From assembly GCF_003491345.1 (NCBI RefSeq), contig NZ_CP025512.1, positions 3,032,001 through 3,096,000 of the forward strand: DNA of 64,000 nucleotides, read 5' to 3'. Position numbers and translations under genes: made by a program. The notes beneath the pieces were generated by a model. The model searched no databases. It saw only the letters and a program-made list of their open reading frames with translations, and had not been told where the DNA came from. Shown in pieces: positions 1 through 64,000 of this stretch; positions within the stretch are counted from its first letter, which is position 1; the number at the start of each line of letters is the position of its first letter. This DNA comes from Neorhizobium sp. SOG26 (GTDB taxonomy: Bacteria; Pseudomonadota; Alphaproteobacteria; Rhizobiales; Rhizobiaceae).

Positions 1-901
1 CATGATCGTGCTGATCGCCGTTGTGACGCTGCTCGCCGCCAACCCGGATACCGGACGGACGCTGATCGGCATTCCGCCGCTCTTCGGGCTCGACCCCGCC
101 CGAGGCGAGGATGCACGCATCACCGGCCCGCTCGCGGCCGTATGGTTCTTCCTGTTCATCCTGCCGATGTTTTTCTTCACGCCGGATGCCAAGCAGGGCC
201 TGCCGCTGGCCAAGGCCGTGCGCAGCGGCCTTTCCGAGCTCAAGGGCACGCTGGACGAGTTGCGCCAGCGCAGCAGCATCACTAGGTTTCTCATCGCCCG
301 CATGTTCTACCAGGATGGCGTCAACGGCGTGCTGATCCTCGGTGGCGCCTTCGCGGCCGGCATGTTCGGCTGGGCGACAATCGAGATCGGCATCTTTGGC
401 ATTCTGATCAATGTCGTGGCGATCTTCGGCTGCATCGTCGCCGGCGCGCTCGATCGCCGGATGGGCTCAAAGACGGTCGTTGTCATCAGCCTGGTGATCC
501 TGGTCGCCGCGACGCTCGGCATCGTCTCCACCGGACCGGGCTATACCTTCTTTGGCCTGTGGCAACTGCCCGGCGCGGACGCCGGCGGGCTGTTCGGCAC
601 TGCCGCCGAAAAGGCCTATGTCGTGTTTGGGTTGCTGATTGGCCTATCGTTTGGGCCAGTGCAGGCGTCGTCGCGGTCCTATCTCGCCCGCAGCGTCGCG
701 CTGGATGAAGCCGGGCGTTATTTCGGCATCTACGCCCTGTCAGGTCGGGCAACAAGTTTCCTCGCCACCCTCGCCTTTTCGGCCGTCACCTATGCGACCG
801 ATTCAGCCCGCCTTGGAATGTCGACCCTGCTGGTCTTCCTCCTCGGGGGGCTGCTGCTCCTGCTTGCAACACCCTATCCCGCGGATCGTCCCGCGAGATA
901 A
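1..901 (+). CDS. MFS transporter, UMF1/Atg22-like family (5' partial)
   Basis: The C-terminal 299 residues of a polytopic inner-membrane transporter are visible; the frame is open to the left edge, so the start and several N-terminal helices are missing. Long hydrophobic segments alternate with short charged loops. The motif RMFYQDGVNGVL near residue 100 resembles the central signature of the UMF1 (Atg22-like) branch of the major facilitator superfamily. The protein ends with helices and a short basic tail (PADRPAR). Substrate is unknown; UMF1 members are poorly characterised. The gene converges on purH with a stem-loop between them. The family call rests on motif memory. Confidence 0.75.
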   Translation, partial: MIVLIAVVTLLAANPDTGRTLIGIPPLFGLDPARGEDARITGPLAAVWFFLFILPMFFFTPDAKQGLPLAKAVRSGLSELKGTLDELRQRSSITRFLIARMFYQDGVNGVLILGGAFAAGMFGWATIEIGIFGILINVVAIFGCIVAGALDRRMGSKTVVVISLVILVAATLGIVSTGPGYTFFGLWQLPGADAGGLFGTAAEKAYVVFGLLIGLSFGPVQASSRSYLARSVALDEAGRYFGIYALSGRATSFLATLAFSAVTYATDSARLGMSTLLVFLLGGLLLLLATPYPADRPAR

Positions 902-904
902 ATC

Positions 905-928
905 CTTCTCCCCGCACCCGGGGAGAAG
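905..928. terminator. Stem-loop between convergent MFS gene and purH
   Basis: A 9-bp perfect inverted repeat (CTTCTCCCC / GGGGAGAAG) with a 6-nt loop lies between the two convergent stop codons. There is no clear T-tract on either strand, so intrinsic termination is possible but not certain. Confidence 0.45.
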
Positions 929-944
929 CTGGCTTGAGAGGCGC

Positions 945-2564
945 TTAGTGCCGGAAGTGGCGCATGCCGGTGAAGACCATCGCCACGTTGTGTTCGTTGG
1001 CAGCGGCGATCACCTCATCATCGCGCATCGAGCCACCCGGCTGGATGACGGCCGTGGCGCCCGCAGCAATGGCGGACAAGAGGCCGTCAGCGAAGGGGAA
1101 GAAGGCTTCCGAAGCAACTGCCGAGCCCTTGGTGAGCGGCTGCGCCCAGCCCATGGCCTTGGCCGCTTCCTCGGCCTTCAGGCCGGCGATGCGTGCGGAA
1201 TCGATGCGGCTCATCTGGCCGGCGCCGATGCCGGCCGTCTGGCCATCCTTGGCGTAAACGATGGCGTTCGACTTCACATGCTTGGCAACCTTGTAGGCGA
1301 ACTTGAGGTCGGCGAGTTCGGTTTCGGTCGGTGCACGCTTGGTAACCACGCGAAGATCGATGTCCTCGATCATGCCGTTGTCACGGGTCTGCACCAGCAG
1401 GCCGCCGGCAACGGTCTTGGCGGTGAGGCCGCGCGAGCGCGGGTCAGGCAGGCCACCTGTCACCAGCAGGCGCAGGTTCTTCTTGGCTGCGATGATTCGC
1501 TGCGCCTCAGGCGAGACGTCGGGCGCGATGATGACTTCGGTGAAGAGCTTGACGATCTCTTCAGCCGTTTCGGCATCCAGCAACTGGTTGAGCGCGATGA
1601 TGCCGCCGAAGGCCGAGGTGGAATCGCAGGCCAGCGCCCGCAGATAGGCGTCCTTCAGCGTCGGCCCGACAGCCACGCCGCAAGGGTTGGCATGTTTGAT
1701 GATGGCGCAGGCCGGACCACTGGTTTCCGGCGCAAACTCGCCGATCAGTTCGAAGGCGCCATCCGTGTCGTTGATGTTGTTGTAGGAAAGCTGCTTGCCC
1801 TGCAGGAGCCTCGCCGTCGCAACGCCCGGGCGGTTTTCGCCCGTCACATAGAAGCCGGCGCTCTGGTGCGGGTTCTCGCCATAGCGCATTTCTTCCTTCA
1901 GGATACCGCCGATGGTGCGGTAGCGCGGGATCTCGATATCGAGCGCCTCGGCAAACCAGTTGGAGATCGCCGTGTCGTAAGCGGCCGTGCGGGCATAAGC
2001 CTTGGCGGCAAGCTTCTGGCGGAAAGCATACGCCGTCTGGCCGTCGTTGGAACGCAGCGCTTCGATGAGCGACGGATAGTCGGAAGGATCGGTGACGATC
2101 GTCACGTAGGCATGGTTCTTGGCTGATGCGCGGATCATCGCCGGCCCGCCGATGTCGATGTTCTCGACGGTCGTCGGGTAATCTCCGCCCGCTGCACGCA
2201 CTTCCTCGAACGGATAGAGGTTGATGACGGCAAGATCGATGCCTTCGATGCCGTGCTCCTTCATCGCCGCAACATGTTCGGCATCATCACGGATCGACAG
2301 CAGGCCGCCATGCACGTTCGGATGCAGCGTCTTGACGCGCCCGTCCATGATTTCCGGGAAACCGGTGACCTCCGAAACGTCGGTTACCGCAAGGCCCGCC
2401 GCCGCAATCGCCTTGTGGGTGCCGCCGGTCGACAGCAGCTTTACGCCCTGCTCGATCAGCGCCTGCGCCAGTTCAATGATGCCGGTCTTGTCCGAAACGG
2501 AAAGCAGGGCGGTGCGAACTTTCACATGATCGGGAGCGGGGATTTTTTTGGAAGCGACAGCCAT
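945..2564 (-). CDS. purH: Bifunctional AICAR formyltransferase / IMP cyclohydrolase PurH
   Basis: Catalyses the last two steps of de novo purine synthesis, AICAR to FAICAR to IMP, in the cytoplasm. The N-terminal MGS-like cyclohydrolase domain spans about residues 15-160 ([26 protein letters not shown]). The transformylase domain follows, with the catalytic Lys-His pair at about K290-H291 (IIKHANPCG). The C-terminus [11 protein letters not shown] is typical. I chose the start at MAVASKKIP (539 residues) because it lies just after a purine-rich AGGAGAG in the mRNA; a longer frame begins 21 codons upstream but its extension does not look like PurH. A heparinase-like gene lies 86 bp upstream on the same strand. 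Confidence 0.97.
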
Positions 2565-2650
2565 TGCTCTCTCCTGAAAGGCACGGGGCAATATCCGTGC
2601 GCGAGCTACGATGGGGCCGGTTACCATAGCTTGGGGAAAGAGGAAACGCC

Positions 2651-4339
2651 CTATTCGCCGCGGCGCAGCATCCAGCGGATGTCGGTGGTCTCCGGAAGCG
2701 TCAGCTCGATCACCAGTTGCTGGCTCGGCCGCACGCCGGAAACATCCGCAAAGAAGATATCCTCATCGATCATCACATGCAGCCCGGGCGCGGTGAAGAT
2801 CCAAGTCTCGCCGTCCGGCGCGCGCATGCGAACGCTCTCGTTGTCCTGGCGGGAAAGAGCGATTGCTGGATGGATATGGAAGCGTGCTGCAGCGCTCAGG
2901 ATCTCGTCGCACTGAGGTTTTCCTTCCGGCACGAGAAGCCGGTCATGTCCCTTGATCTTGTTGCCCTTGGCAGCCAGCCCGATCTCGCGTTGATGGAGAT
3001 ATCCGAACTCGTTCAGGTAACCGTCGTGGCTTGCCCGCAGCCAGTCGTTACCGTGTGGATCCTCCCATCGCTCGACCTGCACGTCCGACACGCCGCCGAT
3101 GATCAACGGGCCCGTGAGACGTGACTTTGAGAAACGGCTCGACGAGGTTTCGTTCAGCGTGACGGTGGAATGCGCCGCCGTGGAGCGAGCCGCGTCGCGG
3201 TAGCTGCGCGAGCCATTTTTCGGCGTGCCGGAATTGATGATGAAGCGGTGCCGGCCGGACGACATCTCGAACGACAGGCAGCCGGCATTGGCGCCACGTG
3301 ACAGGTCGCTCGAGGAGGGGTGGCCGGTATCGACGATGATCGTCGTTCCTTCGGTCGACAGGCGCTGGTAGTTCATGTGCGGCAGCGCCTTGAACGGCTT
3401 GCCTGCCGTCTCGTCGTAACGCAGCACGGAGATGAGCTCGCTGGCTGGCGTCGCCGTCGCCCCGTTGAACAGGGCAAGATCGCCGCCCTGGTGGCGGAAG
3501 AAGCGCAGCGCCGGATACATGCGGTCGATCGCTGGTATCAGCTTCTGCGGCAGGTCGTGCCCGAGATTGATATAGGTCTGGCGCAACGGCAGCAGGTCGA
3601 TCAACAGGTCGAGAATGGCGCGCGGATTGCGCGAAACATGACCGCCATCGGCAAGGATCTGCCGCTCCAACTCGCGGTCCAGCCGGTTGCCCTCGCGGCG
3701 GATATAGGCGGCGCGCGTCGGCATGGAGATCGACGCCATCGCAAGTGCGATGCGCATGCGCAGCCGCGCTTCCCCCGCTGGCGTGCATCCGATCAGCTTT
3801 CTCAAGTACCGCACCTGGTAAGCGAGGCTTTTCATGAAGCGGCGATAGAAGCCGGCCTCGGCCCCCTGCAGGATCACGGTGGAATGCGACAGCCAGGCGA
3901 TCACCCGCTCGGCAAGCACGTTGGCCTCCCAGGCCACACCCCGGCGGCGTTTCCCATGCCTGGCGATCCATTCGCCAACCAGCTGGCGGGCGTGTGCACA
4001 GGCCGCTTCCGTCTTGTTGGCACGGATATGCCTCAGCCATGCGAAGGAATGCAGCCGTTCGGCGAAGGAATGCGATGGCAAGTCGACGGTAAATGGCGAA
4101 TGGCCAAGGGTTTCGAGCACGCGTCCGGCCAGCAGGTAGCGCCCTTCGAGCATCTCTTCGGCCACGAAGGGATCAAGCGCCCTCAGGTCCGTCGGCGCAA
4201 CGATCAGCCGGTCGGGCACCTGGAGCATGGAGGAAGTGACGGCCAGCCGAAATCCGACGCTGCGCCGACAAAGGCGCCGTCCGATCTCCCGCAGGCCGGA
4301 AGAGAACATCCTCCGGCGGTCGGCGAGCCGCATCATCAA
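2651..4339 (-). CDS. Heparinase II/III family protein
   Basis: A 562-residue protein with an alpha-helical N-terminal half (about residues 60-300) and a C-terminal beta-rich half typical of heparinase II/III-like polysaccharide lyases. Segments such as [29 protein letters not shown] and the Ser/Thr-rich [17 protein letters not shown] stretch fit the family. No signal peptide is obvious; the basic N-terminus ([20 protein letters not shown]) looks cytoplasmic. Similar genes sit beside purH and rsmB in other rhizobia as far as I recall. The substrate is unknown; true heparin is unlikely, and an acidic cell-surface glycan is a guess. The start is uncertain among three adjacent Met codons. Confidence 0.8.
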
Positions 4340-4431
4340 TCTGAATCACTCCACGATGGCTCGACCGGAGGCCGAGACCGGAATCAATTTTAGCTAAAGC
4401 GAAATGGTGCGCTCTTATGGTGAATAAAAGC

Positions 4432-5829
4432 TTACGAAGCGACCCAGATGACGCTGGCGAAGAAGCCGTCCATGCCACCGGCAAAACGCTCGTCGCCCGG
4501 CAGCATGGCCGGCGTTGTGCGGAATTCCCCAAGCTCGGTGACCGCCGTCTCAAGGCCCGGCCAGTCCTTTGCGTCCACCGGCACGCGCTGCAGGTGCGGG
4601 TTGTCGGCAAGCACCCGTTCGACCAGGTCCTCACCTTCGGCCGGATCAAGCGAGCAGTTGGAAAACACCACCACACCCCCCGGTTTTACCAGCGTCACCG
4701 CATGGCGCAGCATCCGCTCCTGGAGCGCGGCAAGCTTGGCGATATCCTCCGGACCCTTCGTCCAGAGCACATCCGGATGCCGGCGCGTCGTTCCGGTCGA
4801 AGAACAGGGCGCATCGAGCAGCACGCCGTCGAGAAGCGTGTCCGGCTTGTAGTTGAAGAGGTCGCCACCAATCAGTTCTGCCTGCATGCCGAGGCGCGCG
4901 AGATTCTCCTTCAGGCGCGCAAGACGGTTGGGCGACTGCTCCACGGCGGTGACTTTAGCACCACCGGCGATCAGCTGTGCCGTCTTGCCGCCGGGTGCGG
5001 CGCAAAGGTCGGCAATCCGCTTTCCCTTGAGCTCGGCAAACAGCTTGGCGGGAATGGACGCGGCTGCGTCCTGCACCCACCATTCACCGTCACCATAACC
5101 TTCCAACCCCGAGACGGCCCCCTCGAAGGATGCGAGGCGTACGCTGCCGGTCGGCAGCACCTTTCCGTCCAGCTTCTCTGCCCAGCCCTGTGGGTCCGAC
5201 TTGACGGTGAGGTCGATCGCAGGCGGCACGAGCTGCGCCTCGGCAATCCGCGCTGCTTCATCTACGCCATAGGCAGCCGTCAAACGCTTGGAATACCAGG
5301 CCGGCACCGGAGAAACAGCGGCCGTCGCTGCCAGCACCTCATCCTTCTCGCGCACCAGCCGGCGCAGTACGGCGTTCACGAGCTTGGCGAAACGCCGGTT
5401 GCGCGGATCACGGTTCGCCTGTTCGACCGCCAGGTCGACGGCGGCATGCGACGGCACGTCGAGATGCAGGATCTGCGCGGCCGCCACGACCAGCACATGA
5501 TGCAGCGCCCGTGCGCCTTCCGGCAGCGGCGAACCGATCAGCGAGGCTATGGCTGCTTCCAGACGCGGAAGGTGGCGAAGCGCCGTCGTCAGGATCGCGC
5601 GCGTCAGCGCCCGATCCGCGTCACTCAGCGCTTTATACGCAGGGTTACCGTGGGTGAGGTCCAGCATGCCGTCGAGGGAAATCTTCCGCTCGACAACGGC
5701 GGCCAGCAGCTTGGCGGCCGTTGCCCGCACTTCGAGGCCGGGCTTGAGCGCCGGCCGGTCTGGCCGAGCACCCTCGGTCTTCTTTTTCGGCTTGAAGTTG
5801 GACGAGGTGTTGTTTTTCTTTTCGTTCAA
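4432..5829 (-). CDS. rsmB: RsmB-type 16S rRNA (cytosine-C5) methyltransferase
   Basis: A 465-residue RNA methyltransferase of the RsmB/NOP2/Sun family, expected to methylate a cytosine of 16S rRNA. A lysine-rich N-terminal tail is followed by a NusB-like domain (about residues 30-165) and a Rossmann domain with the SAM motif [13 protein letters not shown], the first catalytic cysteine in [15 protein letters not shown] and the second in FSNCSL. The start is TTG: TTGA overlaps the htpX stop codon, implying translational coupling. The protein is a little longer than E. coli RsmB (429 residues), mainly in the N-terminal tail. The exact target base cannot be seen from sequence. Confidence 0.92.
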
Positions 5830-6815
5830 GACCAGGGCCCTTTGCGCGGTTCATCCCGACCGCGGCCCCAGGGTGAGTTGTCACCCGTATTTGGTACGGA
5901 ACGCGCAGTGCGCTGCGGTCTAGCAGCACGGCGGCTTCCCGTCGACCCACCGCCTCCAAAGCCGCTGGAGAAGCCGCCAGCCATCTGCTGGAGCGCCGCG
6001 ATACGGTTTTCCGTGTTGGGATGGGTCGAGAACAGGTTGTCCATGCGCTCGCCTGAAAGCGGATTGATGATGAACATATGCGCCGTGGCCGGGTTACGCT
6101 CCGCCTCGTAGTTCGGGATCACCTGAGCCGAGCCGGCAATCTTGGCAAGCGCCGAGGCAAGCCACAGCGGGTTGCCGCAAATCTCCGCGCCACGACGGTC
6201 GGCCGAATACTCGCGCGTGCGGCTGATCGCCATCTGCACCAGCATCGCGGCAAGCGGCGCCACGATCATCGCCACAAGCACACCGATGAAACCGAGCGGA
6301 TTGCCGTTGTTCTCGCGGTTGCCGCCGAAGAAGAAGGCGAAGTTGCCGAGCATCGAGATGGCACCGGCAAGCGTCGCCGTGATCGTCATGGTCAGCGTGT
6401 CGCGGTTCTGGATGTGCGCCAGCTCATGCGCCATTACGCCCGCCACTTCCTCATGGCTCAAGCGCTGCAAGAGCCCGGTCGACGCCGCCACCGCCGCGTT
6501 CTGAGGGTTGCGGCCGGTCGCGAAGGCGTTCGGCTGAGGGTTGTCGTAGATATAGACCTTCGGCATCGGCAGGCCGGCATTGGCAGCCAGGTCGCGAATC
6601 ATGTTGTAGAATTCCGGTGCCGTGCGCGCATCGACCTCCTGCGCATGATAGGCCGACAACACCATCTTGTCGGAATTCCAGTAGGAAAACAGGTTCATGC
6701 CCGCCGCAATCAGCAGCGCGATCATCATGCCGCCCCTGCCGCCGATCAGGAAGCCAACGCCCATGAACAGGGCCGTCATGAAGGCCAGAAGCATGGCGGT
6801 GCGCATTACATTCAT
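5826..6815 (-). CDS. htpX: Membrane zinc metalloprotease HtpX
   Basis: Inner-membrane M48 peptidase that degrades damaged membrane proteins. Two hydrophobic segments at the N-terminus (about residues 4-40), the zinc motif HELAH at residues 130-134 with a downstream glutamate in [14 protein letters not shown], and two further membrane segments (about 145-200) are visible. The last 40 residues are a low-complexity Gly/Ser/Arg tail. I chose MNVMRTAM (329 residues) because AGGAGA sits 7 bases upstream in the mRNA; two in-frame Met codons upstream are less well placed. It is the first gene of a coupled pair with rsmB. Confidence 0.95.
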
Positions 6816-6883
6816 CGTCATCTCTCCTATGCCGGTCTTCAAGAAATCGTCAGGGGTTTTCTGAAGGTCGGGAACGTCCTAAA

Positions 6884-6912
6884 TATGTGGTCTGATCCAT
6901 CATCCTTTTCAA
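6884..6912 (-). promoter_or_regulatory. htpX: Possible htpX promoter
   Basis: On the minus strand TTGAAA and CACATA are separated by 17 bases, about 70 bases before the htpX start. This has sigma70/sigma32-like geometry, and htpX is heat-induced in many bacteria, but the match is loose. It overlaps the region just before the divergent DUF1674 gene. Confidence 0.25.
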
Positions 6913-6934
6913 TAAACTTCCAGTGATCTTGACC

Positions 6935-7153
6935 ATGCAGAACGCAGACAATGATAACGGCGCCACGGCTCAAGACCAGGCCGCAGAGCCAAAGGTCCTG
7001 TCACCGGCTGCGCAGCGTGCGCTGAAGGAAGCGGAAGAACGTCGGCAGGCCGAAGCCAAGACCGCCATGCCGGAAGAATTCGGCGGACGCGGCGGTGCAG
7101 ATCCGGCCCGCTTCGGCGATTGGGAAATCAACGGCCGCGCCATCGATTTCTGA
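6935..7153 (+). CDS. DUF1674 protein (SdhAF4-like succinate dehydrogenase assembly factor)
   Basis: A 72-residue acidic/basic small protein. The C-terminus GGRGGADPARFGDWEINGRA matches the conserved end of DUF1674, the family that contains the mitochondrial succinate dehydrogenase assembly factor SDHAF4. The N-terminal half is a charged helix (AAQRALKEAEERRQAEAK). In eukaryotes the family protects flavinated SdhA during assembly; a like role here is inference. An in-frame GTG at 6923 would add four residues; neither start has a convincing ribosome binding site. Divergent from htpX. Confidence 0.82.
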   Translation: MQNADNDNGATAQDQAAEPKVLSPAAQRALKEAEERRQAEAKTAMPEEFGGRGGADPARFGDWEINGRAIDF

Positions 7154-7205
7154 GAAGGCATAAATTCCTATTGACGTGATCTCATAATTGGAATTTATTC
7201 CTTGC

Positions 7206-7652
7206 ATGACTCGCGCCCTGCTGCTCGCACTCGTCCTTGTTGGCGTTGCCTCCGCCCCTGCCTTGGCGCGGGAGGAAGTGGCAGGTCCCGTCGCCGCCGA
7301 GATCCTGCGCGTAATTGACGGGGACACTCTGCTGGTGGAGGCCCGGCCCTGGCCGCAGCAGAAGATGGAGGTCTATGTCCGCATCCGCGGCATCGACGCG
7401 CCGGAGATCAAGTCGAAGTGCGCGCGGTTTAGCGAGGCCGGCATGAACGCCCGCCAGGCGCTGGAGATCCTTGCCTCGGCCTCGCCGCAGATCCAGCTCA
7501 CCCATATCTCCGGCGACAAGTATTTCGGGCGGATCGTCGCCGATGTCATTCTCTCGGATGGGCGCAGCGCCGCCGAAGGCCTTCTGCGCGCCGGTTTGGT
7601 CAACGCCTATGACGGCGGGCGCAAGCCACGCGAAGCTTGCCCTGTCAACTGA
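7206..7652 (+). CDS. Thermonuclease-like (SNase fold) exported protein
   Basis: A 148-residue protein with a signal peptide (MTRALLLALVLVGVASAPALA, cleavage after ALA) followed by a compact staphylococcal-nuclease-like domain. The segment VIDGDTLLVEARPW...VRIRGIDAPEIKSKC holds the expected Asp of the metal site (DGDT) and the RxxGIDAPE motif, and GDKYFGRIVADV contains the second catalytic Arg. It may be a periplasmic or secreted Ca-dependent nuclease. I chose ATG 7206 because it starts the signal peptide directly; a TTG six codons earlier is less likely. Converges on acs. Confidence 0.8.
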   Translation: MTRALLLALVLVGVASAPALAREEVAGPVAAEILRVIDGDTLLVEARPWPQQKMEVYVRIRGIDAPEIKSKCARFSEAGMNARQALEILASASPQIQLTHISGDKYFGRIVADVILSDGRSAAEGLLRAGLVNAYDGGRKPREACPVN

Positions 7653-7687
7653 AAAGGCCACCCGTTTTTCCCGGATGGCCTTTCTTG
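7653..7687. terminator. Bidirectional terminator between the nuclease gene and acs
   Basis: AAAGGCCA (7653-7660) pairs with TGGCCTTT (7676-7683), followed by T-rich sequence on the plus strand and preceded by A-rich sequence that serves the minus strand. It starts right after the nuclease stop codon and ends at the acs stop. Confidence 0.8.
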
Positions 7688-9640
7688 TTAGCTGGTCTTG
7701 TTCTGCCGATTGGCGATCAGGTCATCCACCACCGCCGGATCGGCAAGCGTGGACGTGTCGCCGAGAGAGCCGAAATCGTCCTCGGCGATCTTGCGCAGGA
7801 TACGCCGCATGATTTTGCCGGAACGTGTCTTCGGCAAGCCCGGCGCGAACTGGATCTTGTCCGGCGCAGCGATCGGGCCGATCTCCTGGCGCACATGCTT
7901 GATCAGTTCCTGGCGCAGCGCATCGTCGCCCTCATGGCCTGACATCAGCGTGACATAACAATAGATGCCCTGCCCCTTGATGTTGTGCGGGTAACCGACC
8001 ACCGCGGCTTCCGAGACCAGGTTGTGCGAAACCAGCGCCGACTCCACTTCGGCCGTGCCAAGCCGGTGGCCGGAAACGTTAAGCACGTCGTCGACGCGAC
8101 CGGTGATCCAGTAATAGCCGTCTTCATCGCGGCGGCAGCCGTCACCGGTGAAATACTTGCCCTTGTAGGTGGAGAAGTAGGTCTGGATGAAGCGCTCGTG
8201 GTCACCATAGACGGTGCGCATCTGGCCCGGCCAGGAGTCGGCAATGCAGAGATTCCCGTCTGCCGCACCCTCCAAAATCTTGCCCTCGGCATCAACCAGC
8301 TCCGGCTTAACGCCGAAGAACGGCTTGGTGGCCGATCCTGGCTTGAGGTCGGTCGCGCCCGGCAGCGGCGTGATGAGATGGCCGCCGGTTTCCGTCTGCC
8401 ACCAGGTATCGACGATCGGGCAACGGGCGTCACCCACCACGTTGTAATACCATTCCCAGGCTTCCGGGTTGATCGGTTCGCCGACCGTGCCGAGAAGCCG
8501 AAGGCTGGCACGCGAGGACCGCTTCACGAACTCGTCGCCGGCACCCATCAGCGAACGGATCGCCGTCGGTGCGGTGTAGAAGATGTTGACCTTATGCTTG
8601 TCGATGATTTCCCAGAACCGACCCTGGTCCGGGAAGTTAGGCACGCCTTCGAACATCAGCGTCGTGGCGCAGTTCGCCAATGGTCCGTAGACGATATAGG
8701 AATGGCCGGTGACCCAGCCGACATCGGCCGTACACCAGTAAATGTCCCCGTCATGGTAATCGAAGGTGTATTCGTGCGTCATGGCCGCGAACACCAGATA
8801 GCCACCGGTCGTATGCAGCACGCCCTTAGGCTTGCCCGTCGAGCCGGAGGTGTAGAGGATGAACAGCGGGTCTTCCGCCTTCATCTTCACCGGCTCGCAA
8901 TGCGGTTTCACCGTTGCGATTTCCTCGTGATACCAGAGGTCGCGGCCGGTGGCCCAGTTGGTCTTGCCGCCGGTGCGGCGAACCACCAGCACCTTGTTGA
9001 CGATGACATGCTGGCGCGCCGCGATATGGATCGCCTTGTCGGTGTTTTCCTTCAGTGGCACCGGCTTGCCGCCGCGCACGCCTTCATCGCAGGTGATCAC
9101 GAAGGTCGATTGGCAGTCAACGATACGCCCGCCAAGCGCTTCGGGTGAAAAGCCGCCGAACACGACCGAATGCACGGCGCCGATGCGGGCGCAGGCGAGC
9201 ATCGCGTAAGTGGCTTCCGGGATCATCGGCATGTAGATCGTGACGCGGTCGCCCTTCTTCACGCCATGCTTCTTCAAGACGTTGGCGAGGCGGCAGACCT
9301 GCTCATAGAGCTGGTTATAGGTGATCTTCTTGTCGATATACGGATTGTCGCCTTCCCAGATGATCGCCGTGCGCTCGCCATGGGTCTTCAGGTGACGGTC
9401 GATGCAGTTATACGAAACGTTGAGGAGCCCGTCCTCGAACCATTTGATCGATACCTTGCCCTTGAACGAGGTGTTCTTGACCTTGGTGTAAGGCCTGAAC
9501 CAATCGATGCGCTTGCCGTGCTTGCCCCAGAACTTGTCCGGATCCTCGATGCTCTCCTCGTACCATTTCTCGTACTTGTCCTTGTCGATCAGGGCTTTGG
9601 CACGAGCGGACTTGAGAACCGGATACACTTTTTCGGACAT
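7688..9640 (-). CDS. acs: Acetyl-CoA synthetase
   Basis: Converts acetate, ATP and CoA to acetyl-CoA. The 650-residue protein is of usual length. Visible are the ACS N-terminal domain, the P-loop-like [11 protein letters not shown], the acyl-adenylate motif [10 protein letters not shown], the hinge motif [16 protein letters not shown] and the C-terminal [11 protein letters not shown], whose Lys is the classical acetylation site. Tryptophan in WWQTETGG fits a preference for acetate. The start MSEKVYPVL is preceded by AGGAGG at good spacing; a frame 12 codons longer is open but lacks this. Divergent from trcR across 229 bp that hold both promoters, though I cannot place them. Confidence 0.96.
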
Positions 9641-9869
9641 TAACTCCTCCTTGTGACAAGCAACTGGCGACTCCACCCGTCAGCAGCTTATCGCCCATAC
9701 AACAGGAGGAACAAGGTCCACAATTAGACGAAGGGGCAATTTGAGACGCCGACACAACGGAAGATTTACATTCTGTGTCATTTCGATTATACGGCGGTGA
9801 ATTCCCGGAAATTGTGGTTGATACCCACGGCCCGCGACACCGGCGCGGACGGACAGAGGAACTATACCC

Positions 9870-10580
9870 ATGGCCCAACAATTGCTGATGCCGAAAGCCA
9901 CCGCCGTCTGGCTTGTCGATAACACCGCACTTTCGTTCGACCAGATCGCGCAGTTCTGCAAGCTTCACCCGCTTGAGGTGAAGGCAATCGCTGATGGCGA
10001 AGCGGCCCAGGGCATCAAGGGCCTCGACCCGATTGCCACCGGCCAGCTTTCCCGCGATGAGATCCAGCGTGGCGAAAAGGACGTCAACTACAAGCTCAAG
10101 CTGCTTGAGCCGAAGGTGCGCGTGCCGGAAACCAAGCGCCGTGGCCCGCGCTACACGCCGGTTTCCAAGCGCCAAGACCGCCCGAACGCCATTCTCTGGC
10201 TGGTTCGCAACCATCCGGAACTGAAGGACGCCCAGATCTCGCGTCTCGTCGGCACCACCAAGTCGACGATCGAGCAGATCCGCGAGCGTACCCACTGGAA
10301 TTCCACCAACCTGACGCCGATGGACCCCGTGACGCTTGGCCTCTGCAGCCAGATCGATCTCGATCTCGAAGTGGAGAAGGCATCCAAGGGCCGTCCGCTG
10401 CCGACCGCTGCCGAACTCGGCGCATCGTTGCAGCCGGCAACCGAGACCGAAAACCTCGACTTCAGCTACCGCAGCCCGCGTGAAGAAGAAAAAGAAATCG
10501 ATGCGGATGCCGTCTTCGCGAAGCTCTCTTCGCTCAAGTCGACCCGCCGCGACGAGGATGAAGACGAAGATCGCTTCTAA
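9870..10580 (+). CDS. trcR: Cell-cycle transcriptional regulator TrcR (DUF1013)
   Basis: A 236-residue protein of the DUF1013 family, restricted to alphaproteobacteria and named TrcR. The N-terminus AVWLVDNTALSFDQIAQFC and the central ILWLVRNHPELKDAQISRLVGTT both look like helix-turn-helix units with the same WLV start, suggesting an internal duplication of a DNA-binding module (residues about 10-50 and 108-150). The C-terminus is acidic (DEDEDEDRF). AGAGGA lies 8 bases before the ATG. Known family role: a transcription regulator tied to the cell cycle. A strong terminator follows. Confidence 0.85.
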   Translation: MAQQLLMPKATAVWLVDNTALSFDQIAQFCKLHPLEVKAIADGEAAQGIKGLDPIATGQLSRDEIQRGEKDVNYKLKLLEPKVRVPETKRRGPRYTPVSKRQDRPNAILWLVRNHPELKDAQISRLVGTTKSTIEQIRERTHWNSTNLTPMDPVTLGLCSQIDLDLEVEKASKGRPLPTAAELGASLQPATETENLDFSYRSPREEEKEIDADAVFAKLSSLKSTRRDEDEDEDRF

Positions 10581-10602
10581 GCACCGTCTCCAGGATCATA
10601 CG

Positions 10603-10637
10603 AAAGCCGCGGGATCAGCTGATCCCGCGGCTTTTTT
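10603..10637. terminator. Bidirectional intrinsic terminator between trcR and prpE
   Basis: A near-continuous palindrome: AAAGCCGCGGGATCA pairs with TGATCCCGCGGCTTT around a minimal centre, with a T-run (CTTTTTTG) on the plus strand. It lies between the convergent trcR and prpE stop codons. Confidence 0.9.
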
Positions 10638-10640
10638 GTT

Positions 10641-12572
10641 TCAGGCGCTCTGCTTCAGGCTGCCGCCGTCCTTCGCATAACCATTTTCCTTCAGGATCGT
10701 CGTGATCTCGTCGAGCACCGTCGGATCCTCGATGGTTGCCGGCATCTTCCACGGCATGTTGTCGGCGATCTTCTGCATCGTGCCACGCAGGATCTTGCCT
10801 GACCGCGTCTTCGGCAGCTTGTGCACCACCATCACCGTCTTGAAGGCCGCCACAGGTCCGATCTCGCTCCGAACCATGTTGGTCACTTCCTTGGCGATAT
10901 CAGCTGTTTCCCGTGAAACATGGTTCTTCAGCACCAGGAAACCGCAGGGAATCTGCCCCTTGGTGGCATCGTGGACGCCAATGACCGCACACTCGGCAAC
11001 ATCGGGATGTTTGGCGCAGACCTCCTCCATGGAGCCGGTGGAAAGCCGGTGGCCTGCGCAGTTGATGATGTCATCCGTGCGCGCCATCACGAAGAGATAC
11101 CCCTCCTCGTCGATCACGCCGGCATCCGCTGTCTTGTAATAGCCGGGAAACTCTTTCAGGCAGGCGTCGCGGAAGCGATCATCCGCGTTCCAGAAGCTGA
11201 CCAGGCAGCCGGGAGGCAGCGGCAGCTTGATGACGATGTTGCCAAGCATGCCGCGCGGCACCGGCTTGCCCTCGTCATCCAGCACGTCGAGCGCATAGCC
11301 TGGCATCGGCTGTGTCGGCGAACCATGCTTGACCGGCATGAGGCCCAATCCGACGGTGTTCGCAACGATCGGCCACCCGGTCTCGGTCTGCCACCAGTGG
11401 TCGATCACCGGCACCTTCAGCTTCTCCTCGGCCCAGCGCAGCGTTTCAGAGTCTGCCCGTTCACCGGCCAGGAACAGCGCCCGCATGCCGCTGAGGTCGT
11501 AATGCTGAATGAGCTCGCCATCCGGATCATCACGGCGAATTGCCCGGAAGGCGGTCGGTGCCGTGAACAGCACCTTCACGTCATGATCGCGGACGACGCG
11601 CCAGAAGGTACCGGCATCGGGCGTGCCCACCGGCTTGCCTTCGAAGATGACGCTGGTATTGCCCGTCAGCAGCGGCGCATAGACGATGTAGGAATGGCCG
11701 ACGACCCAGCCGATGTCGGAAGCGGTCCAGAAAACCTCGCCCGGCTTCATGCCGAAGATGTTGAACATGCTCCACTGCAGCGCCACCATGTGCCCGCCAT
11801 TGTCGCGCACGACCCCCTTGGGCTGGCCAGTGGTGCCGGATGTGTAGAGAATGTAGAGGGGATCAGTTGCCTTGACCGGCACGCAATCGACCTGCTGGCC
11901 GCGCGCCTTGGAAACGGTTTCTGCAAAATCGAGCTCGCCTCGTTCGGCGCTGAGTTCCGCCTGGAGCTGCGGTCGCTGCAGGACGAGGCAGTTCTTCGGC
12001 TTGAGGCGCGCCATCTCCACCGCCTGGTCGAGAAGTGGCTTATAGGCAACCACCCGCCCCGGCTCGAGGCCGCAGCTCGCGCTGATCACCAGTTTCGCTT
12101 CCGAATCGTCCAGGCGGGCGGCGAGCTCCTGCGCGGAAAACCCGCCAAAGACGACGGAATGCACCGCACCAATTCGAGCGCAGGCCAGCATGGAAAACAC
12201 CGCCTCGGGCACCATCGGCATGTAGATGACGACGCGGTCGCCCTTTTGAATGCCGAGGTCAAGCAAGGTGGCAGCAATCGCCTGAACCTCGACAAGCGTT
12301 TCCGCATAGGTGAAGGTGCGGGTCTCACCTGTCATGGCGCTGTCGTGGATGAAGGCCCGGTGGTTGCCGCGGCCGGCGGCCACGTGCCTGTCGAGACAGT
12401 TATAACAGGTATTGGTTTCGCCCCCGACGAACCAGCGCCCATAAACGCCTTGCTCGGGATCGAAGATCTTCTCCGGCTGCTTGAACCAGTCGATTGCCTC
12501 GGCGGCTTTCCCCCAGAACCCTTCCGGATCCTGCTGCCAGCCACCGTACACCTCGAAATAGCGGCTCTGCAT
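10641..12572 (-). CDS. prpE: Propionyl-CoA synthetase PrpE
   Basis: A 643-residue adenylate-forming enzyme that activates propionate. It starts with the PrpE-type SRYFEVYGGWQQDPEGFWG, and carries YTSGTTGQPKGVVRDNGGH, DHWWQTETGWP, RTDDIINCAGHRLSTG and [18 protein letters not shown] and NCAGHRLSTG separate PrpE from Acs. GGGAGGAG precedes the ATG. It is a paralogue of the acs product at 7.7 kb, and the two flank trcR, converging or diverging on it. A parS-like palindrome lies inside the gene (10905-10920), where the minus-strand codons read NHVSRET. Confidence 0.94.
   Translation of the reverse strand: MQSRYFEVYGGWQQDPEGFWGKAAEAIDWFKQPEKIFDPEQGVYGRWFVGGETNTCYNCLDRHVAAGRGNHRAFIHDSAMTGETRTFTYAETLVEVQAIAATLLDLGIQKGDRVVIYMPMVPEAVFSMLACARIGAVHSVVFGGFSAQELAARLDDSEAKLVISASCGLEPGRVVAYKPLLDQAVEMARLKPKNCLVLQRPQLQAELSAERGELDFAETVSKARGQQVDCVPVKATDPLYILYTSGTTGQPKGVVRDNGGHMVALQWSMFNIFGMKPGEVFWTASDIGWVVGHSYIVYAPLLTGNTSVIFEGKPVGTPDAGTFWRVVRDHDVKVLFTAPTAFRAIRRDDPDGELIQHYDLSGMRALFLAGERADSETLRWAEEKLKVPVIDHWWQTETGWPIVANTVGLGLMPVKHGSPTQPMPGYALDVLDDEGKPVPRGMLGNIVIKLPLPPGCLVSFWNADDRFRDACLKEFPGYYKTADAGVIDEEGYLFVMARTDDIINCAGHRLSTGSMEEVCAKHPDVAECAVIGVHDATKGQIPCGFLVLKNHVSRETADIAKEVTNMVRSEIGPVAAFKTVMVVHKLPKTRSGKILRGTMQKIADNMPWKMPATIEDPTVLDEITTILKENGYAKDGGSLKQSA
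10905..10920. other. parS: parS-like site inside prpE
   Basis: TGTTTCCCGTGAAACA differs by one base from the consensus TGTTTCACGTGAAACA. The mismatch is a synonymous Arg codon change in prpE. About 15.7 kb left of oriC. Confidence 0.6.
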
Positions 12573-12665
12573 CTGCTCCTCCCGTTACACTGCGCTGCCT
12601 AGATGCAGCTAATCTAAAGTGTCTAGAAGGGCGGGGGAAGCCCGACCAAGGGCTAGTAGCTCGCG

Positions 12666-13325
12666 TCAGCGCGACCCGAAGATAGCCGAACCGACGCGCA
12701 CACTGGTTGCGCCGAACTCAACAGCTGTTTCAAAGTCGCCCGACATGCCCATTGAAAGCTTCTCCACGCCACACTCTTTGGCGAGCTTCTGCAGCAGCGC
12801 AAAATGTGGTCCAGGGTTCTCTTCGGCCGGGGGGATGCACATCAGCCCTTCGATCGCGAGCCCCAGGTCCTTGCGGCAAAATTCCATGAACTGCACGGTT
12901 TCCTTGGGATCAATCCCCGCCTTCTGCGGCTCAAGCCCGGTGTTCACCTGCACGTAGAGCTTCGGCGCCCTGCCCTGCTTCTTGATCTCCTCACCAAGTG
13001 CCCGGGCGATCTTCTCGCGGTCCACCGTTTCGATGACGTCGAACAGCGCCACGGCATCGGCTGCCTTGTTGGATTGCAACGGGCCGATCAGGTGCAGCTC
13101 GATATCCGGCGTCTCCGCCTTCAGCTCCGGCCACTTGCCCTGGCTTTCCTGCACGCGGTTTTCGCCGAACACGCGCTGGCCGGCGGCAATGACCGGCCGG
13201 ATGGCATCGCCGTCGAAGGTCTTTGACACCGCCACAAGACTCACCGAACCTGCTGGACGCTTTGCGTATCTCTCCGCCTTTGCGATCCGCGACCTGACAT
13301 CCTGTAGCCGTTCTTCGACGCTCAT
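12666..13325 (-). CDS. YggS/PLPBP family pyridoxal-5'-phosphate homeostasis protein
   Basis: A 219-residue single-domain PLP-binding TIM-barrel protein without known enzyme activity; the family controls vitamin B6 and amino acid pools. The PLP lysine lies in LVAVSKTFDGD (about residue 35), with FGENRVQESQGKWP, the phosphate-binding end MGMSGDFETAVEFGATSVRVGSAIFG, here seen as two parts, and the LHLIGPLQSNKA motif. I chose MSVEERLQ, which has AAGG upstream; a TTG two codons earlier is possible. Divergent from leuS, with 174 bp between. Confidence 0.93.
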   Translation of the reverse strand: MSVEERLQDVRSRIAKAERYAKRPAGSVSLVAVSKTFDGDAIRPVIAAGQRVFGENRVQESQGKWPELKAETPDIELHLIGPLQSNKAADAVALFDVIETVDREKIARALGEEIKKQGRAPKLYVQVNTGLEPQKAGIDPKETVQFMEFCRKDLGLAIEGLMCIPPAEENPGPHFALLQKLAKECGVEKLSMGMSGDFETAVEFGATSVRVGSAIFGSR

Positions 13326-13499
13326 GATCAACCGCCTTCCACTATTTCTTGCAAGCTGCGGGCTTAGCGCTCATATAGGCTGGTGCCAAGGGTCTTTGCC
13401 TTGAACCTGCCGCTCTCCCGCCCTCAAAACTTGACGCTTGCAGGGTTTCGTGGTGAAGGTCACCCAACTTTTTCCTGCTTTTCCCGGAATTTCATCGAA

Positions 13500-16130
13500 A
13501 TGGCGACTGAACGTTATAACCCGCGCGATGCCGAACCTCGTTGGCAGCAGAAGTGGAACGAGGCGAAGGTTTTCGAAACCGACAACAGCGACCCGCGCGA
13601 GAAGTACTACGTCCTCGAGATGTTCCCGTATCCGTCGGGCCGCATCCACATGGGCCATGTGCGCAACTACGCGATGGGTGACGTCGTTGCCCGTTACAAG
13701 CGCGCCCGCGGCTATAACGTCCTGCATCCCATGGGTTGGGACGCTTTCGGCATGCCAGCCGAAAACGCCGCACGCGATAACAAGACCCACCCGAAGTCCT
13801 GGACCTACCAGAACATCGAATCGATGAAGAAGCAGCTGAAGGCCATGGGTCTTTCGCTGGACTGGTCGCGCGAATTTGCTACCTGCGATGTCGAATATTA
13901 CCAGCGCCAGCAGCACCTCTTCCTGGAAATGATGGAAAAGGGCCTGGTCTACCGCAAGCAGTCGAAGGTCAACTGGGACCCGGTCGACCAGACGGTTCTG
14001 GCCAACGAACAAGTTATTGACGGCCGCGGCTGGCGCTCTGGCGCGCTGGTTGAACAGCGCGAACTGGTGCAGTGGTTCTTCAAGATCACCGAATTCAGCC
14101 AGGATCTCTTGGACGCGCTGGATGATCTGGACCAGTGGCCGGAAAAAGTGCGGCTGATGCAGAAGAACTGGATCGGTCGCTCCGAGGGTCTGACGATCCG
14201 CTGGGAAGTCGTGCCATCCACCGCGCCCGCCGACGAAAGCGAGATTACCGTTTATACCACGCGGCCGGACACGTTGTTCGGCGCCTCCTTCCTGGCGATT
14301 GCCGCCGATCATCCGATCGCCAAGGCAGCCGCGGCGAAGAATCCGGCTATCGAAGAGTTCGCGGAAGAATGCCGCCGCCAGGGCACCTCGCTTGCCGCGC
14401 TTGAAACGGCTGAAAAGAAGGGCATCGACACCGGCATTCGGGTCAAGCATCCGCTGGATCCCTCGTGGGAACTGCCGGTATATGTCGCAAACTTCGTGCT
14501 GATGGACTACGGCACGGGGGCCATCTTCGGCTGCCCCTCGGGCGACCAGCGCGACCTGGACTTCGCACGCAAATATGGCCTCCCGGTCGTACCGGTTGTG
14601 ATGCCGGCCGATGGTGATGCGGCAAGTTTCACGGTGGGCGACACCGCCTATACCGACGACGGCGTGATGATCAACTCGCGCTTCCTGGACGGCAAGACCA
14701 CCGACGAAGCCTTCCAGATCGTCGCCGACAAGCTGTCCGGGACCATGCTCGGCAACATGCCGCAGGGCGAGCGCAAGGTGAACTTCCGCCTGCGTGACTG
14801 GGGTATCTCGCGCCAGCGTTACTGGGGTTGCCCGATTCCGGTCATCCATTGCGATGACTGCGGTGTTGTGCCGGTGCCGAAGAAGGATCTGCCGGTTCAG
14901 CTGCCAGACGATGTCACGTTCGACCTGCCCGGCAACCCGCTCGACCGCCACCCGACCTGGCGCCATGTGGCCTGCCCGCAATGCGGCAAGGACGCCCGTC
15001 GCGAAACCGACACCATGGACACCTTTGTCGATTCGAGCTGGTACTTCACCCGCTTCACGGCGCCGTGGCAAGATGATCCGACGGATCCGGCCGCTGCCAA
15101 CCATTGGCTGCCGGTGGACCAGTATATTGGCGGCATCGAGCACGCGATCCTGCACCTGCTTTATTCCCGCTTCTTCACCCGCGCGATGCGCGAAACCGGC
15201 CACGTGGACGTCAAGGAGCCGTTCAAGGGCCTCTTCACGCAGGGTATGGTGGTTCACGAGACCTACCGCCGTGGTGCAGGGCAAGCGGGCGAGTGGGTTT
15301 CTCCAGCCGAAATCAAGATCGAGGAGGTTGACGGCAAGCGCCGCGCCACGATGTTGAACACCGGCGAGGAAGTCACCATCGGCTCGATCGAGAAGATGTC
15401 CAAGTCGAAGAAGAACGTGGTCGACCCCGACGACATCATCGCCTCCTATGGCGCCGATACGGCTCGCTTCTTCGTGCTGTCGGATTCGCCGCCGGATCGT
15501 GACGTGATCTGGTCGGAAGCTGGTGTTGAAGGGGCGCACCGCTTCACGCAGCGCCTGTGGCGCCTGATTTCGGAAGCCTCCGCAAACCTGAAGACGGTTG
15601 AGCGCAAGCCGGCTAAGGAAGGCGAGGGGCTTGCCATCTCGCAGTTGGCCCACAAGACGCTGAAGGCCGTCCAGGCCGACTTGGACAAGCTTGCCTTCAA
15701 CAAGGCCGTGGCACGCATCTATGAACTGGTGAACGCGCTGGCCGCCCCGCTGACGGACGTTGCTGCAGGCAAGGGTGACGAGGCCTACCGCGCCGCTGTT
15801 CGTGACGCAGCCGAGATCCTCATCCAGATTGTGGCACCAATGACGCCGCATCTGGCCGAGGAGTGCTGGGCGGCGCTTGGCAACCAGAACATGCTCGCGC
15901 ATGCCGCATGGCCGCAGTTCGATGAGGCGCTGACGGTTGAAAACGATGTAACGGTGCCTGTGCAGATCAACGGCAAGAAGCGCGCTGAATTGACAATCGC
16001 ACGCGACGCGGATCAAACTGCTGTGGAAGCGGCGGTTCTCGCGCTGGATGCGGTAAAGGCGGTTCTTGAAGGCCGCGCGCCGAAGAAGATCATCGTCGTC
16101 CCACAGAGGATCGTGAATATTGTCGTCTGA
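13500..16130 (+). CDS. leuS: Leucyl-tRNA synthetase
   Basis: Class I aminoacyl-tRNA synthetase, 876 residues, bacterial type. The HIGH motif appears as [12 protein letters not shown] near residue 45; the editing CP1 domain follows ([12 protein letters not shown], with the [15 protein letters not shown] segment); a zinc-ribbon-like CDDCGVVP...CPQCGKD lies near residues 440-490; KMSKS is in [16 protein letters not shown]. The C-terminal anticodon domain ends in [31 protein letters not shown] is the conserved start; the longer open frame upstream is not LeuS-like. First gene of leuS-lptE-holA; the next gene overlaps its end by 11 bp. Confidence 0.97.
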
Positions 16131-16674
16131 CCGTTCGTTCCGCCGCCTCGGGCTCGCCGCTGGTCTTGCCGTTCTGACGCTTCTGGGCGGCTGCCAGGTT
16201 CGGCCGCTTTATTCCGAATCAGCCGGCACTGGCGAGCGCCTTGCTGCGGTGAGCTTCGCGGCGCCGAAGGGCAGGGTGGAGCAGGTGGTTCGCAACCACC
16301 TCGTTTTCCTCAGCACCGGTGGTTCAGGCCCGGCCGAACGGCCGGCCTATAACGTCACACTCGATGTCACGAGCACCGCCTCGAGCATCATTGACGACGA
16401 GGATGAAGACAACGTCTCGCCGAGCGGCATTCCTGTACCCGGGCGTGTCCAGGTGTCGGGCACCTATACGCTTACCCGGATCAGCGACGGTCAGGTCCTG
16501 AAGTCGGCCAAGCGCGAAGTCGTGGCGCAGATGGACGTCTCCGGTCAGGGTTTTGCCAAGGTTCGCGCCATTCGTGACGCAGAAAACCGCGCCGCGCGGG
16601 AACTGGCGGAATTCATCCGCGCGGAGATCGCCATCGTTCTGGCACGTGAGTCCCAGGCGGCATGGTCGAAATAA
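16120..16674 (+). CDS. lptE: LPS-assembly lipoprotein LptE
   Basis: Outer-membrane lipoprotein that plugs LptD during lipopolysaccharide insertion. The 184-residue product begins with a basic-hydrophobic signal and lipobox (LTLLGGC, Cys near residue 25), then QVRPLYSES, typical of alphaproteobacterial LptE. The start is TTG, overlapping the leuS end; AGAGGA lies upstream at acceptable spacing. Its place between leuS and holA is the same as in other proteobacteria, which supports the call. The sequence is otherwise weakly conserved. Confidence 0.85.
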
Positions 16675-17693
16675 AGTCCCACGAGTTCGACCGCTTCGCC
16701 GAGCGGAGCAGCGATCTCTACCGGATTTTCGTGATCTACGGGCCCGACCGTGGGCTCGTCTCCGAACGCGCGAAAGTCATTGCCGGCAAGACGGGTGTCT
16801 CACAGGACGACCCGTTTGCGATGCTGAAGCTTGATGTTTCCGATCTCCAGGGCGATCCCGGGCGGCTGCTTGACGAGGTGAACTCGCTTGGGCTGTTTGG
16901 CGGCTCGAAACTCGTTTGGCTTCGGGGCGCGGCGAACGAAAAGCCGCTGCTGGACGCCGTCCAGGTGCTCGCATCCGGCCCATCACCCGCCAACATCCTC
17001 ATCATTGAGGCGGGCGACCTGAAGAAGGGCAGTGGCCTGCGCAAGATTGCCGAGCCCGCCAAGGGTATCGCCGTCATTCCCTGTTACGCAGATGACATCC
17101 GCTCGCTCAACGCCCTGATCGATACGGAACTGGCGGGGGAGGGGCTTCGCATCAGCGCCGATGGGCGCGAACGGCTGCTTGAATTGCTTGGGGGCGACCG
17201 CGTCGCCTCACGCAACGAGATCCGCAAGCTGGCTCTCTACTGCCGCGGAGCCGGGGTGATTGAGGAACAGCATGTCGATGAGATAATCGGCGATGCCAGC
17301 GCCATCTCCGCGGACGAGGCCGTTGACGCAGTGCTGACCGGTGATCTGGCCGCGCTTCACCGCACGATGCAAAAGATTTCGACATCCAAGACGCCGCTCT
17401 TCCTGGTGCTCCAGTCCTGCCTCAAGCAGTTCCAGCTTCTCGACTTGATGAAGTCCGAGATGGAGGAAAAGAAGCTGCCGCCGGCGCAGGTGATGATGAC
17501 GCTCGGCCGGCATATCCACTTCAAGCGGAAGCCGCTGGTCGAGAAGGCTCTGCGGACTTGGAACACGACCGCATTGGCGCGCGAGACCGAGCGGCTGCAG
17601 AACGCCATCCTCTCAAGCCGCCAGAAGCAGAGCCTGGAAGCAAGTGTGGTTTTTCACGCGCTTCTGGCCGTCGCGGTGCAGTCGGGCCGGTAG
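16662..17693 (+). CDS. holA: DNA polymerase III delta subunit
   Basis: Clamp-loader delta subunit, 343 residues, which opens the beta sliding clamp. YRIFVIYGPDRGLVSERAK matches the HolA N-terminal domain, followed by the AAA-like middle (LFGGSKLVWLRGA, ANILIIEAGDLKKGSGLRKI) and the C-terminal helical collar (LFLVLQSCLKQFQLL, HFKRKPLVEKALRTW). It starts 13 bp inside the lptE frame, so the three genes are co-translated. It converges on parB with a one-base gap and no visible terminator. Confidence 0.93.
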   Translation: MVEIKSHEFDRFAERSSDLYRIFVIYGPDRGLVSERAKVIAGKTGVSQDDPFAMLKLDVSDLQGDPGRLLDEVNSLGLFGGSKLVWLRGAANEKPLLDAVQVLASGPSPANILIIEAGDLKKGSGLRKIAEPAKGIAVIPCYADDIRSLNALIDTELAGEGLRISADGRERLLELLGGDRVASRNEIRKLALYCRGAGVIEEQHVDEIIGDASAISADEAVDAVLTGDLAALHRTMQKISTSKTPLFLVLQSCLKQFQLLDLMKSEMEEKKLPPAQVMMTLGRHIHFKRKPLVEKALRTWNTTALARETERLQNAILSSRQKQSLEASVVFHALLAVAVQSGR

Positions 17694-17694
17694 G

Positions 17695-18576
17695 TTATCG
17701 GCGCTCCAGCAACCGACAAACCTCTTCCAATTGTTCCAAGCTGCGGTAACCGATTCGGATGTGACCGCCACCGTTCTTGTGGTTGATGCGGACATCAAGG
17801 CCCAGTGCGTCAGACAGCGTACGCTCCAGCGCCAGGGTATCCGAATCCTTTTCCTCCTTGCGGGAGGCGGAAGCGGGTTCGGATTGAGCTTTGATGTCGT
17901 TCTGGGCTAACCGCTCGGCATCACGCACCGACATTCCCTTGGCAACGATGGTGCGCGCCAGCGCTGCGGGGTCGGAGGTAGTGATGAGCGCGCGGGCATG
18001 ACCGGCGGAGAGACTGCCTGCCGCGACCATATCCCGCACGGGCTCTGGCAGCTTCAACAGACGCAGGCTGTTTGCCACATGGCTACGGCTCTTGCCGATA
18101 ATCTCGCCTAAATCGTTTTGCGTGTATCCGTGCTCCGCTATCAACTGCTCGTAGCCAAGCGCTTCTTCGAGCGGGTTGAGGTCAGCACGCTGGACGTTCT
18201 CGACTATGGCGATCTCGAGCGCCGTGCGATCGTCCACATCACGAACGATAACCGGGATCTCGACCAGTCCAGCCAACTGCGCCGCACGCCAGCGACGTTC
18301 GCCGGCGATGATTTCGTATTGGTCACCGCCCTTGTTGCGCACCACGACCGGCTGCACAATCCCATGCTGGCGTATCGAGCTTGCCAGATCCTGCAGGTCG
18401 CTTTCGACGAAGTTGCGGCGCGGGTTGCGTGGGTTGCGCGAGATATGCTCGATCGGCACCATCCGGTCAGGATTGACGGTCGGCGCCGGAGCATTCGCCG
18501 GCACCGGCTGGTCCATCTCGCCGATCAGCGCGGCAAGACCGCGCCCAAGCCGTCGCTTCGATAGATCATCACTCAT
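17695..18576 (-). CDS. parB: Chromosome partitioning protein ParB
   Basis: CTP-dependent DNA clamp that loads at parS and spreads. The 293-residue product has the N-terminal KRRLGRGLAALIGE, the ParB/Sulfiredoxin domain (about 35-130) with the CTP-binding GERRWRAAQLAGL, the HTH parS-recognition region (GYTQNDLGEIIGKSRSHVANSLRLL, residues about 150-180, given here as a region) and a C-terminal dimerisation domain (HIRIGYRSLEQLEEVCRLL). Downstream of parA with 27 bp between. Seven parS-like palindromes in this window are its expected targets. Confidence 0.97.
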   Translation of the reverse strand: MSDDLSKRRLGRGLAALIGEMDQPVPANAPAPTVNPDRMVPIEHISRNPRNPRRNFVESDLQDLASSIRQHGIVQPVVVRNKGGDQYEIIAGERRWRAAQLAGLVEIPVIVRDVDDRTALEIAIVENVQRADLNPLEEALGYEQLIAEHGYTQNDLGEIIGKSRSHVANSLRLLKLPEPVRDMVAAGSLSAGHARALITTSDPAALARTIVAKGMSVRDAERLAQNDIKAQSEPASASRKEEKDSDTLALERTLSDALGLDVRINHKNGGGHIRIGYRSLEQLEEVCRLLERR

Positions 18577-18603
18577 TGCTCAACCCTGTGTTTTAGAAGC
18601 GCA

Positions 18604-19395
18604 TCAGGCGGCTTTACGCCGACGCTCTCTTTGAATGACTTCCGATGCCAGCTGAAGATAAGCCTGGCTACCGGCGCATTTGAGATCATACAAGATCGCT
18701 GGTTTACCATGAGACGGCGCCTCGGAAACCCGCACATTGCGCGGGATCAGCGTATGGTAAACCTTCTCGCCTAGATAGGTGCGTACATCACTGACGACCT
18801 GCTGGGCAAGGTTGTTACGGGCGTCGAACATGGTCAGGACGATGCCCTGGATATCGAGCGACGGGTTCACTGTCCGACGAACTTGGTCCACCGTCTCCAG
18901 AAGCTGGCTCAGGCCTTCCAGCGCAAAGAACTCGCATTGCAGCGGCACAAGCACGGAATGCGCCGCTGCCATGGCGTTCATTGTCAACAGGTTGAACGAC
19001 GGCGGACAATCAACGAGAATGTAAGAATAAGCGCGTGCCTCTTGGCTTTGCAGCGCGCGCCGGAGCTTGAATGCACGGTCGGTATCCTGGGCGATCTCCA
19101 TCTCGAAACCGAGCAGGTCCATTGTCGACGGCACGATCGACAGGTTCGGTACGGCGGTTGCCTGCACAGTCTCCGGAATGGAGTTGAAGCCCATCAACAG
19201 GTCATAGGAGGAGAGCTTTCGATCCCGGCGTTCGATACCCAACCCGGTGCTCGCATTGCCCTGCGGGTCCAAGTCGATGATCAGCACCTGCTCGCCGATG
19301 GCGGCAAGGGCAGTCGCCAGATTGATCGCTGTTGTGGTTTTACCAACGCCGCCCTTTTGATTGGCGATCGTAATGATCCGGTTCTTGTCGAACAT
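18604..19395 (-). CDS. parA: Chromosome partitioning ATPase ParA
   Basis: Deviant Walker-A ATPase that moves ParB-parS complexes. The Walker A motif is KGGVGKT at residues 14-20, with the signature lysine, followed by Walker A' (VLIIDLDPQGNASTGLG) and Walker B (YILVDCPPSFNLL). 263 residues, chromosomal ParA/Soj size, with no N-terminal extension. It lies between rsmG and parB, the standard alphaproteobacterial origin-proximal arrangement. Confidence 0.97.
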   Translation of the reverse strand: MFDKNRIITIANQKGGVGKTTTAINLATALAAIGEQVLIIDLDPQGNASTGLGIERRDRKLSSYDLLMGFNSIPETVQATAVPNLSIVPSTMDLLGFEMEIAQDTDRAFKLRRALQSQEARAYSYILVDCPPSFNLLTMNAMAAAHSVLVPLQCEFFALEGLSQLLETVDQVRRTVNPSLDIQGIVLTMFDARNNLAQQVVSDVRTYLGEKVYHTLIPRNVRVSEAPSHGKPAILYDLKCAGSQAYLQLASEVIQRERRRKAA

Positions 19396-19414
19396 GCTGC
19401 ACCTTAGTTCAAGG

Positions 19415-20026
19415 TTACCTGCGCGTCAGGTTGCTGATCTCAAGGATCACCGAGTCCTGCTCAACCGCGCTTCGATGTTCTACCAGATCAAAAGTCCACC
19501 GACCATGCGCTTTCTGAATCTCGCTCGCGTAATCCCGCCCTTTATGGAAGAAGGCTTTGGTCGGATTCCCTTTCATCCAAGGTTCCGAAAGCTCCAGAAG
19601 CATGTCCAAATCCGCTAGAGCCCGTGCCGAAATCGCATCCGCAGTGGGAATGATGGCGTGTGCGGCATCGATGCGCATGGGTTGAACCGAGCCGCGGGCG
19701 CCCGTCTCATTCAGCGCAACCCGCAAAAAGGCGCATTTCTTCTGGTTGCTCTCCACCAGATTCACCCATCCATCTCCCAGTTCCGCAAGAAGAATAGCGG
19801 TGATCACACCAGGAAAGCCGCCGCCAGAGCCGAGATCGACCCACTGCTGTGGCTGGGGTGACAGCTGGAAGATCTGCGCACTGTCAGCGATGTGGCGGTT
19901 CCAGAGTTCGTCAAGCGTGGACGGCGCCACGAGGTTGATCGTGCGGGCCCATTTAGAAAAAAGCGCCGCAAAATGCTCAAGCCTCTGTTGCGTTTCACGT
20001 GAAACACTTCTTCCGTTTAACTTCAT
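19415..20026 (-). CDS. rsmG: 16S rRNA m7G527 methyltransferase RsmG (GidB)
   Basis: Methylates N7 of a guanine in the 530 loop of 16S rRNA. The 203-residue product has the SAM motif [12 protein letters not shown] near residue 72 and [10 protein letters not shown]. Its ATG overlaps the mnmG stop by one base (TGATG), so translation is coupled. The 5' end contains a perfect 14-bp parS core, and the protein reads SVSRET there (residues 7-12). Loss of rsmG in other bacteria gives low-level streptomycin resistance. Confidence 0.95.
19991..20006. other. parS: parS site inside the 5' end of rsmG
   Basis: Contains the complete palindrome GTTTCACGTGAAAC (19992-20005), the only perfect core in the window. 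It lies about 1.2 kb upstream of parA and about 6.5 kb from oriC. Confidence 0.88.
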
Positions 20027-21900
20027 CAGGAGACTCGTTTAAGGCGACTATCGGCGCTTTCGCGCTTTTTAAGAAGTGCGAGGATGAGGGCGAGAGCAGC
20101 CGGTGTCATTCCATCCACACGAGCGGCTTGGGCGAGATTGGCCGGTGCAGCCTTTCCAAGCTTGAGCTTCAACTCATTGGACAGGCCCGGCAGCGATGAG
20201 AAGTCAAAATCGCCCGGGATGATACGCGCTTCATCCTTACGCGTCGCCGAAATGTCCGCAGCCTGCCGCTCCATATAGACCGCGTAAGACGCCTCAATCT
20301 CCAGCGCCTCGGCAACCTTTGGAGCCAAGTTGCCCAGCTCAGGCCATACCTTGGATAGACCGGGAAGAGATTGCTCCGGATAAGACAGTAGCTCATATGC
20401 CGAGCGACGCTGGCCGTCCTGGTTGATCTTGATACCGTGCAGCTTTGCTTCGTTCGGCGTCAGTGTCATAGTCCGAAGCAATTCGCGGCCTTGTTCAAGA
20501 TCACGTTGATACCTTTGAAAACGCAGTTCACGTTCAGGTCCGACACAACCGAGCTCGATACCAGCGCCAGTCAAACGGATATCGGCGTTGTCCGCCCGGA
20601 GCGAAAGCCTGTACTCGGCGCGCGAGGTGAACATTCGGTATGGTTCCGTAACCCCTTTAGAGGTGAGGTCATCAATCATGACGCCGATATAGGAGTCTGC
20701 ACGTCCAAAGACGTAAGCCTCTGCGCCACTTGCTTGACGAGCGGCATTTAAGCCGGCAATAAGCCCTTGCGCGGCTGCTTCTTCATAACCGGTCGTGCCA
20801 TTGATCTGGCCCGCGAGAAACAAGCCATTGATCTTTTTCACTTCCAGCGCCGCCGTTAGCTCGCGCGGATCAACGTGGTCATACTCGATCGCGTAACCAG
20901 GCTGGAAGATCTCGACACGTTCCAAACCAGGAATGGTCCTAATAAAAGCTTCCTGAACTGCGGCGGGCAGTGATGTCGAAATGCCATTTGGATAAACAGT
21001 CGGATCATCCAGACCTTCCGGCTCGAGGAAGACCTGATGCCCATCGCGCTCGCCGAAGCGGACGATCTTGTCCTCGATGGAGGGGCAATAGCGCGGACCG
21101 ACGCCCTCAATCTGCCCGGAGTACATCGCCGAGAGACGGATATTGTCGGAGATGATCTTGTGCGTCGCGTCCGTGGTACGCGTAACCCCACATTCGATCT
21201 GCGGCGTCGTGATGCGATCAGTCATGAAAGAAAAGGGAACCGGATCTTCATCCGCAGCCTGGCTTCCGATGCTCTGCCAGTCAATCGTCCGTCCGTCGAG
21301 ACGTGCCGGCGTTCCGGTTTTCAAACGCCCGAGTTTCAATCCGAAGCGCGAAAGGGTGTCGGACAGACCCATCGATGGCGCTTCGCCAACGCGGCCAGCC
21401 GGAATCTTTTCGCTGCCGAGATGGATTAACCCACGTAGGAAGGTACCAGTCGTCAAGACAACCGTTACGCATGCGAATCGACGGCCGTCCTTCATGACGA
21501 CCCCAGCGATGCGATCGTTCTTTATGTCGAGATCAAAGGCATCGCCCTCGATGACATCGAGGTTCGGATGTCCCTCAATCTCACGCTGCATCGCCAGACG
21601 GTAAAGCTTTCGGTCCGCCTGCGTGCGTGGTCCGCGAACAGCTGGGCCCTTCTTCCGGTTCAGCAGACGAAACTGGATCCCGGCAGCATCAGCGACACGT
21701 CCCATCAATCCATCGAGCGCATCGACTTCACGAACAAGATGGCCTTTCCCCAATCCACCGATGGCCGGATTGCAGGACATGACCCCGATAGTATCGCGGT
21801 TATGGGTAACGAGGGCAGTTCTGGCACCAAGACGTGCAGCGGCGCTCGCTGCCTCGCATCCAGCATGACCACCACCGATCACGATAACATCGTAACTCAT
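20026..21900 (-). CDS. mnmG: tRNA uridine-5-carboxymethylaminomethyl modification enzyme MnmG (GidA)
   Basis: FAD protein that with MnmE modifies U34 of several tRNAs. The N-terminal FAD motif is [21 protein letters not shown]. GidA signatures [39 protein letters not shown] and [20 protein letters not shown] are present. I chose [11 protein letters not shown] (624 residues) because AGGAA sits 7 bases upstream; a Met two codons earlier is nearly equivalent. Codon usage around here is somewhat richer in A/T than in neighbouring genes. A parS-like site lies just upstream. Confidence 0.96.
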
Positions 21901-21928
21901 CTTCATTCCTGTTCGATGAAACCCAAAG

Positions 21929-21942
21929 GTTTCACGTGAATC
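21929..21942. other. parS: parS-like site between mnmE and mnmG
   Basis: GTTTCACGTGAATC, one mismatch from the perfect core. It overlaps the first bases of the mnmE stop codon and lies 29 bp before the mnmG start. Confidence 0.72.
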
Positions 21943-23236
21943 ACTTCCCGATGCAGAACTGAGAGAATATGACGCCGAGAAGTTCCTCGACATCCACGCG
22001 ACCCGTAATGCGTCCAAGGGATGTCGCAGCACCCCGCAAATTTTCTGCCCGGACGTCGAGTTCTGTGCCGTTTAGCGCGTCCTGAATAAAATGGGAAGCC
22101 TCTTTGAGGTAGCGGACGTGGCGTTGACGACCGGGGACAAGGCCGCCGGACCAGGTTTGTTTCACCTTCGTGGCGATGAGATTGCGGAGTTCGTCCAGGC
22201 CGTCGCCTATCTTTGTCGAGATGCAGAGGTCGTAAGCCGTCCGAGGCTCATGCCGATCCAGTTTGGTCCCAACCTTCAAAACTTCAGCATCGCCAGTCGT
22301 CGCGAACTGTTGCGGATCCGAATCGATCTCCTGAAGAAGCAAGACAAGATCTGCTTGTTCGAGCGTATCCTTCGCACGCCGCACACCTTCACGTTCCACG
22401 ACGTCTTCTGTTTCCCGGATACCGGCCGTGTCAAAGAAGCGCACGAGATAGCCATCGATATCAAGATCAACGTGCAGCACATCACGCGTCGTGCCTGCGA
22501 TGTCCGTAACAATCGCAACATCGCGCTTGGCCAAGGCGTTGAGCAGGCTGGACTTTCCAGCGTTTGGTGGGCCAACGATCGCCACCTTGTAACCGTCGCG
22601 GATGATCTCGCCCGCCTTCGCTTCCGCGAGATGTTGTTCAATCTCTAGATAAAGATCCCCGACCTCAGCCCAGACCTGATCCGATACCGAGCCTGGTACA
22701 TCTTCCTCATCCGCAAAATCGAGTTCGGCCTCGATCAACGCGCGCGCTTTCGTCAGCCGCTGCGCCCATTCCATGTAAAGGGCTGATTGACCGCCAAAAC
22801 TCTGCTCGACCGCCAAGCGCCGCTGCATTTCCGTCTCGGACGCTACGAGATCTGCCAGCGCCTCGGCTTCCACCAGATCGAGCTTACCGTTCTCGAAGGC
22901 CCGCCGGGTGAACTCCCCAGCTTCAGCAAGTCGCAGACCCGGCAGTGCCTCCAGCGCACGATAAACAGCGGCGACAACCGCGCGGCTGCCATGCAGATGA
23001 AGTTCGACGCAGTCTTCGCCGGTAAAGGAGGCAGGGGCCTGGAAAACCAGGACGAGCGCCTGGTCGATCATCTGGCCTTGAGCATCCCGAACCGTCCTCA
23101 GAACCGCCTTACGCTGCTCCGGCAGAGTGCCAATGAGTGCCACTGCAGCATCGAGTGCTTTAGGACCACTGATTCGCAACACCGCGACGCCGGCTGGAAG
23201 CGCTCCGCTGGACAAGGCATAGATCGTATCAGTCAT
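21941..23236 (-). CDS. mnmE: tRNA modification GTPase MnmE (TrmE)
   Basis: Partner of MnmG. The 431-residue product has the tetrahydrofolate-binding N-terminal domain ([21 protein letters not shown]), a helical domain, and the inserted G domain with [15 protein letters not shown] near residue 225, DIAGTTRD and DTAGIRET. It ends in FCIGK; the C-terminal Cys-x-Gly-Lys is the catalytic end of the family. The start MTDTIYALS is the conserved one; the longer frame is not family-like. Gene order mnmE-mnmG-rsmG-parA-parB is the classical origin-proximal cluster. Confidence 0.96.
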
Positions 23237-23278
23237 GGCGTGTCCCTTGGCATCTCCATTTATACCGGTCCACCAAAC

Positions 23279-23309
23279 AAAAAACGCCCGGTCTTGCCGA
23301 GCGTTCTTC
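23279..23309 (-). terminator. Intrinsic terminator downstream of rho
   Basis: On the minus strand AACGCTCGG pairs with CCGGGCGTT (one G-T wobble) around a 5-nt loop and is followed by a T-run (GTTTTTTG). It lies between the rho stop and the mnmE start. Confidence 0.75.
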
Positions 23310-23329
23310 ATCTGGAATCCGGCTAAGGA

Positions 23330-24595
23330 TCAAGTGTTCATCGAGTCGAAGAAGTCGCCGTTCGTCTTGGTCTGCTTCAACTTGTCGATGAGGAACTCGA
23401 TTGCATCCGTGGTACCCATCGGCGCCAGGATACGACGTAGCACGAAGATCTTCTGGAGATCCTGGCGCGGAACAAGCAGGTCTTCCTTGCGCGTGCCGGA
23501 CTTGAGAATGTCCATGGCCGGGAAGATGCGCTTGTCGGCCACCTTACGGTCGAGCACGATTTCCGAGTTACCCGTACCCTTGAATTCTTCGAAGATAACT
23601 TCATCCATGCGGCTGCCGGTATCGATGAGCGCGGTCGCGATGATCGTCAGCGAACCACCTTCTTCGATGTTACGGGCGGCGCCGAAGAAACGCTTCGGGC
23701 GCTGCAGGGCGTTGGCATCCACACCACCGGTCAGAACCTTGCCGGAGGAGGGCACAACCGTGTTGTAGGCGCGTCCGAGGCGCGTGATCGAGTCGAGCAG
23801 GATCACCACGTCGCGTCCATGTTCAACCAGGCGCTTTGCCTTTTCGATCACCATTTCGGCGACCTGCACGTGACGAACGGCCGGTTCATCGAAGGTGGAG
23901 GAGACGACTTCACCGCGCACCGAGCGCTGCATGTCCGTCACTTCTTCCGGACGCTCATCGATCAGAAGAACGATCAGGTAGCATTCCGGATGATTGGCGG
24001 TGATCGAGTGAGCAATGTTCTGCAGCAGAACGGTCTTACCCGTCCGTGGTGGAGCGACGATCAGGCCACGCTGGCCCTTGCCGAGCGGTGCCACGAGATC
24101 GATGACACGCGGCGAAAGATCGCGGGAGGTCGGAACCTCGAGCTCCATCTTGAAACGCTCATTCGGATAAAGCGGCGTCAGGTTGTCGAAATGAACCTTG
24201 TGGCGGATTTTTTCCGGGTCATCGAAGTTGATCGTGTTGACCTTGAGAAGCGCAAAATAACGTTCGCCTTCCTTCGGGCCGCGGATCGGGCCTTCCACCG
24301 TATCGCCGGTCTTCAGCGAGAAACGGCGGATTTGCGAGGGCGAAATGTAGATATCGTCCGGGCCCGGCAGGTAGTTGGCATTGGCCGAACGAAGGAAGCC
24401 GAAGCCGTCCTGCAGTACTTCCACAACGCCTTCACCGATAATCTCCACATCCTGGCTCGCCAGAACCTTGAGGATCGCGAACATCAGCTCCTGCTTGCGC
24501 ATCGTGCTGGCATTCTCGACCTCCAGCGATTCCGCGAAGGTCAGCAAATCGGTTGGAGATTTGCTTTTGAGTTCTTGAAGCTTCATTTCAGCCAT
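23330..24595 (-). CDS. rho: Transcription termination factor Rho
   Basis: Hexameric RNA helicase that ends untranslated transcripts. The 421-residue product shows the N-terminal helix bundle ([15 protein letters not shown]), the primary RNA-binding cold-shock-like domain ([29 protein letters not shown], residues about 60-90), Walker A APPRTGKT and the Q-loop/R-loop region ([16 protein letters not shown]). I chose MAEMKLQEL; four extra codons are open upstream. A gene-free 180 bp separates it from hemJ, where I see no clear element. Confidence 0.97.
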
Positions 24596-24774
24596 GAAGG
24601 GGACCACACAAGTATTTCGGGGAGATGTAGGCGTGAGGGTGAAATTCGCTACCGCGGAAGATGATCCGGGACGAGGGAAAATACACGCATGCCACGAGAT
24701 GAGGTGGACGCAAAATAGCGACTCACTTGAGACACCGCAAGAGGCAATTGCAGGTCAGAGGACAAGAAACGGCG

Positions 24775-25329
24775 TCAGAACGGCTTCACGATCACCAGAA
24801 TGACGATCAGGATCATCAAAAGCGTCGGCATTTCGTTCATCAGGCGCCAGTAGCGGGCGGTCTTGCGCGGACCATCGGCGGCAAAGCTGCGCACCGCCTT
24901 GCTGAACAGCATGTGCACGCCGGTCAGCAACACCACGAGCAGGATCTTGGCGTGCAGCCATCCGCCCTGGAAACCATAGGCTTCGGAGGCGAGGTAAAGG
25001 CCGAGCAGCCAGGTGATCATCATCGCCGGGTTCATGATGATCTTCAGCAGTCGCTGCTCCATCATCTTGAAGGTTTCCGACTGGGCTGAACCGGGCTCGG
25101 CATCGGTGTGGTAGATGAACAGCCGCGGCATGTAGAGCATCCCGGCCATCCAGGAGATCACGGCGATCACGTGAAACGCCTTGATGTAGAGCAGGAAATT
25201 GTCCGGCTGCGCGAGATAGACGCAAAGCAGGATCGCCAGGAACACGCCGAGCGCCACGAAGGCTCTCAGCGCCGATTTGCGGCCGGCAACGGGTCCGGCC
25301 TGCTTGTTTTCCGGCTTCACGCCTTCCAT
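24775..25329 (-). CDS. hemJ: Protoporphyrinogen oxidase HemJ (CopD-like membrane protein)
   Basis: A 184-residue inner-membrane protein that oxidises protoporphyrinogen IX in many alphaproteobacteria lacking HemG and HemY. Four to five hydrophobic helices are visible, including [23 protein letters not shown], whose His residues are the conserved putative haem ligands, given here as two overlapping parts of one helix region. Its start overlaps the end of hemE by 13 bp, so the two haem genes are coupled. A degenerate parS-like CACGTG half-site lies inside it. Confidence 0.9.
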
Positions 25330-26348
25330 CCGCGCACCCGTTCGATCAGCCGCGTCACGTTATCCGGATCCGCTTCCGGCGTAATGCCATGACCGAGGTT
25401 GAAGATCAGCGGTCCTTGCCCCAACACCTGCAGGATCGCGTCAACGCCATCATCCAGCGACTTGCCGCCAGCGACGACACGCATCGGATCGAGGTTGCCC
25501 TGAACCGGCCCATCCTTCTGCAGTTCCTGCGCAAAGGAAAGCGGCACGGACCAGTCGAGCCCGATCGCATCCGCCCTGGTTTTCTGGCGGTAGGTCTTCA
25601 GGTTCAGCCCGGCACCCTTCGCAAAAGCGATGACCTTGGCGCCCGGCCGCGCCTGGCGCACGATCTCGATCATCCGCGCCACCGGCTTTGCGGCAAAAGC
25701 ATCAAACTCTGTTTCACCCAGCACGCCGGCCCAGGAATCGAAGATCTGCACGGCGTCGGCACCGGCATCGATCTGAGCAATCAGGTACTGCGCCGAAACT
25801 TCTGCCAGGAACGACAGGAGCTTTTCGAAAGCTTCCGGATGCCGATAGGCGAAAAGCCGCGCCGGCGCCTGGTCGCTCGTGCCGTGACCGGCGATCATAT
25901 AGGTCGCAACCGTCCAGGGAGCGCCACAGAAGCCCAAGAGGGTCGTTTCCTGGGGCAGCGCCCCCCGAAGCCGCCGAACCGTCTCCAGCACCGGCTGCAG
26001 GTGCGGCAGCACGCCATCGTCCTTCAGCGCCAGGATCTCGCTGACATCGATCGGGTCCATCTGCGGACCCTCTCCCTGCACGAAGCGGACATTACGCTTC
26101 AAGGCATCGGGAATGACGAGGATGTCGGAAAACAGGATAGCCGCATCAAAGCCATAACGCCGGATCGGCTGCAGCGTCACTTCGACGGCAAAGTCGGGGG
26201 TGTAGCAGAGATCAAGGAAACCACCGGCTTTGGCACGCGTTTCCCGGTACTCGGGCAGATAACGTCCCGCCTGCCTCATGAGCCAGATCGGTGGTGGCGA
26301 GACAGTCTTGCCTTCAAGGACGCTCAGGATCCTCCGGGGGGTGCCGGT
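25317..26348 (-). CDS. hemE: Uroporphyrinogen decarboxylase
   Basis: Decarboxylates uroporphyrinogen III to coproporphyrinogen III in haem synthesis. [17 protein letters not shown] at the N-terminus is the family signature 1, and [14 protein letters not shown] signature 2. I chose TTG 26348 ([14 protein letters not shown], 343 residues): AGGGAG lies 6 bases upstream, and the length fits the family. A longer frame starts at another TTG (26369) but would include the ribosome binding site. Transcribed away from oriC; hemE next to the origin is a known feature in Caulobacter and rhizobia. Confidence 0.95.
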
Positions 26349-26750
26349 CAATGGGTTCTCCCTAAACAAAGAAATGATTTTAAAAGAGTTTCTATTTCTT
26401 AGAGTCGGTGGGTAGCAAGGATTAAAGTCAAATCACAGGCACGCATCGAAACCGCTGGATATCCCGCAGATGCGCAGATCCAAATGCCGCCCTTTGCCGC
26501 ATCTGTGGATCATCGCGATTCTGCAAGCCAAATCAGCCACATCTTCCTCCGCAGGATCGGCGTTCGTCTGTGGATATTGGGTGGACGGTGATTCTCTTGT
26601 AGTGGTTATCCCCAGAGCCCACAACACGCTTGGAATCCTGTCCGGCTGATCACCGAATGTGGAAAACCCGGCAGTTTTCCCGACCCCCTCCGGCCGCAGC
26701 ACCCGGGTCGTCATTCTCTCCCCAGTTATCAACAAAGGACCAAAAACAGC
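26349..26750. other. oriC: Chromosomal replication origin oriC (predicted)
   Basis: A 402-bp gene-free segment between divergent hemE and ppsR. It shows (a) an AT-rich stretch at about 26364-26404, a candidate unwinding element; (b) five DnaA-box-like 9-mers between 26504 and 26734; (c) four GANTC (CcrM methylation) sites at 26402, 26517, 26590 and 26633 within 236 bp, where about one is expected by chance. Known for the group: the Caulobacter and Sinorhizobium origins adjoin hemE. Flanking parAB and parS sites support it. No CtrA full motif (TTAA-N7-TTAA) was found. No direct proof of initiation here is possible from sequence. Confidence 0.88.
26504..26734. promoter_or_regulatory. Cluster of DnaA-box-like sequences
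   Basis: Positions: 26504-26512 TGTGGATCA (minus TGATCCACA), 26569-26577 TGTGGATAT (minus ATATCCACA), 26606-26614 TTATCCCCA, 26658-26666 TGTGGAAAA (minus TTTTCCACA, matching TTWTNCACA exactly), 26726-26734 TTATCAACA. Four differ by one base from TTATCCACA. Orientations are mixed, and spacings are about 65, 37, 52 and 68 bp. Confidence 0.75.
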
Positions 26751-27572
26751 GTGGAGAACAAAAGAAACTTCTTCCATCTGCACCTGATATCTGACTCAAC
26801 GGGCGAGACTCTCATTTCCGCCGGCCGCGCCGCAGCCGTGCAATTCCAGGGCTCGCTGCCGGTCGAACACGTCTATCCCCTGATCCGAAATCGCAAGCAG
26901 TTGCTGGCTGTTCTGGAAGCCGTGGATCGGGAACCTGGCATTGTTCTCTACACGCTTGTCGACGAGGAACTCGCAAGCCTCATCGATGAACGCTGCCGCG
27001 AGATAGGGCTGCCGAGCGTCAATGTTCTTGAGCCGGTGCTGACAGTTTTCCAGACCTATCTTGGCGCCTTGTCGCGCCGCCGGGTCGGCGCCCAGCACGC
27101 GCTCAATGCCGAATATTTCAAACGCATCGAAGCCCTGAACTTCACCATGGATCATGATGATGGGCAGATGCCGGAAGATTATGATGACGCCGATGTCGTG
27201 CTGATCGGCATCAGCCGCACCTCGAAAACGCCAACAAGCATCTACCTCGCCAACCGCGGCATCAAGACCGCCAATATCCCAATCGTGCCAGGCGTCGACC
27301 TGCCTGAGAGCCTGTACCGCGCCACCCATCCACTCATCGTCGGTCTGGTGGCAACGACAGATCGCATCAGCCAGGTGCGTGAGCATCGCGAGCTTGGCGT
27401 GACTCAAGGGTTTGACCGACGTCATTACACCGATCGTGCCACCATCCATGAAGAGCTGAAATACGCCCGCGCGCTCTGCGCCCGCCATAACTGGCCGATC
27501 ATCGACGTCACGCGGCGATCGATCGAGGAGACGGCGGCGGCGATCGTTGCACTGCGCCCGAAGCTGCGTTAA
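26751..27572 (+). CDS. ppsR: Pyruvate, water dikinase regulatory protein-type kinase/pyrophosphorylase (DUF299)
   Basis: A 273-residue bifunctional Ser/Thr kinase and pyrophosphorylase that controls PEP synthase or pyruvate phosphate dikinase by reversible phosphorylation. The N-terminus [15 protein letters not shown] and the P-loop-like [15 protein letters not shown] are family hallmarks. The start is GTG, directly at the end of the origin segment; no strong ribosome binding site is visible. In rhizobia the expected partner is PpdK, not seen in this window. It begins the plus-strand series ppsR-maf-aroE-coaE-dnaQ. Confidence 0.92.
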
Positions 27573-27601
27573 GCCGATTCACCTGCTTTGGAGCTTTCCT
27601 C

Positions 27602-28210
27602 GTGTCCGTTTCTGCTGAACAAGTCCCCCTCGTTCTCGCGTCATCCAGCCCGTTTCGCCGCATGCTGATGCAGAATGCCGGACTGACGTTTCAGGCCCGG
27701 GCGGCGGACATCGACGAGCGCCGCATCGAGGCAGGGTTGGAAGGTGCAGCGCCCGATGAGGTGGCACTGACCCTCGCCGCCGCAAAGGCGATGGAAGTCA
27801 GCAACCATTTTCCAGATGCGATCGTCATCGGCTCGGACCAGACCATGTCGCTCGGCAAGCGTGTCTATCACAAGCCGAAGAGCCGTCAGGAGGCGAAGGA
27901 AAACCTCCTTTCTCTCTCCGGAAAAACGCATCGGCTGAACAGCGCGATTGCGTTGGCGCGTGGTGGCGATGTCCTTTGGGAGCATGTGTCGCATGCCGAT
28001 CTCACGGTGCGCACACTCAGTGAGGAGTATGTAGATCATTATCTCGATCGCGTTGGTGAAGCGGTTTTCAGCAGCGTTGGCGCCTACCAATTGGAGGGGG
28101 AGGGCATCCAGCTCTTCTCCCGGATCGATGGCGACTATTTCACCATTCTTGGCCTGCCCATGCTGCCTCTGCTGGAAAAGCTTCGCCAGTTAGGAGCCAT
28201 CCGTGGCTGA
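27602..28210 (+). CDS. Maf-like nucleotide pyrophosphatase (YceF type)
   Basis: A 202-residue house-cleaning pyrophosphatase. Visible motifs are [12 protein letters not shown] at the N-terminus, [16 protein letters not shown] (the Asp is catalytic) and the [21 protein letters not shown] region. GSDQ rather than GADT suggests the YceF (7-methyl-GTP) branch rather than YhdE (dTTP/UTP), but specificity is inference. The start is GTG. It overlaps aroE by 8 bp. Confidence 0.88.
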
Positions 28211-29060
28211 TTCACGTGAAACATTTGTGGTTAATGCTTTCGTAACGGGCTGGCCCGTCAAGCACTCACGCTCGCCATTGATCCACGGTCACTGGCTGAA
28301 GCAGCTCGGCATTGCCGGCAGCTATAGGGCAGAACCAGTTGCCGAGGATGCATTCGCTGCCTTCATCCAGAGCCTGAAAGACGGCAGGTCCAGTTATCGC
28401 GGCGGCAATGTTACCATTCCGCATAAGGAGCGCGCCTGCGCGCTGGCAGATCGCCTGGACGATCTGGCGGAAGAGCTGGGTGCCGCCAATACACTCTGGA
28501 TGGAGGAAGGTCGTCTCCATGCGACCAATACTGATGGCCATGGTTTTACCGCCAACCTCGACCATCAACATCCCGGCTGGGACAAGGCCGATCGCGCCGT
28601 GGTATTCGGGGCAGGCGGCGCCAGCCGCGCCGTCGTCCAATCGTTGCGCGATCGCGGCTTGAGCGAAATCTACGTCGTCAATCGCACGGTGTCGCGGGCA
28701 CAGGAACTGGCGGATCGTTTTGGCGCAAAGGTGACGGCGCATCCGACGGAAGCACTGGCTGAAGTCATGACCAGCGCTGGCCTTTTCGTGAACACGACCT
28801 CGCTTGGGATGGACGGTAGCGAAGCGCCACGGATCGATTTCAGCCGCCTGGCCGCTGGCGCGGTTGTCACCGACATTGTTTATGTACCCCTGAAAACGCC
28901 GCTCCTCCTCCAGGCTGAACAGCAGGGTTTCGCGACTGTCGATGGGCTCGGCATGTTGCTGCACCAGGCAGCGCCCGGTTTTGAAAAATGGTTCGGCCGC
29001 CGTCCGACCGTGGACGATACGCTGCGCAACCTCGTCATCGCCGACATGGACAAACACTGA
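28203..29060 (+). CDS. aroE: Shikimate dehydrogenase
   Basis: NADPH-dependent reduction of 3-dehydroshikimate in aromatic amino acid synthesis. The 285-residue product has the shikimate-binding [22 protein letters not shown] with the catalytic Lys, GAANTLW, and the NADP-binding [16 protein letters not shown]. The start is GTG within the maf end. A parS-like palindrome overlaps codons 3-7, which read DSRET; conservation of a DNA site under the N-terminus may explain this poorly conserved part. Its stop overlaps the coaE start by one base. Confidence 0.95.
28209..28222. other. parS: parS-like site in the 5' end of aroE
   Basis: GATTCACGTGAAAC, one mismatch from the perfect core. It lies about 1.5 kb to the right of oriC. 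Confidence 0.72.
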
Positions 29061-29665
29061 TGATCGTGATCGGCCTCACCGGCTCCATCGGCATGGGCAA
29101 ATCGACCACGGCCGAGATGTTCTCCGAGGAAGGCATACCGGTCAATGATGCCGATGCCGTGGTGCATGATCTTTATCGCACCGAAGCGGTTGAGCCTGTG
29201 GCCAAGGCTTTCCCCGGCACCGTCCGCGATGGCGTCATTGACCGCGGGGAGCTGTCGCGGCAACTCGCAGCCGCGCCTGAAAGGTTTCGCGAACTCGAGG
29301 CAATTGTTCATCCGCTGGTACGAGAGCGCGAAAAGCAGTTTCTCGAGCATCATCGAAAGCAGGGCCGTGACCTGGTGCTTCTCGATATCCCGCTGCTTTT
29401 CGAGGTGAAGGGCGAGGATCGCGTCGATGTGATCGTCGTCGTGACCTGTGATCCACAGATACAACGGGCGCGGGTGCTTGCACGGCCCGGCATGACGGGC
29501 GAGAAGTTGGACATGATTCTTTCCCGGCAGATCGCGGATGCGGAAAAGCGCCGGCGCGCCGACTTCATCATCGATACCGGCCTTGGACTTGAGGCAGCAC
29601 GGGAAAGGGTTCGGCAGGTCATTGCCGCAATCAGGTCCGGAACCATGGGCGACAATCATGCGTGA
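29060..29665 (+). CDS. coaE: Dephospho-CoA kinase
   Basis: Last step of coenzyme A synthesis. The 201-residue product begins [17 protein letters not shown] with the P-loop at residues 8-16, then NDADAVVHDLY and LLDIPLLFE, both CoaE signatures. The ATG overlaps the aroE stop (TGATG), and its end overlaps dnaQ by 8 bp. A longer open frame begins inside aroE but is not family-like. Confidence 0.96.
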   Translation: MIVIGLTGSIGMGKSTTAEMFSEEGIPVNDADAVVHDLYRTEAVEPVAKAFPGTVRDGVIDRGELSRQLAAAPERFRELEAIVHPLVREREKQFLEHHRKQGRDLVLLDIPLLFEVKGEDRVDVIVVVTCDPQIQRARVLARPGMTGEKLDMILSRQIADAEKRRRADFIIDTGLGLEAARERVRQVIAAIRSGTMGDNHA

Positions 29666-30377
29666 GATCATCTTCGATACGGAAACGACGGGTCTTGAAA
29701 CCAAGCTCGACCGCATCATCGAGATCGGCGGCGTCGAGCTCATCAACAACTTCCCGACCGGCAGGACGCTACATCTCTACATCAACCCGGGCGATCGCAA
29801 GGTTCACCCGGATGCGCTTGCCGTGCACGGCATTACCGATGAGTTCCTGAAGGACAAGCCAAGCTTCGCCGACGTCGTCCAGGAGATCATCGACTTCTTC
29901 GATGGCGCCAAGTGGATCGCTCATAACGCGACCTTCGACATGGGCTTCATCAACGCCGAGTTTGAACGCCTCGGCCTGCCGCCGGTGCAGTCGGACCGCG
30001 TCGTTGATACGCTCGCCATGGCGCGCCGCAAGCATCCGATGGGCCCGAACTCGCTCGATGCTCTGTGCCGTCGTTACGGCATCGACAATGCGCACCGCAC
30101 CAAGCACGGCGCGCTTCTCGACTCCGAACTTCTTGCCGAAGTCTACATCGAGATGACGGGTGGTCGCCAGGCAGCCTTCGGCCTGACCGACAACGATCGT
30201 TCATCGACCGTCATTTCCGTTGAAGAAACGGTGGTAACGATCAGCGGTCGTCCGCGTCCTCTCGCCCCGCGCCTCACACAGGCTGAACTTGAAGCCCACG
30301 CCGCGATGGTGGCGACGATGAAGGGCAAGTCCCTCTGGCTTCGTTATGACGAGGCACAACAAAAAAGCCCGGCATGA
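29658..30377 (+). CDS. dnaQ: DNA polymerase III epsilon subunit (proofreading exonuclease)
   Basis: DEDDh 3'-5' exonuclease, 239 residues. Exo I is REIIFDTETTGLETK near the N-terminus (D7, E9), Exo II is WIAHNATFDMGFIN and Exo III includes HRTKHGALLDSELLAEVY. The C-terminal tail, which binds the polymerase alpha subunit, runs from about residue 185. The stop codon lies in the loop of the following terminator. The coaE-dnaQ-secB order is common in alphaproteobacteria. Confidence 0.95.
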   Translation: MREIIFDTETTGLETKLDRIIEIGGVELINNFPTGRTLHLYINPGDRKVHPDALAVHGITDEFLKDKPSFADVVQEIIDFFDGAKWIAHNATFDMGFINAEFERLGLPPVQSDRVVDTLAMARRKHPMGPNSLDALCRRYGIDNAHRTKHGALLDSELLAEVYIEMTGGRQAAFGLTDNDRSSTVISVEETVVTISGRPRPLAPRLTQAELEAHAAMVATMKGKSLWLRYDEAQQKSPA

Positions 30378-30390
30378 CCGGGCTTTTTTT
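30361..30390. terminator. Bidirectional intrinsic terminator between dnaQ and secB
   Basis: AAAAAAGCCCGG and CCGGGCTTTTTTT form a perfect stem with a 5-nt loop (CATGA). The dnaQ stop codon (30375-30377) sits within the loop, so termination structure and coding end overlap. Confidence 0.93.
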
Positions 30391-30408
30391 CTGTCGGAAA
30401 GGTCAGAG

Positions 30409-30885
30409 TTAGCTGTTGAGAGCCTGGACCTTGGCGCGGGCCTGTTCTTCGGCCATGCGCTGCGTGAACATCTGCGCGAAATCGATCGGGTCGATCATCA
30501 GCGGCGGGAAGCCGCCGTTGCGCGTCACGTCAGCCACGATCTGGCGCGCGAACGGGAACAGCAGGCGCGGGCATTCGATGAACAGCACCGGCAGCATATG
30601 TTCCTGAGGGAAACCTGCAATCCGGAAGACGCCGCCGTAAACCAGCTCGGCCGCGAATACGATCTTCTCGCCTTCGGTCGCCTTGGCTTCGAGCGTCAGG
30701 ACAACATCGAAATCCGTATCCGAAAGCGGATTGGCGTTGACGTTCACGTTGATGTTGATCGAAGGCGCCTTGTCACGCGACTGAAGTGAGCGAGGCGCAC
30801 CGGGATTCTCGAAGGAGAGATCCTTGGTGTACTGCGCCAGGATATTGATCGACGGCGCTACCGCCTGTGTCTGTTCGTCTGCCAT
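30409..30885 (-). CDS. secB: Protein-export chaperone SecB
   Basis: Cytoplasmic tetrameric chaperone that keeps precursors unfolded for SecA. The 158-residue product has the conserved [19 protein letters not shown] start, the NVNVNANPL strand and [25 protein letters not shown], given here as the central core region. The C-terminal tail with MAEEQARAK follows. The typical N-terminal alphaproteobacterial extension is short. Confidence 0.96.
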
Positions 30886-30960
30886 GAAGATTTCCTCGAA
30901 CCTTGGAGTTGCTTGGCCTCTAACACTGACGAGCAGGGAGATTCAAGGCTTAATGGCTTT

Positions 30961-31506
30961 TCAGGACTTGTTGTTTCCGTTCGGGCCGATCCACGGCGAA
31001 GATGGATTGCCGCGATTGCCCGGCTCTTCCCGGTGAAAATCCTCCTCGTCGAGATCGACTACCTGACCGCCCGGATTGCCCGGACGGACGGGGCCTCCCG
31101 GCTGTCTTGTGTGACTTTCGTAACGATACGTCTGGCTACTGCCTGACCGCACCACCACGACGCGGCGGCCGACAAGCTTCCAGATCGCGCGTCGGATGGA
31201 GGGAATGAACAGCGCGATCCCGACGATGTCGGTCAGGAAGCCGGGAAGCAGCAGAAGGATGCCGGCCACCACAATCATTGCGCCATCGACAAGCGCCAGG
31301 CCCGGCACGCGTCCTTCGCGGCTTTCGGTCGAGATCTTCTGAAGGATATGCATGCCCTGGCTTCTGAGCAGGATCGTACCCAGCACCGCCGTGCCAATCA
31401 CCAGCCCAAGCGTCCACCACAGGCCGAATGTGCGGCCCACCAGAACAAATCCGGCAATCTCGGCAAGTGGCCAGAGCAGAAGAAGCGGAAGAAAGAAGAG
31501 GCGCAT
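30961..31506 (-). CDS. fxsA: FxsA family membrane protein
   Basis: A 181-residue inner-membrane protein. Three to four hydrophobic segments occupy residues 1-110 (LFFLPLLLLWPLAEIAGFVLVG, a family-typical start, and IVVAGILLLLPGFLTDIVGIALFIP). The C-terminus is long, polar and Pro/Gly/Arg-rich. In E. coli FxsA affects exclusion of phage T7 in F-plasmid cells; the rhizobial role is unknown. Divergent from the Tim44-like gene. Confidence 0.88.
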   Translation of the reverse strand: MRLFFLPLLLLWPLAEIAGFVLVGRTFGLWWTLGLVIGTAVLGTILLRSQGMHILQKISTESREGRVPGLALVDGAMIVVAGILLLLPGFLTDIVGIALFIPSIRRAIWKLVGRRVVVVRSGSSQTYRYESHTRQPGGPVRPGNPGGQVVDLDEEDFHREEPGNRGNPSSPWIGPNGNNKS

Positions 31507-31631
31507 GATCTATTCCCTGCTTGATCGAGCCCGGCGACCGTTGCGCTGACGCCTTCGCTATTTGAATGATGAACGGATGCGGACTATATGAGAAGCTGCA
31601 ACAAAAAATTAAACGGCAATTGCGGGTTAAG

Positions 31632-32327
31632 ATGGGTTCCAACGACTTGATAACGCTTTTTTTCCTCGTCGCCGCAGTGCTGATCTTCCTGCAATTGCGC
31701 AGCGTGCTCGGACGGCGGACCGGTAACGAAAAGCCACCGTTCGATCCCTACAGCCCGCGCGACGTCATGAAGAACCCTGCAGACGACGGCAAGGTGGTGA
31801 CGCTTCCGCGCCGCGATGTGCAGGACGACGAGCAGCGTTATGCCGATATCGACGCGGTGGCCAAGCCTGATACGCAGCTCAATACGGCCCTTCGCGATCT
31901 CCTGAAGTCGGACCCGTCATTCAGCCCCAAGGAATTCCTGAACGGCGCCAAGATGGCCTATGAGATGATCGTCATGGCCTTTGCCGATGGCGACCGAAAG
32001 ACACTGAAGGGCCTGCTTTCCAAGGAAGTCTTTGAAGGTTTCGATGCAGCGATCACCGAACGCGAAGCCCGCGGCGAAGTCGTCAAATCCACCTTCGTTG
32101 GCATCGACAAGGCAGATATCACCCATGCGCTGGTCAAGGGCTCGGAAGCCCAGGTAACGGTGCGCATCGTCAGCCAGTTGATCTCTGCCACCTTCGACAA
32201 GGCCGGCGCGATTATCGACGGCGACCAGGAAACGGTGGCCGAGGTCATCGATATCTGGACCTTTGCCCGTGACACGCGCTCGCGCGATCCGAACTGGAAG
32301 CTGATCGCCACCGAATCCGAGCAATGA
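31632..32327 (+). CDS. Tim44/TimA-like membrane-anchored protein
   Basis: A 231-residue protein with one N-terminal membrane anchor (DLITLFFLVAAVLIFLQL) and a Tim44-like domain (about residues 90-230; LNGAKMAYEMIVMAFADGDR). Tim44 is the mitochondrial import-motor subunit; in alphaproteobacteria homologues are inner-membrane proteins of unknown job. I chose MGSNDLITLFF because it starts at the anchor; the longer frame adds 22 basic residues. Its end overlaps mltA in ATGA. Confidence 0.85.
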   Translation: MGSNDLITLFFLVAAVLIFLQLRSVLGRRTGNEKPPFDPYSPRDVMKNPADDGKVVTLPRRDVQDDEQRYADIDAVAKPDTQLNTALRDLLKSDPSFSPKEFLNGAKMAYEMIVMAFADGDRKTLKGLLSKEVFEGFDAAITEREARGEVVKSTFVGIDKADITHALVKGSEAQVTVRIVSQLISATFDKAGAIIDGDQETVAEVIDIWTFARDTRSRDPNWKLIATESEQ

Positions 32328-33442
32328 CCGAGGCGGCGCCGCAATACCGGCTTCAACGCAAGGAGTTTGCAGATCTTCCGGGCTGGCGGGATGATGATCC
32401 GTCAGCCCTTTTCCATGGCATGCGCGCCTGCCTTCGCCAGATCCGCGATGTGAAGCCGTACAAGACGGGCGCTCTCGGTCTGACGGCCGCCGAGCTGGCG
32501 GACTTCATCGAAAAAGCCCCGGCAGGTGATCTTGACGCCACCACGGCGCGCGAATTCTTCGAAGCCCACGCCACGCCTTCCCTTGTCTCCCGCACCGATG
32601 GCAACCAGGGTTTTGTCACGGCCTTTTATGAGCCGGAGATCGAAGTTTCCCCCACGCGTGACGAAGTCTGGAAGTATCCCTTCTATCGCCGACCGCGGGA
32701 CTTGGTGGACCTGGACGACCGGAACCGCCCGCCCGGCCTGGATTCCTCCTACATGTTCGGCAGGAAGACCGCCGACGGCATCACGACCTATCCGGAACGC
32801 CGTGAGATTGATGAAGGTCTCCTGGAGGGGCAGGGGCTCGAGATCGCCTATGCGCGCTCCAAGGTGGATGTGTTCTTCGTGCATGTGCAGGGCGCGGCCC
32901 GGCTGCGGTATCCGGATGGAGCTATCCGCCGCATCACCTACGCCGCCAAGGCGGGCCATTCCTTCTCGGCCATCGGCAAGCTGTTGATCGATCGTCGCGA
33001 CCTCGATCCCGCCACGGTTTCCATGCAAAGCATCCGCGCATGGCTTGCTTCGAATCCGGCTAAGGTTGATGAAGTCCTCTGGCATAACCGCTCCTATATC
33101 TTCTTTCGCGACGCCGAGGTTACGGACGCGGCGCTCGGGCCGATCGCTGCCGCCAAGGTGCCGCTGATCCCGGGGCGGTCGCTTGCCGTTGACCGGCAGA
33201 TCCACACCTTCGGGTTTCCCTTCTTCATCCATTCGGAAACATTGACGCATCTCGATGACGGCAAGTCCTTCGCGCGGCTGATGCTCGCGCTCGACACCGG
33301 TTCGGCGATTGTCGGGCCTGCGCGGGGCGACATCTTTACCGGGTCTGGTGACGTTGCCGGTGAACGTGCTGGAACAGTCCGCAACCCTGCCGACTTCTAC
33401 ATCCTGATCCCGAACACGGCAGCGGGCAGGTACGGCGCATGA
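32324..33442 (+). CDS. mltA: Membrane-bound lytic murein transglycosylase A
   Basis: Cleaves peptidoglycan glycan strands with formation of anhydromuramic acid. The 372-residue product has the MltA domain (about 90-250; GFVTAFYEPEIEVS, YPFYRRPRDLV) and the 3D domain with LALDTGSAIVGPARGDIFTG, where the catalytic Asp lies. No obvious signal peptide or lipobox is seen at the annotated ATG, unusual for this family; the ATGA overlap with the previous gene nevertheless supports this start. Confidence 0.92.
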   Translation: MTEAAPQYRLQRKEFADLPGWRDDDPSALFHGMRACLRQIRDVKPYKTGALGLTAAELADFIEKAPAGDLDATTAREFFEAHATPSLVSRTDGNQGFVTAFYEPEIEVSPTRDEVWKYPFYRRPRDLVDLDDRNRPPGLDSSYMFGRKTADGITTYPERREIDEGLLEGQGLEIAYARSKVDVFFVHVQGAARLRYPDGAIRRITYAAKAGHSFSAIGKLLIDRRDLDPATVSMQSIRAWLASNPAKVDEVLWHNRSYIFFRDAEVTDAALGPIAAAKVPLIPGRSLAVDRQIHTFGFPFFIHSETLTHLDDGKSFARLMLALDTGSAIVGPARGDIFTGSGDVAGERAGTVRNPADFYILIPNTAAGRYGA

Positions 33443-34038
33443 AGGGTGGCCGAAAGTTAGATCCCGAAGAACGGATCCTCTGGGGGAAGGTCGCGAAGTC
33501 GACCCGCGCCATCCCTGGGCGGATGAAGGAAATCCTGGAGTTCGAAAAGCAGGAAGAAGAGCGGCTGGCGGCCGAGGAAGCGGCCCAGAAGGCAGCCAGG
33601 GAAGCCTTGAAGCCGAAGCCGCCACCGCGCCTCATCACGCAGGTCGTGGAGCCGCAGGCTCCGGCGCCGAGCTACCGTCCGCCTGTGCAACATCACCCCT
33701 TGGAAAAGCCGGTCAAGAAGAAGCTCGCCAAAGGCCGCCTGCCGATCGAAGCGCGGCTTGACCTGCACGGGCTTTACCAGGACGAGGCGCATGATCTGCT
33801 CCTCGATTTCCTGCTGCGTGCGCATGAGCGCGGTCTTCGCCATGTGCTGGTCATTACTGGCAAGGGCAGTTCGATGGGCAGCGAAGGCGCCTTGCGCCGC
33901 GCCGTGCCCCTGTGGTTCTCCAAGGCCGAGTTCCGTTTCCTCATTTCATCCTATGAATGGGCGGCGCGCCATCACGGCGGGGAGGGCGCGATGTATGTCC
34001 GCCTCGCTCGAAGCCGTACGGGCGGAGGCCTGGAATGA
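33439..34038 (+). CDS. Smr/MutS2-type domain protein
   Basis: A 199-residue protein with a charged, Pro-rich N-terminal region (KQEEERLAAEEAAQKAAREA, a likely coiled coil, residues about 35-55) and a C-terminal Smr domain (about 105-190) with LDLHGLYQDEAHDLL and ITGKGSSMGSEGALRRAVP. Smr domains have nicking endonuclease activity in some proteins. It overlaps mltA and the following HTH gene by ATGA at each side, forming a tight four-gene run from the Tim44-like gene. Confidence 0.9.
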   Translation: MKGGRKLDPEERILWGKVAKSTRAIPGRMKEILEFEKQEEERLAAEEAAQKAAREALKPKPPPRLITQVVEPQAPAPSYRPPVQHHPLEKPVKKKLAKGRLPIEARLDLHGLYQDEAHDLLLDFLLRAHERGLRHVLVITGKGSSMGSEGALRRAVPLWFSKAEFRFLISSYEWAARHHGGEGAMYVRLARSRTGGGLE

Positions 34039-34400
34039 CGCCCTTCGGCCACGCGCTTCGCGAGCTGCGCCGGCGCAAGGGGATCACCCAGCGGCAGCTG
34101 GCGGAGGCAATCGGTGTCACGCCCGCTTATCTCTCGGCGCTCGAGCACGGCAAGCGCGGCCGCCCCACGTTCGAGCTGCTGCAGCGCATCGCCGGCTACT
34201 TCAATGTCATCTGGGATGATGCCGATGAGCTTTTCGAGCTTGCCCATTCCTCCCATCCCAAGGTGGTGCTCGATACCTCCGGTCTTCCACCCGCTTATAC
34301 CGCCTTTGCCAACCGTCTTGGCAGGGTGATTCGCACTTTGCCACCGCATGTGATAGAAGAACTCGACACGCTTCTGGAGAAAGCCTCCACTCCGACCTGA
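34035..34400 (+). CDS. Small XRE-family helix-turn-helix regulator
   Basis: A 121-residue protein. Residues 5-60 form a Cro/C1-type HTH (ALRELRRRKGITQRQLAEAI, TPAYLSALEHGKRGRP). The C-terminal half has no recognised domain. ATG overlaps the smr stop. The target is unknown; position at the end of the mltA-smr run and before gyrB is conserved in rhizobia as far as I recall. Confidence 0.88.
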   Translation: MTPFGHALRELRRRKGITQRQLAEAIGVTPAYLSALEHGKRGRPTFELLQRIAGYFNVIWDDADELFELAHSSHPKVVLDTSGLPPAYTAFANRLGRVIRTLPPHVIEELDTLLEKASTPT

Positions 34401-34436
34401 TTTGGGCTTGCATCCACCGCTTTTGCAGGGCTCAAG

Positions 34437-34465
34437 CTTTAGAATCGGCCTCGGTTTACCTATAT
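34437..34465 (+). promoter_or_regulatory. gyrB: Possible gyrB promoter
   Basis: CTATAT at 34460-34465 matches the rhizobial -10 consensus. The sequence 17 bases upstream (CTTTAG) is a poor -35. The distance to the gyrB ATG is about 62 bases. Confidence 0.3.
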
Positions 34466-34508
34466 ATTCGAGGACGAATGGCTGGTGATTCGCTCAACCG
34501 GCTCTTGA

Positions 34509-36962
<2,454 letters not shown>

Positions 36963-36966
36963 GCTC

Positions 36967-36993
36967 AAAGGGCGGCCGTCAGTGCCGCCCTTT
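36967..36993 (+). terminator. gyrB terminator
   Basis: AAAGGGCGGC and GCCGCCCTTT form a 10-bp perfect stem with a 7-nt loop (CGTCAGT), a few bases after the gyrB stop. The T-tract is short (TTTCC). Confidence 0.75.
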
Positions 36994-36995
36994 CC

Positions 36996-37009
36996 GTTTC
37001 ACGTGAATC
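36996..37009. other. parS: parS-like site, left member of an inverted pair
   Basis: GTTTCACGTGAATC, one mismatch. It begins 3 bp after the gyrB terminator stem. With the next site it forms a large inverted repeat. Confidence 0.75.
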
Positions 37010-37021
37010 TCCTGTGGACAG

Positions 37022-37035
37022 GATTCACGTGAAAC
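37022..37035. other. parS: parS-like site, right member of an inverted pair
   Basis: GATTCACGTGAAAC, the exact reverse complement of the site at 36996. The 12-bp spacer TCCTGTGGACAG includes TGTGGACAG, a DnaA-box-like sequence (minus CTGTCCACA). Confidence 0.75.
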
Positions 37036-37053
37036 ACTTTGGTAAGACGTTCG

Positions 37054-37653
37054 TCAGGCTTCGCTGGTGAAACGGCCTTCGAAGGCGATCTCCGCCACCG
37101 GCTTTCGGTTGTTCGGCCTCTCCCGCTCCGCCAGATCCTCAGGCAACAGGCTCCGGTCGCCGATCTTGCCGATTGCCGCTGCCGCTTCTACCCGGTAGCC
37201 GTCCGGGATCCCGAGCAGTTCGACCGCCTTCTCCTTGTCGAAGCCTTCCATTCCATGCGCGTGGTAGCCGAGCTTCATCGCCTGGCAGATCACGGAGAAC
37301 CAGGCAGCACCCGTGTCATAGGAATGAGTATAGGCGGTGCGGCGCTCGCCCGTACTCGTCAGCCGGTAAGTCTTGGAGATGACGAAGAGCAGCGCGCCCG
37401 CATTCTTCGCCCAGCGCTGGTTACCTTCTGTCAGGATCCCAAGCAGCACATCGAAAGCCGGTGTGCCGCGCAGGCCATAGACAAACCGCCACGGCTGGTT
37501 GTTGCCGGAGGAGGGCGCCCAATGCGCCGCATCCAGGATCGTCAGCATCGTCTCGCGGCTGACCGGCTCCCCGGTGAAAGCGCGTGGCGACCAGCGGTCG
37601 AGGAAGAAGGCATCAATCGGAAATTCTGAAACGCGCGTGTTGCTGCTGGTCAT
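37054..37653 (-). CDS. Nitroreductase family protein
   Basis: A 199-residue FMN-dependent oxidoreductase-like protein. RWSPRAFTGEPVSRETML and AAHWAPSSGNNQPWRFVYG form the FMN-binding N-terminal signature; the glycine-poor C-terminus includes IPDGYRVEAAAAIGKIGD. The substrate is unknown. It is divergent from the FAH-family gene with 149 bp between; a promoter is not obvious. Confidence 0.88.
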   Translation of the reverse strand: MTSSNTRVSEFPIDAFFLDRWSPRAFTGEPVSRETMLTILDAAHWAPSSGNNQPWRFVYGLRGTPAFDVLLGILTEGNQRWAKNAGALLFVISKTYRLTSTGERRTAYTHSYDTGAAWFSVICQAMKLGYHAHGMEGFDKEKAVELLGIPDGYRVEAAAAIGKIGDRSLLPEDLAERERPNNRKPVAEIAFEGRFTSEA

Positions 37654-37802
37654 GCCGGTCCTCGCTCACTGGTGGTGCAAGGAAAAGGATAAGCCCGGCG
37701 TACCGCTTGGCAAGAGATGCGGGTTGCGCGACAGGCTTTGACGCGCGACAAGGAGGGGAGCATGTCCCATTCTATTTTTCGACGCAAGTGGAGGAACATC
37801 CT

Positions 37803-38645
37803 GTGAAATTGATGCGTGTAGGTCCAGCTGGACAGGAAAAGCCGGCAGCACTCGATAGCGACGGCAAGGTGCGCGACCTGTCGGGTCATGTGCCGGATAT
37901 CGCCGGTGCGGCCATTTCGCCTGAAAACATCGCCAAGCTCGCGGCTTTGGATCTGAAGAGCCTGCCGGAACTGCAGGTTGATCGCATCGGCCCCTGCGTT
38001 GCCGGCACCGGCAAGTTCATCTGCATCGGCCTCAACTATTCCGACCACGCTGCCGAGACCGGCGCGACCGTTCCACCGGAGCCGATCATCTTCATGAAGG
38101 CCACCTCGGCCATCGTCGGTCCCAACGATGATGTCGTCATTCCGCGCGGCTCCGAAAAGACCGATTGGGAAGTCGAACTCGGCGTCGTCATCGGCAAGAC
38201 TGCAAAATATGTCTCGGAAGACGAGGCGATGGATTACGTCGCCGGTTATTGCCTCACCAATGATGTGTCCGAGCGCGCCTATCAGTCGGAACGCGCCGGG
38301 CAGTGGACCAAGGGCAAGTCCTGCGACACCTTTGGCCCGATCGGCCCCTGGCTCGTCACCAAGGATGAAGTCGCCGATCCGCAGAACCTTGCCATGTGGC
38401 TCACCGTCAATGGCGAGAAGATGCAGAACGGCTCGACCAAGACCATGGTCTACGGCGTCCGCCACCTCGTTTCCTACCTCAGCCAGTTCATGTCGCTGCA
38501 TTCGGGCGACATCATTTCCACCGGAACGCCCCCCGGGGTCGGCCTTGGCATGAAGCCGCAGCGCTTCCTGAAGCCCGGTGATGTCGTCGAGCTTGGTATC
38601 GAAGGCCTCGGCACACAGAAGCAGACTTTCGTCGCCGATCGATAA
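37803..38645 (+). CDS. Fumarylacetoacetate hydrolase family protein
   Basis: A 280-residue enzyme of the FAH superfamily, which cleaves C-C bonds or hydrates in catabolism of aromatic compounds and related acids. The core shows FICIGLNYSDHAAETGA and the metal-binding glutamates in WEVELGVVIGK; KGKSCDTFGPIGPWLV and TGTPPGVGLG follow. Some close homologues are named ureidoglycolate lyase, but the substrate cannot be told from this sequence. The start is GTG (VKLMRVGPAG): GGAGG lies 8 bases upstream; the frame upstream is open but not FAH-like. Confidence 0.9.
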   Translation: MKLMRVGPAGQEKPAALDSDGKVRDLSGHVPDIAGAAISPENIAKLAALDLKSLPELQVDRIGPCVAGTGKFICIGLNYSDHAAETGATVPPEPIIFMKATSAIVGPNDDVVIPRGSEKTDWEVELGVVIGKTAKYVSEDEAMDYVAGYCLTNDVSERAYQSERAGQWTKGKSCDTFGPIGPWLVTKDEVADPQNLAMWLTVNGEKMQNGSTKTMVYGVRHLVSYLSQFMSLHSGDIISTGTPPGVGLGMKPQRFLKPGDVVELGIEGLGTQKQTFVADR

Positions 38646-38911
38646 GATGAACACTCACCTGCCGGTAGCGGACGCCATCGGCAGGTCCTGCATCTCATTT
38701 TGCCCAGATGCATGTTGCGGAACCTTAAGCTCTGCATGCGATTGTAGAACTGACCGGTAGCTCTGGTTCAGTCCTGGAGGCAAAGCCGCCTCTGCTTCAA
38801 TTTGCACTGCACAATAAAATGATGTTAGCCTCACAGTCGCCCGCTGCTGAACCGGTAGGTACAACCTCACCGTTCAATCCATTCCAAGAACTGGCAAAGG
38901 GTGGCACATCC
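38646..38911. other. Intergenic region upstream of phaZ
   Basis: A 266-bp gap. It holds a stem-loop just after the FAH gene (ACCTGCCG 38657-38664 / CGGCAGGT 38679-38686, no T-tract, a possible terminator) and a PHA-type regulatory motif at 38802. An ATG at 38819 is in frame with phaZ and would add 31 residues, but the added part is not family-like. Confidence 0.5.
38802..38814 (+). promoter_or_regulatory. Possible PhaR-like operator before phaZ
   Basis: TTGCACTGCACAA followed by TAAAAT. TGC-rich, imperfectly palindromic sequences of this kind precede phasin and other PHA genes in alphaproteobacteria and bind the repressor PhaR. The assignment to PhaR is recalled, not tested, and phaR is not in this window. 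Confidence 0.4.
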
Positions 38912-40150
38912 ATGTTCTACCAGCTTTACGAGATGAACCATGCAGCCGTCGCGCCTTTCCGGGCAGCGGCAGATGCCATGAAGTTCTTCTACAAGAACCC
39001 GCTCAATCCGCTGTCGCAGACGGAGTTAGGCCGCAGCATTTCCGCGTCGCTGGAGCTTTTCGAACGCGTCACCCGGCGTTACGGCAAACCCGAATTCGGT
39101 CTCCCGCAAACCGTTGTTGATGGCCAGCCCGTTGCCGTTACGGAAGAAATCATCTGGGCAAAACCCTTCTGCAATCTCCTGCACTTCCGCCGCGACCTGC
39201 CGGCCTCGCGACCGGCTGATGAAAAGATCCTCATCGTCGCGCCGATGTCTGGCCACTACGCGACGCTCCTGCGTGGCACGGTGGAAGCGCTTCTTCCACA
39301 TGCCGATGTCTACATCACCGACTGGATCGACGCCCGCATGGTGCCGGTGGGGGAGGGCAGCTTCGACCTCGATGACTATATCGACTACCTCATCGAGATG
39401 TTGGCTGTGCTCGGCCCCGGCGCGCATGTGGTGGGCGTATGCCAGCCTTCGGTTCCGGTTCTGGCGGCCGTTGCCGTCATGGAAGACAGCAAGGATCCCG
39501 CGCTCCCGGCGACCATGGCGCTCATGGGCGGGCCGATTGATACCCGCATCAATCCAACTGCCGTCAACCAGCTGGCACAGGAACATCCGCTGGAATGGTT
39601 CCGCGACAACGTCATCATGACAGTGCCGTGGCCGCAGCCGGGCGTCATGCGCCACGTCTACCCTGGCTTCCTGCAGCTCTCTGGTTTCATGTCGATGAAC
39701 CTCGACCGCCACCTCACGGCGCACCAGGAATTCTTCCAGCACCTCGTCAAGAACGACGGCGAGTCGGCAGAAAGGCACCGCGATTTCTATGACGAATATC
39801 TCGCCGTCATGGATCTCACGGAAGAGTTCTATCTTCAGACTGTGGACACCGTCTTCATCAAGCACGCGCTGCCGAAGGGCGAGATGATGCACCGTGAGAC
39901 ACGGGTCGACACGACCGCGATCCGCAACGTCGCACTGCTCACCATCGAAGGCGAAAACGACGACATCTCCGGCCTCGGCCAGACCAAGGCAGCGCACACC
40001 ATCTGCACCAACATCCCGGATGAAAAGCGCATGCACTACATGCAACCGGATGTCGGGCATTATGGCGTGTTCAACGGTTCGCGCTTCCGCCGCGAGATCG
40101 CGCCGCGCATCATCGAGTTCACCCGCCGGCATGGCGTGAGCAGGACGTAA
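38912..40150 (+). CDS. phaZ: Intracellular polyhydroxyalkanoate depolymerase
   Basis: Mobilises stored polyhydroxybutyrate. The 412-residue product begins MFYQLYEMNHAAVAPFRAA, the conserved start of rhizobial PhaZ. It has an alpha/beta-hydrolase fold with a cysteine in the nucleophile position (VVGVCQPSVP near residue 175), an Asp near GENDDISG and a His in VGHYGVFNG, giving a Cys-Asp-His-type triad. GGGTGG precedes the ATG. The next gene is a DUF2852 protein 154 bp downstream. Confidence 0.9.
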   Translation: MFYQLYEMNHAAVAPFRAAADAMKFFYKNPLNPLSQTELGRSISASLELFERVTRRYGKPEFGLPQTVVDGQPVAVTEEIIWAKPFCNLLHFRRDLPASRPADEKILIVAPMSGHYATLLRGTVEALLPHADVYITDWIDARMVPVGEGSFDLDDYIDYLIEMLAVLGPGAHVVGVCQPSVPVLAAVAVMEDSKDPALPATMALMGGPIDTRINPTAVNQLAQEHPLEWFRDNVIMTVPWPQPGVMRHVYPGFLQLSGFMSMNLDRHLTAHQEFFQHLVKNDGESAERHRDFYDEYLAVMDLTEEFYLQTVDTVFIKHALPKGEMMHRETRVDTTAIRNVALLTIEGENDDISGLGQTKAAHTICTNIPDEKRMHYMQPDVGHYGVFNGSRFRREIAPRIIEFTRRHGVSRT

Positions 40151-40303
40151 GCCGCGCGCACCATCCAAGGCCTGAAAACCTCTCCTATTTCAGCATCTTC
40201 TTGAATTTAATGTTCCGCCGTCTTGAACGCGGATCGTCGGCTCACCAAATCGAAAATAGTCGGGCTGGCATGAGGCCTTCCCGCTCTAGAACGAGGGTGA
40301 CCT

Positions 40304-40726
40304 ATGAATCAGTCTGCATTGATCCGTCCGGAATGGACGCCGGCCACCATTGCGCTCATGGTGCTTGGTTTCGTGGTATTCTGGCCTCTGGGCCTGGCCA
40401 TGCTCGCCTACATCATGTTCGGCGACAGGCTCAACGGCTTCAAGCGCGATGCCAACAACAAGGCCGACCGCTGGTTTGCCGGCTGCCGCCGCGCGACCTC
40501 CCGCTACAACACGCATTTCACCACTGGCAACGTGGCTTTCGATGACTGGCGCAAGGCCGAACTCGATCGCCTCGAAGAAGAGCGCCGCAAGCTGGACGAA
40601 ATGCGCGAGGAGTTCGACAACTACGTGCGCGAGCTTCGCCGCGCCAAGGACCAGGACGAGTTCGACCGCTTCATGCGTGATCGCAAGAACCGTCCCAGCG
40701 GCCAGAACCCGGTCGTTGACGTCTGA
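40304..40726 (+). CDS. DUF2852 membrane protein
   Basis: A 140-residue protein with one N-terminal hydrophobic segment (TIALMVLGFVVFWPLGLAML, residues about 15-35) and a long charged helix (about 80-125, Glu/Arg/Lys rich, coiled-coil-like). Family function is unknown. A parS-like site and a terminator follow. Confidence 0.8.
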   Translation: MNQSALIRPEWTPATIALMVLGFVVFWPLGLAMLAYIMFGDRLNGFKRDANNKADRWFAGCRRATSRYNTHFTTGNVAFDDWRKAELDRLEEERRKLDEMREEFDNYVRELRRAKDQDEFDRFMRDRKNRPSGQNPVVDV

Positions 40727-40735
40727 CGGAAGTTG

Positions 40736-40749
40736 GATTCACGTGAAAC
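40736..40749. other. parS: parS-like site downstream of the DUF2852 gene
   Basis: GATTCACGTGAAAC, one mismatch. It lies about 14.1 kb right of oriC and is the most distal right-side site seen here. Confidence 0.72.
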
Positions 40750-40778
40750 AGGCGGAGTCTCTTCGCCAAGCCACCCCC

Positions 40779-40806
40779 GCCGGCGTTCTTGAACGCCGGC
40801 TTTTTT
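40779..40806 (+). terminator. Intrinsic terminator after the DUF2852 gene
   Basis: GCCGGCGTTC and GAACGCCGGC form a perfect stem with a minimal centre, followed by TTTTTT. Confidence 0.9.
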
Positions 40807-40834
40807 CTGCCCGTGAATCAGCTAAAACACATCC

Positions 40835-41596
40835 ATGTTCGCGCTTCTCAAAAAACCGGTCCGTGCCAAGTCGAAACCGCCTGAAACGGTAAAGCGCACC
40901 CTGGACATTGGCAGCCGCACGATGCCGCTGACGATCCGCGAAAACCGCCGCGCCACGCGCATCACGCTGCGCATCGAGCCCGGCGGACGGGCACTTGCCC
41001 TGACCGTGCCAGCTGGTCTGCGCAAGCGCGAGATCGATGACTTCCTTGACCGCCACCAGGGTTGGCTGCTCACCAAGCTTGCCAAATTCTCCAGCGACAA
41101 CGCCTTGAGCGATGGTGGCTTCATCCCGCTGCGCGGCGTTGCGCACCGGATCGAGCATACCGGAAACCTGCGCGGCTTGACCGAAGCGGTTTTGGTCGAT
41201 GGCCAGCCGGTGCTGAAGGTCAGCGGCATGACGGACCATATGGGCCGGCGCCTCTCGGCTTTCCTGAAAAAGGAGGCCCGTCAGGACCTGGAGGCACTGG
41301 TGGCACGACATGCCGCTTCGATCCGCAAGCCGGTGAAGTCGCTCAGCATGAAGGATACCCGCAGCCGTTGGGGTTCCTGTTCCTGGGATGGCAATCTCAG
41401 CTTTTCCTGGCGCATCGTCATGGCGCCACCGCTGGTTATCGACTATCTCGCGGCCCATGAAGTGGCGCATCTCAAGGAAATGAACCACGGCCCGCAGTTC
41501 TGGGCACTCTGCGGTGAGCTCTGCCCACGCATGGACGAGGCCCGCAAGTGGCTGAAGCAGAACGGCTCGCAGTTGCACGCGATCGACTTCGGGTAG
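40835..41596 (+). CDS. YgjP-like M48/SprT-type metallopeptidase
   Basis: A 253-residue protein of the DUF45 (YgjP) family. The zinc motif HEVAHLKEMNH lies near residue 205, and SRWGSCSWDGNLSFSWRIVMAP is the conserved segment before it, given as a region. There is no signal peptide or membrane helix, so it is probably cytoplasmic. Substrate unknown. It follows a terminator and ends before the 531-bp gene-free segment. Confidence 0.87.
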   Translation: MFALLKKPVRAKSKPPETVKRTLDIGSRTMPLTIRENRRATRITLRIEPGGRALALTVPAGLRKREIDDFLDRHQGWLLTKLAKFSSDNALSDGGFIPLRGVAHRIEHTGNLRGLTEAVLVDGQPVLKVSGMTDHMGRRLSAFLKKEARQDLEALVARHAASIRKPVKSLSMKDTRSRWGSCSWDGNLSFSWRIVMAPPLVIDYLAAHEVAHLKEMNHGPQFWALCGELCPRMDEARKWLKQNGSQLHAIDFG

Positions 41597-42127
41597 CGAG
41601 ACTTTTGGACGGATCGCCGGCAGAAAGAGGGGCATCTGCCCCGCAAACATGACCATCCGACCCGTGGAAAATTTCGCATCCTGCCTCCAGCAACCTCAAC
41701 CACTTAACGGAAAAACACCCCTCGGTTTTCCACGCCTCAACAACCCCCGCCTATAATGGCCTCGTTCCGCTTCGGCTACACCGGTCCGCATAACCGGCGA
41801 GGCGGGACCGGTGGTCCGGGAAGGCGCCCTTATGCAGGCGCCCGCCCGGAAGCTGCGCAGAAAATGGTCTGCCCCTGAACAAGGCGTGCGTGTGTCGCAC
41901 ACAACCCGGCCCACCAAGAACAACAAGAGGGGCCGCCGCAGACGGACCGGAGTTGCGCGGAAAAACACACTGAACGGGGCGCTGAGAGGTGTCACATAAA
42001 ACTAAAACTTAAGAGGCAGCTTTCAGCGCCCCGGCCGAAATCAAAAATCCGAGATCGCCAAGGGTGGAGTCCGCCTGCCGCCTGATTTGCCTCGACTCCA
42101 ACACGATTTCGTGCCACTCCGACGCCC
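41597..42127. other. 531-bp gene-free segment before trpF
   Basis: No convincing open reading frame on either strand. It holds a short hairpin after the metallopeptidase gene (GGGGCA/TGCCCC, 41629-41642), a strong -10-like box at 41751, the structured RNA candidate (41751-42032), and near trpF a weak inverted repeat (GGAGTC/GACTCC). Only the last about 95 bases look like an ordinary leader. Confidence 0.6.
41752..42032 (+). ncRNA. Candidate structured RNA (class unassigned)
   Basis: TATAAT (41752-41757) is a perfect -10, with a poor -35. Downstream: GCCTCG/CGAGGC (41759-41764/41798-41803) encloses CCGGT/ACCGG; TCCGGG-AA-GGCGCC pairs with GGCGCC-CG-CCCGGA (41815-41850); GTCTGC (41866-41871) can pair with GCAGAC (41938-41943), with CCCCT/AGGGG inside; and a 13-bp stem GGGGCGCTGAGAG/CTTTCAGCGCCCC (41976-41988/42020-42032) encloses an A-rich loop. 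I compared it from memory with tmRNA, RNase P, SRP and 6S RNA and found no diagnostic element. It could also be a long leader of trpF. The boundaries are guesses. Confidence 0.4.
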
Positions 42128-42784
42128 ATGAAGCCCGAAATCAAGATTTGTGGTTTGAAGACGCCCGACGCTGTTGAACGTGCCGTTGCTCGTGGAGCGT
42201 CCCACATCGGTTTCATCTTTTTCCCCAAGAGCCCACGCAACATTTCCCCCGAGGATGCGGCAGAACTCGCTGACCGGGTGCGCGGCCAGGTGAAGATCGT
42301 GGCCGTCACAGTGGATGCCGGCGACGAGGAACTCGATGATATTGTCTCGCTGCTACGGCCCGACATTCTGCAGCTCCACGGCCATGAAAGTCCGGAGCGG
42401 ATCCTGCACTTGAAGGCGCTTTACGGCCTGCCGGTCATGAAGGCGTTTTCCGTCCGCGAAGCGGGCGATCTCGACCGGGTGGATCCCTTCATCGGCGTTG
42501 CCGATCGCTTTCTTTTTGACGCCAAGGCCCCGGCCGGTTCCGAACTGCCGGGCGGCAACGGCGTTTCCTTTGACTGGAGCCTCATGGCATCGCTTGACGA
42601 GAGCGTGGAATACATGCTTTCCGGAGGGCTGAACAAGGACAATGTCGCGTCTGCGCTCAGCTCCACCCGTGCAAGAGGTCTCGACATATCCTCCGGCGTG
42701 GAAAGCGCGCCGGGCGTCAAGGATCTTGGCATGATCGATGCGTTCTTTGACGCCGTAAACAGTTCGCGCCGCCAAAGCGCCTGA
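42128..42784 (+). CDS. trpF: Phosphoribosylanthranilate isomerase
   Basis: Tryptophan synthesis step 3. TIM barrel, 218 residues. EIKICGLKTPDAVERA carries the catalytic Cys, IGFIFFPKSPRNISPEDA follows, LQLHGHESP and the Asp in FDAKAPAGSELPGGNG, and SGGLNKDNVA and DISSGVESAPGVKD form the phosphate-binding C-terminal loops. It leads the trpF-trpB-trpA-accD-folC run; trpB starts 12 bp later. trpE, trpD and trpC are elsewhere, as in other rhizobia. Confidence 0.95.
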   Translation: MKPEIKICGLKTPDAVERAVARGASHIGFIFFPKSPRNISPEDAAELADRVRGQVKIVAVTVDAGDEELDDIVSLLRPDILQLHGHESPERILHLKALYGLPVMKAFSVREAGDLDRVDPFIGVADRFLFDAKAPAGSELPGGNGVSFDWSLMASLDESVEYMLSGGLNKDNVASALSSTRARGLDISSGVESAPGVKDLGMIDAFFDAVNSSRRQSA

Positions 42785-42796
42785 AGGAGATTGACA

Positions 42797-44017
42797 GTGA
42801 ACGAGACGCCAAAACCGAACTCTTTCCGGTCAGGTCCGGACGAAGACGGCCGCTTCGGCATTTTCGGTGGCCGCTTTGTTGCGGAAACCCTGATGCCGCT
42901 GATCCTTGATCTCCAGGGCGAATGGGAAAAGGCGAAGAACGACCCGGCCTTCCAGTCGGAACTGGCCGAACTCGGCAAGCACTATATTGGCCGCCCGAGC
43001 CCGCTTTATTTCGCTGAACGCCTGACCGAACATCTTGGCGGTGCGAAGATCTATTTCAAGCGCGAAGAGCTGAACCACACCGGCTCCCACAAGATCAACA
43101 ACTGCATCGGCCAGATCCTGCTCGCCAAGCGCATGGGCAAGACCCGCATCATCGCTGAAACCGGTGCCGGCCAGCATGGCGTTGCCTCGGCAACCGTTGC
43201 GGCGCGCTTCGGTTTCCCCTGCGTCGTCTACATGGGCGCAACCGATGTCGAGCGCCAGGCGCCGAACGTGTTCCGCATGAAGCTGCTCGGTGCCCAAGTG
43301 GTGCCGGTGAGTTCCGGCAACGGAACGCTGAAGGATGCGATGAACGAGGCCCTTCGCGACTGGGTCACCAATGTCGACGACACCTATTACCTGATTGGCA
43401 CAGCGGCCGGCCCACATCCCTATCCGGAACTCGTTCGCGATTTCCAGTCTGTGATCGGCAAGGAAGCTCGCGAGCAGATCCTGGAGGCCGAAGGCAAGCT
43501 GCCCGACCTGGTGGTCGCAGCCGTTGGTGGCGGCTCCAACGCAATCGGCATCTTCCATCCGTTCCTGGATGATGATGGCGTCCAGATCGTTGGCGTCGAA
43601 GCCGGTGGCCGTGGCTTGCAGGGCGTTGAACACTGCGCCTCGATCACCGCCGGTGCGCCGGGCGTGCTGCATGGCAACCGCACCTATCTGCTGCAGGACC
43701 ACGACGGCCAGATCCTCGAAGGCCACTCCATTTCGGCGGGTCTCGATTACCCGGGCATCGGCCCGGAACACTCCTGGCTGCACGATATCGGCCGCGTCCA
43801 GTATGTGCCGATCATGGACCAGGAGGCGCTCGATGCCTTCCAGCTCCTGACTCGCCTCGAAGGCATCATCCCGGCGCTGGAGCCGAGCCATGCGCTTGCC
43901 GAAGTGATCAAGCGTGCAGCCAGCATGCGCAAGGACCAGATCATCGTGATGAACCTCTCCGGTCGCGGCGACAAGGACATCTTCACCGTCGCCAAGATCC
44001 TCGGAATGGATATGTAA
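42797..44017 (+). CDS. trpB: Tryptophan synthase beta chain
   Basis: PLP enzyme that condenses indole with serine. The 406-residue product has the PLP lysine in [15 protein letters not shown] (near residue 95) and the glycine-rich phosphate cup GGGSNAIG. I chose GTG 42797 ([10 protein letters not shown]) because AAGGAG lies 7 bases upstream; a TTG at 42791 would sit on the ribosome binding site. trpA follows after one base. Confidence 0.97.
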
Positions 44018-44018
44018 T

Positions 44019-44858
44019 ATGACTGCTCGTATGGATGCACGTTTCGCGGCGCTCAAGGCAGAAGGCCGCCCCGCTCTGGTCACCTATTTCATGGGCGGCG
44101 ATCCGGATTTCGAAACCTCGCTCGGCATTATGAAGGCGCTGCCGGAAGCCGGTTCCGACATCATCGAGCTCGGCATGCCGTTCTCCGATCCTATGGCCGA
44201 TGGGCCGGTGATCCAGATGGCTGGCCAGCGTGCGCTCGCAGCCGGCCAGACGCTTGCCAAGACGCTTGAGCTCGCCCGCGAATTCCGCAAGACCGACAAC
44301 GACACGCCGATCGTGATGATGGGTTACTACAACCCGATCTATGTTCACGGTGTCGACAAGTTCCTGGATGACGCTCTGGCAGCCGGCATCGACGGCCTGA
44401 TCGTTGTCGACCTGCCGCCGGAAATGGACGACGAGCTCTGCATCCCGGCGCTCGAAAAGGGCATCAACTTCATCCGCCTGGCGACGCCGACGACCGATGA
44501 CAAACGTTTGCCCGCGGTTCTGAAGAACACCTCCGGCTTCGTCTATTACGTCTCGATGAACGGCATTACCGGTTCGGCCCTGCCGGATCCCTCGCTCGTG
44601 TCGGGCGCCGTCAACCGCATCAAGAGCCATACGGACCTGCCGGTCTGCGTCGGCTTCGGCGTCAAGACGGCTGAGCATGCAAGAGCGATCGGTGCTGCAG
44701 CCGATGGCGTCGTCGTCGGCTCGGCTATCGTTGCCCAGGTTGCCGGCAGCCTCACCAAGGACGGCAAGGCTGGCCCGGATACGGTCGCCTCTGTCGCCAC
44801 CCTCGTACGTGGCCTTGCCACCGGTGTTCGTGCCGCACGTCTTGTCGCGGCTGAATAA
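44019..44858 (+). CDS. trpA: Tryptophan synthase alpha chain
   Basis: TIM-barrel enzyme that releases indole from indole-3-glycerol phosphate. The 279-residue product shows [17 protein letters not shown], the catalytic Glu in [19 protein letters not shown] and the catalytic Asp in [11 protein letters not shown]. The phosphate-binding end is [15 protein letters not shown] and VVVGSAIV. Starts one base after trpB, so translation is coupled. Confidence 0.97.
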
Positions 44859-44899
44859 CCGGCCAACATAAAGCTAGAACAACAATCGGAGTAGAACCA

Positions 44900-45796
44900 G
44901 TGAACTGGATCACCAATTACGTCCGGCCGCGCATCAACTCCATGCTTGGCCGCCCCAACCGGGATGTTCCTGAAAATCTTTGGATCAAATGCCCGGAAAC
45001 GGGCGAGATGGTTTTCCATAAGGATCTGGAAGAGAACAAGTGGGTCATTCCCGCCTCCGGTTTCCATATGAAGATGCCGGCCAAGGCGCGGTTGAAGGAC
45101 CTGTTCGATGGTGGCGAATACGAAAGCCTGCCGCAGCCGAAGGTCGCCCAGGACCCGCTGAAGTTCCGTGACTCGAAAAAATACGTCGATCGCCTGAAGG
45201 ACAGCCGCCTGAAGACCGAGCAGGAGGATACGATCCTTGCCGGTCTTGGCACCGTCGAGGGGGTGAAGCTCGTTGCCGTCGTGCACGAATTCAGCTTCAT
45301 CGGCGGTTCGCTTGGCATGGCCGCCGGCGAAGCGATCGTAAAGGCCTGCGAACGCGCGCTTGCTGAAAAGTGCCCGCTGGTCATCTTCCCGGCCTCTGGT
45401 GGCGCCCGCATGCAGGAAGGCATCCTGTCCCTGATGCAGCTGCCGCGCACCACGGTTGCCGTCGACATGTTGAAGGAAGCAGGCCTTCCCTATATCGTCG
45501 TGTTGACCAACCCGACCACCGGTGGCGTCACCGCCTCCTACGCCATGCTCGGCGACATTCATATCGCGGAACCTGGCGCCGAGATCGGTTTTGCCGGCAA
45601 GCGCGTGATCGAGCAGACGCTGCGCGAAAAGCTGCCGGAAGGCTTCCAGACGGCGGAATACCTGCTGGAGCACGGCATGGTGGACATGGTTGTGAAGCGC
45701 CACGACATCCCGTCGACGCTTGCCCGCATCCTGAAGATGCTGATGCGCCAGCCGGCCGAGCAAGTAGCTCCGGCTCCGGTCGCCGTGAGCGCCTGA
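44900..45796 (+). CDS. accD: Acetyl-CoA carboxylase carboxyltransferase beta subunit
   Basis: Half of the carboxyltransferase in fatty acid synthesis, 298 residues. The carboxyltransferase core shows [54 protein letters not shown] and [20 protein letters not shown]. The N-terminal zinc ribbon, four Cys in E. coli, is degenerate: only Cys31 of C31-P-E-T and none of the second pair (I50-P-A-S53) remains. Rhizobial AccD commonly lacks these Cys as far as I recall. Start GTG with GGAG upstream. Confidence 0.96.
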
Positions 45797-45824
45797 GCGA
45801 ACGGCGAGATAGGCGGGCGGCGGA

Positions 45825-47177
45825 ATGACGACCATGGGTGAAGCCGCGACGAGCGAAGCCGAACTGGAAATCGAAAGGCTGATGACCCTTCACCCGAAGG
45901 GTTTCGATCTTTCACTCGACCGCATCACGCGGCTTCTCGAGGTCCTCGGCAACCCGCACAGGAAAATGCCGCCGGTCATTCATGTGGCCGGCACCAACGG
46001 CAAGGGCTCTTTCACGGCCTTCTGTCGTGCGTTGCTTGAGGCGGGTGGATATGCGGCGCATGTCCACACCTCACCGCATCTCGTGCATTGGCACGAACGC
46101 TACCGGATCGGCGTCAAGGGCGGCCGCAGCCAGATCGTTGATGATGCGCTTCTGGCAGATGCGCTGCGTCGCATCGCAGCCGCCAACGCTGGCCAGGAAA
46201 TCACGGTCTTTGAAATCCTGACGGCCGCGACCTTCCTGCTCTTCTCAGAACAGCCGGCCGATGTGGTGATCCTGGAAGTAGGTCTCGGCGGCCGCTTCGA
46301 CGCCACCAATGTCATCACCGATCCCGCCGTTTCGGTCATCATGCCGATCTCGCTCGATCACCAGGCTTACCTCGGCGACCGCGTTGAACTGATCGCTGCC
46401 GAAAAGGCCGGCATCATGAAGCGCGGCCGTCCCGTGGTGATCGGCCAGCAGGAATTTGATGCCGCGCTCGATGTGCTGGTCTCCACCGCCGAACGGCTCG
46501 GTTGCCCGATGGTGGTCTATGGCCAGGACTTCTCGGCGCATGAGGAATTCGGCCGACTGATCTACCAGGACGAGTTCGGTCTCAACGACCTGCCGCTGCC
46601 GCGCCTGCCGGGCCGCCATCAATATGCCAATGCTGCCGCCGCGATCCGCGCCGTCAAGGCCGCCGGCTTCCCGGTGACCGAGGCGATGATGGAAGAAGCG
46701 ATGGCGACGGTCGAATGGCCGGCACGCCTGCAGCGGTTGACCGAGGGCAAGCTCATCCAGCATGCCCCCGAAGGCGCCGAGATCTGGCTTGATGGCGGGC
46801 ATAACCCGGCCGGCGGGGAAGTCGTGGCGGAAGCGATGGCCGCTTTTGAGGAACGCCAGCCGCGGCCGCTTTACCTCATCACCGGCATGATCAACACCAA
46901 GGATCCGGTTGGTTATTTCCGCGCCTTCGCGGATCTCGCCGAACATGTCTTCACCGTTCGCATCCGCGACAGCGAAGCAGCCCTTGATCCGGTGGCGTTG
47001 GCGCAGTCGGCTTTCGATGCGGGTCTGGTGGCGGAACCTGCCGCATCGGCCGAAGAAGCGCTGAAGGAAATAACCCGTCGCCAGCTGCCGGACGCCATGC
47101 CGCCGCGCATCCTGATCGGCGGCTCGCTTTATTTCGCCGGCAATGTGCTGGCAGACAACGGAACGCCGCCAACCTGA
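45825..47177 (+). CDS. folC: Bifunctional folylpolyglutamate / dihydrofolate synthase
   Basis: Adds glutamates to folates. The 450-residue product has the P-loop VAGTNGKGSFTAF near residue 55, the omega-loop region SPHLVHWHERYRIG, the EVGLGGRFDATNV motif and the C-terminal ligase domain with WLDGGHNPAGG. It begins with a short acidic N-terminus (MTTMGEAAT), which could be cut back to the second Met. It shares a transcription unit with accD, a common rhizobial pairing. A strong terminator follows. Confidence 0.94.
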   Translation: MTTMGEAATSEAELEIERLMTLHPKGFDLSLDRITRLLEVLGNPHRKMPPVIHVAGTNGKGSFTAFCRALLEAGGYAAHVHTSPHLVHWHERYRIGVKGGRSQIVDDALLADALRRIAAANAGQEITVFEILTAATFLLFSEQPADVVILEVGLGGRFDATNVITDPAVSVIMPISLDHQAYLGDRVELIAAEKAGIMKRGRPVVIGQQEFDAALDVLVSTAERLGCPMVVYGQDFSAHEEFGRLIYQDEFGLNDLPLPRLPGRHQYANAAAAIRAVKAAGFPVTEAMMEEAMATVEWPARLQRLTEGKLIQHAPEGAEIWLDGGHNPAGGEVVAEAMAAFEERQPRPLYLITGMINTKDPVGYFRAFADLAEHVFTVRIRDSEAALDPVALAQSAFDAGLVAEPAASAEEALKEITRRQLPDAMPPRILIGGSLYFAGNVLADNGTPPT

Positions 47178-47183
47178 CGGCAC

Positions 47184-47221
47184 AAAAAAGCCCGGCTACC
47201 GAAAGGCAGCCGGGCTTTTTT
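47184..47221. terminator. Bidirectional intrinsic terminator between folC and trxA
   Basis: AAAAAAGCCCGGCT pairs with AGCCGGGCTTTTTT around a 10-nt loop. It lies between the convergent folC and trxA stops. Confidence 0.93.
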
Positions 47222-47241
47222 GATTCGGAAGTCTTGCCTGA

Positions 47242-47562
47242 TCAGGCAGCGTTGGAAATCCACGCAGAAAGCGCGGTCTTCGGAGCGGCACCAACCTTGA
47301 TGTCAGCCACTTCACCGCCCTTGAACATGGCGAGCGTCGGGATCGAGCGGACACCGTACTGGGCGGCCAGATCCGGGTTCTCGTCGATGTTGAGCTTGAC
47401 CACCTTCACCTTGCCGGCGAGTTCGGTGGAGATTTCCTCCAGGCTCGGGCCGATCATCTTGCACGGACCGCACCATTCAGCCCAGAAATCCACCACAACA
47501 GGCTCGGCGGAATTCAGGACCTCAGCCTGGAAATTGTTGCTGTCGACTTTCACGGTAGCCAT
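47242..47562 (-). CDS. trxA: Thioredoxin
   Basis: Cytoplasmic disulfide reductase, 106 residues. Active site WCGPC at residues 30-34, with DFWAEW before it, the cis-Pro in SIPTLAMF, and the internal [13 protein letters not shown]. The start [10 protein letters not shown] follows GGAGAG at good spacing; the longer open frame is not family-like. It lies downstream of addA on the same strand with 70 bp between, and may also have its own promoter. Confidence 0.97.
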
Positions 47563-47632
47563 GGGGCTCTCCTTAACAATTCTGTTGACCCAAATGTGAG
47601 ACCGAGCCCCACGCATTTCAATGACCGTCATC

Positions 47633-50600
47633 TCACTTTGTTTTGAGTTCGGCAAGCGAGCGCGCCATGAGCTCCGGCGAGAGCGATATCACTCCACCGG
47701 TTTCGGTATAGACCAGCAGGCATTCGATGTCCTTGCCCGGGTAAAGGGGGCGCAGGATCTCCCGGTAGATCGCAAGCTGTGCCCGATGCGCCAGCGGCAC
47801 CTGTTCGGCATCGCGCGGCGGCGTGCGATTGGTCTTGTAGTCGAGCACGATCACCCGATCGTCGGTGACCACCAGCCGGTCGATCCGTCCCGAAATGGCG
47901 TAATCGCGGCCTTCAAGCGCAAGCGTGCCCATGATCGAGACTTCCGCTTGCCCGCGTTCGGAAAACACCAGGTGAAGCGCCGGGTTGGAGAGCACCGACA
48001 GCACGCATTGAACGAGCGTTTCCCGCTCGGCCGCAGGCCAGAAACGCGCTGCCCGTTCCGCGTAACGATAAGCTGCGGCTTCGCGCTCGGCATGGGGGAA
48101 CTCGGCCAGCATCTGCAGCATGCGGTGCACGAGCCGGCCCTTCTGGGCCGCAAGTCCCGCACGTTCCTTGGTGCTGAACAGCGGCGAGGCGTAGACCAGA
48201 TCATCCGGCTCGTCATCGATCATGGTGCCGGCACCGGAAGGGCTCAGCGGCCTCGGCAACATCTTCTGCGGCGGCAGCGGCCGAGACAGTGCTGCCGGCA
48301 GGGGTGGCGCCGTCACCGGTGCCGTCTCCCTGCTTTCGGCCTTGCTTGCCCGTGTGTCGGATGAAGCCGGGAGCCGCCACTTGAAGCCGCTCCACTGGCC
48401 GTCCTTGTCGGTGAAGTCGGTCGGGCTGCAGCGGTACTCGTCCGCCGCCAGGGCCTTCGAGATCATCGACTGCCAGGTGCCCGGATTATCGGTCTTGCCG
48501 CGGTAACCGCAAACGATCAGCCGGTCGGCCGCCCGCGTCATGCCGACATAAAGTAGTCGGCGATATTCCTCTTCGGTGGCGGAGCGTATGCGGGTGTCGT
48601 CGGCTACGGTGAGTGCATTCGTCAGCGTCTTGCCCGGCACCCAGGCTGGCACTTCCTGCCCATCGATCCGCAGCAGCCGAAGCTTTGCGACATGCGAGGA
48701 GATGAAGGCCTTCGAACCGCTGTCGACCAGGAATACCACTGGCGCCTCAAGCCCCTTCGAGGCATGCACGGTCATGATCCGCACTTCGTTGCGGCCGGCA
48801 TCCTGCTCGCGCTTCACCTCCGGTGATTCGATCTCGAGCGTCGAGATGAAGGCCTGCAGCCCGGGCAAGCCGCTGGTTTCGTGGTCGAGCGCGAAGGTGA
48901 GGAACTCATCGAGAATGTCGCCGGCTTCCGTGCCAAGCCTTCCTAGGAATTTGCGACGCCCGCCGTATTGACCAAGAATCCGGGCAAAGAGATCGTGCGG
49001 ACTGAGCTGCCGCGACAGCGCCAGCAGGTGCTGAAGCCGCTCTGCGGCATCTCGAAAACGCAGCGGCTGATCTTCCGCCAAGCGGTTCAGCGCCTCCCAG
49101 GCGCTGGTCTTGTCCGGACGCCGCGCTGCAACCTCGAAGACATCCTCTTCCGACAAGTTGAAGAGGGGGCTCTTCAGCAGGGCGGCGAGCGAAAGATCAT
49201 CCTGCGGCAGGAGCAGGAAGCGGCCAAGCGCCAGCAGGTCTTGCACCGCGATATGGCTCGTCAGCCTCAAGCGGTCGGCACCGGCCACGGGAATATTGTC
49301 GCGCCGTTTCAGCGCCCGCGTCAGCGCATTGACGAAGGCATCGCGCTTGCGAACCAGCACCAGGATGTCACCAGCCTCGATCGGCCGCTCGACACCCTTC
49401 TCGATGATCGTCTCGTTTCCGATCATCTCGCCGATGCGGTTGGCGATGCGGGACGCAAGGATCGCGGAGGGCGCCTTGTCGGGCGTTGCGTCGAAGGGTG
49501 CGGTCCAGTCTTCGTCCTGGTCGGATGCTTCGGGAACGATGACATCCCAGAGATCCACCGCACCGGGATGACCCATGCGGTTCGAACGGTGCTGCACCGG
49601 GTCGCCGGTGGCGCTCAGTCCACGGGCATTGTCCTCCAGCGCAAAAACCTGGTCGACGGCGGCGAGCACATCCGCCGTGGAGCGGAACGAAAGCGGCAGG
49701 CGGACAGGATGGAAGGCTTGACCGCTGGCCCGCACCCGTTTTTCTGTCTCGCTCCGCTCTTCGGCAAACCGCTCCGGCCGGGCACCCTGGAAGGAATAGA
49801 TCGACTGCTTTTCATCCCCGACGGCGAAGATCGTGCGGCGCGTGTTGCGAGCGCTGGCGCCGGAATAGAAGTCTTCCGCAAGCGACTTGATAACGGTCCA
49901 TTGGACCGGGCTCGTGTCCTGAGCCTCGTCAACCAGGATATGGTCGATGCCCTGGTCGAGCTTGTAATGGACCCAGGCACCAACGCCGTCACGGGTCAGC
50001 AGATCGGCCGTTCGGGCAATCAGGTCCTCGAAGTCGAGCAGGCTGCGCTGCTTCTTCAGGTCCTCGTAGTCGTCGTTGAGGCGCTGCGCCAGCGTCAGCG
50101 CCGCCTTTGTGGCGCCGAACATGCGGATCAGGCGCAGGCGATCGCGGCAGCCGACCACGTGGGATCGGGCAGCGTCCACGGCATCCGCCAGTTCGGGCGC
50201 CATGGTCAGCATCGCCTTGGCAACAAGCGAGGAATCCGCCTTTGGTTTGCCTTCACGGGTAAGGAAGATCTGGTCGAGGTGTTGTGCGCGCTTGAACACG
50301 TCAGGCTCGCGCATCACCAGTCGCAGGCCGTATGCAACCTCGGTCGCCTTGGCGCCGCCCTTCTGGTCGGCAAGCGAAAGATAAAGATCAAGCGTGATGC
50401 CGGAAAGGCCGGGCAGGGGCCAGTAGGAGGCCGCGACGCTATCTTCGGTGTCGGCCGGATCAAGACCGTAGGCGCGCTTCAGCTCGACGCCCAGACCGCC
50501 CTGCTGCTCCGCCTGCGCAATGAAATGTCGCAGCGCGGTGCGGTTGGCGATGATGTCGGAAAGCAGGGTTTCGAGCCCGAACTCATCGCCGAGATCCAGC

Positions 50601-51190
50601 ACATGCGCAAAGGCTTCCGCAAGTTCCGGGTCTTCCTCGGCGGACGAGGCAGTCAGCAGCGAACGCCGCGCTTCGGCGAGAAGTGCTGCCGCGGCGCGAT
50701 CATCCAGCACCGAGAAATGCCCGGCGACGTTGGCCTCGAGCGGAAACTGGTGCAGCAGCGCTTCGCAAAAGGCGTGGATGGTCTGGATCTTCAGCCCGCC
50801 TGGCGTCTCCAGCGCCTTGGCAAACAGCCGCCGTGCTTCGGCAAGCTTTAGCGAATCCGGCTCAATACCTTCAATATCCTTGATCCGCTGCCGCAGCTCT
50901 GCATCCGAAAGCACCGTCCATTCCGACAGCCGCTGGAAGACGCGGTTGGACATTTCCGACGCTGCGGCCTTCGTATAAGTGAGGCACAGGATCGCCGAGG
51001 GACGGCAGCCCGAGAGCAGAAGGCGGATGACGCGCTGGGTCAGCACATGCGTCTTGCCCGAGCCGGCATTGGCCGACACCCAGGCGGAGCTTGCGGGATC
51101 AGAGGCGAGCGACTGCTGCCGCGTCGTCCAGTCGATCCAGCGGATCGGATCATCGTCTTCGGGAAGCGGGGGAGGTGGAAGCTCACTCAT
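47633..51190 (-). CDS. addA: Double-strand break repair helicase-nuclease AddA
   Basis: UvrD-like helicase with a C-terminal RecB-type nuclease; with AddB it processes broken DNA ends. The 1185-residue product has Walker [16 protein letters not shown] near residue 50, Walker [16 protein letters not shown], the helicase motifs [12 protein letters not shown] and [17 protein letters not shown], and the nuclease Asp-Tyr-Lys in [12 protein letters not shown] near the C-terminus. The chosen ATG overlaps the addB stop (ATGAGTGA). Alphaproteobacterial AddAB replaces RecBCD. Confidence 0.94.
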
Positions 51191-54100
51191 CGGCATCAAC
51201 CTCATTGTCCTCGTCTGCTGTCGACCATTCCGCGACGCGGGCAAGGTGATCATATTCGCCGCCGAAATCGCCTTGCGCGAAGGGTACGAGGCGCGATGCG
51301 AATCCGGCTTCGCCGCTCCGAAGCGTCACGACGAAGCGCGTCAGCTGCTCGAGCGATTCCTGCGCGAGGTCGAGCGCCGATTTCGGCTGGCGTTTGGCGG
51401 TGGCAGAGGCGCCCTCGTTGTTGACCTTGTCCTCCCGGAACCGGTCTCCCGGACGAAGGCGCACGTAGATGAGGTTTTCCGGCGTCAGCGCGTCCAGGTT
51501 CCGGAAGGCACCGGCGCGCAGAGCGGCTGCTTCAAGCGCAAGCTGCGGATCGAGCAGCGACCGCGCCTGGGAAACCGAGGGGCTGAGGCCGGTCTTGTAA
51601 TCAACGATATCGACAAGACCGGAACCCTTGATGTCGATGCGGTCGGCGATACCGGTGACGCGGATGCCGGCGACGGGCACATCCCAGCCGGCGCCGACTT
51701 CCGTCAGCGTCCGCCGAATGTCGTGGGCTCGAGCGGCTTCCCAATCAAGGAAGGCGCGAGCGACTTCCCAAAAACGTGGTCGCCAGACCCGGTCGATATG
51801 AATCGGCAACTGTTCGGCGTCGAAGAGCTCTTCCATGATCTCCCGCATCGCCTCCTTCGCCGCCGGCGTGCCTGGCTTGTGGCCCTGCCGGGTATAGCGG
51901 TCGATGATGGCGTGATAGAGCGTGCCGCGTTCCGAGGCGCCGGGGTCGGAATTGAACGGGTCGATTGGGTCGAGCTTCAGGATGCGGCGGGCATAGATGG
52001 CATAGGGGTCGCGCCGCAGGCGTCCGACCTCGCTGAAGGAGTATTTCACCGGCTGCAGATCAGCCGGCGGCTTTGGCGCCGGTCGCTTGGCGCCGGGCTG
52101 GTTTTCACCGGCATCGACCGCTGCCGCCCAATGCCGGTACTGCTCGCCACGGCCCTTGAGTTCGTCGGCAAAGGTTTTGCCGCCAAGCGCCAGCAAGCGC
52201 TGCAGCCAGCGCGACGCGACCGTTGGTGTCGAGCCTTGGCGCAGCGCTCGCGACAGGATGAGCCGTCGCATGCCGCACGCCATTTCGAAGTCATGCGCCA
52301 ACTGCCCGATGCGCCGTTCGGGTGGCTCAAGGCCGATATCGGTCTTCATCGTGCGTGACAGGAACGGGTTGTTGACCGTCTGGCCCGGCCAGGAACCTTC
52401 GTTCAACCCGCCGAGGATCATCGTGTCGACGGTCTGCAGCCGCGCTTCAAGCGTGCCGAAGATGAACACACGCGGATGGCTGAGCGCGCGTGGTTTCACC
52501 GCTTCGCCCGTGGTCAGCGCCATGACGATGTCGATCCATTGCGGACCGTCTGCCTCGATCTGCCCATCGGTCTCGATGACTTCGGCAAGCATGCCGGCCA
52601 ACCGTTCGCCGGCCTCTCCGGACCACAGCGCGGCAAGGCTGCCGTTCTCATCGATGCAAAGCGCCTCCAGCGCCCGGCCCGTGCGCTCGGCCCATTCCGA
52701 CAGCGTCAGCTTGGTCGTCAGTCCCCGGCCATCGGGGCGGCGGGTGACAAGCGCGGAGATCAGTGGTTCGGCGGCAGCAGCTAGGCGCCTGGCAAGATCG
52801 CGCGCCCGTGCCGGCGCTTCTTCATCTAGAGCCAGCCGCCATTGCGGCGTGTGCCGGTCGGTCTTCTGCTGGGCAAGCCGTGTCTCCAGCAGCGGCTCCA
52901 GCGTGCCGAGATCCATGTCGCCCAAACCGCCGCGCAGCGCGAGGATTTCAAGCGCTTCGACGGCCGGGCAGATCGCGTCAGCAGGCAGGCCAACCCGCAG
53001 CAGCGGATGCTTCATGAGCGCAACGATCGCCACTGGATCACCGGGGCGCAGTGCTGCTTCGAGAAGCAGCTGCACCAGAGTCCCCTGTGGCGTGCCGGAC
53101 AGCGGTGAACCGGCGGTATCGTCGGCGACCACGCCGAAACGGGCAAGTTCAGCCGTGACGCGCCGCGCGAGCGCGCGGTCAGGGGTGATCAACGCCGCTC
53201 GCGTTTCGCCGCCATCGGCGCCCGGTTCCTCAAGCGCCAGCCGAAGCGCAATGGCGATGGCAACGGCTTCCTCGCGTTCGTTGGCCGCCTCGATCAGCGA
53301 TACATCGGCGAAGGCTGCGCGAAGCTTCTCGAGATCGACGTCGTCGCGCCAGGTGCTCCAGCGATCCGTTGCCTTGGCGGGAACCAGCGCCTGCGAGATG
53401 GTCTCTGCGCGGAATTTCAGATCGGAAGGGACGTCGCCCAGCAGCACAACCTCGCTGCGATCGACGCCAAGCCGGGTCAGGAGGCGCCAGAGCCCGAACT
53501 GGGGGTGGCTGCGGCTCGGTGGCTCGGCGCGCCCGTCCAATGTCTCCTCGCCGATCAGCGCCCACTGATCGGCCGGCATGGCGAGATCAAGCCCGGGAAG
53601 CACGACTGCGCCTTCCGGCAGCCGGGAGATCGCCGCGATCAGCTCAGCCGCCGCCGGGATGGAGCCGGTGGAGCCGGCCACGATTATTGGGCCCTTATGC
53701 GTTTTGGTCGCAATGCGGCGTGACTCACCGCGCAGAATTGCCGCCTGGTGCCGAGCCGGCGAGGAGCGGCGCAGCTCTTCCAGGCGCGCCGGCCAAAAGG
53801 CGCTGGCGATCGACAGGAATTCGGCCGTCAGCTGCCACCAGAGGGCATGCTCCTCTGTGTTGAGGTTCTTCAGGTCCGCCCAGTCGCGCTCTTCGGTTTC
53901 GATCGCGTCTATGAGTTCGGCAAGCGCCCGCGCAAGCCAGATGGCGTCGGCCGGACTGGCCGGTGCGATCAGCGGTGACTGCGAGTGGATGTCGAGGACG
54001 ACCTGGGGAAGCTGGTTGCGCCAGGCAAGAATCAGGCGGCCAAGCTCGAGCAGACGGGCCGTGCCACCGATCGGCAGGGCAAGATCCATCTCTTCCGGCG

Positions 54101-54392
54101 CGACCAGGTCGAAATAACCGCTGTCGTCATCGGTTTCACCGAGCGGCCGGATGACCGGCAGGATCGCGGAGCGGCCGCCGAGGAGATCGACAAACTCCGA
54201 GCGCAGCACGCGGGCCGCGCGCCGGGTCGGCACGAAGATCGTGACATCGGCCAAGGAAAGCGGATCGGCCGGATCATAGTGGAAGGTTTCGACAAGCTCG
54301 CCGTTGCAGAGCGTGGCGGCGAGCGTCTTGAGGAAAGGCGCGCCTGGCGGAATGGTGAAAACGCGGGGAAGGTGTCTCGTCGCCTCGGCCAT
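51183..54392 (-). CDS. addB: Double-strand break repair protein AddB
   Basis: A 1069-residue partner of AddA. It has RecB-type nuclease residues IVDYKTGLSPSVSQA near residue 945 and an upstream helicase-like region (TIFVPTRRAARVLRSEF; VVLPGLDLAMPADQW). No canonical Walker A is visible near the N-terminus, as expected for the alphaproteobacterial AddB, whose helicase-like domain may be inactive. I see no four-Cys iron-sulfur cluster. Its start is 4 bp after the murU-like stop. Confidence 0.9.
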   Translation of the reverse strand: MAEATRHLPRVFTIPPGAPFLKTLAATLCNGELVETFHYDPADPLSLADVTIFVPTRRAARVLRSEFVDLLGGRSAILPVIRPLGETDDDSGYFDLVAPEEMDLALPIGGTARLLELGRLILAWRNQLPQVVLDIHSQSPLIAPASPADAIWLARALAELIDAIETEERDWADLKNLNTEEHALWWQLTAEFLSIASAFWPARLEELRRSSPARHQAAILRGESRRIATKTHKGPIIVAGSTGSIPAAAELIAAISRLPEGAVVLPGLDLAMPADQWALIGEETLDGRAEPPSRSHPQFGLWRLLTRLGVDRSEVVLLGDVPSDLKFRAETISQALVPAKATDRWSTWRDDVDLEKLRAAFADVSLIEAANEREEAVAIAIALRLALEEPGADGGETRAALITPDRALARRVTAELARFGVVADDTAGSPLSGTPQGTLVQLLLEAALRPGDPVAIVALMKHPLLRVGLPADAICPAVEALEILALRGGLGDMDLGTLEPLLETRLAQQKTDRHTPQWRLALDEEAPARARDLARRLAAAAEPLISALVTRRPDGRGLTTKLTLSEWAERTGRALEALCIDENGSLAALWSGEAGERLAGMLAEVIETDGQIEADGPQWIDIVMALTTGEAVKPRALSHPRVFIFGTLEARLQTVDTMILGGLNEGSWPGQTVNNPFLSRTMKTDIGLEPPERRIGQLAHDFEMACGMRRLILSRALRQGSTPTVASRWLQRLLALGGKTFADELKGRGEQYRHWAAAVDAGENQPGAKRPAPKPPADLQPVKYSFSEVGRLRRDPYAIYARRILKLDPIDPFNSDPGASERGTLYHAIIDRYTRQGHKPGTPAAKEAMREIMEELFDAEQLPIHIDRVWRPRFWEVARAFLDWEAARAHDIRRTLTEVGAGWDVPVAGIRVTGIADRIDIKGSGLVDIVDYKTGLSPSVSQARSLLDPQLALEAAALRAGAFRNLDALTPENLIYVRLRPGDRFREDKVNNEGASATAKRQPKSALDLAQESLEQLTRFVVTLRSGEAGFASRLVPFAQGDFGGEYDHLARVAEWSTADEDNEVDADE

Positions 54393-54396
54393 CAGG

Positions 54397-55128
54397 TCAC
54401 GCTGACGCCCGGAGCCGCCGGATCGTCGCCTCCGCTTCGTCCACGGCTTCGGGCGTGCCGACCGTCAGCCAGTGGCCATCCATCATCATGCCGTAGAGGC
54501 GGCCGCGGGCGATCGCCTTGTCAAAATAAGTGTTGATGTTGAACGGCTCGCGTGGCGCGTCATCGAGGAATTCCGGCTTCATGGCGAAGGCACCGGCATA
54601 GACCACCGGGTTCGACGGGTCGTCGCGAAAGCGGGTGAGCTTGCCATCCGGCCCCATGCTGAAATCATTGACGCCGTTGTGACCAGTGGTGTTTTCGATG
54701 CGGATGCAGAGCATCGCCATGTCCATGCGGTCCGGGTCGAAGAATTGCGCCAGCCGCTGCAGGTTGCTTGGACCCTCTTCCGGCTCGCCAACCCAGAACA
54801 GGTCGGCATTCATCACGAAGATGGTGTCGCGGCCAAGCTGGGTGATCCCCTTGACGATGCCGCCGCCGTTGTTGAGCAGCGCGTCCCGTTCGTCCGAGAT
54901 CAGGATCTCCAGCCCCTCATACGCCTTGAGGTGCGCCTCCATCTGGTCCGCGAAATGGTGGACGTTGACCACCGCCCGTTCCACGCCCGCCTGCTTCAGC
55001 GAATCGAGCACGTAGTCGATCATCGGCTTGCCGCCGATCTTCACCAGCGGCTTCGGCATCGTATTGGTGATCGGGCGCATGCGGGTCCCAAGACCTGCGG
55101 CCAGCACCATGGCTTCTTTGATGATCAT
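54397..55128 (-). CDS. MurU-like sugar-1-phosphate nucleotidyltransferase
   Basis: A 243-residue GT-A fold nucleotidyltransferase. MVLAAGLGTRMRPITNTMPKP is the nucleotide-binding signature (the tail cut here), with VVNVHHFADQM, ALLNNGGGIVKG and GTPEAVDEAEATI. In Pseudomonas, MurU makes UDP-MurNAc from MurNAc-1-P after AmgK. The preceding gene encodes a TsaE fused to an AmgK-like kinase, so a cell-wall-sugar salvage function is plausible. The substrate could be another sugar phosphate. Confidence 0.82.
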   Translation of the reverse strand: MIIKEAMVLAAGLGTRMRPITNTMPKPLVKIGGKPMIDYVLDSLKQAGVERAVVNVHHFADQMEAHLKAYEGLEILISDERDALLNNGGGIVKGITQLGRDTIFVMNADLFWVGEPEEGPSNLQRLAQFFDPDRMDMAMLCIRIENTTGHNGVNDFSMGPDGKLTRFRDDPSNPVVYAGAFAMKPEFLDDAPREPFNINTYFDKAIARGRLYGMMMDGHWLTVGTPEAVDEAEATIRRLRASA

Positions 55129-55140
55129 CGAACTCAGCGT

Positions 55141-56652
55141 CTATGATTCGGGAAGTTGTATTCCAGACCTGAGACACCAATCCCGCAAGGGGGCAAGCAC
55201 TTCATGGCGAAGGGCTGTGGATAGATGGCGAAGCGTCCGGGGCATGTGCTTCAGGTAGCCCGGTTTGCCGTCGCGCTGCAAGAGCCGCACCCAGAGGCCC
55301 GCGAGCTTGCAGTTTCGCTGCGCCGCCATGATCGCCCAGGCCTTCATGAATGTCTTTTCGTCGAAAGGGCCAAGCGAGCGGCGTAGCGCCACGTAATCGA
55401 CCATCAACTGGTCGGCGAGCGGCTTCGGGATATCGACACGGGCGTCCTGAACAAGCGAGGCGAGGTCATAGGCCGTTGGGCCGATCATCGAATCCTGGAA
55501 ATCGATGAGGCCGACGCGCCGCACGCCGGATTCGTTCGGGCGCCATATGATGTTGGGGGAATGGAAGTCGCGCAGCAGCAGGTTCTTTTCCGTATCGGCC
55601 AGCTCTGCGATCAACCCGTCCCAGATCGAAAGGTATTCGGCACGTTCCTCCTCAGTCGCCGGGGCGCCACGTTTCCAGGGCAAGTGCCAGTCAAGAAGGA
55701 GGCGCGCCTCCATCTTCATCGCCGTGGCGTCGAAATTGGGGATATGGTGCACATGCCCGTCGCCGACTGGCAGATCCTGCTGCATTTCGTGGCTGTGCAG
55801 GTAACCGAGACAGACCACAGCTTCGCGGTAACGATCGGCGATCGGCTGGCCAGCTTCATCCACCACGCCCTCGTCGCCGAGGTGCTCCATCAGCAGGATG
55901 CCTTGCGCGTAGTCGGTATGGAGTATTTTAGGCGCCGCGAGCCCCAGTTCGCGCAGGTATTCATCGACTGCCACGAAGGGATAGGGGTCGAGCGCCAGAT
56001 GCACGACCTTGGGGTAAGGCTTGCCATCAAGCACGGCGGGCCCTTCCGGCGGGTGCGGCCAGTCCATCAGGACCAGCGTTTCGCCAGCCTCCGTGGTGAT
56101 CGTCTCGTAGGCGCGGGTGGATGCGTCGCCGGTAAGGAAGCGGCGCCTAGCGTGTGCGTAGCCGTGCTGCTCAAGGAAGGCGCGGATCGCCAGCACCCGG
56201 CGGATGCGCTTCATCTGCGCGTCAGGCGCCGTGATCGTCGCGACCCTTCCGTTAGCCTGGTGCTCCAGCTTCAGGGAGATGCGTGCTGCAGGCAGAAGCT
56301 CGTCCGCCATTTCCGGCCATTCGATCAGGCAGATGCCAGAGGAGAGGGCTTCATCGAAGCCCAGCTCATCGAGTTCCGACGCGTCGCCCAGCCGATAAAG
56401 GTCGAAATGGGCGACCGGGAGCCGCAGGTCATAGGCCTGGACCAGGGTGAAGGTGGGGCTCGGAACCTCAAGCTCCAGATCGTCGGCCAGCGCCCGCAGG
56501 AAGGCGCGCGCGAAGGTGGATTTGCCGGCGCCGAGATCACCCGACAGGGCGATCCAGTCACCCTTGCCGAGTGCAAGCGCCAAGTCCTCGCCCAGGCGAA
56601 TGGTCTCGGCCTCGTCGGCGAGAAAAAGCGAAAGAGGCTCAGCGTCGGTCAT
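55141..56652 (-). CDS. Fusion of TsaE (tRNA t6A synthesis ATPase) and AmgK-like phosphotransferase
   Basis: A 503-residue protein with two domains. Residues about 1-150 are TsaE, the ATPase of the t6A37 tRNA modification complex, with Walker A GDLGAGKST at 38-46 and VPSPTFTLVQAY, HFDLYRLGDASELDELGF. Residues about 160-490 are an aminoglycoside phosphotransferase/choline kinase-like domain with LLRDFHSPNIIWRPN (catalytic Asp) and IDFQDSMIGPTAYDLASL. The kinase resembles AmgK, the MurNAc/GlcNAc-1-kinase. ATG overlaps the preceding gene's stop. Fusion is known in alphaproteobacteria, but how the two activities relate is unclear. Confidence 0.9.
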   Translation of the reverse strand: MTDAEPLSLFLADEAETIRLGEDLALALGKGDWIALSGDLGAGKSTFARAFLRALADDLELEVPSPTFTLVQAYDLRLPVAHFDLYRLGDASELDELGFDEALSSGICLIEWPEMADELLPAARISLKLEHQANGRVATITAPDAQMKRIRRVLAIRAFLEQHGYAHARRRFLTGDASTRAYETITTEAGETLVLMDWPHPPEGPAVLDGKPYPKVVHLALDPYPFVAVDEYLRELGLAAPKILHTDYAQGILLMEHLGDEGVVDEAGQPIADRYREAVVCLGYLHSHEMQQDLPVGDGHVHHIPNFDATAMKMEARLLLDWHLPWKRGAPATEEERAEYLSIWDGLIAELADTEKNLLLRDFHSPNIIWRPNESGVRRVGLIDFQDSMIGPTAYDLASLVQDARVDIPKPLADQLMVDYVALRRSLGPFDEKTFMKAWAIMAAQRNCKLAGLWVRLLQRDGKPGYLKHMPRTLRHLSTALRHEVLAPLRDWCLRSGIQLPES

Positions 56653-59228
56653 TCGGCGGCGATGGAGCGCACCGCGGCGCCGCTCGGGATCCGGCAGGTG
56701 ACGGTGGTGCCCTGGCCGGGCTTGCTGTCGATGACCACGTCGCCGTTATGCAGGTGCACAAAGCTTTCAACGATCGAGAGACCCAGACCGGCGCCGCTGC
56801 GCTTGCCGCCGCGACTGTTGGCGGAGAAGCGGTTGAACACCGTCTTCAGCATGTCTTCGGACATGCCGGGGCCCTTGTCGGTCACCGAGAAATAGACTTC
56901 CTTCGGGTTGCGCCAGCAGTTCAGCGTGATGGTCGACCCTTCCGGCGCGAAATTGGTCGCATTCGTCAGGAGCTTCAGCAGGATCTGCTTGAGGCGCTGC
57001 TCGTCCGCGACGATCATGCCGAGGCCCGCCTGGGCAGTGATCGCAAGATTGACCCCGTTTTCGTGCAGCCGGTCGGCGATCTGCATGGCGACATCATCGA
57101 GCAGGTCGTCGATCGCCATCTCGGATAGCTGAAGTTCCATGATGCCCGCATCGACCGTCGCAAGGTCGAGGATGTCGTTGACGATGGTGAGCAGCACCGA
57201 GGACGAGGTCGAGATATGGTCGATATATTCGGCCTGGCGCTCGTTGAGCGGGCCGACGCCTGGCGTCTTCAGGAGGTCCGTGAAGCCAATGATGTTGGTG
57301 AGCGGAGAGCGCAACTCGTAGGAGACGTGCTGTACGAAATCGTTCTTGATCTCGTCGGCCTTCTGCAGCGCCTCGTTCTTTTCCTTCAGCGCCCGTTCGG
57401 CGCGTGCACTCGCCGTCGTGTCGACGAAGGTCAGCATGGTCTGCGCATTTGGCAGCGGGATCGCGGCGTAATCGAGGATCAGGCCGGAATACAGCTCGAA
57501 CGTACCCTGCAGCGGGATGCGCGCATCGTTGAACGTCGTCAGCATCTGGCCGAAGCGGCGCCAGCCGTCCGGCTGGTCGTAGGACGGCGCGCAGGCGGCT
57601 TCGATCGCCTTGATATGGGTGCCGGGCTTGGCCTGTTCCGCCGTGATGCCCCAGAGCGCCCTGAAGGCGGGGTTGGAAAGGCGGATGCGTCCGTCCGGAC
57701 CGAACACGGCGACACCTTCGGACAGGTGGTCGATCGTTTCGCCCTGGACCTGCACCAAGGTGTTGTAGCGCGTTTCGAGATCCACCTGTTCGGTGAGGTT
57801 TTCGAACACCCACGTTGCGCCACCTTGCGGATGGGCGGTGGCGATGACACGCAGCGTCTGGCCGTTGGGGAGGTGCCAGAGGTCGGTCTGGGTTTCGGTC
57901 GAGCGATAGACGGAAAGGGCGGAATCCTTCCAGCTGCGCCAGTTCAACTGTTCCGGCAGCTTTCCGTCGCTGCGCAGCTTGTCGAGAAGCTCGCCGTTGT
58001 CAGGCCTGGAATCGAGGAAGGGCAGTGTCAGCCCCCAGAGCTGTACGAAAGCCTGGTTGTAGAATTGCAGCCGGCGTTCGCCATCAAAGATCGCGACAGG
58101 CGTGCCCAGGTGATCGAGCGTCTCCGCGTGGCTTTTCAGCGTGCGCTTCAGCTCCTCGCGCACGGCTTCCGCCTCGGAGACATCAGTTGCCATGCCAGCC
58201 GAGCCGCCCGGCACCACGACATCGATGACGTCGAAGACGGTGCGGTTGCCATGCACTACGGTCGACACGCGATCATGGAAGGGCGAAGCCGGGGTAGCGG
58301 TCGCCTTGATCTTCTCGCGGGCGATCGTGCCGAGGAATTCGCGGCCCTCTTCGATGACATGTTCGGGCGTGGATGCTTCCACCGCTTCGCCATAGGCATG
58401 GTTGACCCAGGTCAGCTTGCCCTGTGCGTCACGCCGCCAGACCGGCTGTTCGATCGCGTCGAGCAGGGAGTGGAACATGGAGATGGAGGTGGTGAGCCGC
58501 TCGCGCTCGATCTTCAGTTCGGCCAGTTCGGCGCGAAGGTTGTTGAGCGCCAGGAAGCGCACGAAAGCCTTACCGCCGGAAACGCGGCCCTGAACTTCGA
58601 GGATTTCGTCACGGTTCGTCTCAACGACGGTATCGAAGGTGCGGGCTTCGTTGCGCAGCGCCTCGATCAACTTCTCCAGTTCGCCCGCCGATGCAGGGCG
58701 CAGCCAGCGACCAAAAGCCAGGAAATCGCGATCGCTCTGCGGCGCACCGGTTTCAACCGGCAACTGGCCAAGGAATTCGGGCTTCGAGGAGCCGCTTTCC
58801 CACACGACGATGCGCCGGTTCTTGTCTGCGATAAGAGCCTCGTACTTGGAGATCCGCTGCTGAGCGTCGGAAAGCGCGCTGCGGATTTCCTGGCTTTCGG
58901 CGGTGAGATTGCCGCGCTGACGCACCAGCCAGACCGACGAAAGCAGGGCAGCACCCAATGCGCCGAGCACGACGGAGGAGACGATGACTTCGGTAGAGGA
59001 GAAAAGGCGGACAGCGGCGCTGCCGGACTGCTGCGCGAGCGCCCCCGTCGCCAACCCGGAAAAAGCCGTACCTGATAGAAAGGCGCTGGCAAACAACGCC
59101 AGACGCTTTGCCTTGCCGCTCACCGAGCCCTCAACCGTGTCGCCACAGGAAGGTCCCGTTGTCTTCGCGCTAGCGTCCCCGCAAGAAGGATCGGCCTGCT
59201 GAAACAGGCTCATTTTTTTTACCGACAT
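56649..59228 (-). CDS. divL: DivL-like PAS-domain membrane kinase with Tyr at the phospho-acceptor site
   Basis: An 859-residue protein. Two hydrophobic segments (about 42-65 and 81-102) are followed by a coiled coil (about 105-145), PAS-like regions (about 250-340, 365-475, 490-600) and a HisKA-HATPase core. The H-box reads FVQHVSYELRSPLTNIIGF: tyrosine (Y637) stands where histidine is the acceptor (compare VSHELKNPL in chvG here). Caulobacter DivL also has Tyr at this site and controls CckA and CtrA. The ATPase has N-box-like NATNFAPEG (Lys replaced by Asn), DKGPGM and GAGLGLSIV. PSCGD occurs twice at the N-terminus. The start may be the second Met (59213). Confidence 0.82.
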   Translation of the reverse strand: MSVKKMSLFQQADPSCGDASAKTTGPSCGDTVEGSVSGKAKRLALFASAFLSGTAFSGLATGALAQQSGSAAVRLFSSTEVIVSSVVLGALGAALLSSVWLVRQRGNLTAESQEIRSALSDAQQRISKYEALIADKNRRIVVWESGSSKPEFLGQLPVETGAPQSDRDFLAFGRWLRPASAGELEKLIEALRNEARTFDTVVETNRDEILEVQGRVSGGKAFVRFLALNNLRAELAELKIERERLTTSISMFHSLLDAIEQPVWRRDAQGKLTWVNHAYGEAVEASTPEHVIEEGREFLGTIAREKIKATATPASPFHDRVSTVVHGNRTVFDVIDVVVPGGSAGMATDVSEAEAVREELKRTLKSHAETLDHLGTPVAIFDGERRLQFYNQAFVQLWGLTLPFLDSRPDNGELLDKLRSDGKLPEQLNWRSWKDSALSVYRSTETQTDLWHLPNGQTLRVIATAHPQGGATWVFENLTEQVDLETRYNTLVQVQGETIDHLSEGVAVFGPDGRIRLSNPAFRALWGITAEQAKPGTHIKAIEAACAPSYDQPDGWRRFGQMLTTFNDARIPLQGTFELYSGLILDYAAIPLPNAQTMLTFVDTTASARAERALKEKNEALQKADEIKNDFVQHVSYELRSPLTNIIGFTDLLKTPGVGPLNERQAEYIDHISTSSSVLLTIVNDILDLATVDAGIMELQLSEMAIDDLLDDVAMQIADRLHENGVNLAITAQAGLGMIVADEQRLKQILLKLLTNATNFAPEGSTITLNCWRNPKEVYFSVTDKGPGMSEDMLKTVFNRFSANSRGGKRSGAGLGLSIVESFVHLHNGDVVIDSKPGQGTTVTCRIPSGAAVRSIAAE

Positions 59229-59390
59229 ACCGGTCTGTCTCCGTCCAATTGCCGCTCATCGACAAGACATACCATACCGTGCCTTGCCCCGAGCCGGACG
59301 ACCGAAGGTTTCGGACGTCGATTTCAGGAAAGTCACGAATCAACGTGAAAAGGATAACTGCTGAGGAAAAAGCCGGGAAGGGAGGCGGCC

Positions 59391-59426
59391 AAAAAAGAAG
59401 CCGCAGCTTTTGTCAAGGCTGCGGCT
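59391..59426 (-). terminator. ahcY intrinsic terminator
   Basis: On the minus strand AGCCGCAGC and GCTGCGGCT form a 9-bp stem with a 10-nt loop and end in a T-rich tract (TTCTTTTTTGG). It separates ahcY from the divL-like gene. Confidence 0.85.
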
Positions 59427-59457
59427 GTCTATATGTTGTGGATTAACCGGCTAGCGA

Positions 59458-60858
59458 TTAGTACCGGTAGTGTTCAGCCTTGAACGGACCTTCCGGCGAG
59501 ACGCCGATATAGGCGGCCTGCTCCGGCGAAAGTTCGGTCAGCTTCACGCCGAGCTTGGCGAGGTGGAGGCGAGCGACCTTCTCGTCGAGGTGCTTCGGCA
59601 GGATATAGACCTCGTTCTTGTACTGGCCCTGCTTCGTGAAGAGCTCGATCTGGGCGAGCGTCTGGTTGGTGAACGAAGCAGACATGACGAAGGACGGGTG
59701 GCCGGTGGCGTTGCCGAGGTTCAGCAGGCGGCCTTCAGACAGCAGGATGATGCGGTTGCCCTTCGGAAACTCGATCATGTCAACCTGCGGCTTGACGTTG
59801 GTCCACTTGAGGTTCTTGAGAGCCGCAACCTGGATCTCGTTGTCGAAGTGGCCGATGTTGCCGACGATCGCCATGTCCTTCATCGCGCGCATGTGCTCGA
59901 TGCGGATGACGTCCTTGTTGCCGGTGGTGGTGATGAAGATGTCGGCGGTCGAGACAACGTCTTCCAGAACGACGACTTCAAAACCGTCCATGGCGGCCTG
60001 CAGGGCGCAGATCGGGTCAACTTCCGTGACCTTGACGCGTGCGCCGGCGCCGGCGAGCGAAGCGGCCGAACCCTTGCCCACGTCACCGTAACCGCAGACG
60101 ACGGCAACCTTGCCGGCCATCATCACGTCGGTGCCGCGGCGGATGCCGTCAACCAGCGATTCCTTGCAGCCGTACTTGTTGTCGAACTTCGACTTGGTGA
60201 CGGAGTCGTTGACGTTGATTGCCGGGAACGGGAGGAGGCCCTTCTTGGAGAGCTCGTACAGGCGGTGAACGCCGGTGGTGGTTTCTTCGGTCACACCCTT
60301 GATGGCGTCGCGCTGCTTGGTGAACCAGCCGGGCGAGGCCTGGAGGCGCTTCTTGATCTGCGCAAACAGGATTTCTTCTTCTTCCGAACCCGGGTTCGAC
60401 AGCACGTCTTCGCCGGCTTCGGCGCGGGCGCCGAGCAGGATGTACATGGTGGCGTCGCCGCCATCATCGAGGATCATGTTGGAGAAGCCGCCGTCGGACC
60501 ACTGGAAAATCTTGTCGGTGTATTCCCAATATTCGGTGAGCGACTCGCCCTTCACGGCGAAGACCGGGATGCCCGCAGCAGCAATCGCAGCGGCAGCGTG
60601 ATCCTGGGTGGAGAAGATGTTGCACGAGGCCCAGCGGATATCGGCGCCGAGTTCCTTCAGCGTCTCGATCAGGACCGCTGTCTGGATGGTCATGTGAAGC
60701 GAACCGGAGATGCGAGCACCCTTGAGCGGCTTCGATTCACCGAATTCGGCGCGGCAGGACATCAGGCCCGGCATTTCTGTTTCGGCGATATCCAGTTCCT
60801 TGCGGCCGTAGTCGGCAAGGCTGATATCGGCGACGATGTAATCTTTTTCTGCGCTCAT
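59458..60858 (-). CDS. ahcY: S-adenosyl-L-homocysteine hydrolase
   Basis: NAD-dependent tetramer that splits SAH to adenosine and homocysteine, removing the inhibitor of methylation. The 466-residue product has the SAH-binding segments [45 protein letters not shown] (NAD Lys) and the NAD-binding [23 protein letters not shown] and the C-terminal KAEHYRY are typical. AGGAG precedes the start MSAEKDYIV; the frame upstream is open but not AhcY-like. A structured leader precedes it. Confidence 0.98.
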
Positions 60859-60901
60859 AAAGCTCTCCTTGTTCAGTTGCCGCACGAGGCTGGCAGCCGA
60901 G

Positions 60902-60945
60902 AAACCGCACGACCCGCCGTCAGCGGCGGAAGCTGGAGGCGGTTT
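60902..60945 (-). promoter_or_regulatory. Structured leader of ahcY (candidate riboregulator)
   Basis: On the minus strand AAACCGC (60945-60939) can pair with GCGGTTT (60908-60902), enclosing a perfect 6-bp hairpin CCGCCG/CGGCGG with tetraloop CTGA (60929-60914). It ends 43 bases before the ahcY ATG. It does not match the SAH, SAM-II or SAM/SAH riboswitch patterns that I remember. Confidence 0.4.
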
Positions 60946-61015
60946 AGCAGGGTTCCCGCCAACTGGCAACGGGACATAAAGAGGTCTTTATATGTTTATG
61001 TAGTGGCGAGAGAGG

Positions 61016-61294
61016 TCAGGCTTCTTCGCCAAACTTGTTGGCGACAAGGTCCTGCAGGGCATCGAGCGCCTCGGACGCCTGGACGCCGTCGGCCGCGACC
61101 TCGATGGTACAGCCGGGGCTCGCGGCGAGCATCATCAGACCCATGATCGATGTGCCGTTGACGGTGGTGCCGTCGCGCGAAACGGTGATCTGGGCGTCAA
61201 AACGCTCCACCATCTGCACGAACTTGGCGGAAGCGCGCGCGTGCAGGCCCCGCTTGTTGACGATCAGGAACTCGCGGGACGTGGGGGACGACAT
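61016..61294 (-). CDS. ptsH: HPr-like phosphocarrier protein
   Basis: A 92-residue HPr. The phosphorylatable histidine is H18 in RGLHARASAKF. A serine at position 49 (GTSIMGLMM) corresponds to the HprK target site. Adjacent EIIA (14 bp upstream) and hprK suggest a regulatory, carbohydrate-independent PTS in which EI lies elsewhere. Starts 158 bp before ahcY with its leader between. Confidence 0.94.
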   Translation of the reverse strand: MSSPTSREFLIVNKRGLHARASAKFVQMVERFDAQITVSRDGTTVNGTSIMGLMMLAASPGCTIEVAADGVQASEALDALQDLVANKFGEEA

Positions 61295-61307
61295 GCGTGG
61301 GGAAATC

Positions 61308-61709
61308 TCACTTACCGCTCAGGACGCGGCTTGCCACATTGATGTACTTGCGGCCGGCTTCGGAGGCTTCCGCCAGCGCCCGGTCCATGTTGTTGTCACT
61401 GCGCACGCCGGCGAGCTTGATCAGCATGGGCAGGTTGACGCCCGCGATGACTTCCGTCTGGCCGCTCTCCATGACCGAAATCGACAGGTTGGACGGCGTG
61501 CCACCGAACATGTCGGTGAGGATGATGACGCCATGGCCATCGTTTGCCTTTGCAACGGCGTCAACGATGTCCTGGCGCCGCTGGTCCATGTCGTCTTCGG
61601 GGCCGATGCAGACTGTCTCGATGCACTTCTGAGGTCCGACGACATGCTCCACAGCATGACGAAATTCCTCAGCCAGCTTGCCATGAGTGACAAGCACAAG
61701 TCCGATCAT
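61308..61709 (-). CDS. PTS EIIA component, mannose family
   Basis: A 133-residue EIIA-Man domain protein. The active-site histidine is H9 in MIGLVLVTHGKLAEE; IILTDMFGGTPSNLSI and VIAGVNLPMLIKLA are family motifs. No EIIB, EIIC or EIID is near, so it probably acts in signalling rather than sugar uptake. I chose MIGLVLV; a longer frame is not family-like. Confidence 0.93.
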   Translation of the reverse strand: MIGLVLVTHGKLAEEFRHAVEHVVGPQKCIETVCIGPEDDMDQRRQDIVDAVAKANDGHGVIILTDMFGGTPSNLSISVMESGQTEVIAGVNLPMLIKLAGVRSDNNMDRALAEASEAGRKYINVASRVLSGK

Positions 61710-61831
61710 GAAAACTGCCCTCTGCTGCAAAAACTCGGCGCCATTATCGCATCGCAATAAACTGGTCCAGCGGTGGGAGCCCATCTTCTCCATGTTAAGA
61801 TGAACTTCAAGTCAAAAATCCGCCAGCTTGA

Positions 61832-62296
61832 TTAGCAAAACGGCACGTGTGCGGCGAATTGCGGGTGGAAGGCGGCGATGATCGCCAGGGGATCGGGTGC
61901 CCGATTCCAGATGCGCAGCAGCGGAAGCGAACCCAACCCGCCAACCTCGAACCGTTCGTTTTCTGGCGGAAGCCGCTCGGCCTGCGGAAAGGATACGGGG
62001 GACACGGCAAGCTCCAACGCTGCCTGCGGAACGCTGTCGATCCTGGCAATGCCGCTGCCGCGGATCTCGATGAGCCCGGCGATGGTTTCCGGGCGCGATG
62101 CAATGATCTGCGCGCCATCGCGTGACACGAACACCTGGTCGTCGGCCACCAGCGCCGCAGACATCCCCTGCCGCCGAGCGGCAGCAAGGCAGGTGAAGGC
62201 GAGCATCGACTTGCCGCTTCCCGAGGGTCCGGTAAAAAGAATGCCTCTCGTCCCGATGACGATCGCCGTTGCGTGAATGTTGACCGGCGCGGTCAC
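61832..62296 (-). CDS. hprK: Short HPr kinase/phosphorylase
   Basis: A 154-residue kinase comprising only the catalytic C-terminal domain of HprK; Firmicute HprK has about 310 residues. P-loop GPSGSGKS at residues 23-30, ADDQVFV, and the HprK signature GLIEIRGSGIARI. The short form is normal for alphaproteobacteria, so it is not a truncation. The start is GTG in a GTGA overlap with the chvG stop, coupling it to the two-component system. Confidence 0.92.
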   Translation of the reverse strand: MTAPVNIHATAIVIGTRGILFTGPSGSGKSMLAFTCLAAARRQGMSAALVADDQVFVSRDGAQIIASRPETIAGLIEIRGSGIARIDSVPQAALELAVSPVSFPQAERLPPENERFEVGGLGSLPLLRIWNRAPDPLAIIAAFHPQFAAHVPFC

Positions 62297-64000
62297 TGGG
62301 TTTCACCAGCCGGCAGCGACAGGATGAACCGGGCGCCCAGAGGAGCGCCCGTCTTCGGGTCGTGGAGGTTTTCCGCCCGCAGCGAACCGCCATGGGCTTC
62401 GGCAATCTGCCGGCTGATCGACAGGCCGAGGCCTGAATTCTGGCCGAAGCTCTCGCCTTCGGGACGGTCGGTGTAGAAGCGCTCGAAGATCCGATCGATG
62501 TCTTCCGCCTGGATGCCGGGCCCGTTGTCATCGACGGTGATGACGACGCGGTCCTTGTTGCGCGTTAGCCGCAGCGCGATGCGGCCGCCCTTGTCCGGTA
62601 CGAAGGAGCGGGCATTTTCGATCAGGTTGGTAATGATCTGGCCGAGACGCAGGTCATGGCCGTTGATGACATAAGCCGACTTGTTGCCGCCCTTGTTGTC
62701 GATGCTGAGCTCGATATCCACCGGCTTGCGCCCGGTGCGAATCTGGCGGGAAATGTCGACGAGATTGCCGAGCAGGTTCTCCAGATCAACCGGCGAGGAG
62801 TCGGTGCGGGCCAATTCCGCATCCAGCCGCGAGGCGTCGGAAATGTCGCTGATCAGGCGGTCCAGACGGCGCACATCGTGGAAGATGATCTCGGTCAGCC
62901 GCTGCTTCGATTCCTCCGACTTGGCGAGCGGCAGGGTCTCCACCGCGCTGCGCAGCGAGGTCAGCGGGTTCTTGAGTTCATGGCTGACGTCTGCCGCGAA
63001 GCTTTCGATCGCATCGATGCGGTCATAAAGCGCGTTCGTCATCTCGCGGAGCGCGATCGACAGGTTGCCGATCTCGTCCTGGCGATAGGCGAAATCCGGG
63101 ATCTCCTCGCGCTGCTTGGCGCCGCGCCGCACGCGGATGGCCGCTGCCGCAAGCCGGCGCAGCGGATTGGCGATGGTGGACGACAGAAGCAGCGACAGGA
63201 GGATGTTGACGAGTGTCGCGACCCCGAACACCCGCATGATGGCAAGGCGCTCGGCATGCACGATCTTGTCGATGTCGCCGGCCTGGGTAGAAAGAAGCAG
63301 CACGCCGAGCACGGCGCGGAAACGCTGGACGGGAACGGCAACGGAAACGATCAGTTCGCCGCGTTCGGTGACGCGCACCAGCGCGCCACGCACACCGGTC
63401 AGCGCGTTCATCACTTCAGGGTAGATCGACCCGTCACCGCCGGGCGCTTCCTTGTAGACAGGGAGGTTGCCCGGCTGGAGCATGCGGTTGAAGAGGCTCG
63501 CGAACCATTCGCTCCAGGTCTGCTGCGTGTTTTCAACCGGCGGCAGGTCGTAGCGCAGAACCTGGCCACGGGAATAAAGGTGGCGCGAGTCGAGCAGCAG
63601 GTTGGCGTCCGCATCAAAGATGCGCGCGCGGGTGCGCGTCGGCGAGATCAGCCGCCGCAGCACGGGCGCCACCCGCTCCGGGTCGATCGGGAAATCGAGA
63701 TCTTCGTCGTTCGGCACCGGCGTGATGCTCTGGCCGGCCTGCAACTCGAGCAGTTTCTGCGGGTCGATGGTGATCGAGTTCGTATCGACGGAGGCGGAGG
63801 CGGAAATTGCGCCAGCGATGATCTCGCCCTGCGTCAGAAGGCTTTCGACGCGCGCATCGATCAGCCCCTCGCGGAACTGGTTAAGGTAGAGAATGCCGGC
63901 AACCAGGACCACGGTCGCGGCAATGTTGAAGAACAGGATGCGCCGCGTCAGGCTGGAGAACACCGCATGGCCGAAGACGCGACGGATCAGCGTGAAGGAG
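62293..64000 (-). CDS. chvG: ChvG/ExoS-type sensor histidine kinase (5' end cut by window)
   Basis: The frame is open to the right edge; about 20-40 N-terminal residues are missing. It has a membrane segment (VFSSLTRRILFFNIAATVVLVAG), a periplasmic sensor domain (about residues 40-270 of the visible part), a second membrane segment, HAMP (LRRLAAAAIRVRRG), the H-box FAADVSHELKNPLTSL and the ATPase DNGPGIQ, GLGLSISRQIAEAHGG. Pairs with response regulator ChvI, expected to the right of the window. In rhizobia ChvG/ChvI responds to acidity and envelope stress and is needed for host interaction. Confidence 0.93.
   Translation of the reverse strand, partial: SFTLIRRVFGHAVFSSLTRRILFFNIAATVVLVAGILYLNQFREGLIDARVESLLTQGEIIAGAISASASVDTNSITIDPQKLLELQAGQSITPVPNDEDLDFPIDPERVAPVLRRLISPTRTRARIFDADANLLLDSRHLYSRGQVLRYDLPPVENTQQTWSEWFASLFNRMLQPGNLPVYKEAPGGDGSIYPEVMNALTGVRGALVRVTERGELIVSVAVPVQRFRAVLGVLLLSTQAGDIDKIVHAERLAIMRVFGVATLVNILLSLLLSSTIANPLRRLAAAAIRVRRGAKQREEIPDFAYRQDEIGNLSIALREMTNALYDRIDAIESFAADVSHELKNPLTSLRSAVETLPLAKSEESKQRLTEIIFHDVRRLDRLISDISDASRLDAELARTDSSPVDLENLLGNLVDISRQIRTGRKPVDIELSIDNKGGNKSAYVINGHDLRLGQIITNLIENARSFVPDKGGRIALRLTRNKDRVVITVDDNGPGIQAEDIDRIFERFYTDRPEGESFGQNSGLGLSISRQIAEAHGGSLRAENLHDPKTGAPLGARFILSLPAGETQ

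Follow-up and report, generated by a model that had tools for sequence, protein, structure and literature searches.

The parS sites of Neorhizobium sp. SOG26 appear to fall into two classes: a perfect copy within gidB that should be blind to methylation, and six copies with a predicted target for CcrM in one half. In these six of the genome's eight sites the mismatch converts one half from GTTTC to GATTC, placing a GANTC, the CcrM target, inside the 14-mer; the gidB site and a site in acs (position 10906) lack it. This mismatch is not decay, and we conclude from sequence comparison that GANTC is apparently selected inside parS. We found no earlier report of GANTC inside a chromosomal parS in the open-access literature searched.

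A scan of the window (the whole 64-kb stretch analysed) for GTTTCACGTGAAAC with up to two mismatches gives exactly seven matches, starting at 10906, 19992 (perfect), 21929, 28209, 36996, 37022 and 40736. In 100 dinucleotide shuffles of the window the mean was 0.18 matches and the largest number 2. The preliminary description had reported seven parS-like palindromes and a chance level far below one in 64 kb, and both statements hold. The sites are as follows.

10906–10919, plus strand: parS-like GTTTCCCGTGAAAC inside acs, with a core mismatch and without GANTC; doubtful or weak
19992–20005, palindromic: perfect parS inside gidB codons 8–12 (VSRET), without GANTC
21929–21942, minus strand: GANTC-parS at the mnmE-mnmG junction; GANTC half 21938–21942, overlapping the mnmE stop
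28209–28222, plus strand: GANTC-parS at the maf-aroE junction; GANTC half 28209–28213, overlapping the maf stop
36996–37009, minus strand: GANTC-parS after gyrB, left of an inverted pair; GANTC half 37005–37009
37022–37035, plus strand: GANTC-parS after gyrB, right of the inverted pair; GANTC half 37022–37026
40736–40749, plus strand: GANTC-parS between a DUF2852 gene and a YgjP-like gene; GANTC half 40736–40740

Across the whole genome (4,561,173 bases), GTTTCACGTGAAAC with at most one mismatch occurs eight times, always within C1:3042906-3098886, and a reversed control pattern not at all; the matches are not spread evenly along the chromosome. The eighth site, at C1:3098873 (window-equivalent 66873; L009:2873), lies 2.9 kb beyond the window edge, and the cluster therefore spans about 56 kb around oriC, beside parAB, rather than the 30 kb first proposed. 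Its asymmetric spread around oriC is ordinary. Allowing two mismatches adds four matches in the genome, one of them close by (window-equivalent 74767).

The genes around the cluster, and the likely origin, are listed below.

17695–18576, minus strand: parB (Pfam ParB_N, HTH_ParB, ParB_C)
18604–19395, minus strand: parA (Pfam AAA_31, CbiA)
19415–20026, minus strand: gidB (rsmG)
20026–21906, minus strand: mnmG (gidA)
21941–23311, minus strand: mnmE (trmE)
25317–26369, minus strand: hemE, one flank of the likely oriC
26504–26734, no strand assigned: likely oriC core, with five DnaA-box-like matches between hemE and the kinase/PPPase gene
26751–27572, plus strand: kinase/PPPase gene, the other flank of the likely oriC
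28203–29060, plus strand: aroE, its start overlapping parS
34527–36962, plus strand: gyrB

Of the 11 DnaA-box-like matches in the window, 5 fall in the likely oriC core, and in rhizobia oriC lies beside hemE. The GC-skew minimum of the window falls near 48–49 kb, away from the DnaA boxes; we consider gene order and DnaA boxes the better guide. The distances from oriC quoted in the preliminary description agree with an origin near 26.6 kb.

The identification of these sites as chromosomal parS marking a predicted ParB loading zone is well supported, because they cluster at oriC, adjoin parA-parB-gidB-mnmG-mnmE-rho and occupy conserved positions in named relatives: among 80 named relative loci (three of them short) the gidB site is perfect in all 80, the mnmE-mnmG GANTC site is present in 79 and the aroE site in 72. 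The loading zone had already been predicted from the sites and parAB; this much stands, but the eighth site and the two classes had been missed, and so had the possible weakness of the acs site. As in other chromosomal ParABS systems (16-mer TGTTTCACGTGAAACA), the sites share the same palindrome, are origin-proximal, lie beside parAB and include one copy inside gidB, and ParB is typical of its family, with a 230-residue match to the solved Caulobacter ParB 6t1f. Unlike in those systems, most copies here have one arm rewritten to GANTC. Sites 1–7 of Caulobacter crescentus likewise form an origin-proximal cluster; their second half (GTGAAA) is conserved and their affinities differ, and the main text of the report makes no mention of GANTC or methylation (PMC5815017). 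For Agrobacterium tumefaciens, a related host, the parS1 consensus reportedly matches that of B. subtilis exactly, and GANTC does not occur in the main text on parS1/ParB1 (PMC9239152).

The acs site is the weakest of the window's seven, and may be weak or non-functional, because its mismatch falls in the central CACGTG and it lies inside a gene. The mismatch corresponds to positions 7/10 of the 16-mer, which PMC5450999 describes as somewhat permissive. The acs peptide VSRET occurs in 23 of 74 acs genes, where its codons resemble parS outside the core. The site may be a coding coincidence, but we did not dismiss it as one.

Single changes to parS fall into 21 symmetry classes, only one of which creates GANTC; if the classes are equally likely, the probability that at least 6 of 7 imperfect sites belong to it is 8e-8. 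The motif is otherwise infrequent in this DNA, at 1.5 per kb where base composition would predict 3.5, and general GANTC richness was rejected as a full explanation. A family survey of 101 loci (100 of them fetched, these falling into 92 genus codes) yields 381 parS sites, of which 177 are perfect, 181 have exactly one GANTC half and 23 are of other kinds, counts that overstate independent events because homologous sites are inherited. None of the 381 has GANTC in both halves, against 21.5 expected for independent halves. Before a fixed ACGTGAAAC, the five-mers in the family are GTTTC (354, perfect sites counted twice), GATTC (144, in 75 loci), GACTC (33, in 20 loci), GTCTC (5) and GTTCC (3), the remainder being single. 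The chance total is about 15, and changes of the variable half other than GATTC and GACTC are near chance level. On an MnmG tree the GACTC form appears or disappears at least 15 times, a count that mixes gain and loss of sites with switching between T and C. No GANTC-parS was found in 15 of the 101 family loci, three of which are under 13 kb.

Across 199 genomes of the order we found 246 GANTC-parS in 95 genomes, 57 of which contain at least two. A control set of twice the size (GSNTC, in which that base is C or G) gave 31 sites. The GANTC form exceeds equally distant parS variants. Within the order it is spread over 25 family codes, some single matches possibly being chance.

These spectra bear on a lineage-specific tolerance of ParB, by which ParB would accept an A as the second base of one half, leaving GANTC as a by-product with no methylation role, fixed in part by the TGA stops of mnmE and maf. 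We consider this unlikely. It fits the finding that the exact GATTC form is absent from all 28 sampled members of the class's other orders, and a chromosomal ParB bound a one-arm T3A probe like wild type, the symmetrical change abolishing binding; one-arm T3C and T5A were likewise tolerated, with the caution that the intact arm may carry binding (PMC5450999). Positions 1 and 5, and less so 7 or 10, vary naturally in parS according to that report, which does not name position 3 among them. Tolerance would not, however, explain why base 2 is almost never C or G, or why base 3 varies when bases 1, 4 and 5 do not beyond chance (five single other five-mers with A at base 2). The contribution of stop codons is partial: 59 of 113 right-hand GANTC halves in the family overlap the mnmE stop, where TGA also fixes the GA of GANTC, but 54 do not, and we rejected a stop-codon by-product as the full explanation; four of this genome's six GANTC-parS lie away from stop codons.

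The genome encodes a probable CcrM (L091:1384-2511), whose best NCBIfam match is NF050803 CcrM (E 2.7e-190; 631.7 bits, below the cut-off of 830) and which also has a RAMA domain. Orthologues are present in 120 of 121 family genomes and 193 of 199 order genomes. CcrM alone is insufficient to explain GANTC-parS, because no such site was found in 104 of the 199 order genomes, and the exact GATTC form in none of the 28 members of other orders, even though nearly all of the genomes have CcrM. Five of the six order genomes without a CcrM match are 56–88% complete, including G476 and G531, which have GANTC-parS; the sixth, G481, is 97% complete and has none. The family and order samples yielded no CcrM-free close relative able to test dependence.

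CcrM methylates GANTC late in the cell cycle, and origin-proximal GANTCs therefore stay hemimethylated after fork passage. In A. tumefaciens, the SMRT signal at GANTCs is lower near ori1 than near ter (PMC11514494). The likeliest role of GANTC-parS, to which we give an even chance, is that CcrM methylation gates ParB loading. The canonical half of each site could hold ParB, the other half having been rewritten as GANTC, and methylation of that half would alter ParB nucleation. Replication, by converting fully methylated sites to hemimethylated ones, and CcrM, by restoring full methylation, would then switch the sites between loading states, and the gidB site, which CcrM cannot methylate, would load ParB at all times. 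As to direction, we guess that loading is weakened at fully methylated sites and that passage of the fork lifts this restraint. The arrangement suggests that segregation of the chromosome may be tuned by the methylation state that replication leaves behind.

SeqA/Dam also uses hemimethylation as a replication timer, acting on initiation at GATC sites; the proposed target here is instead ParB loading. GANTC sites in alphaproteobacterial promoters and repABC modules share the motif and the enzyme, and origin-proximal ones stay hemimethylated longest, but here the motif lies within a half-site of the primary chromosome's centromere. For plasmid pAMI4, five GANTC sites are reported about 500 bp away from a parS and outside it (PMC9040568).

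The same sequence data would also fit if parS-bound ParB shielded the site from CcrM, so that GANTC stayed un- or hemimethylated and marked an occupied centromere or delayed timing, methylation not controlling loading. MucR protects GANTCs against CcrM in both C. crescentus and S. meliloti (PMC5172544), but shielding gives no clear reason for the chromosome to retain the motif in so many of its parS, and we think it improbable. Less probable still is another reader of GANTC, a regulator such as GcrA acting on methylated GANTC promoters and linking near-oriC transcription to the cell cycle. Promoter-near GANTCs are CcrM-regulated in A. tumefaciens (PMC11514494), and mnmE-mnmG spacers outside parS have 7.0 GANTC per kb against 3.8 expected; yet the motif keeps to the frame of parS, and sites 36996, 37022 and 66873 follow genes between convergent or terminated units and are not in promoters. 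That the imperfect sites are drifting relics is scarcely credible: imperfect parS occur in many bacteria and the acs site looks decayed, but the substitution spectrum contradicts this reading, 181 of 204 imperfect family sites sharing one motif, none with two, in a form that recurs across the order.

Extending methylation-gated loading beyond this genome, we tentatively propose, with somewhat less confidence, that many Hyphomicrobiales-type centromeres are epigenetically gated: one-arm CcrM sites, present in most parS and mostly facing a near-oriC pivot, would let the wave of hemimethylation that trails the replication fork license loading of ParB (and SMC) on new sister origins, one methylation-blind parS serving as anchor. 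If this is true, a methylation target embedded in the centromere would couple fork passage, the CcrM clock and ParB loading physically and directly, and would bear on how rhizobia with multipartite genomes time segregation to replication. GANTC in parS would also offer a simple reason for the many imperfect parS in these bacteria.

The GANTC half faces oriC at five of the six sites in this genome. In the 76 of 101 family loci with a defined oriC, 133 GANTC halves point towards it and 25 away. Those at mnmG-mnmE (85 of 85) and aroE (23 of 23) all point towards oriC, gyrB has 11 towards and 4 away, and at rho-hemE and hemE 21 of 22 point away; orientations are mixed in order group f65. Polarity towards oriC was rejected as a rule and is kept as an observation. 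A sister-specific reading of the polarity fails on logic, because with mirrored orientations both hemimethylated forms end up on each sister. Among the 57 loci with at least two GANTC-parS, 53 have all GANTC halves facing a single pivot between mnmE and hemE, and the four exceptions all carry the gyrB inverted pair.

Seven 14-mers that differ from GTTTCACGTGAAAC by at most one base, against 0.18 expected, occur where the preliminary description had placed parS-like palindromes around oriC, beside parAB, as a predicted ParB loading zone: at 10906 (acs), 19992 (gidB, perfect), 21929 (mnmE-mnmG), 28209 (maf-aroE), 36996 and 37022 (after gyrB) and 40736. Beyond these seven, the window holds no further match to GTTTCACGTGAAAC at up to two mismatches. 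A motif scan of the whole genome (4,561,173 bases) at up to one mismatch returned eight sites, every one within C1:3042906-3098886 on contig 1 and the eighth 2.9 kb past the window edge; relaxing it to two mismatches adds four sites. The parS reading is sound. The 14-mer GTTTCGCCTGAAAC, two mismatches off parS, has two copies on contig 3 (G000:C3:363067 and G000:C3:502117). The genes neighbouring the sites share one orientation:

rho, mnmE, mnmG, gidB, parA, parB: minus strand, all six

The origin is placed between hemE and the kinase/PPPase gene; 26504-26734 holds five DnaA-box-like matches. The minimum of the window's cumulative GC skew is at 48000-49000, about 22 kb away from the DnaA-box cluster. 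Directly left of the acs site, 9870-10580 encodes a member of the TrcR cell-cycle regulator family.

The preliminary description overlooked that six of the eight genome sites have a common form, GATTCACGTGAAAC in either orientation, with GATTC in one half. GATTC fits GANTC, which the cell-cycle methyltransferase CcrM methylates, and we refer to parS with one half changed from GTTTC to GATTC or GACTC as GANTC-parS. Single changes to parS fall into 21 symmetry classes, one of which makes GANTC, and six of the seven imperfect sites are in that class (P 8e-8, assuming classes equally likely). GANTC is otherwise depleted in the stretch: base composition predicts 3.5 per kb, and 1.5 per kb are present. 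Another stretch of this genome, L091, encodes the enzyme:

L091:1384-2514: predicted CcrM, N6_N4_Mtase and RAMA domains; best NCBIfam match NF050803 CcrM (E 2.7e-190; 631.7 bits, under the model's cut-off of 830)

After gyrB (36996-37035), two GANTC-parS form an inverted pair 26 bp apart with their GANTC halves towards each other; a similarly spaced pair is present in 10 of 12 same-genus relatives among the matches listed, as well as in loci L093, L095 and L107 of the family.

We compared 101 loci of the GTDB family (the window plus 100 loci from 92 genus codes, each 20 kb at most, 8 of them shorter). Their 381 sites comprise 177 perfect sites, 181 with one GANTC half and 23 others; double-GANTC sites number 0, against 21.5 expected under independent halves. 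At least one GANTC-parS is present in 86 of the 101 loci. The mnmE-mnmG spacer carries one perfect parS plus one to three GANTC-parS in 57 loci, a single GANTC-parS in 14, two in 2, only perfect parS in 14 and neither form in 14. The GACTC form, found in 20 loci, requires at least 15 changes in presence on an MnmG tree (FastTree). Within L093-L192 and the window (21929-40749), 57 loci have at least two GANTC-parS; all GANTC halves face one pivot between mnmE and hemE in 53 of them, and the 4 exceptions all have the gyrB inverted pair.

Counting the five bases ahead of an invariant ACGTGAAAC, whatever their number of mismatches and with perfect sites counted twice, gave GTTTC 354, GATTC 144, GACTC 33, GTCTC 5, GTTCC 3 and others singly, where chance predicts about 15 five-mers in total. 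The five non-GANTC five-mers with A at base 2 are all single, in agreement with chance. On this spectrum, A at base 2 is more than merely tolerated: C and G are nearly absent at that base, base 3 (the N) can be either T or C, and in GANTC-type halves no variation above chance is seen at bases 1, 4 and 5.

Named Rhizobiaceae, counted at up to two mismatches in the best 80 of 387 loci, have 343 sites: 133 perfect, 162 GANTC-bearing (138 GATTC, 17 GATTC with GGAAC as the other half, 6 GACTC, 1 core change) and 48 others, mostly (31) the acs-type form GTTTCACGGGAAAC; none of the 343 has GANTC in both halves. By ParB, the closest named relatives among these best 80 are Neorhizobium (identity up to 89%). 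All 80 loci have a perfect gidB site. The GANTC site at mnmE-mnmG is present in 79, the last locus being too short to show it, and the aroE site in 72; among the other 8, 3 are short and the rest may have it beyond the fetched region. Nine of the ten nearest named loci (L011-L020) have an extra site, GTTCCACGTGAATC, near rho at locus position ~3830, which likewise retains GANTC and is absent from this genome.

Coding constraint does not account for the whole of this form. The GA of GATTC is shared with the TGA stop of mnmE at 21929 and of maf at 28209, yet 54 of 113 right-side GANTC halves across all contexts in the family are clear of the mnmE stop and 4 of the 6 GANTC sites in this genome lie away from any stop, which rules out stop codons as the full cause. 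The gidB parS (19992-20005, codons 8-12, VSRET) has the identical 14 bases in 100 of the 101 loci from the family, without a single synonymous substitution; the centromere site is therefore held at the DNA level within a coding region. Of 74 acs genes surveyed, those with the peptide VSRET all have GTTTCACGGGAAAC (19) or GTTTCCCGTGAAAC (4) at the parS-like site (10906-10919 in the window), and none of the 74 has a perfect parS.

Binding data agree with the one-sided form. In the surface-plasmon results on canonical chromosomal parS excerpted from PMC5450999, one-arm T3A (the GANTC-making change, in 16-mer numbering) retained high binding, and symmetrical changes abolished it except at 1-16 and the 5-12 transition, in agreement with the lack of double-GANTC sites here. 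One-arm T3C and T5A were likewise tolerated, the authors cautioning that the intact arm may account for binding (PMC5450999). Tolerance by itself therefore does not predict A.

Placed from the motif, GANTC methyl groups sit in the major groove at base pairs 2 and 4 of the arm. Sites near oriC would be hemimethylated early and for long, and methyl groups in the GANTC arm may change ParB nucleation, such that the state of GANTC-parS would shift with replication while that of the gidB site would stay constant; the direction of any effect on ParB loading is a guess. In the A. tumefaciens data excerpted from PMC11514494, SMRT signal at GANTCs is lower near ori1 than near ter2L, which is attributed to CcrM cell-cycle control. 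It is possible that ParB shields GANTC in parS from CcrM, or that another GANTC reader uses the motif inside parS. The two components, parS and GANTC/CcrM, are each known separately; in the open-access literature searched we found no earlier report of their fusion in one site, with GANTC inside a chromosomal parS. Among the closest published cases, as far as the excerpted text goes, a C. crescentus methylation assay covers GANTCs 'at the parS locus' (PMC5172544), and GANTC sites lie ~500 bp from repABC parS (PMC9040568), in contrast to inside a parS half here.

In a phylum sample of 219 genomes, all 11 family members have exact GATTC-parS, at 25 of 50 sites with up to one mismatch, as do 4 of the 18 remaining order members (9 of 70 sites); none of the 28 remaining class members does (0 of 73 sites), and 7 of 162 genomes outside the class have one site apiece. 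A count over 199 order genomes gave 246 copies of GANTCACGTGAAAC, spread over 95 genomes of 25 family codes, 57 of these genomes having at least two; the control GSNTCACGTGAAAC, a set twice as large, has 31 copies in 30 genomes. A uniform model roughly predicts 6 per 14-mer, so some single GANTCACGTGAAAC matches are chance. CcrM orthologues are found in 120 of 121 family, 193 of 199 order and 57 of 219 phylum genomes (including two weaker matches outside the class); since GANTCACGTGAAAC is missing from 104 of the 199 order genomes, CcrM is not sufficient for GANTC-parS. In G142, from another family, the gidB site has the GANTC form and the mnmE-mnmG site is perfect, a swap suggesting that the form had more than one origin. 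Three order genomes of family code f65 (G378, G512 and G534) have ten GANTC-parS each, in mixed orientation, spanning some 77-79 kb in G512 and G534.
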